This document shows positions 1-64,000 of a stretch of DNA of 64,000 nucleotides, piece after piece; position 1 is the stretch's first letter; each line of letters starts with the position of its first letter. The position numbers and the translations under genes were made by a program. The stretch comes from Entoloma clypeatum. Taxonomy: Eukaryota > Basidiomycota > Agaricomycetes > Agaricales > Entolomataceae. The notes under the pieces are model-generated. The model made no database searches. It was given only the letters and a program-made list of their open reading frames with translations, and had not been told where the DNA came from. Where the stretch lies: contig OY751494.1 of NCBI GenBank assembly GCA_963565915.1, positions 1,116,001-1,180,000 on the forward strand, in the 5' to 3' direction.

Positions 1-2014
1 GAGAGCGAGGCGCGACAAAAGGAACGGCGTACCTTCATACTGTTTTCCCACCTCGGAGGATGCGATCCATTGTCTTGCGGCCCACAAAACGATGAGCTCT
101 GGCGAAAACAAGGCGGCAAGTAAAAGTTGCCCACGGTACTTCACCCTCTCCGTCAGACTGGCATGGGGCTGTATATTGGGATGAAGGGAAGTCCAAGTGC
201 AAGCAAAGATGGTCAACACGCAGCTCCAAACGATGTTGTGTGTGCTACGGAGTGGGTAGGGTGCGATTGGGGGGGGAGATGGCGCTTCTCTAATGTAATT
301 GATCACGGGCATTAGGGCGAAAACAATGGTGATAAGTTGAGGTGATACTCAGGCGAATGCACACCATCTTTTATAATAGACACTGTACAGCTTGGGATGG
401 CGAAAAAAACAGCAGGAGTGAGGCAGTGCGGCGCGCCTGTTCCTGGACCATGGTTTGGGTAAACATTTAGATTAAGGGAGCTGCAACTATCCAGCAAAGG
501 CCGACGAGTCCTGAGGCCTGAGGTTAAACTGGTGCTGAAGTTTGCAATTGAAATTCAACAAGGACCTCTGTCTCCCAAGTTCGGCGTTCGCCGTTCTGAC
601 CTTCATGTGACACATCTCAACTGGACGATCATCCAAAGGCCGTTCTTCTTCCCCACATTCCGCAAGACACTCTAATCAGTGGCGAACGATTGATTCTGCC
701 CTTTCGACGTGCAAAGAACTGAGATTGGATCCAAGTTGTCCCGACCAAAATCGCTGTCAAAAATGCTTCTTTCTTCACCAGCTCACTCCCAGTCACGAAA
801 ACGCGCTTTTGCCCCTCATAGTACTCTTCATAACAGCATCGACGCAATGAATGCACGCAATTGGACTTCAAGTTCAATTCTCGTCATTCGCCTTCCAGAG
901 TCTCATCGCACTATACCAAGACGCAGTCATTCACTGTCCAACCGGACATATTGAACAAGTGGATCGCCAACTTCGCCAATTAACCTAGACCTAGACTCTC
1001 GTCCGAGTCTTATAGTTGCGTGACTGTTTCGGCGAAAGTGGTGTCGGAAGCTGTTGTGTTGAACCTACGACGATGACCACAAGGTATGTTCTTCATGAAC
1101 CCTTGCCCATCTCTTTCATTCGCTCATATCTTTCTGGGAATGCAGTTTTTGGTGTTCCCACTTGCTTAAGCAATCCCTTGCCAAGAAAACTCCAGGACTG
1201 CTGCGACGTATATCGCCTCAGCTGAGCGCTCGTGATGGAATCCTGGATGCGGCTCTTGTCATGATGTCTGCCTTCTCCTCTCAGTACCCACAGGACTAGA
1301 GTACTCTGGGAAGGAAACCCCACATCACTTTTGTCCCCGCTACACTTGGTTGGGTCACTCAATCATCAAATATGACAACACCCTCAGTCTATGGTATCTC
1401 TTCACGCCTTATCACTTTACTCGATGAATGCTCCTTTGGGGATCCATACCGATGGCATCGCAGAATTTGGTGCTTGACAATACATAACGGCCATGAATCT
1501 CATATACATTCCGCATATTTCAGATGTTTTCCATCATCTGGCCCTGGGATTGAACCAAAGGATAAGCCTGGGCCTGATGATTACTTATCAACATTACCTC
1601 GGCACCACCGCTGCAGGGCTCTGCTGATTCGGGAGTTTAAAGCGTCCCATTCTTAGTGAACCTTGGTCACACGATGCCCGGGGCTTCGTCATTTAAGCGA
1701 CAGATGCTCTCATGGAGGGATGCTCTCTCCGATGGCCCACCATCGAATTGGATTGAATCCAGCAATAAAAGGGGTCAGTGTGTACCGTCGCGCATTCTCA
1801 TTGTAATGTCAGGTCTGTTGGCTATCGGAGTCGTGCTTTGGTACACGTAACACGATGGAATCGAAGAAGACTCAACTAAGAGAGCCTCGGGCTTACCACT
1901 TGAGGAGATCCTGGAACGACTGAACGAAGCACGACCTGCACTGTCCATCGATTACATATCTGCGATGACATGACGACCTATATAGGGCAACTTGGTTATC
2001 GATATCCGGCATGC
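1..2014. other. no gene recognised
   Basis: I see no convincing gene in the first 2 kb. Reading frames are short and unrelated to anything I know. One exon-like stretch at about 1142-1300 on the plus strand follows an intron-like gtatgt...gcag at about 1084-1141 and encodes about 50 residues containing LAKKTPGLLRRISPQLSARD. The frame closes at a stop and nothing recognisable continues it. It could be a relic exon or chance. Confidence 0.4.
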
Positions 2015-2039
2015 GACCAGGTCACTGGTCGCTATATAA
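2015..2039 (+). promoter_or_regulatory. palindrome and TATA box upstream of P450
   Basis: A perfect inverted repeat, GACCAG-N4-CTGGTC (2015-2030), is followed two bases later by TATATAA (2033-2039). The TATA-like site lies 85 bp before the P450 start codon. This spacing suits a core promoter, and the palindrome could be a site for a dimeric regulator. Both roles are inferred from position only. Confidence 0.4.
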
Positions 2040-2123
2040 TCAACATTGACTCATCTAACCTGTTTCCAGATAAAAGGCCCATGGTCATTCTGGTGAAGGA
2101 CCTCAAGAAATCCACACACGCCG

Positions 2124-4482
2124 ATGGAAAGCACCATCAGCACCATCGTGTTTCTTGGGTGCTCCACCTGTCTGTTCTGGCTCTACGTCCGCTATACTCG
2201 GGCCTCTATCGCACACATCCCTGGACCTGAACCAGAATCATTATTTCTTGGTATAGTACCCCGCGTACGATTGATAACAAGGCTTACGCCTTTTTCGCCA
2301 GGAAACTATCGCGAACTTTTTCAATCACCGGCCGGAGAAGTAGGTCTCATGATCTGTCGCATTGGGTCAAAAGTTCATCTCGACCTCCTAATGCAAATAG
2401 GCCGACTTTAGGTGGCAAGCTCGATATGGAGATATCGTCCGGCTAACGGGTCCCTTGGGGGTCAATTTCTCCCGAGATCCTCGTGCTGCCCAGAAGTTGA
2501 ACGTCCTACATCTACAGGCTGGTCGCTTGCTCGTGACGGATCCCAAAGCTGTCCATTATATCTTCCAAACCTCAGGATACAACTTTCTGAAACAACCTGA
2601 ACGCCGTGAGCTGTCCCGACTTATTTCCGGTAGAGGGCTTCTATGGGCGGATGGTAGGTTGCAATCACTCCGACGATACCATCCTGATTTATCATTTCAG
2701 GTGATGTTCACAAAAGACAGAAAAAGATATTACTCCCTGTGTTTTCTACGCCTATAGTCAAGGCATGTACCCCCATCTTCTTTACCCATGCCTCCAAGGT
2801 ATGTCAATTGTGTAGACTAGTAAGTATATCACTTTGACATCCCCTTACAGCTCGCAGAGCAGTGGAGAGAGAAAATAAATGCGTCAGCCGACGAGACGAG
2901 CGTTATTAACATCACTCCTTATCTTTCCCGTGCAGCTCTTGATTCAATCGGAAAGAGTGGGTTGAAGTGTTCTATCATTTATATGCAATTGCGAGTTGAT
3001 TGATTGACCAAGTGGCATTCGATTATGAATTCGGGACGTTGGATCATGCGGACAATGCACTTGGAAATGCCTACATGAACCTGGCGTGAGCTCTATCCCT
3101 CTCGGCATTCCAACGGAGTAATTCATATCTATTAACAAGACTCGACACATTCGGGGCGCCGACAGAGGGCGAAATTTTTGTACAAGATTTCTTGGGTTAT
3201 ATCCCACAATTCATACGTGCACTGATCGTTGACCATGCGCCAAGCCCCAAATTAAGGCACGTTCGTAGTACGGCCATACTCGGAACACGCGTCGCAGAGG
3301 AATTCGTTGCATCAAAGAAAGAAGCTCTGGTCAACGGCAAAGAGGGTACAGATATCTTAAGTTTGGTAGGTAAGTCAATCATACCGAGCCACTCGCGGGG
3401 AGCGTGAGGACTTATGCCGTTTCCAAGTCAAATCCAATGCATCTAAAAACGAGAACGCGAGGTTGACTGAAGAAGAGCTTTTGGCCCAGATACGGTGAGT
3501 CAAAGCATCGCAAGTACCTGGCTTAGGTTCTCATTTTTTTTCAGGACGATACTCTCGGCAGGCCACGAGACAACTGCAAACACCCTCAGCTGGATGTTGC
3601 TGGAGGCGTCACGCAAGCCTGACATCCAGAGAAGACTACGGCGCGAAATTAGATCCATGGAACGGATCATACGGGTCCGAGGGGACACCGAATTTACGCT
3701 AGCCGATTTGAATGCGATGACATATCTCAACGCATTTATCAAGGTAACAACAGGTTTCTAACTTCAATGATGTCGAGCCTTACCAGACGATAGGAATCTC
3801 TTCGTTTCCATCCTGTTGGCCTCATATTGTACCGCCAAGCCGTGAAGGATGACGTTTTGCCTCTTTCGAAACCTATCATCACGACAACCGGCAAACAGCT
3901 CTCGGCGCTTCCCATTCCCAAGGGCCTTCGAGTTATGACTTCGATAAGTTCTTACAACAGGTATGGCAGTCTTCTAACCTTCATCTTCAAGAAACTCATT
4001 CTAGATCGTTCTGGAAGAAACAAGGAATTATTCGGGGAGGATTCACACACCTTCGACCCGGAACGCTGGCTCGATTCGCGTGTCCAGACGTCAAACAATG
4101 TAGGCGTCGTTGGTAATCTGTATGTTCCACACAAGTATCATCAATCTATCTTGTGGCTGATACTCTGTCCCCATTACTAGCATGTCCTTCTCTTCTGGCG
4201 TTCGGTTCGTGTTCAAGCTTGTATCCTTGATCACGGCCCCGTTTGATGTAACCTTCCTCCATCTGTAGTTCTTGCATTGGGTGGAAGTTTGCAATGGCAG
4301 AAATGCAGGCATTCCTTGTTGAGCTTGTAGGTTCCTTCGAGTTTGAACTCACACCAGACGCGCAAAAGGTTAGGAGGGAGTCGGCGATTGTGATGGTCCC
4401 TCTAATAGAGGGCCAATCGGACAAGGGAGGACAGCTGCCCTTGCGGGTTCGAATTGCGTTGCGGGAAGAGGATCCCGCTTGA
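2124..4482 (+). CDS. cytochrome P450 monooxygenase
   Basis: Multi-exon P450, expected to be an ER-anchored haem monooxygenase acting on an unknown substrate. The N-terminus from ATG 2124 has a hydrophobic anchor (VFLGCSTCLFWLYV) followed by the proline hinge HIPGPEPES. The I-helix motif AGHETTANTL is at about 3560-3590. The helix-K ExxR motif ESLRFHP starts at about 3796, directly after an intron. The PERW motif lies near 4060. The haem-binding loop FSSGVRSCIG, with the cysteine ligand, is rebuilt across the intron 4205-4268. The intron 3961-4016 uses the acceptor tctggaag, giving NRNKELFGED. All the hallmark motifs are present and I saw no forced stop, so the gene looks intact. Several introns near 2262-2450 and 2760-3180 were placed only roughly. 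No redox partner or other biosynthetic gene lies beside it, so no pathway is suggested. Confidence 0.88.
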
Positions 4483-5001
4483 TTCCGGAAATGAACCCGT
4501 TGATAAGCAGGAACCCCGCCGGCGCATCTATATACATACATACCAGTAACCATACATACACTTGAACACGACCCGACAGTTGTCTTGCTACGTATTTCAT
4601 TGAAGCTCATGGAAGGGCGCTTGTCGATTGATCATCTCATGGTCTGGGAAGAGTATGGGAAGCCAGAGAGCACAGTGGCGGGTAAATTTCCCAGGTTTTC
4701 TGATTCTTGTTCTGGAATCCGCGAAAGGTGGGTATTATGTGAGGCATTGATCACGCGGACGCGACTTATCAGCGCTCTCCTCCCCACCTCAGATACCAAT
4801 GGAGGATCTTTCCGATACTAACTTCAAGTTACGGCCACTTTTTGAAGGTCGGACGAACATCGAACAAGGTGCGTGCAGGAATCCAGCACGGTCTGTGTCA
4901 TGCAGGCTAATAACGCTCATCAAGCGCTGCCAGGTGGGCTTATGTGAATACCAAGAATACGAAAGTCCCCTATATACACCACGGATGCCTCTTGCATATC
5001 T

Positions 5002-8000
5002 ATGCTTCCAGCTTCGCAGATGCCGCAGTCTTTGAGTAATTCCCCGGAAATGACAGCAGCACAACGACTGTATGCAAGTGCCATTAATGAAGGTGCTGTC
5101 AGTTCGTCAGTTTCAGCTCCTACCGCACCCATCGCCTATCCTACCGCTGCTGCCCGCCACGCCGACCAGCCAACCCCTACCAATGCACCTGCCCGCAGAG
5201 ACACATCTTACGGTCTACCACAACCAGCTTCTGGATCGTACTATTTGAACAGCGCCACATTAAGTAGCGGGAGCGTTATTAGTCCTTTCGCAATGCCTCA
5301 ACTTCTAGCGCGGGATCAGTCTTCCGTTTTGCGTTTGGCAGCCGAACCCATGCCTGCTGCTACCAGTCTTGCACCTCAATACAGGCGTCATGGCCGATCA
5401 ATCAATTCAGCTGTCCGAGGTCCACGTCCCAGGAAAAAGACAACACCTTCAGCAACTTCTATTACTGGATCTCCCTCACAAGTACATCATCATCAAATAC
5501 CTCAGACGGCGCGCAGTTACAAGCCTTCGCCACAGTCCCCGTCTCACGACGCACCACTACCTGCCGCTCTGCAGTTGGAATATAGAGCTCAGGTTCTGCA
5601 ATATTCATCCATATCTAATCTTTCATTACAAACACAGCCAACAGTGCGGAGCTCTAGGGATGCCGCTCTACAGCCACAACCTTCTGTGAGAGGGTCAGGG
5701 TCTGCAAGTTCATCTCGAACTCTGCCTCCCCCTCCCTACATACCATCGGACGGTCCCATCCTTCCTCCAGAAAAGTCATCTACGCAAACCGCTGGTTCAG
5801 CTCCACAGCCAACAACTCCCACGAGAGGGTCAATACCTCACCATGACGCCCGAAAGCTTCCTCCGCCGTACATATTATTCGAACCTACAAACACTACAAC
5901 TCATCCACCAGTTTCCACGGGAGGGTCTCCAGCTCGCCCCCGACCCCTTCCCCCACCTCCGTACATACCACCTGAAGCCACTCCGTTCCCTCCAGAAATG
6001 TTATCCACGTACACACCGTACCGCGTGCAACCGCGGTCATCATTTCAACACCCGCCGTTGGGTTTGGATCTAGGTGCAAAGGACAGTCCTTCTAGCTCAC
6101 GAGTCACACAAACGCCTCCATCGCAGAGGCCACTGGACGACCCGAACACCCTACCAGTACCACCCCGCCACCCGTACGGGGCGGCTACACTGCCATCATA
6201 TCAATTCGCTCCTCAACCCGCGCCTTTCTCGATGCCTAAGTCGACGGAAACTCAGAAATCTGTCATATCTGCACAGAGTCAGCAACCTGTGCTGAAAAGT
6301 TTACATGGCAGTGCAGACGCACCCTCTATAGATATTGAAGGCAGGAAATTTCTATCAAACAAGGAGTGGCATCAATCTGCTCGATGCATAACTGCTGATC
6401 GCGCACTTTCTCACGTCTCCAGCCTGGAACCGTCGCTTGTGAAGGCATTGGGTCAGCTTCAATATTACGGCTTTTATAGACTGCAGGTCGGCTTCAACGA
6501 AGTGATGCTCAAGGAAGGTCTCCAGGTAGAGGAGATCTATCTCACTCTAAGTGACGATTTCCCGGCGCTGTCGGAAGAAGACGTGTGTTCCGCGTTTGAT
6601 CCCGTTTTGGCGCCATTCCCAGGCATACTTTATACCCCCAGCCAAGTGTACCATATACGAATCGACGATCTGTCGCCGGCTCTCTCTCTATCAAAGAATA
6701 ATTGGACAGACACTCCACAGGTAGACTCAAACGGCAGCCCCGGGGATGACGGGGGCGGTGAGAAAACAAAGGATAGTGGCGAATCTGGACATGCGAAAGA
6801 CTACAGAGCACAGAAAGACAAAGAGAACGGTGGTGGCGATGGCGGTGGCGGTGGCGGAGGAGGGGAGGGAGGCAGCGGAGGTGGAGGTGGAGGCGGAGGC
6901 GGAGGCGGAGGCGGCGGAGGAAGTGGCGGACCTGACAAGTCCAACCACCAGATGGGACGCCGAGTCCTGAACATACCAGGTTTCGGTTCCACTCTGACAA
7001 TCAAGGGACCAAATGGATCCCATCAAGTCAATGCTATGGGTGGTCTTGATATCATAGTGAGTAATGGAAATCGTGTAGACCCTTCTCAAATGATTCAACA
7101 ATCTAGATCGATAGAAACTATCAGTCCAAGTCCCCTCCTTCCGGTACAAGATGGTCTGGTCCCTGGTTCGAGGTTGACCTAACTAACCTGGAGGTTAACT
7201 CGATTTTCGTTGACCAGCCAACATACTTGGTCTCTTTTGCTCAAATCCGTATAACTGCAACTTCAAACTCCACTCCAACTTCTTTGATATATACCCCGAC
7301 CACAACACCTTTCGCAACTGACACAGCAAAAGCAACAACTGGGAGAAGTAGAGTATTCAGTGTCGGGGGGACTATGAGCATGAACCCTGGAGGGCAAGTA
7401 AGCGCCGCTTGGGGCGAAACCTCTGGTTTAGAAACCATCTACAACCGATGGGCGATCATTACTGGAGCGACCATGACATCTGCCGAAGGGAAGGGATCAC
7501 ATAATATATTCTGGAGATATACCCATAATGACGCTGTCTTCAAGACCGATCGCCTTCAGAAGTGGAGCTATAACCGTACACTCCTTCCTTCTGCGATTTA
7601 CGCATTCAGCCGATTCGAGCCAGTGCCTGTAGTGGAAGCGGAAGTAATGGTGTTCTGGTCGAAGGACTCCCAGGCACACAACATCAGAAAACGAGGGTTC
7701 TTCCCTTTACGCAAGGCAGCCTTGGAGGAGAAAAAATCGCCCGTTTTCCGGAATTTTATCTACCAGGTTGCAGTGAAGGTGAACCTGGACAATATAAAAG
7801 ATGAATTTTCGAACATTATCGTGGGGGACATGGCCGATACTTCGACATGGGGTGAGCTTCATGCGGCCTCTGTGGATAGGGGAGGGGCAATACACCTTGA
7901 ACCAGTCAAAAGAACTGCTGAAAAGGATTCTGATCACGACCCCAACAGTGGTGTGCTCACGGATTGCCACGTTTTCATCCATCGAGCAATTGAAGGAAGA

Positions 8001-8270
8001 GTTTCGCTGACGGATACAGAGCGAGAGGGTAGGAAAATTCACATTCACGTCGCATGCCCCACTTATCATTGGTTCATTATAGGCACTGTACCGATAAAGC
8101 TACGACCACGTCGTTTAACGCTGTCACTGTCAGGAGCTGCTGTACCTGCAAGTTTACCGACGCCTTCACCTTCACCACAGCCTCTGCGAGACCAAGTTCT
8201 TGATACAAATCCAAGGAATACCGCTTCGAAGTTCAAGCTCACCCGACACATAGGGAAGTATTTTGGTTGA
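5002..8270 (+). CDS. YTHNDA-module protein P1, proline-rich N-terminus
   Basis: Protein of unknown function and first of three local paralogues. Exons 5002-7056, 7107-8028 and 8083-8270 give 1054 residues. Residues 1 to about 455 are low-complexity and rich in P, S, Q and T, with three PPPY (PY) motifs near 5737, 5860 and 5953 inside imperfect repeats. The shared module starts near residue 460 with RCITADRALSHVSS and includes QVGFNEVMLKEGLQVEEIY and FPGILYTPS. A long glycine run (about 6831-6930) follows, then GRRVLNIPGFGSTLTIKG, the splice to IDRNYQSKSPP, the SGPWFEV block, FWRYTHNDAVF and EAEVMVFWS. The C-terminus ends in a Pro/Ser tail. I see no signal peptide or membrane span, so an intracellular protein is likely. 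The first intron was fixed by matching both paralogues. An extra upstream exon (an ATG at 4799) cannot be excluded. I do not recognise the module. Confidence 0.78.
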
Positions 8271-8689
8271 ATGATGAGTTTCTTGAATGTCCACTTCGTC
8301 AAGGAACTCCGGGGAATTAACCCAGCGCCGAGCAGAAACCCCATGAAATATCAACTGACGAAGGATATTCAAGGGCCAGCCCGATGCAAGTCCATTGCCC
8401 GCCATTCCGCAAGACGGAGGTCAAAATACATGGAAGCTGGACCTGGCGGGCGGAAGCAGCTGTCACGGTGGCGAAGCGACAGCATTGGGTACTAGCGAGG
8501 AACAAGTCTCTTGTCGGATGGCGACCACAACGGCGGCGGTGAAGCCTGAGGATGTTTGGTGGGTTGATGATATTTGATGTGGAATTACGGTGGAATGGGA
8601 ATGTTGACGCCCTGATCAATGTTTGTTCCTTTCTCTCCTTACTTCTCGTGCACAACGCGAGGTGCACCACCAGGAGCTCCATTTGTCAA

Positions 8690-9245
8690 CCATCTATGGC
8701 TCTGTAATTGCGCCAGACCATCGTTATCATGCATCAATTCGTGTAGGGCCCCCGCGAGGTCTGCCGACTCGGATGGGGGAGAATCAGATGCCGCGCCCCG
8801 GAGTTATACTCTTAACGATCCTTCCCACATCTGGAGCTGAATGCCTTCAGAGGTAGACCTTTGGAAAGACCATTGGTTAAGACTTCCTGCCATATTCCTC
8901 GTTCGGGTTCCGTCGACTCGAAGTGCAGATTTAATGGTATGTATTCTAGTTAACAGGTTCCAAAGGAAGTAATGCAGATCGACGAGGATTTGTCCCCTTC
9001 CGCCATGGAACAGCAACAAAGGATAACAAGCCACCCGTTTTTTCATTCACCAGGTTGCAATCGTAGACGTGAACGACATCAAAGACACAAAGTCATCCGT
9101 TATCGCAACATTGCTGACTGTGCTACGTTCTCTGCGGCCGCACCAGCAAACGAGGGAACTGTCTTTTTCCAAATTTATTTACCAGTGGCAATCGTGTTGG
9201 ATGTGAATGACATCGGAGACAGTCAGACAGACCCTGCAGCTACGG
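8690..9245 (+). pseudogene. decayed YTHNDA-module fragment
   Basis: Remnant of a paralogue lying between the two intact tandem genes. Its DNA closely follows the second gene (12640-13090): blocks such as catggaacagc(...)aaggataac, acgaacgacatcaaagac-type text and ttctctgcggccgcacc recur in the same order, with frameshifts, deletions and stops between them. Only the part of the module from about the WxYTHNDA region to the FSAAAPANEG region survives. The segment around 9170-9235 (TTTACCAGTGGCAATCGTG onward) repeats the VAI(V)VDVNDI region a second time, so the copy also contains an internal duplication. No start, no splice-compatible reading frame and no N-terminal domain remain. It shows the family has been duplicating locally. 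Confidence 0.75.
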
Positions 9246-10330
9246 TGATTGGCTTCTATCAGCATGAATGAATTAAAAACTAGATCACAATACGGATGCC
9301 ATGACATTGATATGTCTTTTCTATCCTCTTTCTATAGACGGGACGGCGTAGCATGGGGGGGTTACTCGAAATTTTTGGAGTCTCCGCCATTCGTGCGACA
9401 CAGAACGATGTTGCCGAGTACAGAACATACACTGAAAGCATTGACGAAAACGTATACATCTGATAATTGAGACAAAATTAAGACAGTCCACCGAGCGTGA
9501 TCGAGAAGGCGAAGAGCAAACGAAACTGTACTGCCAGTCTATCATAATACTGATAGCGCAGTCCTATTCTTCCCACATTGAACGCTGGTTGGTTGCGAGC
9601 CCCTGCACTTGCCCTACACGACTCTCAGCATACCAACGCCTCAACTTGAACGAAAGAAGCCCTAGCATCACGGCTTAGCGGATTTTCTGTGGAACTCACA
9701 ATCGCATGAACCAAACACTTCCACAATACGATTAGATGACTCGGAAGAAATGAGTCGTCCGACATACCCTGGCCATGGTACCATCTCACAGTGAGTATTC
9801 TGAGGGTAATAACAACACTCACGGTTGGGTTTGCTTCGGGGTGTTTCACCAAGTGCATAAGTAGGTATTTTGTCATCAACTTGATTCCATCAACGTTAAC
9901 GTCTCCCTTTAACAATAGACTGCGGCTGCAGTGGCACGGTGACGGCCGCTGCACTGCGTGGACAGCCTCCAATGCATCGCAGAGTAGCTCCTTGATGAAT
10001 CTACAGTATCGATCAATTGGTCTGGGATTCATGAATTCTTGAACTATCTTGAAGCACATTCTCTTGAACTGGGTGCGACGCATGCATATGGGTCAAAAGT
10101 AGGCCTTTCCTCAGAATTCTTCCAGGAACTCCTTTGGCGAAAACGGATGTATACAAGTCACGTTTAGCTGTCAATCTGTGGCATTGTACTACAGATGCAC
10201 TGCCCTGCGCGCCTAAGTTTGGGACATACTTAATCTGGGAGGCGGCGCATGTATTCTAAGCCTGCTCCACCTTTCCCCTACATCTTCGCCGACTTGGAGC
10301 CCATTTGGCTTCCGCCGTTCCAATCCGCTG
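9246..10330. other. intergenic, no gene recognised
   Basis: About 1.1 kb between the decayed copy and the zinc-finger paralogue. A 152-residue ATG-initiated reading frame exists on the minus strand (9625-10083). It has no recognisable motif, its composition does not stand out, and I saw no clear splice signals around it. I treat it as chance or a relic. The end of the region should contain the promoter of the zinc-finger gene. Confidence 0.4.
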
Positions 10331-13300
10331 ATGTATGCCCCGGCCAAGTATGGCTCCCATCTCGACGACCCCTACATAAACAAGATACACATCCACCCTC
10401 CCTCCCCTGAACCCCTCTCTCGCCATTCCACGCCAGATTACGACTATTCTCCGTATTCTTCCCATTCCAATCTCTCGTTCGATGACAGTCACGTGCTCGA
10501 AGGTTTCGCTGAAGCCTCAAACTTTCAAGGTCCCAGTCAGTCATTGCTCATGGTCGATGACCTGACTACCAATCCCTACAATCATTATCGTTCGTCTTCC
10601 CCATCGGCGTCCCATTCTTCGCGCTCTCCGTCACCTTCAGATTCTTTGGCCACAGCACCTAGTCGTTCCCCGTCCGCTTCCCCTCAACCAGACTACGTAC
10701 CTCTGTCCTATCGGGCGCGAAGCAGATCTGACACTGCTCTGGATCTACCGGATTGGGATATTGCAGGTGGCCAGCAACTCTGGAGGAATGATGCGCGTCG
10801 CCTTACTGTAGGCGTGGACGACTCTGAACGACCGCTTAAAGTCGATTTTGGTCCAGATGGTCAACCGCCCAAGGCGGCTGTATCAAAGCGTAAAGTCACG
10901 ACTGATCAGCCAATTGATACTTCGGGAAAGCGGAGAAAGAAAGGGACCTCTTTTGGTTGTCCTCTCTGCGGAGTTGCATTCACAACAAGTTTCTCGCTCG
11001 CGAGTGCGGTCTTCCTGATTGTTACGATCGATACCGTCTCATTGACTTCTTCTTATTCAGATCACGTCCGTGCACACGACGGAGGGAAACCGTTTCGGTG
11101 TCAATGGCCTGGCTGTGGCAAAACCTTTGCCAATTATTCCAACTGTAAATACCACGAACAAGTGCATGTGGCCCTGCATTGTGGCGCCTGCGACAGGTCC
11201 TTCCTCAATAAGGATAACCTGAATCGACACTGTACGTTCGACTGTCGCTCTTCTTCCTTGTATGTGGTTTCCTCAACTGATGTTAATCACTGGTTAGTAT
11301 TGAACTTCCATGCCGAACTTCCAGGAACCAACACAATTCGTCGCCATTCCAACCCCGCAATGCGTACCATATCATCTTCGCCTGCTCCCACATCCCAATT
11401 CATGAATGGCTTGAACATATTCCCGTCATCGACAAAGATTTCCAGCCACCAAGCGCAAATTCAGCCAGTGGGTGGACAGCGAATTCGAGGTAGAGATAGG
11501 GGCAAGGAGAAAGAGAGAAGTCACCAGCACGGGACGCATAGGAGCCAGAGCACTGGGACGACCTTTGTCGGGGGCAACCAAACAGCATTAAGCACTGTGC
11601 CATCGCATCAATCAATTCGATGTATCACAGCTGACAATGCTTTCTCTCATGCGTCCGCCATGGAACCCTCACTTCTGGAGGCACTGGGTCGCCTTCAATA
11701 TGATGGTCTGTATCAAATCCAGGTCGGTTTCAACGAAGTGATGATAGAGGAAGGCCTCCTGGTGCAAGAAATCTACATCTCCCTGGATGCCGACATGCAT
11801 ATGCCTGGTCAGGAAGTGTGCAGTGTGTTCGAGGCCGCTTTGACTCCCTTCCCAGGCATAGTCTATACACCAAGCGAAACCTACCATATACCGATTGACA
11901 GTTCCTTGTCGGCTACTTCCTCAAATACAGAATCTACCTGGGCGCGCGTTGATGGCCAAAGTGGCAATGACGCAGACAGCAGGGGGGGAGAAGACCTCAA
12001 TGACGGCAATGGGGAGGGTGGAGGAAGAAAAGACGGTGATGAAAGCGGTAGCAAGGGTGACGGAAGCAGAGAAGACAACGACAACAGCGATGAGCGTAGG
12101 GGGGGAAAGGGCCAACCAACTGGGCAGGCAGGACGCCGTGTGCTCAACATTCCACGCTTCGGTTCGAAGTTGACAATCAGCGGAGAGGATGACTCGCATC
12201 AGGTCGAAGTTGCTGGTGGCCTGGATATCACCGTGGGTGCCAAAAAAATGATTGAGGCTCATCTGGTGACTTACGTTACGGTGCTGATTTATAGGTTGAT
12301 GAAAACTTCAGAGGAGAATCCTGTCCTGAGGGTTCGGAATGGTCTGGTCCATGGTTCAACGTTGGCATGACCAACTTGAGGGTCGACTCGAATTTCAAGA
12401 GCCAGCCGACGTATACATTTTCTCTCGTTCAAGTCCGAATCAAAGCCAAGGGTAAGTCTCAATGTGTCGTGGGGTTGAGTGAGACGCAGACACCAACGAG
12501 TTCGACTTTTGCGGCTGATACTGCAATCGTGAGAAGGGAGAGAGTTCATCAATTCGGTTTCGCCGCTGTGTTGGGCACGAGTCCCGCGGCTCGCCTGAGT
12601 GGATGGTGGGGCAGCATATCGGGTCGGGAAGACGTCGAAAGGCGATGGGCAATCAACACTCATAGCACCATGAGCTCCGCTGATGGAGAAGAATCAGAGG
12701 ACGTGTCCTGGAGTTATACCCATAACGATGCTCATCCGACATTCGGAGCTGAACGCCCTCAGAAGTGGACCTTCGATCGGGGCTTCCTCCCGTCTTCTTC
12801 GTTCGGATTCAGTCGACGCGAAGCGGCACCTATCGTGGAGGCAGATCTCATGGTCTTCTGGTCGACCGATTCCAAAGCAAGCCATGCGGATCGACGAGGA
12901 TTCGTCCCCTTTCGCCATGGAACAGCGGCGAAGGATAACAAGCCACCCGTTTTTGCGAATTTCATTCACCAGGTGGCAATCGTAGTGGACGTGAACGACA
13001 TCAAAGACACAAAGTCATCCGTTATCGTAGGCGACATTGCTGATCGTGCTACGTTCTCTGCGGCCGCACCTGCAAATGAGGGAGCTGTCCACTTTGGACC
13101 ACCCATTAGAAGGACCGCCGAAACCCATTCCAACACCGATCTCGGTCGCGGGTCGCGTACCAATTGCCATGTTCTCGTCCGTCGCGCGATTGAAGGAAGA
13201 GCGTCCTTGACTGACGCGGAAAGGAAAGGTGAGTAGAACGCAATGCTATATATTCTACATTAAACAATTGATTTGAACTTTTTACTTAGGATTATCACGA

Positions 13301-13462
13301 CTGGAATTGTCGTCTCCGACACCTGTATGGGGTTCGGCAACTGTTTTAGGTTTGCCGACGCCGTCAGTGACACCGATATCTTTTTCGCTTGGTCCTGCAC
13401 ATCTCGGAGAAAACAATTTGACTTCGATCGCCAACGCAGACCCTCTTTCGCAAGTAGAATGA
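10331..13462 (+). CDS. YTHNDA-module protein P2, C2H2 zinc-finger N-terminus
   Basis: Second paralogue. Exons 10331-11003, 11061-11231, 11298-12232, 12295-13228 and 13290-13462 give 961 residues. Residues 1-205 are Ser/Pro-rich with a basic KRRKK cluster that could be a nuclear localisation signal. Three C2H2 fingers follow. The first is CPLCGVAF...LANHVRAH, completed only by removing intron 11004-11060. The second is CQWPGCGKTF...HEQVH. The third is CGACDRSF...HLLNFH, which needs intron 11232-11297. The shared module begins near residue 389 (RCITADNAFSHASAMEP). Its hinge is rich in Gly, Asp, Glu, Ser and Lys rather than pure glycine. The module then continues with RRVLNIPRFGSKLTISG, WSGPWFNVGM, SYTHNDAHPTF and EADLMVFWS. 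The fingers suggest DNA binding in the nucleus, which is an inference. The gene lies in tandem with P1, with a decayed copy between. Confidence 0.8.
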
Positions 13463-13563
13463 GATTGGAGGGTATGCCGATCCCGAGTTTGTCGTCAAAT
13501 CCTGGTCTCTTTGGGACGTGTTCCTCCAAATCTTCTCTCTCGATTTCCTCGTATTTCCTGATG

Positions 13564-13685
13564 CCACTTTGATGCCCTGATTATGATCCCATACGTTCTG
13601 TTTACAGCGTTGGCATGACTTCCTTATTCCACTTTTGATACCCCAGTTATGATCTCATACGTTCTGTTGACAGCATTCTTTATTA
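13564..13685. repeat. two-copy tandem repeat, period about 65 bp
   Basis: Two imperfect copies, starting near 13564 and 13629, share CCACTTT-GAT, TTATGATC-CATACG and TTCTGTT-ACAGC text. They lie just after the stop codon of the zinc-finger paralogue. No coding potential is apparent. They may be part of its 3' UTR or a small local duplication. Confidence 0.6.
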
Positions 13686-13833
13686 CGAACATTTGACAGG
13701 ATTCACTGCACAGCTATGACGCCAGAAAGAATCGGTAGCACATCCGCTGATGCATTTGATCGATTGTTATTATTTTCTACGGACTACTAAATAGTTCATT
13801 CAATGATATTTGAACCGAGACGATGAGCGCTTG

Positions 13834-13872
13834 AGCATTCACGCAGACACAATACTTGGGGGAAAAAAATCC
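13834..13872. repeat. direct repeat, left copy, flanking deaminase-like gene
   Basis: This copy has AGCATTCACGCAGACACA followed by ATACTTGG, a G run and an A run ending in TC. The same text recurs in the same orientation at 15537-15572 with a few changes. The two copies bracket the deaminase-like gene. Confidence 0.65.
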
Positions 13873-13926
13873 ATCATCATAAATACCTACGCGGAAGGTC
13901 ACTGATGAACTACAAGCCGACTGCCA

Positions 13927-15335
13927 TTATGCTAGAGTGGGTAATACCCCCTCAGTAAAGGCATCCTCAATATCATCATCCGCCGTCGAATCTATGTCCA
14001 ATCCTGGAAAACCAGATCCCACACTGCTATCTGAGTTCCGCCTCCAAGTCCTTGCGTGCTGCTTGAAATCGCTGAGGAGCTGATGTCTGATAGATTTCAT
14101 AAAGGCTGGACGGATTTCCCTGTCGAGCTCAGGAAGACTCGGCCCAAACCATCCAGGGTAAACCTTCCCGTGACAACCTTTGGTAGCGATCTGCTGATTC
14201 CTGATGTCGTTGTAGGTCTTTATGTAGTGACTGCACATAACGCAGGAAAGCTTCGAGACACCGATGTAGGGTATGACGTGGTTGATTTCGCCTTTGACAA
14301 TCGCCATAATCATAGCTAGTTCTACGTGGACGTTGGGTTTCCAGCGAACCACCTCCGAAGGCTCCAGCTCCTTCTGAAGCCGCTCTCGGAACGACTTGCG
14401 GTCCTCCTCCCATGCCACAGAAAGATGGGGTGTTCCGGTTAGGGCGGCATCTAAAGCCATTCTTATGGTTTCTGAAGACAGGTTGCAGCGATACGGAGTA
14501 GTCGCTGGCGTGGCGAGGACTTGAACTGAGAATTTCCCTTCCAAAATTTTGCGGAGGCGGCGTGACTGAGTCAGCATAAAAAGCCTATTGGCCGAGATCA
14601 CGAACGACATAATCTTCATCGCCCAACGCCGAAGTTGAAAACCTATGCGATGATCTTAAATACATAGAACGATATGGATTTCGGCCGGGGTGAAATTCAT
14701 TTAGGTGTCGGATCACGTACTGTCAGCCAGCCAGGCATCTGCGTCGTCAAGCAATGTAACCTTATGGTCGGCAGGGGAGTCTTCGGGAAGAAGGTTGCGT
14801 TGCGTCCAGTTCGAATAGATCTTTTGAAGCATTTTTAGATTGGCAGTGGAAAGCAGTTTCGTGGCCTGTGCGTTGGCGACGGTCTTGAGAATGAGGTCCA
14901 CATGCCGAAGGAACGACAGCAACGTGGAACGATCCTCGGGCTTGAAGTGCGTCCGATCCTGCTCGATGTACCTATGTATGGCCGAAAAATTGCTCTCGCG
15001 CTTCGTCACGCGATACGCGAAAATCTCGAATGAAAAGTTGTGAATGGCGCGGCTAACCTCGATGAGGTTGGGCTCAAGCTCTTTCCCAATGATCTTCTGG
15101 GAGTGATCACTTGAATGAGATTTGTAAGGGACTTGGCGAAGCATCGTAAAGATAGACTGTAGGTGTTGAGGACAACAACGAGCCCCGTCATCGTCTTTGT
15201 GGTTGAAAACGACATACAATTGCGTCGCTAGGGTGCCTTCGGCTTCATTCAGGCGGGCCACCGTAGCAGAGATGTCTCCTCGTCGAAAAAGTGAGATATC
15301 GGCGACTACATTGAGAAGGGTCTGCAGTCGCCGGG
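13927..15335 (-). CDS. deaminase-like protein, OTT_1508-like family
   Basis: Reads right to left. An upstream exon (15335-14721) encodes LLNVVADISLFRRGD and ARLNEAEGTLATQLYVVFN. It joins across intron 14720-14643 to an exon reading RRWAMKIMSFVISANRL, which ends at 13927. The signature is a zinc-deaminase pair: VHVELAM (His-x-Glu) near 14320 and LSCVMCSHY (Cys-x2-Cys) near 14235, with a helical segment between. This matches the fungal OTT_1508-like deaminase family, which is described as related to polymorphic-toxin deaminases and expanded in mushrooms. Substrate and role are unknown. The 5' end is unresolved: the frame is closed by a stop just upstream, and related-looking sequence (YYTELLRATSRHANRRLL) sits in another frame at 15341-15488. 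A further intron or a frameshift is therefore possible. Confidence 0.68.
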
Positions 15336-15536
15336 GACGTCTAGACAGAATTGTTCATCTTGGAGTAGCCGCCGATTTGCATGTCTTGAGGTTGCCCTGA
15401 GAAGCTCTGTGTAGTACACTGGGTGCTCTGGATCGATGGCGATGGGGTTGGACATGCGTGCTCGCCATATCCGGCGTTTGGCTCCCACGGTACTAGCTCA
15501 CGATGTTGGGATGCATGGTTCAACATTCAACGTTTA

Positions 15537-15572
15537 AGCATTCACGCAGACACAGTACTTGGAAAAAAAATC
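15537..15572. repeat. direct repeat, right copy, flanking deaminase-like gene
   Basis: Partner of the copy at 13834-13872, with the same CATTCACGCAGACACA core, TACTTGG and an A run ending in TC. It lies just upstream of the deaminase-like coding region. It may be one end of an old insertion or a shared UTR-derived duplication. Confidence 0.65.
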
Positions 15573-15903
15573 TCTGAGCCTGCTGTAGTAGGAACGATCG
15601 GATGTGTACACCAAGAGTGCGCCGGGGACAGGATCGCAATTTAGGGCATTATGCACCATATCATGCGTGGAGTGCAATGAGTAAATGGGGCCGAAGTGGT
15701 CCAACATGCATCGTGAAAACGAGAAAATGAACGTGTTCCTAACAGCAAGCATCCCAAGAATCATGATGGCACTCAAATTGGAGACGGACCTTTTGAATTC
15801 AGAGAGCTTCACATCAAATGTGTTCCAGTCAGCATCTAGTGGCCAAAAGTTTCACTTCTTTCAATGCAGTCCATTCAAGACCACGGTAAGTTATTCCTTG
15901 ACA

Positions 15904-17094
15904 TTACAAGAATTTGACATAAGACGCAGGAAACAATCCTGTCTTTCCATCAAACTCCCCAGTCCACCTGCCGACCGAGTAAAAAAAAGTTCAGTAAACC
16001 CGGAATAAATAAAAAACAATCTGGGACAACGCACCAATCATCCGAAGTACGCTCCGTCACTAGAACTCGCTGGTTCTCCCTTATATTCAAGTCTCCCGGT
16101 TCCTGTACATAGCACATTGAGAGGAATGGAAAACACACATGGAAGCGTTTGTACTATACTCACCGCTGAATCATAGTCATACAAAGCCTCCGCCCACTCT
16201 CCCTGCTCCTGCTCTTCCTCCTCTTGGTGTGCAGCCGGGGGTGGCGGAGGAGCAGGAGCAGGAGGAGCAGGAGGAGGAGCAGCAACCATCGACTGCGAGC
16301 TGCGAACGGGGGGCGGCGCGAACGCGTGTTTCTTCGGTGCAAAAGCGGCGGGTGCGGGGGGCGGTGAGGGCGGACTGGGGTTCTTCTTACCGACAGAGCC
16401 GTAGATGGAGGAGAGCGCGTTCTTGGTAGATGATGTATCGACCTCTCCCCATTTCTGATGGGGGGAATACGAGTTCTGCGATGAGGATCATGGGGAAACC
16501 GGGAGGTGGGGCGGGCGGGGGGACGTACCCGGGAAGCAACCAACCCAGAATGACCCGCCGGCTTTTCTGCGATGGGAGGCGGTCCCGAACGAGCTCCAGT
16601 GAACGCCCCGCTGTTCCGCGCCGAGAAGGCCGCCACCCTCCCCGCTACGCTGCTCAGGGCCTCTCCGTCGGATGTCTAGCCGATGATGGAGGTCTGCACA
16701 TATCTCACGAAGCAGTGGGAGAGAGAAACGGCCGACTTACGTTGGCAGTATTGGAACCTGGTGAGGGAGACGCAGCATGTCTCAAGCCAGCAGACACGAG
16801 TTTTGAAGTCGCTTCGGGATTCGACGCGAGTGCACGGTGTACGGCCGAGGCTGCGGGTGCGCTCAGGCTTGAGGCAGAACCAGCGGCGGATTGGGCGATG
16901 CTGGTGAGGACTTGGGGGCGAGAGGAAAAGTACCTGTCAAGTTTTGAGATACGCGAATGATCAATTTAGCTATAACGGTTCAATTGATCGACAACGCAAC
17001 TCGTCTAGGAGAGCGAAGAATGCGTCCTTCTCGTGGTGCTGGAGGTTCGTGAACACCATCGCGGCGTGGCGGATGTCGTTGAACAGGCGCGAGT
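15904..17094 (-). CDS. SH3-domain adaptor protein
   Basis: Six recognisable exons read right to left. The first recognised exon starts at 17094 and reads LFNDIRHAAMVFTNLQHHEK, then DAFFALLDE. It splices (intron 17000-16934) to YFSSRPQVLTSIAQSAAG. Middle exons encode ALSSVAGRVAAFSARNSGAF and WGEVDTSSTKNALSSIYG, followed by a proline-rich hinge (about 16160-16290). The C-terminus is an SH3 domain with ALYDYDSA, EPGDLNIRENQRVLV, TSDDWWTGEF and GLFPASYVKF, spread over three exons and ending at stop 15904. The ALYDY, DDWW and ASYV positions of an SH3 fold are all present. Layout resembles fungal cortical-actin SH3 adaptors such as Csh3 or Lsb1, so a role in actin patches or endocytosis is plausible but inferred. 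The initiating exon upstream of 17094 was not identified. Confidence 0.75.
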
Positions 17095-17542
17095 CTGCAG
17101 GTAGTGAGTGTAGTCACTGTCGATCAATTGAACGTATGTCCTGCGCAGCACTACAACTTATCAAACGCAGCTCAAAAATTCAAGTCTTTTTTTCTTCTTT
17201 GCTATCAAATAGTACGACGTAGCCATATAGTAGTAATCGGTACATATATCCACGGTGAACAAGGAATAAAGGCACAAAAAAAAATAAAAGACAAAGGAGA
17301 GGTTCATTGCTTTATGCGTGCGGAGTTAGAGCGTCGTCAAAAACAAACGAGTCAATCGCAAGGAAGAAGGGAGAAAAAGAACAACGAAAGCAATAATAAC
17401 AACCAACGAATATTCACCACGTTTTTTTTTATAAAAAAAAACACAAACAACAAACTGCAGACCTTTCCACCTCCATTCCAGACGGCTTTGGCATGTACAA
17501 TGTACACCGAGGATGAGACGAGGCGAAAAGGCACCAGGATAT

Positions 17543-20500
17543 CTATTGTGACCAATTAAAAATGTCGAAATCGACGGGTATCGAACTGTCCACGATCGGA
17601 CTCGTATTTTGAGGTTGCTGAGGCCCAGGCGTCCCGGACATATGCCGCATCCCCTGCATGCCCAAGTCCGTCTGGTGCCCTGGCCCAGGAGACGGCGACG
17701 CGAACGGATACCCTCCTCCCTGCGACTGCGGAGACCATCCCTGCCCACCACCACCACCACCCAACGGCGACGGCGCCCCGCTATACGCACTCCCAGGCGG
17801 CGACATCCCATACGACCCCGCCCCTCCCTGCTGCTGTCCCGGCTGCTGCCACGACGCCATAGGCGACCCCATCTGCTGATGCTGCCCCTGCACACCATGC
17901 GGCGGACTCTGCGCAGCCAGCGCCCGCTGCGCATGCACCATCCGCGCATAGTCCTCCTTCCCCATCGTCGTCATCGACCCCCCGCGTGACGGCGGCGGCC
18001 TCGGCGTTATCGGGCTCCCTCCCGTTGGACCATCCGACGGCGAGCGCGCGCTCCTCGCAATCCCCGGTATCGCACCCACCGCACCTCCTCCACCAGGAGG
18101 CACACCCATCCCCATCCCCATCCTCTGCTGCTGTTCCCTCATCCGTTCCTGTTGCTGCTGTTCCCTCATCCGTTCCTGCTGCTGCTGCTCCCTCATCCGT
18201 TCTTGTTGCTGCTGTTCCCTCATCCGCTCCTGCTGATGCTGCTGCTGCTGCTGTTGTTGTTGTTGTTGTTGCTGAGCATACGCCATCTGCTGCTGCTGCT
18301 GGTTCATCATCATTGCATTCATCCCCTGCCCCTGCCCTTGCCCCTGCCCCTGCCCCTGCCCGCCAGTAAGCCGCGCCTGCTGCATCATCATCAGCTGCTG
18401 CCTCTGCACCGCAGAAAGGCTGTTGAGGTTTATCCCGGGCGGGAGCATCCGTGGGTCCAGTCCGCCGCCGCTGCCGCCTCCTCCTGGTCCTCCTCCCACA
18501 GCACCGCCGCTCTGACCGAGATTCGGTGCGTCCAGCCCGAAAAGGTTGTGTTGTTGGTGCTGCGACATGGGCGAATGCGGTGGGACAGGCGACGTGGGGT
18601 TCGCGTTCGCGAACGGTCCCTGTTGCTTGAGGCCCAGGTTTGAATTTTGGTTCTGGTTCGACATGCCATGATGTGGAGACATCTGCTGTTGCATCTGATT
18701 ACGCTGAAACATCTGCTGTTGAGGATTCTGTTGCTGAGGATGTTGTTGCTGGGGGTGCTGTTGCTGTTCTTGGTGTTGTTGCTGCTGTTGCTGTTGCCGC
18801 AGATGACTCTGTTGAAATGTTAACAATCAGCGGTAGACACAAGGTCCGAAAGAAGCCTTCACCTGTGCGATCAACATCTTCTGCATCTGCTGCGGCACCG
18901 TGAGCCCCGAGAAACCAGGCACCATCCGCGTCATGTATTGCAAGAACGGATGTCCCGGTGACTGCAGTATATTCAACAGCTGCTGCTGCAGATGCGCATT
19001 CGACGGAGGCCCTCCACTTCCCGCACCACCACCACCACCACCGTTACCACCTCCCATACCAACTCCTCCTGGTCCCATCCCAGACGCACCAGCCATACCA
19101 AGGTTCGAAGGCCCAGCAGCTGCATTCACATTCATCCCATTTACTCCAACTCCCATAGGATTCATGTTCCCCCCACCACCCATCATCATACCCTGCTGCG
19201 GCTGCTGCATCTGCTGAGGCTGTCTCTGCTGCTGCTGCTGCTGCATCCCACCCGCCCCCATCCCCATCCCCACGCCCATCCCACCCGGAGGCGACATCTG
19301 CCTCACCGCAGCGGCCTGCGCAGCCCGTATCTGCGCCTGCCGCGCCCGATCCCGGTTGGACGCTGCCAGCTGCGCCTCGGCCGTGTTCCCGATCACGCCG
19401 GGGTTGAGCCCCGCGATCTGAGCTTCTGAGAGGTGGGGTGACGGGTGGGGCATGGGTTGCGGCTGGGGCTGGAATTGAGTGTGATGCGGGTTGGTTGGGG
19501 GAGAAGGCGCGGAAGAGGAGGAGAGAAGGAGGGGGTTGGAGGTTGGGCTTGTGTGGATGGTTGTAGGTGTGAGATTGGCGTGGGCGGTGATAGTAGCAGG
19601 ACCGTTGGTGAGGCTGTCGTTGGTCATCGACAAGGAGAATTGTGAGGGTGATGGTGTGAGCATGGGGTTTGCGATGGAACTGGGATTGATCGCTGGCGAC
19701 GAGAGTGTAGACATGGAATGGTTGTTACCCATTGGCATGGGTATTGACGATGGAGGGGGCATGGAAGAGGCGGACGGCGGTCTGTTGTTGTCGCCTGTGT
19801 TTCGCCGCTTCATTGACATGCCGAAGTCCTCGTCGGGTCTGTCGCGTTTTAGTGTCGCGGGGAAGGGTGAGTGGTTTATCGGGTTCGGCATGGAAGGCTG
19901 CAGGGAGGCGGCGATACTCATTTGATGCCGCCGAGCGATCTCTTTGGCGAAAATGGAGGGGAGCTCAGAGTATATTTGCTGAATGCGTTCCACGGGGTGG
20001 AAGTCGACAGGTGGGGGAGGATCCATTACTGGAAGGCTCACCTAAGGGAATGATAAGTGGATGGGATATAAAAAGAATGGAGTAACACACTCCACGATTC
20101 TGATCGACTGCAGCAGCCATCCATGCAAGGTTTGATTGTAGACGGTGAGCGTATCTGAAGCCACGGGTTCATAAGATTAAGCAAGGAAACGGACAGGAGG
20201 GGTAGCGACTGACTGCTGGAACCTTGGTTCTGATGTCGTCGTGAATCCCCTGTTTTGAAATTCCATGCACACTCTGATGAAAATGAACACGTTAGGAAAG
20301 CATAATTGACACGCTGGGTGACTGACTTTAATAGTTCCGTGTTCAACTCCAGCATCAATACTACCTTTGAGTCATTTGCGTGAGAAGGTGACGAAGGGGC
20401 GGTTGCCGATGTAGGTGTTGCAGGTGAGTTGATCGATGTGGAAAGACTCGGGGGAGAATGCTGGCGATACAAGGAAGATGACGACGAATAAGTCATGAGA

Positions 20501-21174
20501 TTTGAAGCGGAATTATTGGCTGGATTCAAATCAAGCTTGGTTCTGGGATCCGCTCGACCTGCAGCCTCCGTGGAAGGCTTCTGGCGAACTGGTGAGGGAG
20601 TTGTTCTGGTGCGAGGATCGCCGCCCGAGCTTGTTTTCCCATGCAACCCATCTGGTGGAGTGTGTTCGACCTTTGGGTACACCGGCCGCGTGACTTGTTT
20701 GTCGTCTGCCTTGGGAGCCTCGTGCCGGTCCTCCTGATCGGGGGACGGGGAAAGCTCGCTCAAGGGTGTAGAGAGACGCGAAGCGGAGTCGACTTTGGGT
20801 TCTTCCTCTTCCTCCTCCTCCTGCCTGTGCGGGGACTGGATGGGTGCCTCCTTCTCCTCTGCATTGGGTGGGGGTGGTGGCGAGTCGACGAGAGAGCCAG
20901 TCTCGGGTGCGGGGGACAGCGAAGAGCTCCTGTCCCGTGTTGGGGACGCGGAGTTTCCGTCAGCAGGGCTTGACGGGGACGAAGCATGGGAGGCGATGGG
21001 GTCGTGCGGGCCGGTGGGTGTCGCTGGGCCGGGGAGGGACCTTGTGTGAGGGTGGTGGTGGAGGTCGGGGCGGACGGCGTCGAGGGGAGCGAGGTAGTGG
21101 TCCTGGATGTCTGACCATATGATTTTGTGGTCGTTGATTAGATTCTGCTTCGGATTTCGATCGATATGAAGCAT
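17543..21174 (-). CDS. Q-rich SSXT/SS18-like protein, probable SWI/SNF subunit
   Basis: Exons 21174-20327, 20273-20214, 20154-20091, 20041-18863 and 18808-17543 join in frame to about 1138 residues from the first ATG. The start is uncertain because the frame stays open upstream to 21327. After an acidic, Ser/Pro-rich N-terminus, the three junctions build LELNTELLKVCMEFQNRG, then HRLQSNLAWMAAAVDQNR and PPPPVDFHPVERIQQIY. The first two pieces resemble the SSXT N-terminal region of SS18/SYT (N-x-LL...eYQnkG...RNLiyLAtiAD), a known SWI/SNF-binding domain. The remainder is rich in Q, N, P, M and G: a nine-residue QQQQERMRE repeat (about 18125-18235), long CAG/CAA tracts, a GQ run and a C-terminus ending VDFDIFNWSQ. 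A nuclear chromatin-remodelling or activator role is inferred. It is divergent from the uL2 gene. Confidence 0.62.
18125..18270 (-). repeat. coding minisatellite and polyglutamine tract
   Basis: On the minus strand a 27-bp unit encoding QQQQERMRE is repeated about four times, next to a long run of CAA/CAG codons. On the plus strand it reads as CTGCTGCTG blocks separated by TTCCCTCATCCGTTC. The unit lies inside the Q-rich SSXT-like gene and is expected to vary in copy number between strains. Confidence 0.8.
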
Positions 21175-22055
21175 GTTACAGCCCAGCCAAGAGACGGTGG
21201 CAACGCTGACGGGTGAAAAGATGGTTGTGTTTGGGGGGTGCGCAGCAGCCGAGTCGATCCGCTGATGCAGTCCTCCGTGCTCGTCGTCGTGCTCGTGCTC
21301 GCGCTCAACGTTCGTCCCGACGAGCAATCAGCCTGTGTCCAACGCTGGGGCAGGGCGCACTTGAGGCAATGGGGGGATTGGGGCGTGTGACAGCGGAGTC
21401 TCAATAAGGCGTCTGTGCCCACTACTGACACCCGTCTCCACGCCATTGCCGACGACGAGCTCGAGGGGGAGTGCAGCACGTCCTGGACGGATGCAGCCCT
21501 GCCAACGAGCTCGTCCAAGCTCCGCTTCCGTTTCCTTCGCTATCACCCTTTGTGCTTCCCGCTTGCCGCGAATCACACACCATTACATCCCACCCATCAC
21601 CGAATGTATTCCCTTAGCCACCGTTTTGGATCTACCATCATCCCATGATTGTCACTCAAATTCCCTTTCTCCTGACCAGTCTAGCACCAAAAACGTACAA
21701 TAATCGTTCCTGTCTGCCTTATCTGTGAAATTGATATCCATCTGGTACCACCGACCCTGACTCAAAGTATTATTACATAATCATTGTTTGTCCTTTGTTG
21801 ACATCCCACCCAAAGTCGTCTCGAGATCATCACCAAAGCGCTCCTCAAGACACCTGCATGTGAGTATATGCCAAAATCTACCTCGTCTCCACCCCAACAC
21901 ACCGTATAACGCCCCCGTAAAAGAAAACGGCGTCGAAAACCGTCCACTTTTGGTTGGATGCACGGCGGTGCCATCGGATGTGCCCATTCCACCTCTTCCC
22001 AGAATCATCCAACGCCGAACGCTTTCTAACACATTTTTCTTCTTTAGAATTCACA

Positions 22056-23052
22056 ATGGGTCGGGTAATTAGGGCACAACGACGATCGCACGCTATCGTA
22101 TGTCTCCTACATAATTCATTACAATTCACGCAGCTCATAACCTTATCCAGTTCAAGGCGCACACCCACCACAACAAAGCTCCTGCCCGCCTCCGCAATCT
22201 CGACTTTGCAGAAAGCAATGGTTATGTCCGTGGTATCGTAAAGGAGATCATCCACGACTCTGGCCGGTAAGTGATCATTCTTATAATTCCAAATAGAAAA
22301 TCTTAGGTCAATCCACCAGCGGCGCTCCCCTTGCCCGCGTCGTCTTTCGCGACCCCTACCGCTACAAACTCCGCCAAGAAACCTTCATAGCCACCGAAGG
22401 CCTACACACCGGCGCCTTTGTCTACTGTGGCAAAAAAGCAACTCTCACCGTTGGTAACGTCCTCCCCGTCGGCCAGTGCCCCGAAGGAACGATCATCTGC
22501 AACGTCGAGGAGAAGATCGGCGACCGTGGCGCACTCGCGCGGACATCGGGCAACTATGCGACGATTATTGGCCACCAGCCCGACGAGGGCAAGACCCGCA
22601 TCCGTCTGCCGAGTGGGTCGAAGAAGACCATTGTGAGCGGGGCTAGGGCGACGATCGGTATCGTGGCGGGTGGAGGAAGGATCGACAAGCCACTGTTGAA
22701 GGCTGGGAGGGCATATCACAAGTACAAGGCCAAGCGTTACAAGTACGTCTTTGTTTTGCAGTGTGATCAGTGTGTTGACGATTCACTTTTTTTTGCAGCT
22801 GGCCCCGTACTCGTGGTGTGGCTATGAACCCCGTCGACCATCCTCACGGTGGTGGTAACCATCAACACATCGGCAAGGCATCGACAATCGCCCGCTCTGC
22901 TGTTCCTGGACAGAAAGTCGGTCTTATTGCTGCTCGCAGGGTATGTTCTTTTCCCCCCCTATGTCATGCTAGTCGATCGGCACTTACTCTTCCCTCTCCC
23001 CCTTGTACAGACTGGTCTTCTTCGTGGTACCGTCAAGGTCAAGGAGGTTTAG
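22056..23052 (+). CDS. RPL2: 60S ribosomal protein uL2 (L2/L8)
   Basis: Large-subunit ribosomal protein at the peptidyl-transferase core. Exons 22056-22097, 22151-22266, 22320-22742, 22799-22940 and 23011-23052 give 254 residues, the same length as the yeast protein. It begins [10 protein letters not shown]. Conserved stretches include [37 protein letters not shown] and the [15 protein letters not shown] loop, whose histidine is the one modified and functionally important in this family. It ends [12 protein letters not shown]. The ATG lies 9 bp after an intron acceptor (tctttag), so the leader probably contains a 5' UTR intron, as is common for ribosomal protein genes. An AATAAA lies at 23333. 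Confidence 0.97.
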
Positions 23053-23663
23053 ATTTGCTGCATCCTCATGTTGCGCCTTGGAAGCTCTATTACTTTTTTT
23101 ACACATGACCAGATCACAAAAAGCCTCTCCATTGTATGCAGCCTACGTTATGCATATGCCCTGTCACGACCGCTCCATGAGGTTCAATTGCAATGTCAAA
23201 GTCCTTTCGACAAGGTGTTATAATTTTTGCTGTTTATTGCTGTGCCATGCATATGGTATATTATCATTTCGAGTTGTTTGTTGTTCGCTGATGAAAAAGG
23301 TGCGACGATTTCGGAACTGTTGATTTTAGATCAATAAAACAGGACATGGGACAAAAATTCAATACACTTCACGACCTCCATTGGCCTACAGGCGCTTCAA
23401 GATACGGGTTAGCGCGCGCTCCAGGTTTACCGTCCATGCAATTGCAATGACGCCAGGTCCCATACAAACAAAACAAGTCTATTCACGTCAAGGTCAAATT
23501 CATTAAGAATCTTTCTTTTTCTCTCTTACGTTTTACACTGCCTTCGTTAAATTTTCTGCTCGGCTCAGTCAGAAGATCTGCATGCCTGGACATGTACAAT
23601 GTACGTCCGGCACGAGTATTTAACCTTTCATCCTTGTCTTCGTTCCAAGATCGATAACAGACC

Positions 23664-25226
23664 ATGACGCCCGAGGAAATTCAGTTCTGGAGTTCCAAGG
23701 GCCGCTCGCTGCTGTTCAGCTTCCTGTTCCATGCCATGGACTGTCTCTTTTATGGTGCGTGAGATGGACAAAGTCTCCGAATTCCTGGTAAACATAAACG
23801 TTGGATAACGATTCTCTTATTCCGGATCTGCAGGCATCCACGTCCTGCTTTTTGCTCTGTCGACCTCGATCGTGATAGACAAGGGCTTCGCGACGAAGAA
23901 GGTCCCGTTCATCGTGACGCTTGTCAGCTTTGTGAGCGCGACAATGGAGATCTCGACGCGGTGGTCGTCGTTGATGATCCGCGTGCAAGTGCCGTTTGTG
24001 AAAAACGCTGGTTTGTCGGTGGGGGAGATCGTTGCGGCTGCGGGCGTATCGACGATCGCGCCGGACATCATGCGGAATTGGTTCACGGCCTTTCAGGTGA
24101 GCTTTTCGCGAGCTACTTGAGGTATGATGCTTTGGATTAATGGTTTGCTGACGCCGTGCTTGTTGGGGATATGTGTAGCCGGTCATCAATGACGGGATCG
24201 TCATCTGGAGAGCCTGGGTTGTTTTACGTCTTCCCCAAAACCGCGGAAAGTGGACTATAGCTCTTTCTGTTGCGATGTGGCTCGGGACGACAGGTTGGTT
24301 TTCAGGGCCGTTTTGTTTTTCTCTCCGAGTCTGGGCTCATGATTTCTCTTTTTTTTTCTTTTCTATTTAGTCTCCGTGTTGGGATATTGCATATTGACTT
24401 CGAATCCCGTCGGTTTGGAGTCGGTAAATTTGAATGGGACCATCAACAGTTTATATGCAGCAGCGAGTGGGCTGTCGTTCGCAACGAATGCTGTTGCTAC
24501 GTCTTTGATCGCGCACGCCCTTTGGTATGCACCTCTGTCACCTGTGATTATCACCTTACTTACTTGTGTTGAATGAATCGTTCCTATGACAGGAGACATC
24601 GGAAGGACGGCAGCGCTTCTCCGAGTCTCCCCTTGAAGAGCAAAAATCTCCCACCGGCCCAGAAGGCTGTCTTTCTCTTCGTGGAGTCTGGAGTCATGTA
24701 TTGCCTGCTTCAGGTGAGTTGTATGATCGCTTTGGATAGTCTATGAGGTCTTGATGTCGTTCGCTGTTGCAGCTCGTTCTCTTTTGCATAAGCTGGGCCC
24801 CAGCTCACCTCTTCGAATCTCTGGCGTTCTTATTGTTCTTTCGCGTGATAGGATCGCTCTATATCGTCGTCTCCGTGAGTTCTCTCTGCTTCCATTTCTT
24901 TCCAACTGAAGAATGCTGATCATGATTGTTCGATTTAGTTTATGTACCCGGTGGTTGTGATGCTCCTGGTTTATACACAGCGCTCGATGGTAGATGTGTA
25001 TGTGTTTAGCTCTGTGCTCGGTGCTGAGAGCAGGTTGCTGGATCCAGCGCGGGGCAGATTGGGTTTGCGGCACCGGTGCCTTCGGTTCGTGACGCAAATG
25101 TGGAGATCGGAGGGGAACGGGAGGGTTACCGGGAGCCAGAAACACGTAGAGGATAAGGCTAGTGTTAAAGGTGATCCGGATGAACGCGCAGTCAGTTCTG
25201 GGGATGTCGAAGTCGTACCCCTCTGA
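23664..25226 (+). CDS. seven-transmembrane protein of a basidiomycete-expanded type
   Basis: Exons 23664-23754, 23834-24096, 24179-24293, 24371-24524, 24593-24713, 24773-24874 and 24939-25226 give 377 residues. Hydrophobic segments recur throughout: SLLFSFLFHAMDCLFYGIHV, VPFIVTLVSFVSATMEI, ALSVAMWLGTTVSVLGYCIL, LIAHALW, VESGVMYCLLQLVLFCISW, LAFLLFFRVIGSLYIVV and FMYPVVVMLLVY. About seven membrane helices are expected, with an extracellular N-terminus and a soluble C-tail ending DVEVVPL. The layout, including the INDGIVIWRAWVV segment before a helix, matches the large family of uncharacterised receptor-like 7TM proteins of mushrooms. Ligand and coupling are unknown. A poly(A) signal AATAAA sits at 25276, about 50 bp past the stop. 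The gene converges on the pseudokinase paralogue. Confidence 0.8.
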
Positions 25227-25563
25227 TAGATAGGGCGAAGAGGCATTTGATGAAATGCTCTGATCAAGAATGTAAAATAAAGTACTGTCCTGATTGTAAT
25301 AATTTTGTTGTAATCGTTTATCTCGGAACCATCGATATTTCAGTCGAGGCGGATCTGAGTCTGTTTGTCTTTGGGAATCTGAGGGAATTTCGCAACAGTC
25401 GTGGTGTTGTTATAACCGCAATTCGCCAGTGGTAACATACAGGGTCCTGAGTCGTGACACGGACGAAGGTATAAGATATGTGGCAGAGAGGGGTATAAGT
25501 CATGAAGAAGCAACCGGGAGTGCCCTGGGCGTGGCGCAGAAGGAATTCAGTGAGGCAACTGGA

Positions 25564-25757
25564 TCAACGGCCTCGGTTCCGCACCCACGGGAACTTGACC
25601 CCCAAATTCTCACTTTTCTGGGGATCCGGACTGCAAACCCTTACTTGGTCATCTGGAGATGGCGAAGGCGAAGGGGTCGGCAGCGACATAGCTTCTGTCG
25701 GTGTGGGAGTTAGCAAGCGTAAAGTTAAAGGTGATATGCCTAGGGGGATAATGAGCA
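25564..25757 (-). pseudogene. detached C-terminal tail of the P3 paralogue
   Basis: On the minus strand this stretch reads LPTPSPSPSPDDQVRVCSPD, which aligns with the C-terminal tail of P1 (LPTPSPSPQPLRDQV). In P3 the main frame stops at 25771, just before it. An acceptor (ccccctag) is present, but none of the GT donors I tried joins it in the phase used by P1 and P2 without either a stop or an intron below 40 bp. The tail is either lost from the protein or reached by a splice I could not identify. Confidence 0.5.
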
Positions 25758-25770
25758 TTGATTCAACTCC

Positions 25771-28700
25771 TCACGAAATGACTCTGACTCTCATCTCTTC
25801 CTCCGTCAAAGTTGCTCTTCCTTCGATTGCCCTACCGATGATAACCTGACATCCAGCGGGTATGGTGCCCGAGCTGACGTCCGAATGCTTTTCAGCAGTT
25901 CTTTTGACTGGGGCGAGGTAAATGGTTCCTTTCGCAGAGGAGGCTGGAGATAGCTCATCCTGCGTACAAGCATCAGCGGTATCTGCCACCATGACCCAAG
26001 CATGATTGTCCTTAAGGTCGTTTAGATCCACTTTGACTGAGACCTGGTAGATGAAGTTGGCAAAAATCGGTGGCACCTGTTTATCGCGGAATAAAGGGAG
26101 GAATCCTCGTTGTCTCGCAGGACGTGCCCCAGATTCCTCTGACCAGAACACCATAAGCTCCATTTCCAAAAGAGGGGCACGACTGAAGCCATATAAGGCA
26201 GAAGGCAGCAGCTCATTACCAAAGTTCCATTCTTGAAGGCGTTCGGAATTAAATGCAGCATCGTTATGGGTGTATCTCCAAAAAATTGTCTCTGATTCTT
26301 CTCCCTCGCTGGAATTCATGACCGTTTGGGAGATGACTGCCCACCGCCTCTGGTTGTTTTCCACTGTGGACGTTGAACCCCAGGACACGCCCGCCTGGCC
26401 CGCAGGATTCATGCCGAACGTCCCTCCAACATTCAAAAGTTTGCTTTTACCTGCTGACGTCTTCGCAGCATCAGTTGCGAAAGGTGAGGTGGTCGGTGTA
26501 CGTCTCAAGGACTTGGGCTTCGGGTTTGATGATGCGGTCACTCGAACTTGAACAAAAGAGAACAGGTACGTCGTTTTATCAACGAATATCGAGTTAACCT
26601 CCAGGTTGGTCATGACAACTTCGAACCAAGGGCCAGACCATCTTGAACCAAGGGGAGGGGATTTGGCCCGATGGTTGCGATCGACCTACACAAGTACGCC
26701 ATTAGGGCAATGAATCTTCCATCCGTATCATTGTTTACTCACAATAATATCAAGACCACCTATGGCGTTGACTTGGTGGGAGCCATCTGGCCCCTTGATC
26801 GTCAGAGTGGAACCAAAGCCTGGAATGTTGAGGATTCGGCGCCCTTCTTGGTGGTTGTGATTGTCGCCCCCACCGGTCCCGCCCCCACCTCCGCCGCCTC
26901 CGCCTCCACCTCCACTGCCGCCGCCACCACTACCGCCACCGCCACTGTCACCCTCGTTTCTTTTTCGTTCCTCTTCTCGCTTCCCATCGCGACTATCGCC
27001 CCCCTCTTTCTCGCCGTCTTTGTCATTTCTGTCGCCACTGCTTGAGCCCATTTGGAGAGCATCCGCCTGACCATGCATCTGAGAAAGAACATGAGATCCA
27101 CGTTCCCGAGTATCTGGTTCCTTTGAATCCTTTGACTGTGAGATAGCCAAAGACAAATTGCCTATCGCTATGTCATAGGTTCGACTAGGGGTATAAACCA
27201 CGCCGGGAAATGGTGCAAAAATGGCCATAAATGTTGTATGCACATTCGAGGCGGCTAATCCCTCGGAAACATCATCCAGAGTGACATATATTTCCTCCAC
27301 CTGAAGTCCTTCCTCGAGCATTACTTCATTAAAGCCGACTTGAATCCTGTATCGACCATCGTAACGGAGCCCGATCAATGCTTTCAGAAGTAGGGGTTCC
27401 ATGGTGGAGACATGAAGGAGAGCACGATCGGCGGAGATGCATCGAGCGAATGGCTGCTGTGACAGAACTTCGCCCGGCTCTGTTGACACGAGTTCGGTGG
27501 CCCTCTTGTCTGAAGTAGAATGCGCTAGTAACATGGGCATAGAAATCAACACCGTGATGACAAAAAGGGATAGACCCACTCACGACTCTCGTTCGCCAAT
27601 GACGTGGCATTGATATCTTCAAATGTGGATCCAGTGTTTTGGTGTTCGAGTTGGTTGAGGATTTGTGTCATAGAGGGTCTCTCCGTCGGAGCCTGATGCC
27701 AACAACATTCTAACAATCTCCACTGCTGTTGCGTTATATTCCGATATTTGTCTTGACGTGGCCTGCGCCCATGTATAATGGCAAAGTATAGACGTAATAC
27801 GCTAAAGGATGTATTTGTCGGAATATCGTTGAATGGCATCGAACGGTCGATATTTCCGTCGATGTCGCGGCCATGAAGGACCTGAGGATCATTGTAATCA
27901 GGCTATTGTCTGATCATTTCCAATGATGATATGTTACCTGAAGCATCAGCATCGCGAAACTGTAGACGTCGCTCTTGAATGTTGGCCGAATCGCACCTTC
28001 GACGAATAGCTCGGGGGCGAAACTTCGAGTATTCGTATTCCATGGCGATTCGGGCGTCCCAAAACCAGTTATCTTTGCGTGTCCATCGGCAGAGACGCGT
28101 ACATTGTCCTGTTACTCGTTAAAAACATCGAGGTGGTGCAGGGTGCTTCAGGAATAATACTAACAGGTGTGAGATTGCCTTGGATTAACATTTGCGCGTG
28201 GAAGTGCTGAACGCCCAAGGCTGTTTCATAAATCTGAAAGGATTCGTGAGCATGTCGGTGTGGGCAAAATCAGGGTAAGCCCTACGATTCTCAGCTTCGC
28301 ATCCGGGTTCTGAGAAGTGTACTCCATGAGGTCGTGTTCTATGAACAAGGACACTATCCCGAGCGAGGTATCATGCCCGAAATAACCGTCGTATGTCAAG
28401 CCAAAACAATGCGCGATGTTCTTGTGATTCAATCGTCTCCAAAGGAAAACTTCGCGGACAACGCGCTGAGCGTACCGTTAATCAACATGGCGGGGTGGTA
28501 GGAAGAACGAGCGTACTTTCTTCAGTGGGTTGTTGCGCACGACCTTGACGGCTACCTGAGGGTTGCTTGAGTTGAGTCGTCGCCGTGTGTGGAGAGAAGG
28601 TGTATGCTACCCGGCAGTTGTTCGGATAACCTTCAAAGACATCATGTCTCGAACTAATGACAATAGGCCATGGTGCAGTTCCTGTGATTTTAGACGTGAT

Positions 28701-28825
28701 CTCCTGCAAGGACAATCAGTCATACATCAGCAGTAGATAGCATAACCACGCACCGAACGTTTCCTGGCACGCTCCTGGTCGATCAGGTCTACGACGATAT
28801 CGCGGAAGCTAGGTCCGTTGCGCAT
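25771..28825 (-). CDS. YTHNDA-module protein P3, pseudokinase N-terminus
   Basis: Third paralogue, inverted. Exons 28825-28754, 28703-28611, 28555-28517, 28465-28286, 28233-28165, 28108-27938, 27881-27584, 27524-26743 and 26685-25771 give 872 residues. Residues 1 to about 300 form a tyrosine-kinase-like fold: the strand-3 lysine (VAVKVV), the helix-C glutamate (REVFLWRRLNHKNI), an APE-like SFAPELF, KSDVYSFAMLMLQ and CWHQAPTERPSM. The catalytic loop reads LIQGNLTPDNV, with Asn for the HRD/HGD aspartate, and the DFG motif reads ITGFGTP. Catalysis is therefore doubtful and a pseudokinase likely. The intron 27583-27525 joins the kinase to PHSTSDKRATEL and the shared module (RCISADRALLHVSTMEP). 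A glycine/serine hinge, RRILNIPGFGSTLTIKG, SGPWFEVVMTNLEV, FWRYTHNDAAF and MELMVFWSEE follow. The frame stops before the Pro/Ser tail seen in P1. Confidence 0.8.
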
Positions 28826-29746
28826 TGATGCTGAGGTGGCCGCGGTCGTACGGAAAGGGCGGAATTAGGGATGTCAATATTTGAGGCAACCAGAGGATCA
28901 CGAGTCCTAGTCCTGATTCAGGCTGTCAAGCTTCATCAAAGTTTACTCAGACGTCGACGGCTGCATGGGGTTGCATATAAGTACTCGTGCTGAGAACTTG
29001 AAGAGGAGGGCTCCGAGTCGGCCCCATCTTGGTGATGGCATTGATCATTTTCTAGACGAGATGCTGTGATAAGTGGAAGTACAGGTCTTTCAACTTCCTC
29101 CGAGTTGGAGAGAACTTGCGAGCATGTGTTATGAGCTTTTCAAAACGAGACAACTGCGAGTGTAGTTTTGGGTTGACAATAGCGTCCTGGTTCCGGAATC
29201 AAATCATTCGCCGTAAGAAGCATGCTATACTTTCCCAAGGAAATCGTCAGCTTTCAAACGACGAGATTGCGAACTTACGACTGATCTTGAACACCTTGCT
29301 CAAACGAGTCAAGGCAACTGAACCCATTCGCAGAACGTAAAGGGCAGTTGCAGAATATGAAATACGCAACCGCGTTGCGTGGACGACGAGTTGGTGCCAG
29401 TCAAATCTTCTGAAATTGCCTAGCAAAGACCATTTTTATTCTCTCGCATGGTGACTCGTTGCTGGGAGAGATCAAGTTGTTGGTGCACGGGCCTAAGCGG
29501 GGTTCGAAACCATTTAGACGGCGCCTGAAAGGTAGCATGAGAGAAAGGTGTGGGACAAGTTTGTAGGTTGATCGCGAACACCAGTGAGCTAGCGTTAACG
29601 TTGAGCTCGTCGTCGCAGCCAACGCTCAACGTCTCCGTGTCGTGATCCCAAGAGGTCTGTGCTTCACTATGCTCGACCTCTCTCAACGCAGGCTCTAATC
29701 AGGCCGTCTCTATTCTCTCTCTCATGCTCAGCCCTCTTCACGAATC
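28826..29746. other. intergenic, divergent promoter region
   Basis: About 0.9 kb between the divergent pseudokinase and ARS2 genes. Only short reading frames without recognisable motifs are present. The region should hold both promoters. I saw no clear TATA box or repeat. Confidence 0.5.
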
Positions 29747-32700
29747 ATGTCGTGGCCCTATCCTCCCCGTTCTCGTTCTCGCTCGCCCCGTTCTGGGCGA
29801 CCGTACATAGACCCTGCACAGGATACTTACCGCGCAGACTGGGACGGCTATGACAGAGACCGTGCTTGGCCAGGTTTTGACCGAGAACGGCCCGGTTACG
29901 ACTACGGCCGTCGTGGCAGGAGTCGAAGCCCGGCTTTAGATGATGGTACGAGAACTTTAACAGTCGTGCTCAGTACGACACTGACCTTCTTTGAATGCTT
30001 TTAGCCAGCCGGAAGCGCAGACGCTCCCTTTCTCCGTATGACAGGGAGCGCTATGATCCTCGGCCTCGTTACAATGACGACTATGGTATGTGGCGCCTCT
30101 CCTATCTGGGCCAATGCAACTAACCCGGGTTTCCCGCGTGCCAGATGCTCATTCTCGTGGGTATGGAAGTTATTCACCGAGGCGAGGTCCTCCACTTCCC
30201 CATCCATCCTCCCGGCGAGCCCCTCCAGATCCCCACACCTTCGACTACCCAGCAACTCTAAAATCGTACGCAGAATGGTTCCGTTACTTCTACCCTCAGC
30301 AGGCGATCGAAGAGGACAATGCCGATAAAGCGGCCGAGCAGGAGGCTGGTGACGGCTCAAAACCCCGAAATGGCATAAGGAGCAAATGGGAGAAGTACAA
30401 GAAGGATTTTGCCGCCGCACAGGTTAGCTTGAACGATCTCCCGTGTCCTTTCCATACCTGATGAGTATTCGTAGCTGCAAACCATGTTTGACCATCATAG
30501 GAAATCCCCCTGGTTTGCAGAAAAGTATGATCCGGCTCCAGAATATCAGAGCCTGCGCATGCGTGTGAGGAAGGAAGGGTGGAAAGGTAGACTCGACGCC
30601 TTCGCCCATGATCTCGAGTCTGGCAAATATGATCCGGATTTGAATGAGCCTGAAGAAACGCCGGCTTCTCCAGTTAAAGATGCCCTCACGAATGGCGACA
30701 CCACAGAATCCAATGGTGCCGCTTTAGCAGCTACGGAAGACGCGAATAAAGGGGACGACGAGATGCAATTCAACGTTGAAGCGGATGAAGAGCATGTTGA
30801 TAATGAACCAAGCCGACATGACACAAACGGCAAGGCGTTCTCTGAGCGGCGCGGTGGCCGCAGTGACGAGCTGTCTGTCGCACCTGAAGGAAACCAAGTG
30901 ATGATACGTACTATCCCGCCTGATATTGGTCGCATGAAGCTCGAAGAGGTGAGCTTTAATGCGCAATGTCACGTATCCCCTTTTCAACATACTTTTATGA
31001 AGGCCTGCGGGAAGATTCCAGGATTCGTGTACTTAGCTTTAGGTGATCCTCTCCAGAAGCGGAATTACTATCGTGCGGGATGGTTGAAGTTCACTGATGA
31101 CGCTGACATGATACTGGCCATGAGTGAGCTGGCGGACAAGAAAGTGAGTTGGTCCTAATCATGGTTCTGTACGTCACTCACACAACATACAAAATCAGAT
31201 TGAAGGCTTCAAGTTGCATGTTACACATAATCAGCGCCCGTTCATCAATAAAATCCGTTACACGCCCGAGGTTGCCAGCAGGCCTGAGCGGCTGCAGAAG
31301 GATCTTGCAAGTATCAAGGCTCTCGCCGCTGAGCTCGAAGAGCAAGCTGCCAAGTTGCGACAGTTCAAACCACCCCAATCTGCTACCAAAACAGATGGTG
31401 TTAAAATTGAAGACATTTCAATGGAACCGCTCGAGACAGATGTTACTGACGAGGAACTCGAGCCAAAGGAAAACGGCAGCGACGCGGTGGAGCGGCGGAT
31501 TGAGAAAATCATGTCTGACCTGCGCGAACATGGACTCGTTGATGAGAATGATGAGAGGGCATATGAAGAGAAGAAGGTTAATCGAACGCTTGTTTCTGTC
31601 TTTCCGATGACTGTGGCTGATTATTTGTTTCCTGGTGTTGTGCAGACTGTCGTGTCGTTGGATTTGTATCTTGCCTACTTGCGAGCTGCGTTTAACACGT
31701 GCTACTACTGCTCCGTTGTGACCGATCATCTTGAGGAATTGCAAAGGAAGTGTGTGAAGCATGTGAGGAAGCCGTTGTCGAAGACGATGATTGAGGAGTT
31801 GAAGGCTGCGGAGAAGGAGAAGCGGGAGAAGGAGATGGATGAGGAGATAGAGGATGGGGAGGGTGGGGAGAAGGAGAAGAAGGAGGTTACGGGCAAGGAG
31901 AAGCAGGTTGATAACAGGGATTGGAGGCGTAATGGTATGTGCTCTTTGTCATGGAAGAGTCAGATCTTCGTATTGATATTATTCGGTTTAGATGATCGTT
32001 GGCTGGAGTGGCTTGATTCTAAGCTTGCCCTCTTAATTAACCGTGACGGTGTTGATCCCCGTCTCTATTCCGGTAAAAGTTATGACGAGTGAGTGCCACT
32101 ACTCTGTCTCATGCCTGCCTTACTGATTTTGTTACGCAGCGAACTTACAAAGGCAGTGGAACCTCACTTGAAGCAAGAGGATGAAGGAAAGTTCAGATGC
32201 AAGACTTGTCAGAAACTCTTCAAAGCAACGTCCTTTGTTGAGAAGCATATCGCGAACAAACATCCCGAGCTTGTCAAGCACCTCGACGACGTAAGGTTCA
32301 ATTTGATTTGCTCATCTTCAGGTGATCTTATTATACTTTGGTAGCTCCCTTACTTCAATAATTTCGCCCTCGACCCGCACCACATCCAGCCCTTCACCCA
32401 TCCCCCGCCAGCGAACAGTAACAGCCAAGCACCACCGCCACAAGCCTATGGCATCCAAGGTCCCCCTGCATATCATGGAGGCGACTACAGCCGTGCGGGC
32501 CCGTACTATGGCGGAGGCGCCGTGGCATACCCTCCGCAAGGCTACCCTCCGCCGTACCATGGGAACTACTGGGATCCACATGGGTACCAAAATGGGGCCG
32601 CAGGTGCCTTTGCGATGCCTCCAGGGTATCCGCCGCCAATGAACGTTTCGCGACGGGATGAGTCGTTGACTGCGAGGCGGCTGAGCGACCGTATCAGCGG

Positions 32701-33024
32701 GTTCGCGCCTGGGTTGGAGGGGTCGTCGCTGCCTCCTCCTGCGGTTGGATTGCCGCCGAAGCCGACTGCTGCGTTGGATTCGGCGCTGGTTAGCGGGAGT
32801 GCGAGTGGTGGTGGAGGAGGAGGGAGACGGAGGGGTACTGGTGGGCATGGTGGGGTGCCGCCGCCGCCACCGCCTGATGCGAAGGAGGATCCGAGGGCAG
32901 CTGCTGGGAAGCGGGTTAGTTATCATGATATGGATTTGGTTGCGGAGGTATGTTTTATTTCGTTGTGTTTGTTATGGGTGACTTATGATGGTTTGGATAG
33001 GGTGATGTTGAGTTATTTTATTGA
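29747..33024 (+). CDS. ARS2/SERRATE homologue
   Basis: Nuclear RNA-processing scaffold that in animals and plants links the cap-binding complex to RNA maturation and decay. Eleven exons (29747-29945, 30005-30085, 30145-30422, 30475-30948, 31003-31143, 31199-31576, 31646-31934, 31992-32088, 32140-32290, 32345-32947, 33001-33024) give 904 residues. Order: an RS/RD-rich basic N-terminus (SWPYPPRSRSRSPRSG), SERRATE-type helices (FRYFYPQQAIEED, HHRKSPWFAEKYDP), an RRM-like centre (PGFVYLALGDPLQKRNYYRA), the LDLYLAYLRAAFNTCYYC block, NDRWLEWLDSKLALLI and a C2H2 finger (FRCKTCQKLF...EKHIANKH). A G/P/Y-rich tail ends DMDLVAEGDVELFY. That ending matches the conserved ARS2 terminus (YRDLDAPDDVDFF-like). 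Removing the in-frame intron 31577-31645 restores the family spacing. Confidence 0.9.
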
Positions 33025-33526
33025 AGTTTTTGAGCAATGAATTGATGTTTCATGTCGTTGGTCTGGATAATTTTTGGGGTAGTTTTTTTTTTCCTTCTTT
33101 GCAATGTAAAATCATAATGTCTGCTGTCAGTTCGAGTGTATTGTTCCAAGCGAGCGAGCCCCTGTCACACTATCTGCTAACCTCGCTTGTGAATGAGACA
33201 CGCGATCGGGAGACGAATGTCGTGCCGCGGCGAGCCTACTGCGGCAAGTAGTCAGCGCCTTTGAATAGAGTGAAACCCGTGGAATTACCAGAATTGGCAG
33301 GTGAATATTTGGGGTGAATCCTGCTGTCGAGAGATGACCAAGTACTCCACCGTCGCACCTCCTCCCGACGACGTCCTCAACAACGACGCGGATCCTCCTC
33401 TATACCCTCGTACATCGTCTACGACAGGCAGCATCACGTCTCCCATTGTTTCCACAATCAAAACGACCTTCACGACGGACGCGCGGCTCGATATCCAAGA
33501 TACCATCCTAACAACGCCACAGCCCG

Positions 33527-36500
33527 ATGTCCCTGTACTCAAAATTCCCCTTTGCACTCTCTCAGACCACAGCAACAGCGATCCCCGGAACTGATGACGC
33601 CCATGATCTATCACCCTCCGTCAACGAGCTAAATACCGTGTCAAACCAGTCGTCCGATGTTCGGACGGGCTCCACTGCATCGGCTTCAGAGCGGCAAGCA
33701 AAGCTCACTTTTTTAGAATCAGAGAGCTCCGATCTCGAGTCGGGGAACGAACAACAAGACGCCGTAGACCACCCCTCCGAGGACACGAGTCACCTGCACA
33801 CGATGTATCCGCAGCGCACGTCTTCTCCTGGCCCACGATCCTGCAGCATTCCTCGGTTCTCGAGGGCCCTGACGATGCCCTTACCGTCCCAGCTGGGATA
33901 CCTTAAACACCCATATCGATCCGACCCCTTGTTTCCGCCAGAAGAGTCGCTCCCGCCGGACTCGTCGTCGCGGATACAGGAGATGTCTGTCGAACTGGCG
34001 GATTCTGTGCAGGCGATGATTCAGACGATGCTGCAGATATCGCCTCCGCAGCTGTTGGACCCCGCGAAGGAGCAGCTTTCGGCGTGTTCGCTTTCGGTGC
34101 CGGCGTCGTCCATGTCTGCGATGCTGACGTTGATGAAGAACCTCAATTATATATCGGCGAATATGGAGAGGCTGTGCTCGCAGCAGTCCCAGACGCTGGA
34201 AGAGAAAGACGTTGAGCTGGAGAAGCGCCTGTTGGATTCACCTGTGGTGCCGGTTGATTTTGACATTGGAGAGTTGTTGCAGAGCGTGGGGGATTCCCTC
34301 AGCGGGAGTGCTGCGCAGGCGGGGGTGGACTTGGTGCTGTATCATGGGATTGATATAGATATGAGGCATGTGTCTGTGAGGGGCGACGAGAATGGGACGT
34401 CCTACGCCTTGTCGCATGTAAGTCGTAAGCTGTTGGCTTCTTTTCTCATGACGCTCAGCACACTCCACTTTTTAGGTCATCCGAAGAATACTAGAAACCA
34501 CTCGGCCCGGTGATTCCATCGAGCTTGGCCTCCTTCTGGGGTCCATTGACCTGACCACTGGACTGCCAAATTACGAACACTCCTCAGACTTGGAAAGCCC
34601 GCTGCTATGTACAATTCGAATTTCCCATAAATTTGCGACCGAATTCACGTCTTCGATTTCTGCGAACAAACCTGCTCCTCCAGATCGCCCCCAGCCCATG
34701 TTGTCAGGTCGCTTGCTATGTCGTCTGCTTCACCACATAGGGGCGAGCCTGGTTCCAGATTTGCCACCGACCACAGGCCTCAAAGGTACTCGTACGTGCG
34801 ATTTTGTCCTACCCCTTAGACGTGGATATTCGTCCACGGCCATTACTCCCATCGTTGGACAGCTTATCGATGAAGAATCCATGGCAGGGGAACCTTCCAT
34901 TGAACAGCTTGTATTGTTCGCGGAAGGTTTGAAGGGAAAGAAGGTCACGCTATATGCGAGCACGAAAGGCTCGTTTGCACAACACCTCACCAGATACCTC
35001 ATCGCTTGGGGCGTGGACATTACTCACGTATCGCCAGATGGTGTCGTCGATGACGTTGTAGAGAGCCCTCCTCCGTCGGGCATCCCGTCAGAACCTCCTC
35101 CCAGCATCGCCTCTGTGCTCATGCAAGCGGAAAATGGGCCGTCAGATCCCATGCAGCTATCTTCCTCTCAACCGTCTTTCATATTCATTGATGATGACCT
35201 AGAAGTTCTCAAAGAACGCTTACGCCTGTTACGCTCTGAAAAGTCAACGACACTCCGTAAACGGCCCTCTTTGGCGGCCTATCGGCCACGATCGTCTCCA
35301 CAAATTACGCGAATAGCAAACACGATACCGTCTCCGCTTCCGTCTTCCGTCGTCATTGTTCATTTTACGAGTCTGTCAAACTACAAAAGCATCAAAGACA
35401 TTGTGCATTCTATCGTCTCTTCTCACACAGGATCGACTGCGCCCGTACCAGAAGTCATGATCATCCCCAAGCCCGCTGGACCTCGGCGGTTCCTCACGGC
35501 ACTATACACGGCCATGATGAAACCTGTCGTGGACCCCTTCTTCTCACCCATCGCCACCGCCCCCAGCAGTCCGACATTCCATCCCACCGGGTCCTTCTTC
35601 CATTCCTACCACAACCCGGAAAACAACAACATCGGCAACCACAGCACCAGCACTAGCACGAACAACAACTCCCCCCGTTCCGTCTCCAAGACGCCGAGAC
35701 CGGTCAACTCGAGGAACGGCTCGGACCGGTCGTCAAAGTCTGCAAAGGATATTTCAGAGCTGTGCAAGCACCCGACGCCGGCGTCGTCCCCGCTGGCGAT
35801 ATCTGAGAACATGGAGTACTTTCCGGAGGCGGCGGTGCAGCTGGGGACGTCGCCGTCGTCGGGGCTGGTGATACAGAGTCCGGATGGGCAGCATGCGGGG
35901 ATATTTTTTCATCCGAGGCAGAAGGGGGCGCAGAGGACGCCGTCGGCTACGCATGTGATGGAGAGGGATAAGGGGCAGTTGCAGGTCATACCTGGGCCGG
36001 AGCAGGGGGGGAAGAGGTCGGGTTCGAAGTTGTCGGTGACTGCGTGTGGGAGTGGTGGTGGTGGCAGTGGTGGGTCGGGGACGTATTTGAGGACGATGAC
36101 GGCATCGCCTGTGAGTGTGGTTTCGTCGAAGAAGTCGCCGAGGCCACCTTTTGCGTCGTCGTCGACGTCGTCGACTGGGAGTGGTGATGGTGGTGGGGGT
36201 GGACAGGGGTCGTCGCTGACGACACCACGGAAAAGGGCGTCGACGGGGGATATGACGCCTCCCAGGAAGGGGTCTGGGGATGGTGAGGAGGTGCCGGCCA
36301 AGAGGCCGGTGCAGAGGAGGACGACGGTGGAGGGGTCGGTTGCGCCTGCGGGGGTGATGGCTGCTGCGTCGAAGAAGGCCAAGGCTGCTGGGGATGGGAA
36401 TATTGTACCTCCGATCAGTGTGTTGATTGTTGATGGTGAGTTTTGTGGTTTTGTGTCATCAATTTGCTGATTGGTTTGTGGATAGACAACCCGATTAATC

Positions 36501-37546
36501 AGACGATTCTTTCGGCGTTTATGAGGAAGAAGGGGATCAGGTTTGAGGTGGCGTGTAATGGGCAGGAGGCGGTGTTGAAATGGAAGACTGGAGGGTTCCA
36601 TTTGATCTTGGTTCGTACTTCGTTTCTTATGTCTGATTCGCGCTGATGGTGTGGTGATTTATCTAGATGGACATTCAGATGCCTGTCATGGATGGTATAC
36701 AAGCTACGAAAGAGATACGCATGATGGAGCAGAACAACGCGGCTGCTGGGTATCCTCCCGGGACACCATCGTTTGACGACCGACCACCGGCGCTACGGAC
36801 ACCATCTGAATCGTCATCGACAGACACGAGGGGGTTATGCTCCCCGTACCGGTCGTCTGTGATCATCGTTGCGCTAACGGCGTCGTCGCTGCAGAGCGAT
36901 CGAGTGGCGGCGCTCGCAGCGGGGTGCAATGACTTTTTGACGAAGCCGGTGTCGCTGTTGTGGTTGAACAGCAAGATTATAGAGTGGGGATCGATCAAGG
37001 CACTGCAGATGTGGGCTGATCCGAGGCCGGAGTCTGGTGGTGCTGTGAATTTGGTGAATGTGCAGGTTGCACAGGCGAGGGCGGTGGCGGAGAGGTTGCA
37101 TGTGCCGAGTGGGAAGGCGCCCGGGAGGCAGAAGACGCCGAGTCCGAGTAGGAAGGTCGGAGATGCGACGGGCGCGCAGATGGCCGGAGGCTCGCGGGGG
37201 CATCGAGGTGCGTGGGACTTGTTTGCGTTCCATGAGATTGGCGCATGATGCTGAGATGAAATTTGAAATTTTTTCTGACATAGAGGGACCCTCGCCACCG
37301 CCGTCTCCTAAGACGCTGAATGAACTAGCGAAGGGTCAGTGTTATTTTGTTTTTACATTTGGAGTTGGTAGATTGACGTGATGACTTGGTTTTGTAGATT
37401 TGGCGCAAGGTACTTGTGGGGTGTTTTTCTTCCTGCTTGTCATTTTTTGACCTGTTGTGTGTGAAGGTGGTCGTCGTACGTCGCTGACTCCGACTGGTTC
37501 TGGGGTTGTTGTAGAAGGTGAATCGAGGAGTGATCGGCCGCCGTGA
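33527..37546 (+). CDS. SSK1: response regulator of the SSK1 type (HOG pathway)
   Basis: Cytosolic response regulator that receives phosphate from a histidine phosphorelay and controls the HOG MAPK cascade. Exons 33527-34417, 34476-36435, 36486-36610, 36667-37207, 37284-37334, 37398-37409 and 37467-37546 give 1219 residues. The long N-terminus is disordered. A central block (SHVIRRILETTRPGD, IELGLLL, LHHIGASLVPDLPP) resembles a decayed histidine-kinase-type ATPase region, as in other basidiomycete SSK1 proteins. The receiver domain spans VLIVDDNPINQTILSAF, HLILMDIQMPVMDG with the phospho-acceptor Asp, VALTASSLQSDR, and CNDFLTKPVS with its Lys. Intron 36611-36666 falls just before MDIQMP. The start is uncertain: another plausible N-terminal frame from ATG 33334 (MTKYSTVAPPPDD) overlaps and would need a very short intron to join. 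Confidence 0.9.
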
Positions 37547-37801
37547 GGTTGGTGATCGAATATTGCTTGCGTTGCGCTGGTTCTTTTTTTCGTTTTTGTA
37601 GTAGTTGAGGAGTATTAACGCCGGAACTGAATTGAATTCAATGAGAGTGTTCACGTGGAAACTGGTGAAAGTTGCAGCTCCGCGATTTTAGAGTATTTGG
37701 TGGGTTTCTGATCCTCTCAGTGGTTCCACCCACCACCCGGTACCCATCCCTCGCCAGCGCTTCCAGCCCCCCCGTCGCCGCCGCCAGCCGCGGCGTTGAC
37801 C

Positions 37802-40800
37802 ATGAACTCGATAACAGATCCCTCAAAGAAAACTTCGATAAACTCTCTTCTCAACCCAGAGGCTTCTTCCACCTCGTTCGCAGCCAGCGTCGTCGCTTCT
37901 GCAAATCAAGCCCAGCCCCACCACCCCCACCATGCCGACACGTACACCTCGCCGTTCGTCAACGGCTCTTCTTTCCATCTAAGAGCAGCAGACTGGGGCA
38001 TCTCCGACGATCCTGCCAAGAGGAAGCTCGAAAACGGCGGTCGATATCACTATCAACATAGCCCCGATTCTTCTCCAATCTATCCTGCCCACACCGCTCC
38101 GCGGATACTCAAGACACGCGATGACGTGTATGCCATGGAGGGGCAGGTGTGGCAGGCGCACCAGGACGTGGCTTATGCCACTCCTGTTATAGCACCGATG
38201 TATTCTGATGAACGCACAGGTTCGTCTCGCACCCGGAAAGAAAAACCATTGACTGATCTTATCACACGCAGTCTTATCGGGAGATTACCCTTCACACAGT
38301 CAGTCTTTTTGATCCTTGTCCGCCGCGAGTTCGCGTCGCGTCATTGACGCTCAAAACCGCAGGTAACTTCCCACAGGCGTATCAAGAGCAGGGTCCCCCT
38401 GGGATGCCCCAAGGTGCGGCTGTCTGCTGATACTTTGTTGACTCACTAAACACGTTTGTATTATAGCTTGGCAGACTACGGAGCGGGCTTCCGTGCGGCT
38501 GGCGGCACGTGGGAGCGTTCAAGACCCACGATACGGCGACGCAGCGTACTACCATGTCCATGCCCCCGGGAACGGCCTTTATGCCGCGCCGCTGTACGCC
38601 CAGCACCCGCCGCCGCCGCAACAGCAGCAGCAGCAGCACCAAGAGGCGCAGTATTCACAGCCCTCGCAGCCACAGCTACCCCCGCAACAGCAGTTGCCAC
38701 GTGTCGTTCAACCTCCACCGGAAAAGAGGCAGTTGTCTGAGGAGGGCGAGTCTGCGCCGAGATCGAAGAGATCAAAGTCCACGGTGGCTAAGGCTTCAGG
38801 TATGTTGTAGGTTTACTTTTCGGGTGATGGTCAGGGTATCTGACGAATGTGTAAAGGCCAGTCTAAACGTGGATATAATGCCAAGAAACGGAGTGAAGCT
38901 GCTCAGATTGCGGCACAGCAAGGTGCGAAATAGCATCTGATGGCCTTACGACTTGTCAACCCAATAACTTTTTCTGCCTTCAGCACAAATGATTCCTGCT
39001 GTGTCATATACTCCTATGGCGGGAGAGAAGGGCAAGCAAAAGGCTGATGATTGTGAGTTGGAATTCATGTCTATCTTGGGTTTTGGAGCGCTGATAGGAA
39101 GGGGTAATCAGCGCCCACGACGATTGTTCCTACTGAAGCCAGCGGTGCCGCAGCCTTGGTTGCGGAGCTCCAGTTTGCGCGCTGCATGTCGAACCGATAT
39201 AAAAATGACTCATTCCCGCGTTGCGTGTCGTGCACGCGTCGTTGGGCCGGAGATACCTGTCGCTTTCAGAATATCAGATTCTTTGTGAAAGACGCACAGA
39301 GGAATATCGTTGGGATCAGCTTTGTCGAGGCCCAGAAGGCCGATCTCCCGACGATGGATTTTCCGATGTATTGGAATGTTTCCTTGAAGCCACATCATAT
39401 CAATAGGACCAAGGTATGTGTTTCTCATCGGTATTTCGGACCGGGCAAGATTGTAATCGATGTGTCATGTCCAGAAAACGATCGCACAGGCGTTGCTGCC
39501 TGTTCTCCAGAAAGAAAGGGAGCATCTCAAACTACCGGAGCTTATCCATCGGCCCCGTGAAAGCGATGTCCGCGCTACATGCGGTGAGACCTTCCTTTCC
39601 CTCCAGCCCATCTCAGCCGTACTAATGCCTCAATCGAAGATACGTGCATGACTTCTATATTTTCGACCTCATGGATGTGCCGATTGTGCGGGCGCGAAGC
39701 GTGTGCTGAATGTTTCGATACCGTTACGGACATCACGACAGACCGTCCTGGGGCGAATCATGCAGAGGCTGCGGCTCTCCAGTTGAGGCGGGAGAGGCAT
39801 GCGCACAATAATCCGTTCTTTTTGGCGTGTACGAGAAGGAATGAGCACCAGGCCAAGGACTTTTCCCCGATGTCGAGGTTTAACGCGACTGAGCTTGAGA
39901 AGGCGATTGAGGAGATGGAGAAGCTGCTGAAGGAGGAGTTAGGGGATGTGCAGGGGGGTTTGGCTTTGTCGAGTAATCAGAATGGACAGGATCAACAGGA
40001 GACTTTGTCGTCCGACTTGGTTCCGACGGGGCCGGTCCATCCTTCGTTGCAGAAGCTTTCCGAGGCGGCGGCGGCGGCAGCGAACGCGAACGCGGGCACA
40101 AACTCAGCGAATGATGCGAATGCTGCCGCGAGGCTTCCCGATGCGGGCGGTCCACCCCTCAACACGAATGGGAGCGGTGCTGCCGGCCCAGCTGAGTATC
40201 TTCCTCCCAATTTGGCCGAGACGGTCGTCAACACGCCTACGCTGCCGCTGCAACGGTTTGCGGATGGGGAGCTCACAGAGGCGAATTTCCCTGGGATTTG
40301 GGCGTTGGGTCAGCCGCTGGTCGTCACGGGCGTCGGGTCCAGGTTCAAGATTGAATGGACGCCGGAGTACTTTATTGAGAAGTATGGGACGCAGGGGTGT
40401 TTGATCATTGAGTGTCAGACGGAGGTGAACAAGAGGATCACGGTTGGGGAGTTTTTCAAGGATTTTGGAAAGTATGAAGGGAGGACGGAGTGCTGGAAGT
40501 TGAAGGTATGTGTTTGAGAATCGTTGCTTTTTCTTTCTAGGGGCCGTCTGTTGATGCTTGTGCAGGATTGGCCTCCGTCGACGGATTTCAAGACGGCTTT
40601 CCCGGAGCTGTATGAGGATTTCAGTCGGGTTGTGCCTGTCCCTAGCTATGTCCGGCGGGATGGTGTGCTTAACCTTGCTTCGCACTTTCCTACGAATACG
40701 ATTGCTCCCGATCTTGGTATGTATATACTCGTTCTTCGTCATCCTGACGATGTGTGCTTAAAATCTTACTTTACAGGTCCGAAAATGTACAATGCGATGG

Positions 40801-41543
40801 CCTCTAATCAAAACGCTGGTAGCAAAGGGTCTACAAGGTTGCACATGGACATGGCAGACGCGCTGAACATTATGACGTTCTCTTCCCCCTGCCCCGACGG
40901 GAGCCCCGGATGTGCGGTGTGGGACCTCTTTCGTGCGGAGGACAGCGATAGGTTGCGGGCGTTTTTGAACAAGAAGTTTGGACATGGAAAGACGAGGGCG
41001 AACGGCGATGGTGCGGGGAACCTCGTTCCTGGCAGTGGGAAGCGGGCTGCGGCTGCTGCTGCTGCTGCTGCGGTGCAACCGGATTGGGGGGCGGTGAATG
41101 ATCCGATTCATGGACAGCAGTTTTATTTGGATGAGGAACTGAAGGCGGTGTTGTTCAAGGAGACGGGTGTGAAGAGCTATAGGTTTTATCAGCGGCCTGG
41201 GGAGGCGGTGTTTATACCTGCTGGGTGTGCTCATCAGGTATGTGTGTGTGTGTGTGTGTTTTTTTCGAACTTCTGTCTTCGTTGTTGGTGGGTTTTGGAG
41301 GGTTTACTGACGTTGGATTTTATCAAACTTTTTTGGTAGGTTGCGAATCTTGCGGATTGCATCAAAGTCGCGATCGACTTTGTGAGCCCGGAGAATATTG
41401 AGCGGTGTGAGAAGTTGACGAAAGAGTTTAGGGAGCAGAATCAGAGGAAGGTGTGGAAGGAGGATGTGTTGCAGTTGAGGACGATGATGTGGTTTGCGTG
41501 GTTGTCGTGTCGGCAGCAGGAGGAGGATATGGAGGAAGATTAA
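37802..41543 (+). CDS. KDM3-type JmjC histone demethylase-like protein
   Basis: Multi-exon nuclear protein. The disordered N-terminus (MNSITDPSKKTSIN) is rich in His, Pro and Gln and carries a basic KRSKSTVAKAS segment. A cysteine-rich zinc region follows: FARCMSNRYKNDSFPRCVSC with TRRWAGDTCRF near 39168, and MCRLCGREACAECF near 39670. The JmjC domain begins with FADGELTEANFPGIWALGQP and contains the iron ligands His and Asp in TRLHMDMADALN (near 40840). The third ligand His is in FIPAGCAHQV, split by intron 41238-41339, and NLADCIKVAIDFVSPENI follows. This matches KDM3/JMJD1 (LHxDxSDAxN; APHQVxNLxSCIKVAxDFVSPE), whose known reaction is demethylation of H3K9me1/2 with 2-oxoglutarate and Fe(II). 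All three metal ligands are present, so activity is plausible. Introns 40506-40565 and 40717-40776 are clear. Several upstream introns were not fixed exactly. Confidence 0.87.
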
Positions 41544-43568
41544 TAGCGGTGATATTTTGGTGGTGATGCTAAGGGATGGGTGGGGTGGGATAGGGTATTC
41601 ATGCGGCTCTGGGATTGGATGCGCTCTATGGAGGGGGAGACTTGATGATCGCGATCGGTTGACTTGGTCACCGTTGTTGCACCGATGGGAGAGGTTATGC
41701 ATATCTTTTTTTTATTTCCGTTGCTGCTATCCCTCCGTGCTTTAAGTTAAAGAAGTAATTGTGGAACTCCATCACTAAATTTGGGAAGATCTGACGAGCG
41801 ATTATGATGAACAGAATTCATTACAATTTGATATAATCACCGTGAATTTATACCAGATTGTATACGAGCTCGTGATCACAGATAACCTCAGACGAGCGAC
41901 GCCCAAAATTGACAATCACCATGAAGGTTGCCAACTTATCCTATCATTGGATTGAATTGTCAACTTTCCGTCAGTATTATTATTCCTCATGATGGGATCC
42001 ATGATATTGTATTGAAATTTAAAGGCATTGTGAGGCTGGTCAACTGTTCAATGGCTCGCACTGTGTATGAAAGCTTGGCAAGTATTATGCACAATTCTCA
42101 TTATAGGCCCGGGACAGTGGGACGGTGGAAAAAAGGGGATATTATTATTTGACTATGGACGTCCAGGTTGCAACGCGTGATTGTGAACGACGAACTATGT
42201 AAGTAAATATGCTTTGATGGTTCCTGAGCCCCCAGCCTCGTTTCCAAAATTTCCGTCAAGAGACTCGCTCAACACTGACCTACATTTTGAGTGCAATTGC
42301 TAGAGCGAGTTGTTAGTGCCCGAAGTTGAGCCTTATGACAGTGGCGAAAATTCTCACCAGAGAAATAAAGCCAAACTCAATAATAATCAGTTTCTGACCT
42401 CCACTGGCATTCAAAAGTGTGTTCTAGCGTGGTTCCTTGACGCACTAAGGATAGATGGTGTCAGTCAAAAGATGGCTACTCATACATCATAAGCTTACAG
42501 GCAAGCTTGCTCCGGGGCTCAACGACAATCTCAGCCTGTAGAGTGAACAACTCACTAGCACACAATGCAAAAGGGTTGTGATTCACATTGAGTTGCACTG
42601 GACAAGATGGTGGGGATAAAGGAAACAAGGTCATGCGAGATCCATGGCAGCACACAGGTATTTATGGAAAGTCAAACTAATGCAGCCTAATGCGGTCGTC
42701 ACCAAAAGTCCATGTGATCACAAAATCGGACCTCAGGCTGTTCGTTGTCACGACACGACGGTAACATTCCACACACAATCATTGTTGCCATGTTTCGTGC
42801 CTGGGCATGGGTTCCTATCGGGGGAGCGGGTCGCAGCGAGAGTCCTCCGCCCAGTCTCGACAGGAGAGTCTACGAAATGGGGAAACTGGTGGATCAGGAA
42901 TGTGAGTTGAGCATGAGTTGAGGATGGCTCCCTTCAAGTTATCCAAAGGGTTGAACACGTAGAACCTGTCCGCAGTGTTGCCAATGCCAGTGGTTTGATA
43001 GCTAAGTAGTCTGCGAGAAGTTTATCTGAAGTCATTGTCAGCTGGCGAAGCAAATACAAACAGCTTTCTGGCCATCTCACCCCATACTAGACAAAATTGT
43101 GAAAGGATGAGACCCAGGCATCAGCTCCAGGCGAGATTGTCGAGGGTTGACAACGCCAGCCAAGATGACGACACCTTGACAATCTAATACAATCTCAACG
43201 TGAGATCACAACCGATCACGACCAATTATCCTCCCAATACAAGATTGGTACAAGTTGTGAGAAATAGAACGGTTCGTCAGCTTTTCCAGGTTTTGGTGAT
43301 GTCTGCATATAATGTACAGAACCTTTGTGAATGAATCTCCGAGTCGTGCGTCAGGTCTTTCAGTTAGTGAGTAACATTTCTTTGGTGAATACTGATGACT
43401 TCCGACTGATAGACTGCGTTATTGCGTTTTTAATAGTGTATCTGGTCATGTACTGACATCACCGGTTCATGTTGAAACATCTCTCGCAACTGCGGAGACG
43501 TCTGAGACCTCACAAGCAAGACACCATCCCGCGCGATCCGATTCTACAGATTTCAATCCTCATAAAGA
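41544..43568. other. gene-poor intergenic stretch
   Basis: About 2 kb without a gene that I can support. Reading frames are short and the sequence looks more AT-rich than the flanking genes. No inverted repeat or transposon protein fragment was recognised. It marks the boundary between the conserved gene block and the transposon-rich region. Confidence 0.5.
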
Positions 43569-43990
43569 ATGAACAGCCAAGGAGTCTCGAACGGCACCTC
43601 AGACTGGATTGAGGCTGCGTACAGTACAGCTCCACAATTTTACATGCTTGGCCCGCGACCTCTCTGACAAAATAGGCCTTGTTCGAGATGAATACGTCAA
43701 GTTGTGGGATTATGTAGGGAAAGCCAGGATTCTCCAGTTTCCTAAGATTGGCAGCCTGGCGATTTTAGGTCAACCAGGGCGGTGAGCCCAAACCAAGTTG
43801 TTAACCCACGAAACCTTTCGACTGTATCCAGGTAAATCCCTCTTTTTGAAATATGCTCTTGCGATGGCTCTGTCGAAGAAGATCCCTGTTGTGTTCTGTG
43901 ATTCTCCCCAGGCCTGCTACCTTTGTGGCAAGGATGGCTGCCAAGCTGTCTCACTTTCACATCCAGCATCAGACCTGGAGCAAACACTTG

Positions 43991-45270
43991 TATCCCTCGC
44001 GTCGGGCCACCAAGCTGTTGCAGCTTGGGAAACCTGGCACATGGGGCACTCCATCGACAAAGATTGGGCGGCCGGCGGCCTCGCAGTCTCTGATGACACT
44101 GAAACCTTAGCTATCGGACACGGGTTCTCGAACCTGGTCAGTCTGCTAGGGGGTCTCTCTCAACTGGAAGAAATCCATATATTCACCGACTCTGTCAACG
44201 CCATTCAGCGCGCCACAGACCCGGACCTCCACTCCTCGCAGGCAACTGCGCTTGCTATCGTCAGTAACCTGATTCCTTGGTTTGAGGAACCCAGTCTGAA
44301 TTCCAAGGTCATCTTCCACCATGTCCCCGATTGCTCGGACCATGGATTCGAACCCCACCGTGCAGTGCACGACTTCGCCTCCTCGATTCGCATTGAGTGT
44401 GGTGAGTCGGCCTCCAGATCCCTTGACTTCAACACGAAGCAATTCACGGATGACATGCTCGGTGACTGGGACAATCTGTACCAGTCCCCCAAGTATGTTG
44501 GCCGACACTATCAATTCCCGAGATCGTGCGTCAGACGCCAAGACCACGCTCGGGCCAAACATATGAAGCTGTCCCATCTCAAGGGCGGTACATGGCTTAA
44601 GGATGTGGGTCACTCCCAATCCCTCACGGCACAAATGGTCCGCAGCCTCACCAGCCACGCCCCAATTGGCCACTATAGACACAGGTTCAACATCGGTGAC
44701 AAAGTTGAACAATGCGACTGTGGTCCGGGGTCCGTTGAGGACTTCGCCCACGTTTTCTACAAATGTCTGCACCACCCCACCAGGCCACCAGACATGCCCA
44801 CCTTCTCGAGGAACCCCCCCACCTGGGACGTCTTCGGGAAATTTATCATGGATAACCCAGGGGCATTTGCCTTCCGGGATCGTCCAACGCCCAACACAAC
44901 CGTTGGCGGTAGTCGCGTGGTAGCGTGCTGGGCTCAAAGGGGTGCAGCCCCCTCTGGCAAGCGAACACGACCGAAGGATAAGAACTGCACAGGCGCTTCT
45001 TTGGGGGGCAGGGCGCAGACACCCCCCAGCGCCGCTAACGGCCAACCTCACAAGGTTGGAGTGCTCTTGTATCGCGCGGCTGAATATTCGGGTGCGCATA
45101 CTAACATGTTTGTTTATAACAAACTCCCCCATCCTGGCGCGAGGACTCAACAGCTCGACGGAGCTTTGCGCCGCTTGTTCTTCTTGCGTACGTAGGTCCT
45201 CGGACCGATGTAGTTTACTCTATGTCAAGCGGACTGTACCCTTAGTATACCGCTATACAAATTGTTGACC

Positions 45271-45299
<29 letters not shown>
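43991..45299 (+). mobile_element. 5'-truncated non-LTR retrotransposon (LINE) with poly(A) tail
   Basis: The element begins inside an RNase H domain and so is 5'-truncated. IHIFTDSVNAIQRATDP carries the TDS aspartate motif, followed by ALAIVSNLIPWF and VIFHHVPD. A C-terminal zinc-binding segment CDCGPGSVEDFAHVFYKC is typical of fungal LINE polyproteins. Its frame ends at 45195, a short 3' UTR follows, then 29 consecutive A at 45271-45299. The 14-base text GAGCAAACACTTGT occurs immediately before (43977-43990) and immediately after (45300-45313), a target-site duplication of normal LINE length. The intact duplication and pure A tail suggest a recent insertion. It entered a codon of the host pseudogene and by chance stays in the host frame at its 5' end, creating a misleading 465-codon reading frame (43798-45195). 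Confidence 0.87.
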
Positions 45300-45303
<4 letters not shown>

Positions 45304-45526
45304 AAACACTTGTCTTGGTCGATTCAACCACTCCTAACACTAGATCCCTTCCTGCTGTCTTCTCAAGGGCCAGGTTTGAGGGATACGTTGTACAGGCGGT
45401 ATCTCCGGACAGGGAGTACTGGTACCAGTGGACAAAGGAGAGGTCTTCCCTCGCATGGATCATGAGACTTTGGACAAAGGATGAGGTCTCTCGTCTCCAG
45501 TGAGTGAAATAGTGGCATACGCCGTA

Positions 45527-45901
45527 CTGTAGTATTACGACCGTAGGTTCACATAACGTGTAACACGGGGTCGTGAACTGAACCTATATGACCCTCGTAA
45601 CGCATAACATACCTCCATGAATATGTTCCAAAAGTAACATATTATTTATTTTTTCTGACTACCAAATGCCACAGGCTCTAGTGATTGGGATTCAGTGTTT
45701 CCCTGAGTCTGAATGCCATTTTTTGTTTGAATGGTGACAAGGTGGAATTTTTAAAGCCTTCAGGAGCACAAATTGAGATTATCTGTTAAAAATGAATGAA
45801 TTTCTGACCGTAACGCATGATGCGGGCTTGTGAACCCCCGTCCTGGTGAACCTATTGTGTAATGTGTAACATGGCGTGAATCTATGGTCGTAATACTACA
45901 G
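45527..45901. mobile_element. MITE-like element with TA target site
   Basis: A 375-bp element bounded by terminal inverted repeats. The left end reads CTGTAGTATTACGACC then GTAGGTTCAC. The right end, reversed, reads CTGTAGTATTACGACC then ATAGATTCAC. Each end is flanked by TA (45525-45526 and 45902-45903), as for Tc1/mariner and pogo-type insertions. It has no coding capacity. It sits in what looks like an intron of the NTPase-like pseudogene, between SRLQ with its gtgagt donor and the FDQHTRQLL piece. Confidence 0.75.
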
Positions 45902-46352
45902 TACTCTCCAAAGTGTTTTGACCAACACACCAGACAACTTCTCAAGGTTTACTTACCAGAGTGTCCATGGAAGGAGGAGAATACCTACTCCCCATTGGAG
46001 CTTTGTTGTCATGGGACACAATAGGTTGGCGGGAGGGGCTTAGTCAGCGTGTACCAGGACACGGCGGCTGTGCACGTCATTGGATAGAGGTTGCTTGAGG
46101 TTGTAGGTGATGGCGGGGAAGCACAATAATGATGCGTGGCGGCTGTTGATGGCAGGGGCTGCATAGATAAAGTAGCTGAGCAATGCAATCAAGCAAGATC
46201 AGCATTGAATGAGCCGAAAATGAGCCCGAGGGTCCTGCCAAAAAAGGAAGCGTGTCCCAGGAGCTGCTAAAGCACTTATTTTTCATGGGACACGATCTCG
46301 GTGGGGCTGCCAGTGAAAAACAGCATGTCCCAGAAGATTCTAAGTCATCAAC

Positions 46353-46825
46353 CCCAGTCAAAACCGAACCTGGCAGGGAACCGAAATAATCGGCATCATC
46401 TGGTCTGATCTGATCCCACCAGGATCACACCCGATTTCCCTGACTGACACCTTCCCCATCAGGAAAGCATCAGAAAATTCCTGAAATCAGCCGGTTTTGG
46501 CTGGATTACGAATCAAATTAATCAAATTTTAGACGTATGCAGCCTTCTGAGCGAATGCGAAATTTGTCGAAGTCCATTTGAACTCCGATCAAATTTATTG
46601 AACATCACACCACCACCACCACGACACTGAAATGCTGCCGCCGCCACTGCTCCCAGCCTCACCCTTTGACAGCCGAGGGCGGGGAAGATGTAATTACTGT
46701 GGTGGAAGCTCGGACACGCGCACACGGGGCGTTTGAAGGTGCGTGGCACCTTCGTTGGTACCAGGGAACGGCACAATGCGTGCCTTCGTCATTCACTGAC
46801 GACTTTTCGTTTGAGGGACTCTTAT
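46353..46825. repeat. long terminal inverted repeat, left copy
   Basis: 473 bp starting CCCAGTCAAAACCGAACC and running into the assembly gap. Its reverse complement is at 51851-52323, the same length, with only a couple of mismatches seen (for example TAGACGTATG against TAGACATATG). The near identity points to a young element or to gene conversion between the arms. Confidence 0.88.
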
Positions 46826-47025
46826 NNNNNNNNNNNNNNNNNNNNNNNNNNNNNNNNNNNNNNNNNNNNNNNNNNNNNNNNNNNNNNNNNNNNNNNNNNN
46901 NNNNNNNNNNNNNNNNNNNNNNNNNNNNNNNNNNNNNNNNNNNNNNNNNNNNNNNNNNNNNNNNNNNNNNNNNNNNNNNNNNNNNNNNNNNNNNNNNNNN
47001 NNNNNNNNNNNNNNNNNNNNNNNNN
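46826..47025. other. assembly gap of 200 N
   Basis: Exactly 200 N, so the length is probably a placeholder. The copia reverse transcriptase breaks off inside it. The rest of RT, RNase H, the 3' LTR and the left counterpart of the sub-repeats are all missing. The true gap is therefore likely to be kilobases. Confidence 0.9.
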
Positions 47026-50000
47026 GAAGGCTGATGAGACGTCCAAAAGTGTCATGAACCACCCTTCAAGGGCTGTCAATGCCAGTATTAGTCGGACGGT
47101 TTCATATCTCACGACTGGTGAGAAGATCTGATCAAAGTCGATCCCTTCTACCTGTGAGAAGCCTTTTGCGACGAGGCGCGCTTTCAGACGCCCATCGGAT
47201 TTTTCATTGTAAACCCATTTGTTCCTTAGAGCTTTCCTCCCTTCAGGCAGGGGTACTAGCTCCGTGATCACCCCGCGGCGTTTGAGCATATCTAGCTCTT
47301 TTCATTCAGCCGCATACCAGTCTTCTTTATTTGGAAGAGGGTATATGTCTTTGTGAGACATTTCAACGATGCCAACTTGGACTGATATTGCCTCCATCAG
47401 AAGGTCATTCATCCATGCTGTTTGACCGCCCAATTTCCGTCTTCTGTCTAATTTTTCAAGATCAGATGCTGGAGTGTCTTCCCCATAGATGCTTCCTGGC
47501 ATTTTCCGAACTCGTCGTTCCCTGATCGGTCGATCTGATACTTGCTCGGGTTCTGGAGTGGGTACTCGCGGTTCGTCATCAGGCTCACTGGCAGGTAGTT
47601 CGTTGTCTGATTCAGGTTGATCCTGTTCAATGGGAACTGAGTCCTGAGGTGTTTCATTGTGACTATCATCGTCGTTGCTGCCAGGGATGAGATCCTCAAA
47701 CTCATCAGCCGGCTCTGGGTTTTCCATTTCTGGATGGTTTTCTGGCAAAGGGTCGATGTGGCATCTAGGGTACTTGCTTTCATCAAAGATAGCTTTCCCA
47801 CCCATGAAAATCGTGTTAGTCTCAGGATCTATGAAGCGGTATCCTTTGACCCCTGGTTTTGATCCGAGATAAATCATCAATCGAGATCTTGACTCCAGGG
47901 AGTTTCTGCGTTTTTCTTTTGGGATATATATGTATGCTTGGCATCCGAAGACTCTGATGCTGGACATGTCGGGGATCTCATTGGTCACCCTGAAATAAGG
48001 GGTTTTCCATTCAAGACGCCGCATGGGGGTTCTGTTGTATAGAAATGCTGCATGTTCCAAACAGAATTCCCACCACATTGGCAGTAGACATGCGTCGAAA
48101 CACAATGCCTGAGATTTTTCCCACAGAGTTCGATTTATCCGTTCTGCTCTACCATTCTGCTGATGCTGATATGGGAGTGTGACGTCGATCAGAATTCCAT
48201 GATCGGCAAGTACATCCTTGTATTCATCAAATTCTCCACCTCCATCAACCCGCCATTTTTTAGGGGTGGCGGCGAATTGATTCTGGATCATCGCAAGGAA
48301 TTGTTTCAGTGCCGTGATGGCGCCTGACTTTTTCCTAAGCAAGACGACCCAGACATGGGAAGAAAAATCATCCAAAAAGGTAAGGAAATATTTGTACTTG
48401 TGGTACGATGCCGTGGATATCTGTTTCAAGTCCGAATGGATCAAATCAAAGGGTTTGACAGCCCTTGTCACCGAGTTAGGGTAAGACTGATTCGGCATTT
48501 TCCCTTTTAGACACCCCATGCAGCTTTCCTGTGATTTCTCACGTACTAACGTTTTGGGTACTCCTTTGGTACTGGTGGGAATCTTATTGAGCGCCTGGTC
48601 ATTTGGGTGGCCAAGGCGTTTGTGCCAGGTTTCAACAGTGATTTCGCTAGAGATCGCGTGGATTTGGTCTTGGCGTATTTCAGTGTCTAACCAATAAATG
48701 GTTTGTCCGAGAATGTGAGGTGAGAACTGTATTTTGTTCTGGCCTTTGGAGATGTTGATTTCTCCACGCATTCCGTCTACTTTGTAACCGTGATTAAGGA
48801 AGACGCCTAGGGACAATAGGCATGTGTCCATGTCCGGAATGTAGAATACAGGTCGGAGAAGGTGGGTTTTTATTTCCCCATTTAGGGTATGCCGTACTGG
48901 AACGGCCCCAACTCCGAGAATTTCCAGTTTCTTTCCCTTTTCAGCTGTTTGGACAAATCGCTTAGCCCTGAGAGGCCTGTAGTATGCGAAGTCTTTAAAC
49001 TCATGGGTAAAGTGTAATGATGCGCCGGAATCTAAGATCCACTGAGCGCGTTCTCTCTCTTTGCAGTGTGTGCAGGACGCGAAATGTTTGATATATTTTT
49101 TGTACAGATCATCACTAAAGAGATCTATACTATCTACATTGGTACTGGCTAATATATATTCAAACGTCTGTGCGTGATTATTAGCGTTTCCCATTTGGTC
49201 AAAGTTGAGAGAAGAATGTGACGAACCGTCAAGTTCGATCAGCCCGTCTTCAAATTGTTCCGGCCCCATCCGCTCGCTTTGATGGTCTATGTCCATCATT
49301 TTCAGCGATTCTTCTATCGACGGGGCTACGCGACGCTGTTTAGCCGGCCTTTCGTCGATGTCAGGAATGATGGTGTCTAGGATACGAAGATTCGATCCTG
49401 AGGGGCGAGCACCAATGCCGCGCGCGAGTTTGCGGACATGGTCGTTCTTTTTCCACACGGATGGTTTTCCAGAAGGAAGCCCGGTGTACTGTGACGGAGG
49501 GGGGTTCATTCGCTGAAGGAGCGACTGCATTTTTTGAGAGTCTGGCTGGGCGGTACTCATCGTTTTTCCGCGCCCAGTGACGGTTGTGAAGGACAGAAGA
49601 GGGGGGGAGTGGATGGCAGGAGCAACAAACTCAACTGTTTCCTCCACATGTTCGGACGCGTTGTCCGCAGTGTTGGCATTTTTCTTCTGATTGCGCCAGC
49701 GTCCTTTTCCCTTCTTCTTTTCAGAAGCGGTACTATGGTCGGTCGAGTTAGGCTGCTCGTCAGCGTCGTTCTGCGAGGTACTTGGCTTTTGCTGCTTTTC
49801 CCATTTGGGGTCCTGCCCCTTGCGTTTTGTCCCGGAAATTTTCCGGGCCTGCTCGTTGGACGCCCGAGTAGACCCAATTGCATATTTGCGCCTGTACTCC
49901 GATATGATGCTGTCGGCGACGGCCTTGTAGGTGAAATCGTCGGCGTCGTAGACCTGGAAAAGGGCGGTGGAGAGTGACGACCAGGCGTCGGGAATTGCAT

Positions 50001-50541
50001 TGGCCAGGATCATTGCCTGCATTAGATCGGGGACGTCAAAGTTCGAATTGGCGAGCCGGGCGAAAAGAGACCCCAGGCGTTCAATCTCGGGCACGGGGTC
50101 GCGTCCAGAGAGTTTGTAGGTGGTGGCGGCCTTGAAGTCGCCGAAGATGACAGCCGGGGATACCTTGGAGTAGTTATCTTTTAGCGCCTTCCACGCGTCA
50201 AGTGCCGAGGTGCTGTCCTTGATGTGGCGTCTGATCGCCTCAGAGACCTTCAGGTGTATCGCCCCGAGAGCTACGTCGTCGTCCCTGACCCAGGCTTTTT
50301 CTTCCTTACGGAAGCCGGGCTGGTCGACCGTGGTAGTCAACACAGGGGGAGCAGCAGCAGTGGCCCCAGGGGTGGAGACCGTGGTGGTGAAGTCAGCGAT
50401 TACGGGACGGGTGATGTCGCCAGAGACGATGCGCCAAACTCCTTGATGGAGTAGGTAAGACTTCATTTTTTCGGCCCAGCTTTGGTAGTCGATACCGTCG
50501 AAGGGGGTGATGATGTCGAGGGCAGAACGAGAGGTAGACAT
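47026..50541 (-). pseudogene. copia gag-pol polyprotein, interrupted
   Basis: Ty1/copia polyprotein read right to left from ATG 50539-50541 (MSTSRSALDIITPFDG). Order: UBN2-type gag (LHQGVWRIVSGDITRP, DAWKALKDNYSKVS), protease (WILDSGASLHFTHEF), and integrase with its HHCC finger (ETWHKRLGHPN ... CMGCLKGK). The DDE core follows with HSDLKQISTA, WRVDGGGEF and NGRAERINRTLWE. Integrase precedes the reverse transcriptase, which defines copia. An in-frame TGA at 47302-47304 interrupts the frame between WYAAE and KELDMLKRRGV. Reverse transcriptase then starts (ALRNKWVYNEKSDG, LKARLVAKGFSQVEGIDF) and runs into the gap at DVSSAF. No zinc knuckle was recognised in gag. Because of the stop and the gap, this copy cannot be judged functional. 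Confidence 0.9.
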
Positions 50542-50615
50542 TGTAGATGAATCTAAAAAAGGGTTCCCAATCAGTGATGTGTTATGAATATGATTCAAGA
50601 AAACAATTAAATGAT

Positions 50616-51190
50616 TCCTTATGACATATTCCCTTTAGGAATAGCGGTCACGGGAAAACCCTTTATATGTCAGAAACGTATAAGGTGCGATCAACGTTTC
50701 CACATGGAGTGTACTAGGTCAATCCCCTTAGGGACGTCTCATGACAGGTACTTGTCGTAATGACGTTCCCAGGTTCATATGTGAAGAAGTATGACTCAGA
50801 ACCTAGATCTTTCGATCGGTTCTTTGCCAACCAGGGTAGAGTGGGCAGGTACTCGCTGTTGCCAGCGTTTCCCAAGTCCCTCTGCTATCCGGGGCCCATA
50901 ACCTGTTGAAGTTCCACCTGGGCGCTAGCCACAGGTGTACTGAGCAACATAGCTACAGTGGAAGTACTCTACGATACCGCTATGGTCACTTACATGGTTT
51001 GGAGGGGGTAAGGCTAGTGAGAGCGGTTGAGGCTGGTGAGAGCGATGGAGCTGGTTAAGAGTCAAGAGACAACTTGTTGATATTAACAGTTTCCTGGTCT
51101 TATATACCGTACTACTGTTTGTACCAACCAAACAAGTATGTAATCGAAGATGTGTAAAGGTCACGTGATGTAATCTAATCTAATCTAATC
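50616..51190 (-). mobile_element. 5' LTR region of the copia element (limits approximate)
   Basis: Non-coding stretch upstream of copia gag on the minus strand. It has a TATA box (GTATATAAG, plus positions about 51100-51108) placed as for an LTR promoter, and a TAATC pentamer repeated four times near 51171. The matching 3' LTR lies in the gap, so the boundaries cannot be fixed by comparison and no primer-binding site was confidently identified. Confidence 0.5.
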
Positions 51191-51224
51191 TATGTGATGG
51201 GAAAAGTTTCAACAGGCGTGCGCT

Positions 51225-51850
51225 GAGAAGTCGAACTGCCAGCAGTTTGACGGCGTTAGAGGAGTCGATGCCAGGACGAGATGAAGCTCGCCCCCGTCGA
51301 CCAGCAGGGACACGGGGTCAACTCTGATGAGTGGGCCAATAGGAAAAGGAGAACCTAGAGGGACACACTTGTCCCTCAAACTTAATATTGTCAATAACAA
51401 GGGACGACGCCCATGGCGTCGTCCTCACTACAGGGCGAAGGTATCATGTACATTCTTGGACGAGCAGATGCGCATGTTGCGCATCCTGAACTCTACCAGT
51501 ACGCAGTGCTGGTTGTAGACGCTAGCCACGCATCACTGCATTGAAACACCGGCACTTGGACGGCGTTGGCAGACGAGGAAGTTGATGTGAGGCTCGAGCT
51601 GAAGCTCTCCCTCATCGACGCCTGGTGGAACAAGGTCGCCTCGAGGTAGTCGACCGACGACGAAATAGAGGGACAACGTATGCTCAACCAGAAGCCATCA
51701 ATCGACGACCAGCGCCGGCAATTGGACAGCGTGGGGGATGTCCAAGCAACCGATGTGAGGTCGAGCCGAAGCTCTCCCTCGTCAATGCGTAAACGGACGG
51801 GGTCGACTCGCAGTAGTCGACCGACAATGAAAAATGCACCCTAGAGGGAC
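51225..51850. repeat. three degenerate subterminal repeats of about 200 bp
   Basis: Three imperfect units lie inside the right inverted arm. Each contains TTGACGGCGT or a variant, then a GAGCTGAAGCTC(T/G)CCC block, then a GTCGACC-rich part and finally AGAGGGACA text (near 51357, 51669 and 51843). The unit boundary also carries GTCCCTCAAAC at 51372 and 51858. Such subterminal repeats often serve as transposase sites, which is an inference here. Confidence 0.6.
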
Positions 51851-52323
51851 ATAAGAGTCCCTCAAACGAAAAGTCGTCAGTGAATGACGAAGGCACGCAT
51901 TGTGCCGTTCCCTGGTACCAACGAAGGTGCCACGCACCTTCAAACGCCCCGTGTGCGCGTGTCCGAGCTTCCACCACAGTAATTACATCTTCCCCGCCCT
52001 CGGCTGTCAAAGGGTGAGGCTGGGAGCAGTGGCGGCGGCAGCATTTCAGTGTCGTGGTGGTGGTGGTGTGATGTTCAATAAATTTGATCGGAGTTCGAAT
52101 GGACTTCGACAAATTTCGCATTCGCTCAGAAGGCTGCATATGTCTAAAATTTGATTAATTTGATTCGTAATCCAGCCAAAACCGGCTGATTTCAGGAATT
52201 TTCTGATGCTTTCCTGATGGGGAAGGTGTCAGTCAGGGAAATCGGGTGTGATCCTGGTGGGATCAGATCAGACCAGATGATGCCGATTATTTCGGTTCCC
52301 TGCCAGGTTCGGTTTTGACTGGG
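51851..52323. repeat. long terminal inverted repeat, right copy
   Basis: Reverse complement of 46353-46825, ending GGTTCGGTTTTGACTGGG. It is complete here, since it meets no gap, and runs directly into the sub-repeats on its inner side. Confidence 0.88.
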
Positions 52324-53446
52324 AATCAGCCCTGAACATGATTTTGGTGATGGGGTGTTCCCAACCTCAGTTTTGCAAGGTTCAGTAGTTCAAAAAATTC
52401 AAAAATTTTCGCCGAGTATGCCTTACATTTGGACCTACTACAAAAAAACATTGAGGGCATCGGGCCCACGGTTGGGGTGCCCGAGCCATTTGAGCACTCG
52501 GTGAGATTCAAAAAGACTGCCTGATCGGATTTCGGAGATCCCCGAGCTGCTGACCAAATGCTGACACACCCTGTACCTCCGTGTCCCAACGCGTTTTAAA
52601 GGTTGCTTTGTGACCTTCTTGGTCCGTCAGCGAGAACCTGCTTTGATTCGCTTTTTCTCCCCGTCAAATCGGGCCAAGGTCCTGAAGCTGATTTCAAAAA
52701 GGACCTAGATCCAGTTGACCTACCCCTCGGTACCCCGCACTTTTTACAAGCGGTGGCGAATGGTAGCTTGCTGACCGTCCAGCAACCCGCAGTGTTCCAT
52801 CGTTTTTTCGGCTCGAATTCCCAACTTTCGAATCCTGTCACCACCCCCCATTTCTCATACGAGGTCCCTACCTGCTTCCTCCGTCACCTCCAACTTGACA
52901 AACAGGATGAGTTGGCTACACTCCTCTCTTCTATTTTCTATAGATAGCTGCTCAGCCGCCACGACTGCCACTGCTGCTTGTGAAAATGGTCCCAGGTAAG
53001 TACACCTTCCTTGCACCTACACCTTTCTATGTTTAGTGCTTCATAACTGCAGCAAGCACCACTCGAGGTGTGGGTGTTAGCTCAAGCATCGTGTACATAC
53101 CCTTTATTACGAGAATGAAAGTCAATTTACCATATCATGGGAAAATGTGGCGAGATTGAAATTCATCGAGATCTATATGCGCGCCGCCGCGGCCGATTCA
53201 ATTCTTGTTCATGCCCATCTCATATACTAATCGAATGACAATCAACATTTTTGACCCCAACGTGGCAAAATCAGCTTGTTATCTACCAGAGTATATACTG
53301 TACCAGACCATCTTGGTTCGGGGTTCAGAACTCGGTAGTCTACTAGATGAACTACGTTGCGAATTTCCCTCGACCTTTCTCGTTAAGTAAGTGGAAGAAT
53401 CAACGGTCCCGATGCGACTGCATGTTTCGCCCAAGATCATCACCAA
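52324..53446. other. intergenic, no gene recognised
   Basis: About 1.1 kb between the long-TIR element and the NACHT-WD40 gene. A 114-codon open frame near 52603-52947 starts at TTG and shows no motif. No RNA gene or repeat was seen. Confidence 0.45.
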
Positions 53447-56400
53447 TCAGATTACAGACAATTCAGTCATTGGAATGATAGTGACCGAACCATCCTCCCT
53501 CCCCCTAATGATGTAACCCTCAAGATATGCCCATAGACCTGAATCTTCCTTCGTCGCAGGGAACCATCGTGCCCCATTACCAATTTTGCACGGTCGCTCC
53601 TTATTGGGATCAAAGAATGAAAGCGGATCAGCCACCACATCTGCGCCAGACCACTGATGATGGGGAATCAGACCTCCACCCGCCTCAGCCCAAACATGTC
53701 TGCTCTGGTCTGTGTGAGTGGTCATAAGAGTCTGACAATCAGCCAGAAAGGCAATCGAAACTATAGGCGGAAGACCCTCTCCAGTTCCTGATGCGATAAG
53801 CTCCCACGTTGATACGTGCCAAAGGTAGACATCGTTGTCCGTGGCCCCTGCGACAAAGTTGTCGGATGAGAATGCAATATGTGCAAGTTTGCCCCGGAGT
53901 TGACATTGGTTACCCATAGACGATCGCATCCGTGGATCCCATAACCGCACCTCGTTATTCACGAAGGCGTGAACAACGAGGTTGCCATATGGTGCAAGTG
54001 CGGTGAATAAAATTTCAGGTCGGGGTAGATCCAATATATGAACTGTGTTACTTTCACCAAAAGCAACCCGCGAACCATTCGGTGATAATGCGAATTCATT
54101 GGACCACGGTGAGAGGATTTTGTGAGGAAGTGAGGTCAACTGACCAGTCTGGGTATCGTATAAACGTAAATGGTTTTTAGAACCACCGAAAACAAGTGAT
54201 TTGCCGTCAGGTGTGAACTTGACGGAGTACACATCTGATTTATGTGTTGCAGACGGCAGGTTATCAGGAATGAGGCTGTCGCTGTTCTTCGCCCAAGACG
54301 ATATGCCACCAAAACCACCTGCAACCACACGCTGAGAACTGTCGATGGAGAAAATCGTTGAAGGAGCTGGCACAGGTTCACCAATAGTCTGACCAGTGTG
54401 GGTGTTCCATACAGGAAGTGTCTTGTCTTTGGAACCTAATATTGTTCGTGGCCCGTCCGGCGTAAAAGCGAAAGACCGTGCTTGACCAGTATTAAAGCTC
54501 CATGGTGATCCAATCAACCCGCCAGAATGTGCATCCCGAAGGCAAACAGTTCCATCACCAGATCCGGATGCAATCGTGTTTCCATCGGGTGAGAATGCAA
54601 CAGAAAGCACCTTTTGCATATGACCTTCGAGGACCATAAGTGGTTGCAAAGTTTCAGAGTTCCAAATGCGTATCGTCCCGTCATCAGAACCGGAGACAAT
54701 TTTGTTCTCAAGGGGTGAAAATGCAGCATCTAACACCCAGCCAGAATGACCCAGTAGAAACCCCACGATTGAGCCTGTTTGCAAGTCCCAGACGATAAGA
54801 GAACTGTTCATCGACCCAGAAACGAGTTGTTTCCCATTGGGCGAGAAAGCAACAGTGAGAACCTTATGCATATGACCTTCGAGGACCAGAATCGGTTGCA
54901 AAGTTTCAGAGTCCCAAAGGCGTATCGTCCCGTCATCGGAACCGGAGGCGATTGTGTTCTCAAGGGGTGAAAATGCAACATTCAACACCCAACCAGAATG
55001 ACCCACTAGAAACCCCACGATTGAGCCTGTTTGCAAGTCCCAGACGATAAGACAACAGTCCTTCGATCCAGAAACAAGTTGTTTCCCATTGGGCGAGAAA
55101 GCAACAGAGAGCACCTCGTCTTGATGTCCCGTAAATACATCGGGAAGTCCATTGCCAGTTGACATGTTCCAGCTGACATTATAGCTGGGGGAGGATGCCA
55201 GGACTTCGGATCGATCGGAAGAGAATGAGAGGGATAGGGATTCTGAAACGGTGCCCTTTGACAGTGCTTGAAGAAGAGTTTGCATGCTGGAGGGGCTCAT
55301 CGTCGCATGACCAATTATCACACCCGAGTCTGCACCCTCCAGATAATGCAAGTGCGACGTCCAAAAGCGCAAAGCATACCGAAGCTCTCCCGGCAGAGAA
55401 GGCCATCTATTCTCCGGCTGTCCGACTATTCCCCTATATGAGAGCTGGAACTGCTGTAAACATCGTAATGCAAGGTCGGCCTCTGCAATATCTGGATCTA
55501 CATGGAAACGACGATCGATGTGGAGATGGGCATCATCAATTGTGAACACTTCAGGACTAGTGACGAATTCGAAGAAGGATTTATGAAGCCGCGGGATTGT
55601 CTTCCCATTGATGGTGTCTGCACCAGCAACGAGGACTGTTCGAAGTCGGCGGACAAAGTGTACCATGTCAACGGGGCGGCTAGATGGAGTACGTTGAAGA
55701 TCCAGTAGCCCCGCCAGATCATCCAGACACAGTGGCTCCCGCAACACGACAATGGCGCCAATGATCCGACGGAATTTCTCAAAGTCCCAGTCCGTTGCAT
55801 TCTTGATGTGGGTGACGCGTAAGATTAATCCATAGAGGGCGTTGATATCCTCTAGTGCCTCACCCGTGAGGGCATTCAAAACCTCATCCAGACATTCCGT
55901 TCCGTATTCACCAACCTGCTCCTGTAGAAATCTCGCCGCTGTGACGGCCCAGATGAAAAGGCCAGATGCTCGAGTAGCTAGCAAAGTCATCCCCCTTTCT
56001 CCCGGCCATTCCACCCAGTTCAAGTCGTTGTCTGTGACAATCTGCAAAATCTTTCTCCTCAAGAAGAGTGAGACGTCGTCCATGGAGGCAGTGGTATCAA
56101 GATGGACATGCTTGACATGTTTGACCTTCATGCTTTGAGCAAATGGCTTTTGAATGTCGTTCTCGGTTCGACTTGACACGAAAACTTTGACGTTTGGGTA
56201 CTTTGACAGCTCTTCAAATAGCTGTGAAAAGATGTGAGCAGTCTCCCTGAGGCGTTTCCGATCGGTTTCGTCCAGAGCGTCAATGGTGACTACGACTGGT
56301 CGGTGGGGATCGAGCCTTGATGCCACACGAAGCGCATCAACGAAAAGTTCAGCCGCCTGATCGGACGAAATGCGATCTACTAGTGCGCGCTTCTTCTTCA

Positions 56401-57808
56401 ATCTATCATGAACGGCACCCTCGACATCAGGGTGGCGGTCCGCTAGCTGTCGTGCAATGGATGGGAAATATGAATTCGGATCGGTAGTTTCAACATTGTT
56501 TCGGTTGATAAAGAACTGTGCCCAGAGTATATCTCTGTTCTTGCAATCCCTGGCAAGCGACGCAGTAACGGCAGACTTCCCAGAGCCCGGGTCTCCTGTG
56601 AGCCATAGGAAATTTTGAGAGCCAGGAGAGATAGCATTCAGCCACTCCGTTATGTCTGCCAGTACCTCAGTCCTTGTACCCTCATCACAAGGACTCTTGC
56701 CTTGTTTATCGTAGGTAGGATAAGCAACGACAGTGGGGTTGAGTGCTCCTTCCAAGAAGGCGCGTCGTGCATCGGTTTGCTTCTTGGTTTCCATTTCGTT
56801 GATGATGTATGTCTGTGCACATACAAATATAAATATGAGCGTCATCATGTCGCTTTTTGGAGTCCTCTCTTACCAGCTGTTCTTGCTGCTGTTGCTTGAT
56901 CTTTCGAATCTCGCGTGTAATAACATCTTGGCGAAGCAAAATCGACTTGATCATTGCGAGTATTGTACTCAGGCCTCCTGAAAGATTGATCAGTGTCAGG
57001 TCCTGCAGACACTCATCATGAGAGGCAATTCCGGCTCATCAAGATAGACACGCACTCTGAAGAGTCCCTTCGCATCTGCAATGCGAGCTTTGAACTCATC
57101 GACCTCCTTGCCTATCATCATTCCATTGCGCATTTGCGACCACCGGCCATCATTCTGTATTTTCGAATCAGCAGGGTCTACATAACGCTCTGCTGGCACT
57201 CACGAGTCTCGCCGCGGCCCACAAGCAGATTTCGTCGACTACATCACTGCAAGATCCGGCTGAGCCCAGTGGCCGCATGCGAGAAGGCCAAGCACGTACC
57301 GCATCTTCCTCAGATTTCGCCATACCGCCCAAGTGAAGGCGTCCTTGTGTGTTGATTCGAAAGCTAATTTGACATCGTTGACCCATGATACCACTTCCTT
57401 TGCAAATTCGTAAACACTCGACTTTGCTCTGTTCACTGCCTGGACACATATGAGATGAGCCACGGAAAATAACCACCGGACTTACAACCCCAAGGTTGAG
57501 GAGGCAGGCCAGAGCTTTGACGAGACCACGTGCGGGAAACGGGCTGTCTGGGATGAGCTCAAATAGCTCCTTCCCCTTTTCAAGGCCAGTAGAGATGTTG
57601 TCAAGGACTCGATCGAGGGTCGTTTCGGGTTGTTGAAGGCAATACTCGGAGAGTGATTTGAAGAAGTCATCGTCAAGCTCCCATTTTTCCCAACCTGTCG
57701 CTCCATTATTCTAGATTCGTTGCTAAGTATTTCGTTATGACAAGCTTGGAGCAACGAGATTACCGATTTTCGGGGAGATTTCTTCCAAAAGCCCTTGGGC
57801 GGCGCCAT
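53447..57808 (-). CDS. NACHT-WD40 STAND protein (fungal NLR-like)
   Basis: Fungal NLR-like signal-transducing ATPase. The N-terminus is spread over several small exons from ATG 57808 (MAPPKGFWKKSP, then KSVISLLQACHNEILSNE, YEFAKEVVSWVNDVKLAFES and IKSILLRQDVITREIRKIKQ, a Q-rich coiled coil). This is the helical N-terminal type common in agaric STAND proteins. The long exon (56848-53447) holds the NACHT domain: Walker A FLWLTGDPGSGKSAVTASL near 56600, Walker B VVVTIDALDE near 56290 and a sensor-like VFVSSRTENDI. A winged-helix-like region (LREPLCLDDLAGLLDL) leads to about ten WD40 repeats ending at stop 53447. Two adjacent repeat pairs are almost identical (252-bp period). This class includes HET-E/HET-D and is linked to non-self recognition. 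The ligand here is unknown. Exon joins in the first 1 kb were not all resolved. Confidence 0.85.
54617..55126 (-). repeat. near-identical WD40 repeat pair duplication (252-bp period)
   Basis: Two 252-bp (84-codon) units inside the NLR-like gene start near 54617 and 54869. Each encodes two WD40 blades (LIVWDLQTGSIVGFL-GHSGWVL, then SGSDDGTIR-W-SETLQP). Most differences are single bases, so the units are much more alike than the other blades. Confidence 0.85.
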
Positions 57809-58084
57809 AGGTCCTGCGAGGGTCACTGCCTGACCACCGCTACAGCCTCAGGTTGTGATGGCCATCTGGGCATTGCCGTTGAAAGGCAAAATGGGGAGAG
57901 AAGAAGCGCCGAGCTTCTAAACTCTGCAACCAGCGTTGGTCACTTGAGGACAACTTGAGAACCAGCTGCAGGTGCATACTGTCGAATCCGTCCCCTGGCG
58001 AGTGCATGGTGCATGATGGATTGGTGCAAACTATGGGGATATTGGGTGATCTGCTGTTATGTACAGATTTCAAATTCCATCATC

Positions 58085-59501
58085 ATGGCTCCTCGAAACT
58101 GTGCCCTCTGCGAGAATGCAAGAGCCATGCTCAAGCGACCGAAAACTGGCCAGCAAATATGTCGCGAATGTTTCTTCTACGTCTTTGAGACCGAAGTACA
58201 CAACACCATCACACAGACCCAACTTTTCAAAGCAGGAGATCGCGTCGCAATTGGAGCGTCTGGTGGAAAGGGTAAATCCTCTTGATTTTCCAGATGCCTT
58301 CGCCACCCACTCCAAAGCATGTCATAGATTCAACAGTGCTCGCACATGTCATGAAAACACTGAACGAGCGATATCAGTACGGCTTGGAACTTTTCTTGCT
58401 CTCGATCGACGAAGGGATCACAGGATACAGAGATGACTCGTTGGAGGTACGCGGACGGAAATCTCATATCCAGAATATCCTGCGTTTAGTTACGAAGCAC
58501 CCCAGACAGTGAAGCGGAACCAGGAACAATATGACATGCCACTCAAGATCCTATCCTACGACGAACTCTATGGATGGACGATGGATGCCATCGTCTCTCA
58601 AGTCGGGCGGAAGAACAACTGCACGTTTTGCGGCGTTTTCAGGCGACAGGCATTAGATCGTGGGGCCGCGATGCTGAACGTTGATCATATCGTGACGGGG
58701 CATAACGCAGATGACATCGCGGAGACGGTTCTGATGAACAGTGCGTAGCATCCCCTCATTCGACTTTACAGATCCTTATAATCTTTTCACTCGTCTAGTC
58801 ATGCGAGGAGATATTGCCAGGCTGGGTCGATGTACCAGTATATGCACGCAAGGCGAAGACACGATTAAACGGTCCAAACCCTTTAAATATGCATACGAAA
58901 AGGAGATCGTTATGCAAGTCATGCTCCTTTGCAGTTTCCAGGGTTTTTTTTTTTTTTTTGCTGACGTCCTCTCAGGTATGCTTACTTCAAGAAACTGGAC
59001 TACTTCTCGACAGAGTGCATATACTCTCCAGACGCCTATCGGGGACATGCACGCGTGTTTCTGAAAGAGCTGGAGGCGGCTCGGCCGAGTGCGATCATAG
59101 ATATTATTCATTCCGGGGAAGCATTTGAGGTCAGGGAAGAAGTTAAAGCTACGCAGCGCGCCCAGCGTCAGTCCCTTTCCCAGTAAGCGTGGATTTCGCT
59201 CATGTTGATCTTTTCTGTCATACAGAAACATGTAAACGTTGTGGATACATGTCAAGCAATGATCTATGCAAAGCATGCACATTGCTCGAAGGTCTGGAGC
59301 GGGGCATGGCGAATTCTGGGATAGTATGTGACCCTCCCCATTTGCGTTTCCCGAATCAATTGATCGAATAAAACACTTTATTAGACGGATCGTGGACGAA
59401 AGCAGATGGAAGCGCAAGGCCCTGCCCCGGACAATCTGCGCACCATCCCCCTTTTCAAACTCCCATCAGGAAGTCCTGCGATTGCTATCGAGGCAACTTG
59501 A
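58085..59501 (+). CDS. NCS6: cytoplasmic tRNA 2-thiolation protein NCS6/CTU1
   Basis: Adenylates and thiolates U34 of Lys, Glu and Gln tRNAs in the cytosol, working with NCS2/CTU2 and the URM1 sulfur carrier. Exons 58085-58271, 58328-58446, 58506-58740, 58799-58913, 58976-59166, 59226-59323 and 59385-59501 give 353 residues, close to yeast Ncs6 (359). The N-terminal zinc site is [20 protein letters not shown] with ICREC. The PP-loop [12 protein letters not shown] is completed across intron 58272-58327. [18 protein letters not shown] and [19 protein letters not shown] follow, then [31 protein letters not shown] and a C-terminal zinc site [20 protein letters not shown]. The intron 58914-58975 begins GCAAGT, a GC-AG intron, which is needed to give VMYAYF. 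All expected motifs are present. Confidence 0.96.
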
Positions 59502-59874
59502 TAGATTTACCACCGACACGACAGCCTTTGGAAGATAGATCTCCTTATTTTATTGTCTTGAATGTTTGTACGTCGCTTTTCTTTTGTGAATAGATGATTC
59601 TGACGACCCAATTCGAAAGACTAGATATCTGTAGTAATGGATACGAATCCAGGCTCGAGGACCACGGCTCCTTTACATGTGTCCCTGTCATCGTCAGAAA
59701 TTCTCATGTGCAGCCTTCCTGATGTTTCATTGGACTCGGATCTTCAAAATTTCTAGTGAATGTGCTAACGACGCTCCACGGCTCAAAAAGCTTCTCAGGA
59801 ACATCCCCCGAAATTCATATTACAAGAGTTTCTGGCATCCATTATAGATCATTCATAACTTAACTATTCATAAC
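59502..59874. other. convergent 3' intergenic region
   Basis: About 370 bp between the ends of two convergent genes. It should hold both 3' UTRs and poly(A) sites. No other feature was seen. Confidence 0.5.
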
Positions 59875-62800
59875 TTAACCCACAATCTTGACTACCAATG
59901 TCCCTCCATCCGCAAGTACACTTCCCTTCCCATCCACGAATGCCTCGGGGGTTCTTTCAAACGGTACCGATCTCTCCTTGCGTCCCCCATGGTCCGCCCC
60001 GACCCACGGCCTGACCCCATCCTTCACAGCCGTCCTCAAAACAGCCTCAAGTGTCTCTCTAACACCTTCCCCTTCCCAATCCACATCCTGTCCCAGATTC
60101 ACCCACGCATAGCCAATCTTCACCCCATCCTTCCCCTCCCCTCTTCCACCACTAACACCAAAGCTGAGCGACCTCAGCCCGGCCTTGAAATGGTCGCCCG
60201 CAGTTGGTATCGTGCGACCCGGCATATCCCCAACCAGCGTCGTGAACTGCTTCACGCCGATATCCGCTGCTGTCCGTTTTCCTTTTTCCTTCTTGGAATT
60301 GCCGCTATTGCCGGTGGCACGACCAGACGACTTCAGGAGCCGCTCAGAAGCCTCCCAGACCTCCTTTCCTCCGACCGTATCCAGCACCGCGTCGAATACA
60401 TCCCCGTCTTCGCATAGTCTCTCGATGACTCTCACCACCGCACCCCGCACATCCTCACCGCCCTCGCCATCATCAAAGACAACCTCCTCCCCTCCCCAAG
60501 CCCGTATCCGATCTTCCACCTTCCGCATACGATCTCGTTCTCCACTCTCGGCCGAATCCATCACCTCCCATGCAAGACATGCATAGGGCGCATGAGCACA
60601 GACTCTCCACCCCTGCTTTACCAAAATTTGCACAGCCATCGCACCCGTCCCATCATGTCCTCTCAGCACCAGCGCCCGTCGACGCCTTCCGCTTCCGCCC
60701 CACTGGCGAGGCGGATCCATCGGAATCGACTCCTTCTCCTTCCCTCGTGCCTTTTCGGACTTGTACAGTGGAGGCCCATCAGCGTCGATGCTCCCCAGAT
60801 TCCAGCCTCTTTCAGATGTTCCTGACTCCGAAGGGCTATCTGCGCTAGAGAATGCAAAAGTAAACGTCCGGACGGCACGATAGGCGGGGATGCCGCAAAG
60901 GGGAAGAAGAGAGAGTTCTTCAAGGGAGAGGGGAAGGTTGCTTGGTCGGTGATCGTTGTGATTCCCTGATAAACGACCGTTGGTGTTGTTGCGGGACGAG
61001 GAGGGTCTGGGCCCTGCAATTGCCTTTGCTTTTGATGACCCTGGCGTGGCTGACGCTGGCAAAAAGAGGGGGTTTTCGCTGTGGTCCATTCGGGGATGTG
61101 GAACACGATGCACGCGATGTCGGTCTACGACGACGAACTCTGTGAGGGCACCGCACTGTCGAAAATGGGGGGTGGGGTCGCATCAGTAAGATAGGTGACG
61201 AGAAGCTGATAAGACAGCAGTACATCAAACTCGCCTTTCTCACATCCAACAATCCGACAACCCAATCGCCTCTCCTGCCCCCCTCTTCACTAACTTCCCA
61301 TCCACATTCCAGGATGCGGCCAACAAAACTCCTTCCAGGGATGTATCCCACCCCCGCCGGTGGCGTACCCACATGTGTCGGCGCATTATTCGACCTACTA
61401 GGCGAACAGGGGGCCGACGCGTTTTGTCCCCCTCCCAGGCGGCCTAACGTGGAACGGAAACTGTTGCTGCGCCTTGGCGGGGTGGTTGGAGGTGTACTGA
61501 ATTTGGCCGGTTCCCGAAGTACATTCGATCCGCTTCTGTTATGGGTCCCGCCAGAAACTCCACTTCCAAAAACCAGTTGTCGATCGATCCCATCCACGCC
61601 AACAGCCCATATTTGCACCAACACGCCCCTGCTTAGGACGTTCTTGGGCGGTGGGCGATACGAGGTGAAACTGAGTGGCGAATCTGTGGCCAGGTCGTGG
61701 ATCTTCCTTGCACCGCCATCCTCACTCTGGCTCCTGGCTCGACCCGAAGCAGACGGAGGGCCGGGAGAGGAGGTTGAGCCTCTTCTAAACAGGCTAATAA
61801 GTTTCTTGCTGGGCGTACCAAACGACGATGGAATCCCACTAAGGCCACGGACAACCTCTACGCTAGCCATGGTCGTTTGTGCGACCCCGCTCCGTGTGAG
61901 ATCGACTTTGCCGCCTGTGTCATTCAAGTTGCTGGAAACTGTGCCAAAGATCCCTTTCGGCTGATGCGAAGTCTGGGACAGAGGAACGGGTGTTCGCGGG
62001 AGAACGAGCGAGGTGAAGCCTGCAGTGCCGTGGGATGGGAGGTTGTCTGGGGCAAAAACTGGAAGGGAGGTGGATGTTGGGTCATACGGGTCCGCTGAGG
62101 ATGAGGCGTACTTGGTCTGCTTCTTCTGGGAGTCGGAGGATATCTGGGTGTGAGTGGAGGAGGCACGGGAGGAGGGGCGGTCATCGTGTGAGGACAGTAG
62201 GGATGAAATTTGAGGAGCTGCTGAATGGCCGAGGGAGCGTGACCGCCTGTGATGGAGCTTGGGTTTGGGAGGAGTAGAAGCCGAGGTAAGAGCGAGGTTG
62301 GACGTCGCCTGAGCTTTTGCGACGACTCGCTTTGGTGGGGAGATAAGGACGCTGGGTCGCGGGGAGTCGGTGCTCGCGGGGTCTTGTATCTCGTCTTCTT
62401 CAAGGAGCGCAGACATGCTGGTCATTATGCTCGGGGTGTTTTTAGAAAAGCTTTTAGAGATGGGTGTGTTGGGTTTCTTGCGATATTGGGCATTCAGAGG
62501 TAGTTGAGGCGATAACATATTTGTGTGGCGCCTCCCAGGCGTTTTCGTTGATTTGACGGGGGAAGTTGGCACGAGCCATCTCACGTCCTTTGCCCACTCT
62601 TTATCGGTGTAGCCATTGACTTCTTGCGGTGCCTGATTCTTGGCGGCTGTCCGACGACTGGAGTCGGACTGGGGTGGGCTGGTGATGATAGTTGAATCTG
62701 ACAGCGCTATGGAGAACAGAGAGTGTGCATCAAGGGAAGAGGAAGAAATGGAGGTTGTCGAGGTGTTTGCATGGCTCAATGACGTTTTGGTCGAGAGGAC

Positions 62801-63211
62801 TCTCGGAACAGCATGCGAAGATCCCATGGATGTTCTTGGAGTCGTGTTCGGTGTGTAGAAGACGTCCTCTTCAGAATCCTCGTCCTCGCCCTCGCCCTCG
62901 TCCTCGTCCTCCTCGGTAACAGACAACAGGGTTTCATCCGTAACAATCGTTACATCATGTCTGCGACAGTTCTGATGGGACTTCTGCCAATCAGTAAGAC
63001 ATGGAATCACAGTTCTAGAGCTTACCTGGGCTTCTAGGTGGGCGGTGTCGTGAAGGCCACTCGTCTTTTGGGGTGGTGATGCTCGCCCTTGACCCTCGGT
63101 GGCAATGCGAACCAATTCCTGTTTCGTCGAGAAGTAGACCTTATCCTGGGGAAATGAATACGTTTGTGAGGGTCGTCCCAGTAAGGTCTGCATCACTGTA
63201 GGTTTCACCAT
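59875..63211 (-). CDS. large protein with C-terminal MDR-type (zinc-less alcohol dehydrogenase-like) domain
   Basis: Exons 63211-63026, 62983-61244 and 61155-59875 give 1068 residues. The start is the first ATG (MVKPTVMQTLLGRPSQ). Residues to about 500 are low-complexity and Ser/Pro-rich, with a strongly acidic stretch (DEDEGEGEDEDSEED). The C-terminal half looks like the medium-chain dehydrogenase/reductase fold. It has a GroES-like part (GRSFVGRILECGWEV, GDWVVGLLDCGALTEFVVVD across intron 61156-61243). It also has a nucleotide-binding segment (ALVLRGHDGTGAMAVQILVK) and DVFDAVLDTVGG. Catalytic-zinc cysteines are not evident, so it is closer to quinone oxidoreductase or enoyl-reductase-like members. 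The Gly motif is atypical (GHDGTGA). A regulatory rather than metabolic role is possible. Intron 62984-63025 is only 42 bp. Confidence 0.72.
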
Positions 63212-63350
63212 AAAGGGCAAAGGTGACGATTAGCAGAGATGGAAATATGTACGCTTGATCGCCGTCCGAGACGACGACCAAATCCTTGGCATGATGATGT
63301 CACGCAGAGAGGATGACGTACGCAAGGTCAATTCATCCGCAATTCAACAT

Positions 63351-63432
63351 GACCCCTTAGCTCAGTGGTAGAGTGTGTGATTCCAGAAATGGTACTTCCA
63401 CAAGGCCATCCGTTCAATCCGGGTAGGGGTCA
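63351..63432 (+). tRNA. tRNA-Trp (CCA) with intron
   Basis: Full cloverleaf: acceptor GACCCCT pairs with AGGGGTC, the D arm is GCTCAGTGGTAGAGT, and the T arm is ATCCG-TTCAATC-CGGGT. The anticodon loop reads TTCCAG, giving anticodon CCA. A 10-base intron follows position 37 and contains TGG complementary to the anticodon, as expected for nuclear tRNA introns. Mature length is 72 with discriminator A. One A-C mismatch is present in the anticodon stem next to the loop. A T8 run at 63434-63441 is the Pol III terminator. Confidence 0.92.
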
Positions 63433-63433
63433 C

Positions 63434-63441
63434 TTTTTTTT
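63434..63441 (+). terminator. RNA polymerase III terminator
   Basis: A run of eight T begins two bases after the discriminator base of the tRNA-Trp gene, the usual Pol III stop signal. Confidence 0.85.
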
Positions 63442-63581
63442 AGTTGCTGAGGCCTGTTCTTTTTTTCTTCAAGATTGAACAGAGGGCTTCAAGACGAAGG
63501 GCGAACACTTATTTGAAGATACTCCAAATACACGTGTTATAGAAGTATACTTGAGAGCCAGAAAATCTTGATATTTCAAAC

Positions 63582-64000
63582 TTATGCGAAGGTGAAAAGA
63601 AGAGCGATAGCAGTCAGTGCTGCGCCACTGATAGCACCAGTGCGCGTTGCGCTGTTGCTGCTTCCACTTCCACTTCCACTTCCACTTCCACTTCCACTGC
63701 TGCTGCTGCTGCTGCTGCTACTACTGCCTTTGATCGTGACGGGGCTGACATTGACTCCTCCCTGTTTGCACGCGTCAGTGAACGCTAGATACGGTAATTT
63801 AGTTCGAGAGTGCACAATTTGAAAGTATATTGTCTACTCACTATTCATCAGGCTTTGTGCATACGTGACGTTCAAAGCGCTGCTCTTGGCCCCAACACCA
63901 CAATCAAGGCAGGAAGCAAGTCCTTGGACGATAGTGTTTGAGCAAATACAGTTGAGGTCGGAACAACCCTGGAGATGTCAAGCATGAGATAAGAGAGGCG
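63582..64000 (-). CDS. GPI-anchored cysteine-rich secreted protein, 3' part
   Basis: The C-terminal part of a gene that continues beyond the window. An exon from about 63969 reads CSDLNCICSNTIVQGLASCL, then DCGVGAKSSALNVTYAQSLMN. A donor (gtgagt) near 63841 and an acceptor near 63770 lead to a last exon with GGVNVSPVTIKG. A Ser/Gly run and a hydrophobic C-terminus (TGAISGAALTAIALLFTFA) end at stop 63582. The small-residue site followed by a hydrophobic tail is a GPI-attachment signal. The Cys spacing recalls secreted cell-surface proteins of mushrooms, but no named domain is certain. The signal peptide is outside the window. Confidence 0.65.
63661..63725. repeat. hexanucleotide and trinucleotide repeat coding Ser/Gly run
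   Basis: On the plus strand TTCCAC is repeated about six times and followed by about eight CTG/CTA units. On the coding minus strand this gives a (Gly-Ser)n run after a Ser run, just before the GPI-attachment region. Confidence 0.8.

What the first reader, a model, noticed from the sequence alone, without database searches (positions are those of the whole stretch)
5002..28825. Three paralogues with one shared C-terminal module and three different N-terminal domains
The genes at 5002-8270, 10331-13462 and 25771-28825 share a module of about 480-500 residues. It runs from R-C-I-(T/S)-A-D through QVGFNEVM, a hinge, RR(V/I)LNIP, SGPWF, YTHNDA and MVFWS. Upstream of it sit a PPPY-rich disordered region, three C2H2 fingers or a pseudokinase. 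Splicing each gene by hand keeps one frame through both parts, so these are real fusions. Domain swapping onto a fixed module resembles the build of recognition or signalling families such as fungal NLRs. I know no name for the module, and an intracellular sensor or scaffold role is inference.
Basis: partly seen in the sequence, partly recalled or inferred. Interest (0 to 1): 0.88.

Follow-up and report, generated by a model that had tools for sequence, protein, structure and literature searches.

The report
Fungal pore-like module with captured regulators
A fungus carries a family of genes in which one conserved block, predicted to fold like bacterial pore-forming proteins, has repeatedly been fused to copies of the cell's own regulators (DNA-binding domains or altered kinases), an arrangement that looks like bait joined to a possible cell-killing pore.

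The parts
5002..6381 (+). Gene 1 N-terminal region: disordered, Pro/Ser-rich, three PPPY motifs (5725-5754, 5860-5883, 5950-5979)
   Evidence: spliced model; motifs; no Pfam domain
6382..6687 (+). Gene 1 module part A (RCITAD ... LSPALS)
6688..6954 (+). Gene 1 variable Gly/Asp/Lys-rich linker between parts A and B
   Evidence: alignment
6955..8028 (+). Gene 1 module part B (exons ...-7056 and 7107-8028), leukocidin-like predicted fold
7344..7451 (+). Gene 1 candidate membrane hairpin (pre-stem) stretch inside part B
   Evidence: composition; low-confidence loop at the matching place in the P0003 model; coordinates
8083..8270 (+). Gene 1 last exon (Ser/Pro-rich tail)
8769..9221 (+). Decayed, frame-broken copy of part of gene 2's module
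   Evidence: blastn 76.4% over 424 bases and 81.7% over 60; tblastn pieces
10331..11617 (+). Gene 2 N-terminal region with three C2H2 fingers (10958-11077, 11099-11167, 11180-11311 incl. introns 11004-11060 and 11232-11297)
11618..11923 (+). Gene 2 module part A
12131..13228 (+). Gene 2 module part B (exons ...-12232 and 12295-13228); candidate hairpin 12535-12648
13290..13462 (+). Gene 2 last exon
27584..28825 (-). Gene 3 pseudokinase (7 exons: 28825-28754, 28703-28611, 28555-28517, 28465-28286, 28233-28165, 28108-27938, 27881-27584); catalytic loop reads QGNLTPDN, DFG is GFG
27139..27444 (-). Gene 3 module part A
25789..26844 (-). Gene 3 module part B (exons 26844-26743 and 26685-25789); candidate hairpin 26448-26341

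Best explanation
This is a fungal gene family built on one module: an alpha/beta part A, a flexible Gly-rich linker, and an all-beta part B with a leukocidin/alpha-hemolysin-like predicted fold. The N-terminus is repeatedly replaced by copies of the fungus's own regulators: C2H2, Zn2Cys6 and bZIP DNA-binding domains, and two kinase domains (gene 3's has lost its catalytic residues, the other has altered motifs). Shown: the family, the fusions, and selection that keeps the module and the pseudokinase fold. Likely: the donor genes named here, and the beta-pore-forming fold of part B. Inferred: the protein stays inside the cell; the captured domain is a bait or switch that mimics a regulator which an invader, parasite or incompatible partner attacks; on engagement the restraint on part B is lifted, part B oligomerises and its hairpin enters a membrane, killing the cell. 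It would work like plant receptors with integrated decoys, with an intracellular leukocidin-like pore in place of the NLR.
Against: Model confidence is low to moderate (mean pLDDT 47.9 and 50.1, pTM 0.42 and 0.56); no Foldseek match has E of 0.001 or below, and Foldseek TM-scores are low with large rmsd. No sequence match to leukocidins in Pfam or the PDB. Strand alternation in the candidate hairpin does not exceed shuffled columns. Pore formation, cell death, localisation and sensing are untested; no partner gene, allelic variation or expression data were examined. DNA-binding domains could be working parts rather than baits: gene 2's fingers and three Zn2Cys6 clusters keep their ligands by eye, and the second kinase keeps one catalytic Asp. 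The bZIP match is below Pfam's cut-off (22.8 against 27.6 bits) and its dN/dS is 0.63, close to relaxed. Zn2Cys6 and disordered N-termini do follow module descent on the tree.
Confidence: 0.4

Rival explanations
1. Anti-predator toxin: part B is a cytoplasmic defence pore protein like Coprinopsis P450139, released when an animal eats the hypha; the N-terminal domain keeps it harmless at home by tethering it to chromatin or masking it.
For: [quoted passage not shown] Several N-termini are DNA-binding classes.
Against: Pseudokinases and disordered N-termini would not be expected to tether to DNA; the finger and bZIP copies look altered; no lectin domain appeared in the Pfam scans; whether P450139 belongs to this family was not tested.
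Confidence: 0.22
2. Ordinary regulators: the module is a beta-sandwich interaction or ligand-binding domain serving transcription factors and a pseudokinase; the leukocidin likeness is a shared beta topology without pore formation.
For: Three unrelated DNA-binding classes sit on the module; basic region of the bZIP copy nearly unchanged; Zn2Cys6 fusion kept between sources; model confidence is limited.
Against: The bZIP copy has insertions in its zipper; one C2H2 copy has lost ligands by eye; gene 3's kinase has lost catalytic residues; P0003 and P0004 carry no other Pfam domain besides Zn_clus; a G/S/A/T-rich, charge-poor stretch about where the pre-stem would be is unexplained.
Confidence: 0.25
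3. Decaying chimeras: products of duplication in a rearranging region, with no selected function for the fusions.
For: A broken copy at 8769-9221, a half copy beside retroelement frames on C13, an internal repeat in the C14 kinase fusion, a frame change in the linker of the C6 copy that would need an unproven intron, gene 3 shortened at its end, bZIP dN/dS 0.63.
Against: Low dN/dS in part B and in the gene 3 pseudokinase, though synonymous sites are near saturation; GT-AG sites at all eight introns of gene 3; same fusion in P0003 and P0004.
Confidence: 0.12

Closest known systems
Plant NLRs with integrated decoy domains (class and its WRKY, kinase and BED examples recalled; start of abstract of PMC5819176 seen)
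   Same: Copies of host regulators and kinases captured as extra domains on a constant receptor; some captured domains degenerate.
   Different: No nucleotide-binding domain found here; captured part is N-terminal; the constant part is predicted to be a beta-pore fold.
Leukocidin/alpha-hemolysin beta-pore-forming family (Pfam PF07968, number recalled)
   Different: No Pfam or PDB sequence match; no secretion signal seen by eye; fused to intracellular regulator domains plus part A and a long linker.
Coprinopsis cinerea P450139 (PMC6434838, passages)
   Same: Basidiomycete cytoplasmic protein with HHpred likeness to leukocidins over residues 110-185.
   Different: Membership in this family not tested; reported as a nematotoxin, and no fusion to regulators was noticed in the passages seen.
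Fungal NLRs and HeLo or gasdermin cell-death executors (PMC12881547, PMC9815663, passages)
   Same: Variable sensor plus membrane-attacking part; swapping of domains.
   Different: No NACHT, NB-ARC, HeLo or gasdermin domain in the Pfam scans here; 'leukocidin' and 'hemolysin' occur 0 times in the main text of either paper.
MLKL (pseudokinase fused to a membrane-killing domain; described in passages of PMC12881547)
   Same: Gene 3 joins a pseudokinase to a predicted membrane-active part.
   Different: Opposite order and unrelated helical executor; kinase regulation not shown here.

Membership tests
NLR receptors | NACHT or NB-ARC nucleotide-binding domain | tested here: not met
   Pfam scans of window pieces, module members and N-terminal parts list none
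NLR receptors | C-terminal repeats (WD, TPR, ANK, LRR) | tested here: not met
   none in the module scans; the only repeat family of that kind listed is a sub-cut-off PPR_1 match in an N-terminal piece of L022 (15.7 against 23.8 bits)
Leukocidin/hemolysin beta-pore-forming proteins | Leukocidin fold | tested here: inconclusive
Leukocidin/hemolysin beta-pore-forming proteins | Pfam Leukocidin sequence profile | tested here: not met
   not listed up to E 10 for 3 of 3 and 11 of 11 members (HMMER filters drop most matches above about 0.1)
Leukocidin/hemolysin beta-pore-forming proteins | Amphipathic membrane hairpin (pre-stem) | tested here: inconclusive
   composition and place fit; strand alternation not beyond shuffles
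Leukocidin/hemolysin beta-pore-forming proteins | Oligomeric pore in a membrane | not testable with these tools
   needs purified protein
Fungal Zn2Cys6 transcription factors | Zn_clus domain | tested here: met
   P0003, P0004 and L020 above Pfam's cut-off
Fungal Zn2Cys6 transcription factors | Companion fungal_trans domain (usual, not universal; recalled) | tested here: not met
   not listed for P0003 and P0004
Active protein kinases | Catalytic Asp and DFG Asp in gene 3 | tested here: not met
   gene 3 reads QGNLTP and GFG
Active protein kinases | Catalytic motifs in the L022 kinase | tested here: inconclusive
   spliced by eye it reads YGDLTSDH and DFY: Asp kept, other residues changed
Integrated-decoy receptors (as a way of working) | Captured copy of a host protein on a constant receptor part | tested here: met
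   bZIP, C2H2 and kinase donor candidates found in the same genome; that the constant part is a receptor is not shown
Integrated-decoy receptors (as a way of working) | Captured domain is targeted by an invader and triggers death | not testable with these tools
   needs experiments

The most novel reading that the evidence does not exclude
A new class of intracellular immune or self/non-self receptor without NLR parts: decoy-gated leukocidin-like pores, in which a fungus keeps re-arming one beta-pore module with copies of its own transcription factors and kinases as baits.
Probability: 0.3. Interest if true: 0.93.

Novelty: new variant of a known kind. Interest (0 to 1): 0.78.

Why it matters
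Basidiomycete innate immunity and allorecognition are poorly known (stated from general knowledge). A module with a predicted pore-forming fold that swaps host regulators as N-termini offers named candidate genes, and the identity of each captured domain predicts which pathway is being attacked (a Gcn4/Cpc1-like bZIP, a C2H2 factor, kinases; the Gcn4/Cpc1 label is recalled). The bZIP case, with its likely donor next door, shows the capture step itself. It also ties leukocidin-type folds in mushrooms to intracellular regulation rather than only to feeding deterrents.

Tried and rejected
Rejected: NLR membership (no NACHT/NB-ARC). Rejected: fusion as an annotation artefact in every case; gene 1, the C8 bZIP fusion and P0003/P0004 are open in one frame across the joint. 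Rejected as proof of a membrane hairpin: the strand-alternation score (best window in the stretch 1.77; shuffled-column maximum, median 2.19, 95% 2.70). Led nowhere: P0029's N-terminal part against the own genome, no match, so my recalled idea that it is a kinase-associated helical part stays untested; gene 1's disordered N-terminus, one weak match besides itself (E 2.2e-4, 34%); PDB sequence search with part B, one hit at E 0.92; the first pattern search, an arbitrary pattern used to learn the genome's size and context, one chance match; paper searches for integrated decoys, fungal domain shuffling, leukocidin-like fungal proteins and fusions, which found P450139 but no account of this family in the titles and abstract starts listed; only open-licence PMC papers were searched. 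CCTX1-3 (PMC13324453, passages) were considered and dropped: beta-trefoil chimerolectins. Hits to flavivirus envelope proteins in Foldseek have probability 0.05 or less and were taken as common beta topology. Folds missing from the VIA lists were not treated as excluded. In one search and only the candidates sharing most words were scored, so relatives may be missed. P0024 and the L023 half copy were left out; L024 out.

Full report
What is there. The window lies in an unnamed 60-Mb, 20-contig genome, a basidiomycete by the look of its gene content (inference). Splicing by GT-AG sites gives gene 1 (5002-7056, 7107-8028, 8083-8270; 1054 aa), gene 2 (10331-11003, 11061-11231, 11298-12232, 12295-13228, 13290-13462; 961 aa) and, on the minus strand, gene 3 (nine exons, 28825 to 25771; 867 aa). 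All three read in one frame. Two sites were picked among alternatives because they keep the frame or complete a finger. The shared module is 58% (gene 1) and 47% (gene 2) identical to gene 3. It has two conserved parts. Part A is about 100 residues, with helices and strands in the model. Part B is about 335 residues and mostly beta in the models. Between them is a linker of changing length rich in Gly, Asp and Lys. An intron sits at the same codon boundary in all three genes and is apparently read through, unspliced, in P0003 and P0004.

N-terminal parts. Gene 1: Pro/Ser-rich, no Pfam domain, three PPPY motifs. Gene 2: three full C2H2 fingers by eye once two small introns are removed, two of them recognised singly by Pfam. 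Gene 3: kinase domain, Pkinase 1.1e-17, with QGNLTPDN in the catalytic loop and GFG for DFG: a pseudokinase.

The family in this genome. Searches with part B and part A find 10 loci, 9 with part A. They are the three window genes; C13:1077474 (only the second half, beside retroelement pol frames by eye); C6:1281422 (disordered N-terminus, no Pfam hit); C14:1906991 (degenerate C2H2: no Pfam hit, 42% over 64 residues to gene 2's fingers, one Cys of finger 2 lost and finger 3 not recognisable by eye); C14:2662990 (four Zn2Cys6-like clusters, three with six Cys by eye; Pfam Zn_clus in two stretches); C8:372542 (bZIP); C14:2323921 (kinase-like; spliced by eye YGDLTSDH and DFY); and C9:2847806 (divergent, 24% and E 9.8e-4 for part B, no N-terminal domain seen). 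A further broken piece lies in the window at 8769-9221. Outside this genome, three protein searches gave 29 different proteins (P0001-P0029; 10, 16 and 10 hits, overlapping; candidates were capped). P0003 and P0004 have a Zn2Cys6 cluster and the module in one frame. Pfam finds no domain in the 7 others scanned, P0005-P0010 and P0029. P0003 is 57% identical to the C14 copy over the last part of the N-terminal region, part A and the linker. So at least this fusion exists in another source.

Where the N-termini come from. The bZIP fusion on C8 lies next to, and in tandem with, a free bZIP gene (C8:376196, 55% identity). Over 128 aligned codons the two are 56% identical with dS 0.55 and dN/dS 0.63. 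The fused copy aligns to the donor's last residues and then runs into the module; the stretch RRQNTVAARRSR of the basic region is the same in both, and the zipper carries insertions. The bZIP match itself is below Pfam's cut-off. Gene 2's N-terminus matches a free C2H2 gene on C9 in both its disordered and finger parts (36-40%). Gene 3's kinase matches free kinases on C14 and C9. Over 190-194 codons it is 53-61% identical to them with dN/dS 0.16-0.18; between two of the free kinases the value is 0.11 (the other two pairs saturated), at 56-60% identity. All three free kinases keep DFG and two of three show HGDLKP in the frames read. The intron places after 'AKL..', before 'DNVRV' and after 'LQ' look shared by eye, which fits copying of DNA rather than of mRNA. 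So the pseudokinase lost catalytic residues but kept its fold under selection.

Swaps. On a tree of part B (26 rows) the bZIP copy and the C14 kinase copy are sisters (100/99), within a clade (100/100) that also holds the Zn2Cys6 copies. Gene 3, with its different kinase, lies outside that clade. The C6 copy and gene 1 (both disordered) sit together with P0001 and its kin (98/96). Genes 2, 3 and the C14 C2H2 copy are not resolved; gene 2 and C9 have long branches. N-terminal type therefore does not always follow module descent, though Zn2Cys6 and the disordered type do. The bZIP capture (dS 0.55) looks younger than the module split from its sister (dS about 1.5).

Selection. Of 36 pairs of part B in nine copies, the 26 with pN below 0.45 were listed: dN/dS is 0.08-0.34 in 24 and undefined in 2 because synonymous sites are saturated. 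Near saturation makes these rough.

Candidate hairpin. Of all 33-column windows of part B in 25 sequences, those starting at 72-79 hold most G/S/A/T (0.50-0.54) and the one from 76 the fewest charges (0.08). The stretch from 80, picked by eye beforehand, has 0.48 and 0.11 against 0.30 and 0.24 in the rest. In the second model this stretch (139-173) falls on the low-confidence loop 135-169 before a strand at 173-181. By simple proportion along the match to 1lkf this would be near residues 110-141, about where that family has its pre-stem (recalled; rough). The alternation test was not significant.

Mechanism. Most likely an intracellular executor with a captured regulator as bait or switch. Shown: fusion and constraint. 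Likely: donors and pore fold. Inferred: intracellular place (no signal peptide by eye, nuclear or kinase-type N-termini), release by contact with an attacker, membrane entry. Degenerate captured domains (a dead kinase, an altered zipper, lost finger ligands in one copy) fit baits better than working regulators. The best-kept DNA-binding sets (gene 2 fingers, Zn2Cys6 clusters, bZIP basic region) keep the rival 'working regulator' alive.

Literature. P450139 of Coprinopsis cinerea is a highly induced, cytoplasmic, nematotoxic protein with HHpred likeness to leukocidins over residues 110-185 (PMC6434838, passages). It suggests that such folds occur inside mushroom cells; whether it belongs to this family is untested. 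A 2025 review of fungal cell death and a 2022 survey of fungal NLR effector domains hold 0 occurrences of 'leukocidin' or 'hemolysin' in their main text (PMC12881547 and PMC9815663, term counts and passages). No paper on this family was seen in the listings of seven searches.

Verdict. Observation confirmed and extended. Interpretation partly right: domain swapping like recognition families, but no NLR, and the module now has a likely fold.

Noticed in passing
window 8769-9221 (+): Frame-broken remnant of a gene 2-like module copy between genes 1 and 2, so the cluster turns over.
   Followed up: partly
window 13930-14655 (-): Gene with an OTT_1508-like deaminase domain (PF14441, 2.5e-15) directly beside gene 2.
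   Followed up: partly
L023 (G000:C13:1077474, about 43 kb before gene 1): Half copy of the module (part B only) next to Ty3/gypsy-like pol frames, judged by eye.
   Followed up: no
L020 (G000:C14:2662990): Four Zn2Cys6-like clusters in tandem ahead of the module, three with all six Cys by eye; tandem clusters are unusual (recalled).
   Followed up: partly
L021 (G000:C8:371000-380000): Free bZIP gene and its fused copy in tandem, the fusion starting at the donor's stop codon: a capture event in view.
   Followed up: yes
L022:4137-4379: A unit of about 120 bases inside the kinase part is repeated in tandem, by eye, which may break or alter that gene.
   Followed up: no
P0029: Distant part A relative (E 9.9e-34) with a helical-looking N-terminus of unknown kind; no match in this genome.
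   Followed up: partly
window 22297-22827 (+) and 30475-31158 (+): Housekeeping neighbours: ribosomal protein L2 and SERRATE/Ars2, so the cluster sits among conserved genes.
   Followed up: no
window 13555-13677: Short direct repeat of about 58 bases just after gene 2 (83% identity).
   Followed up: no
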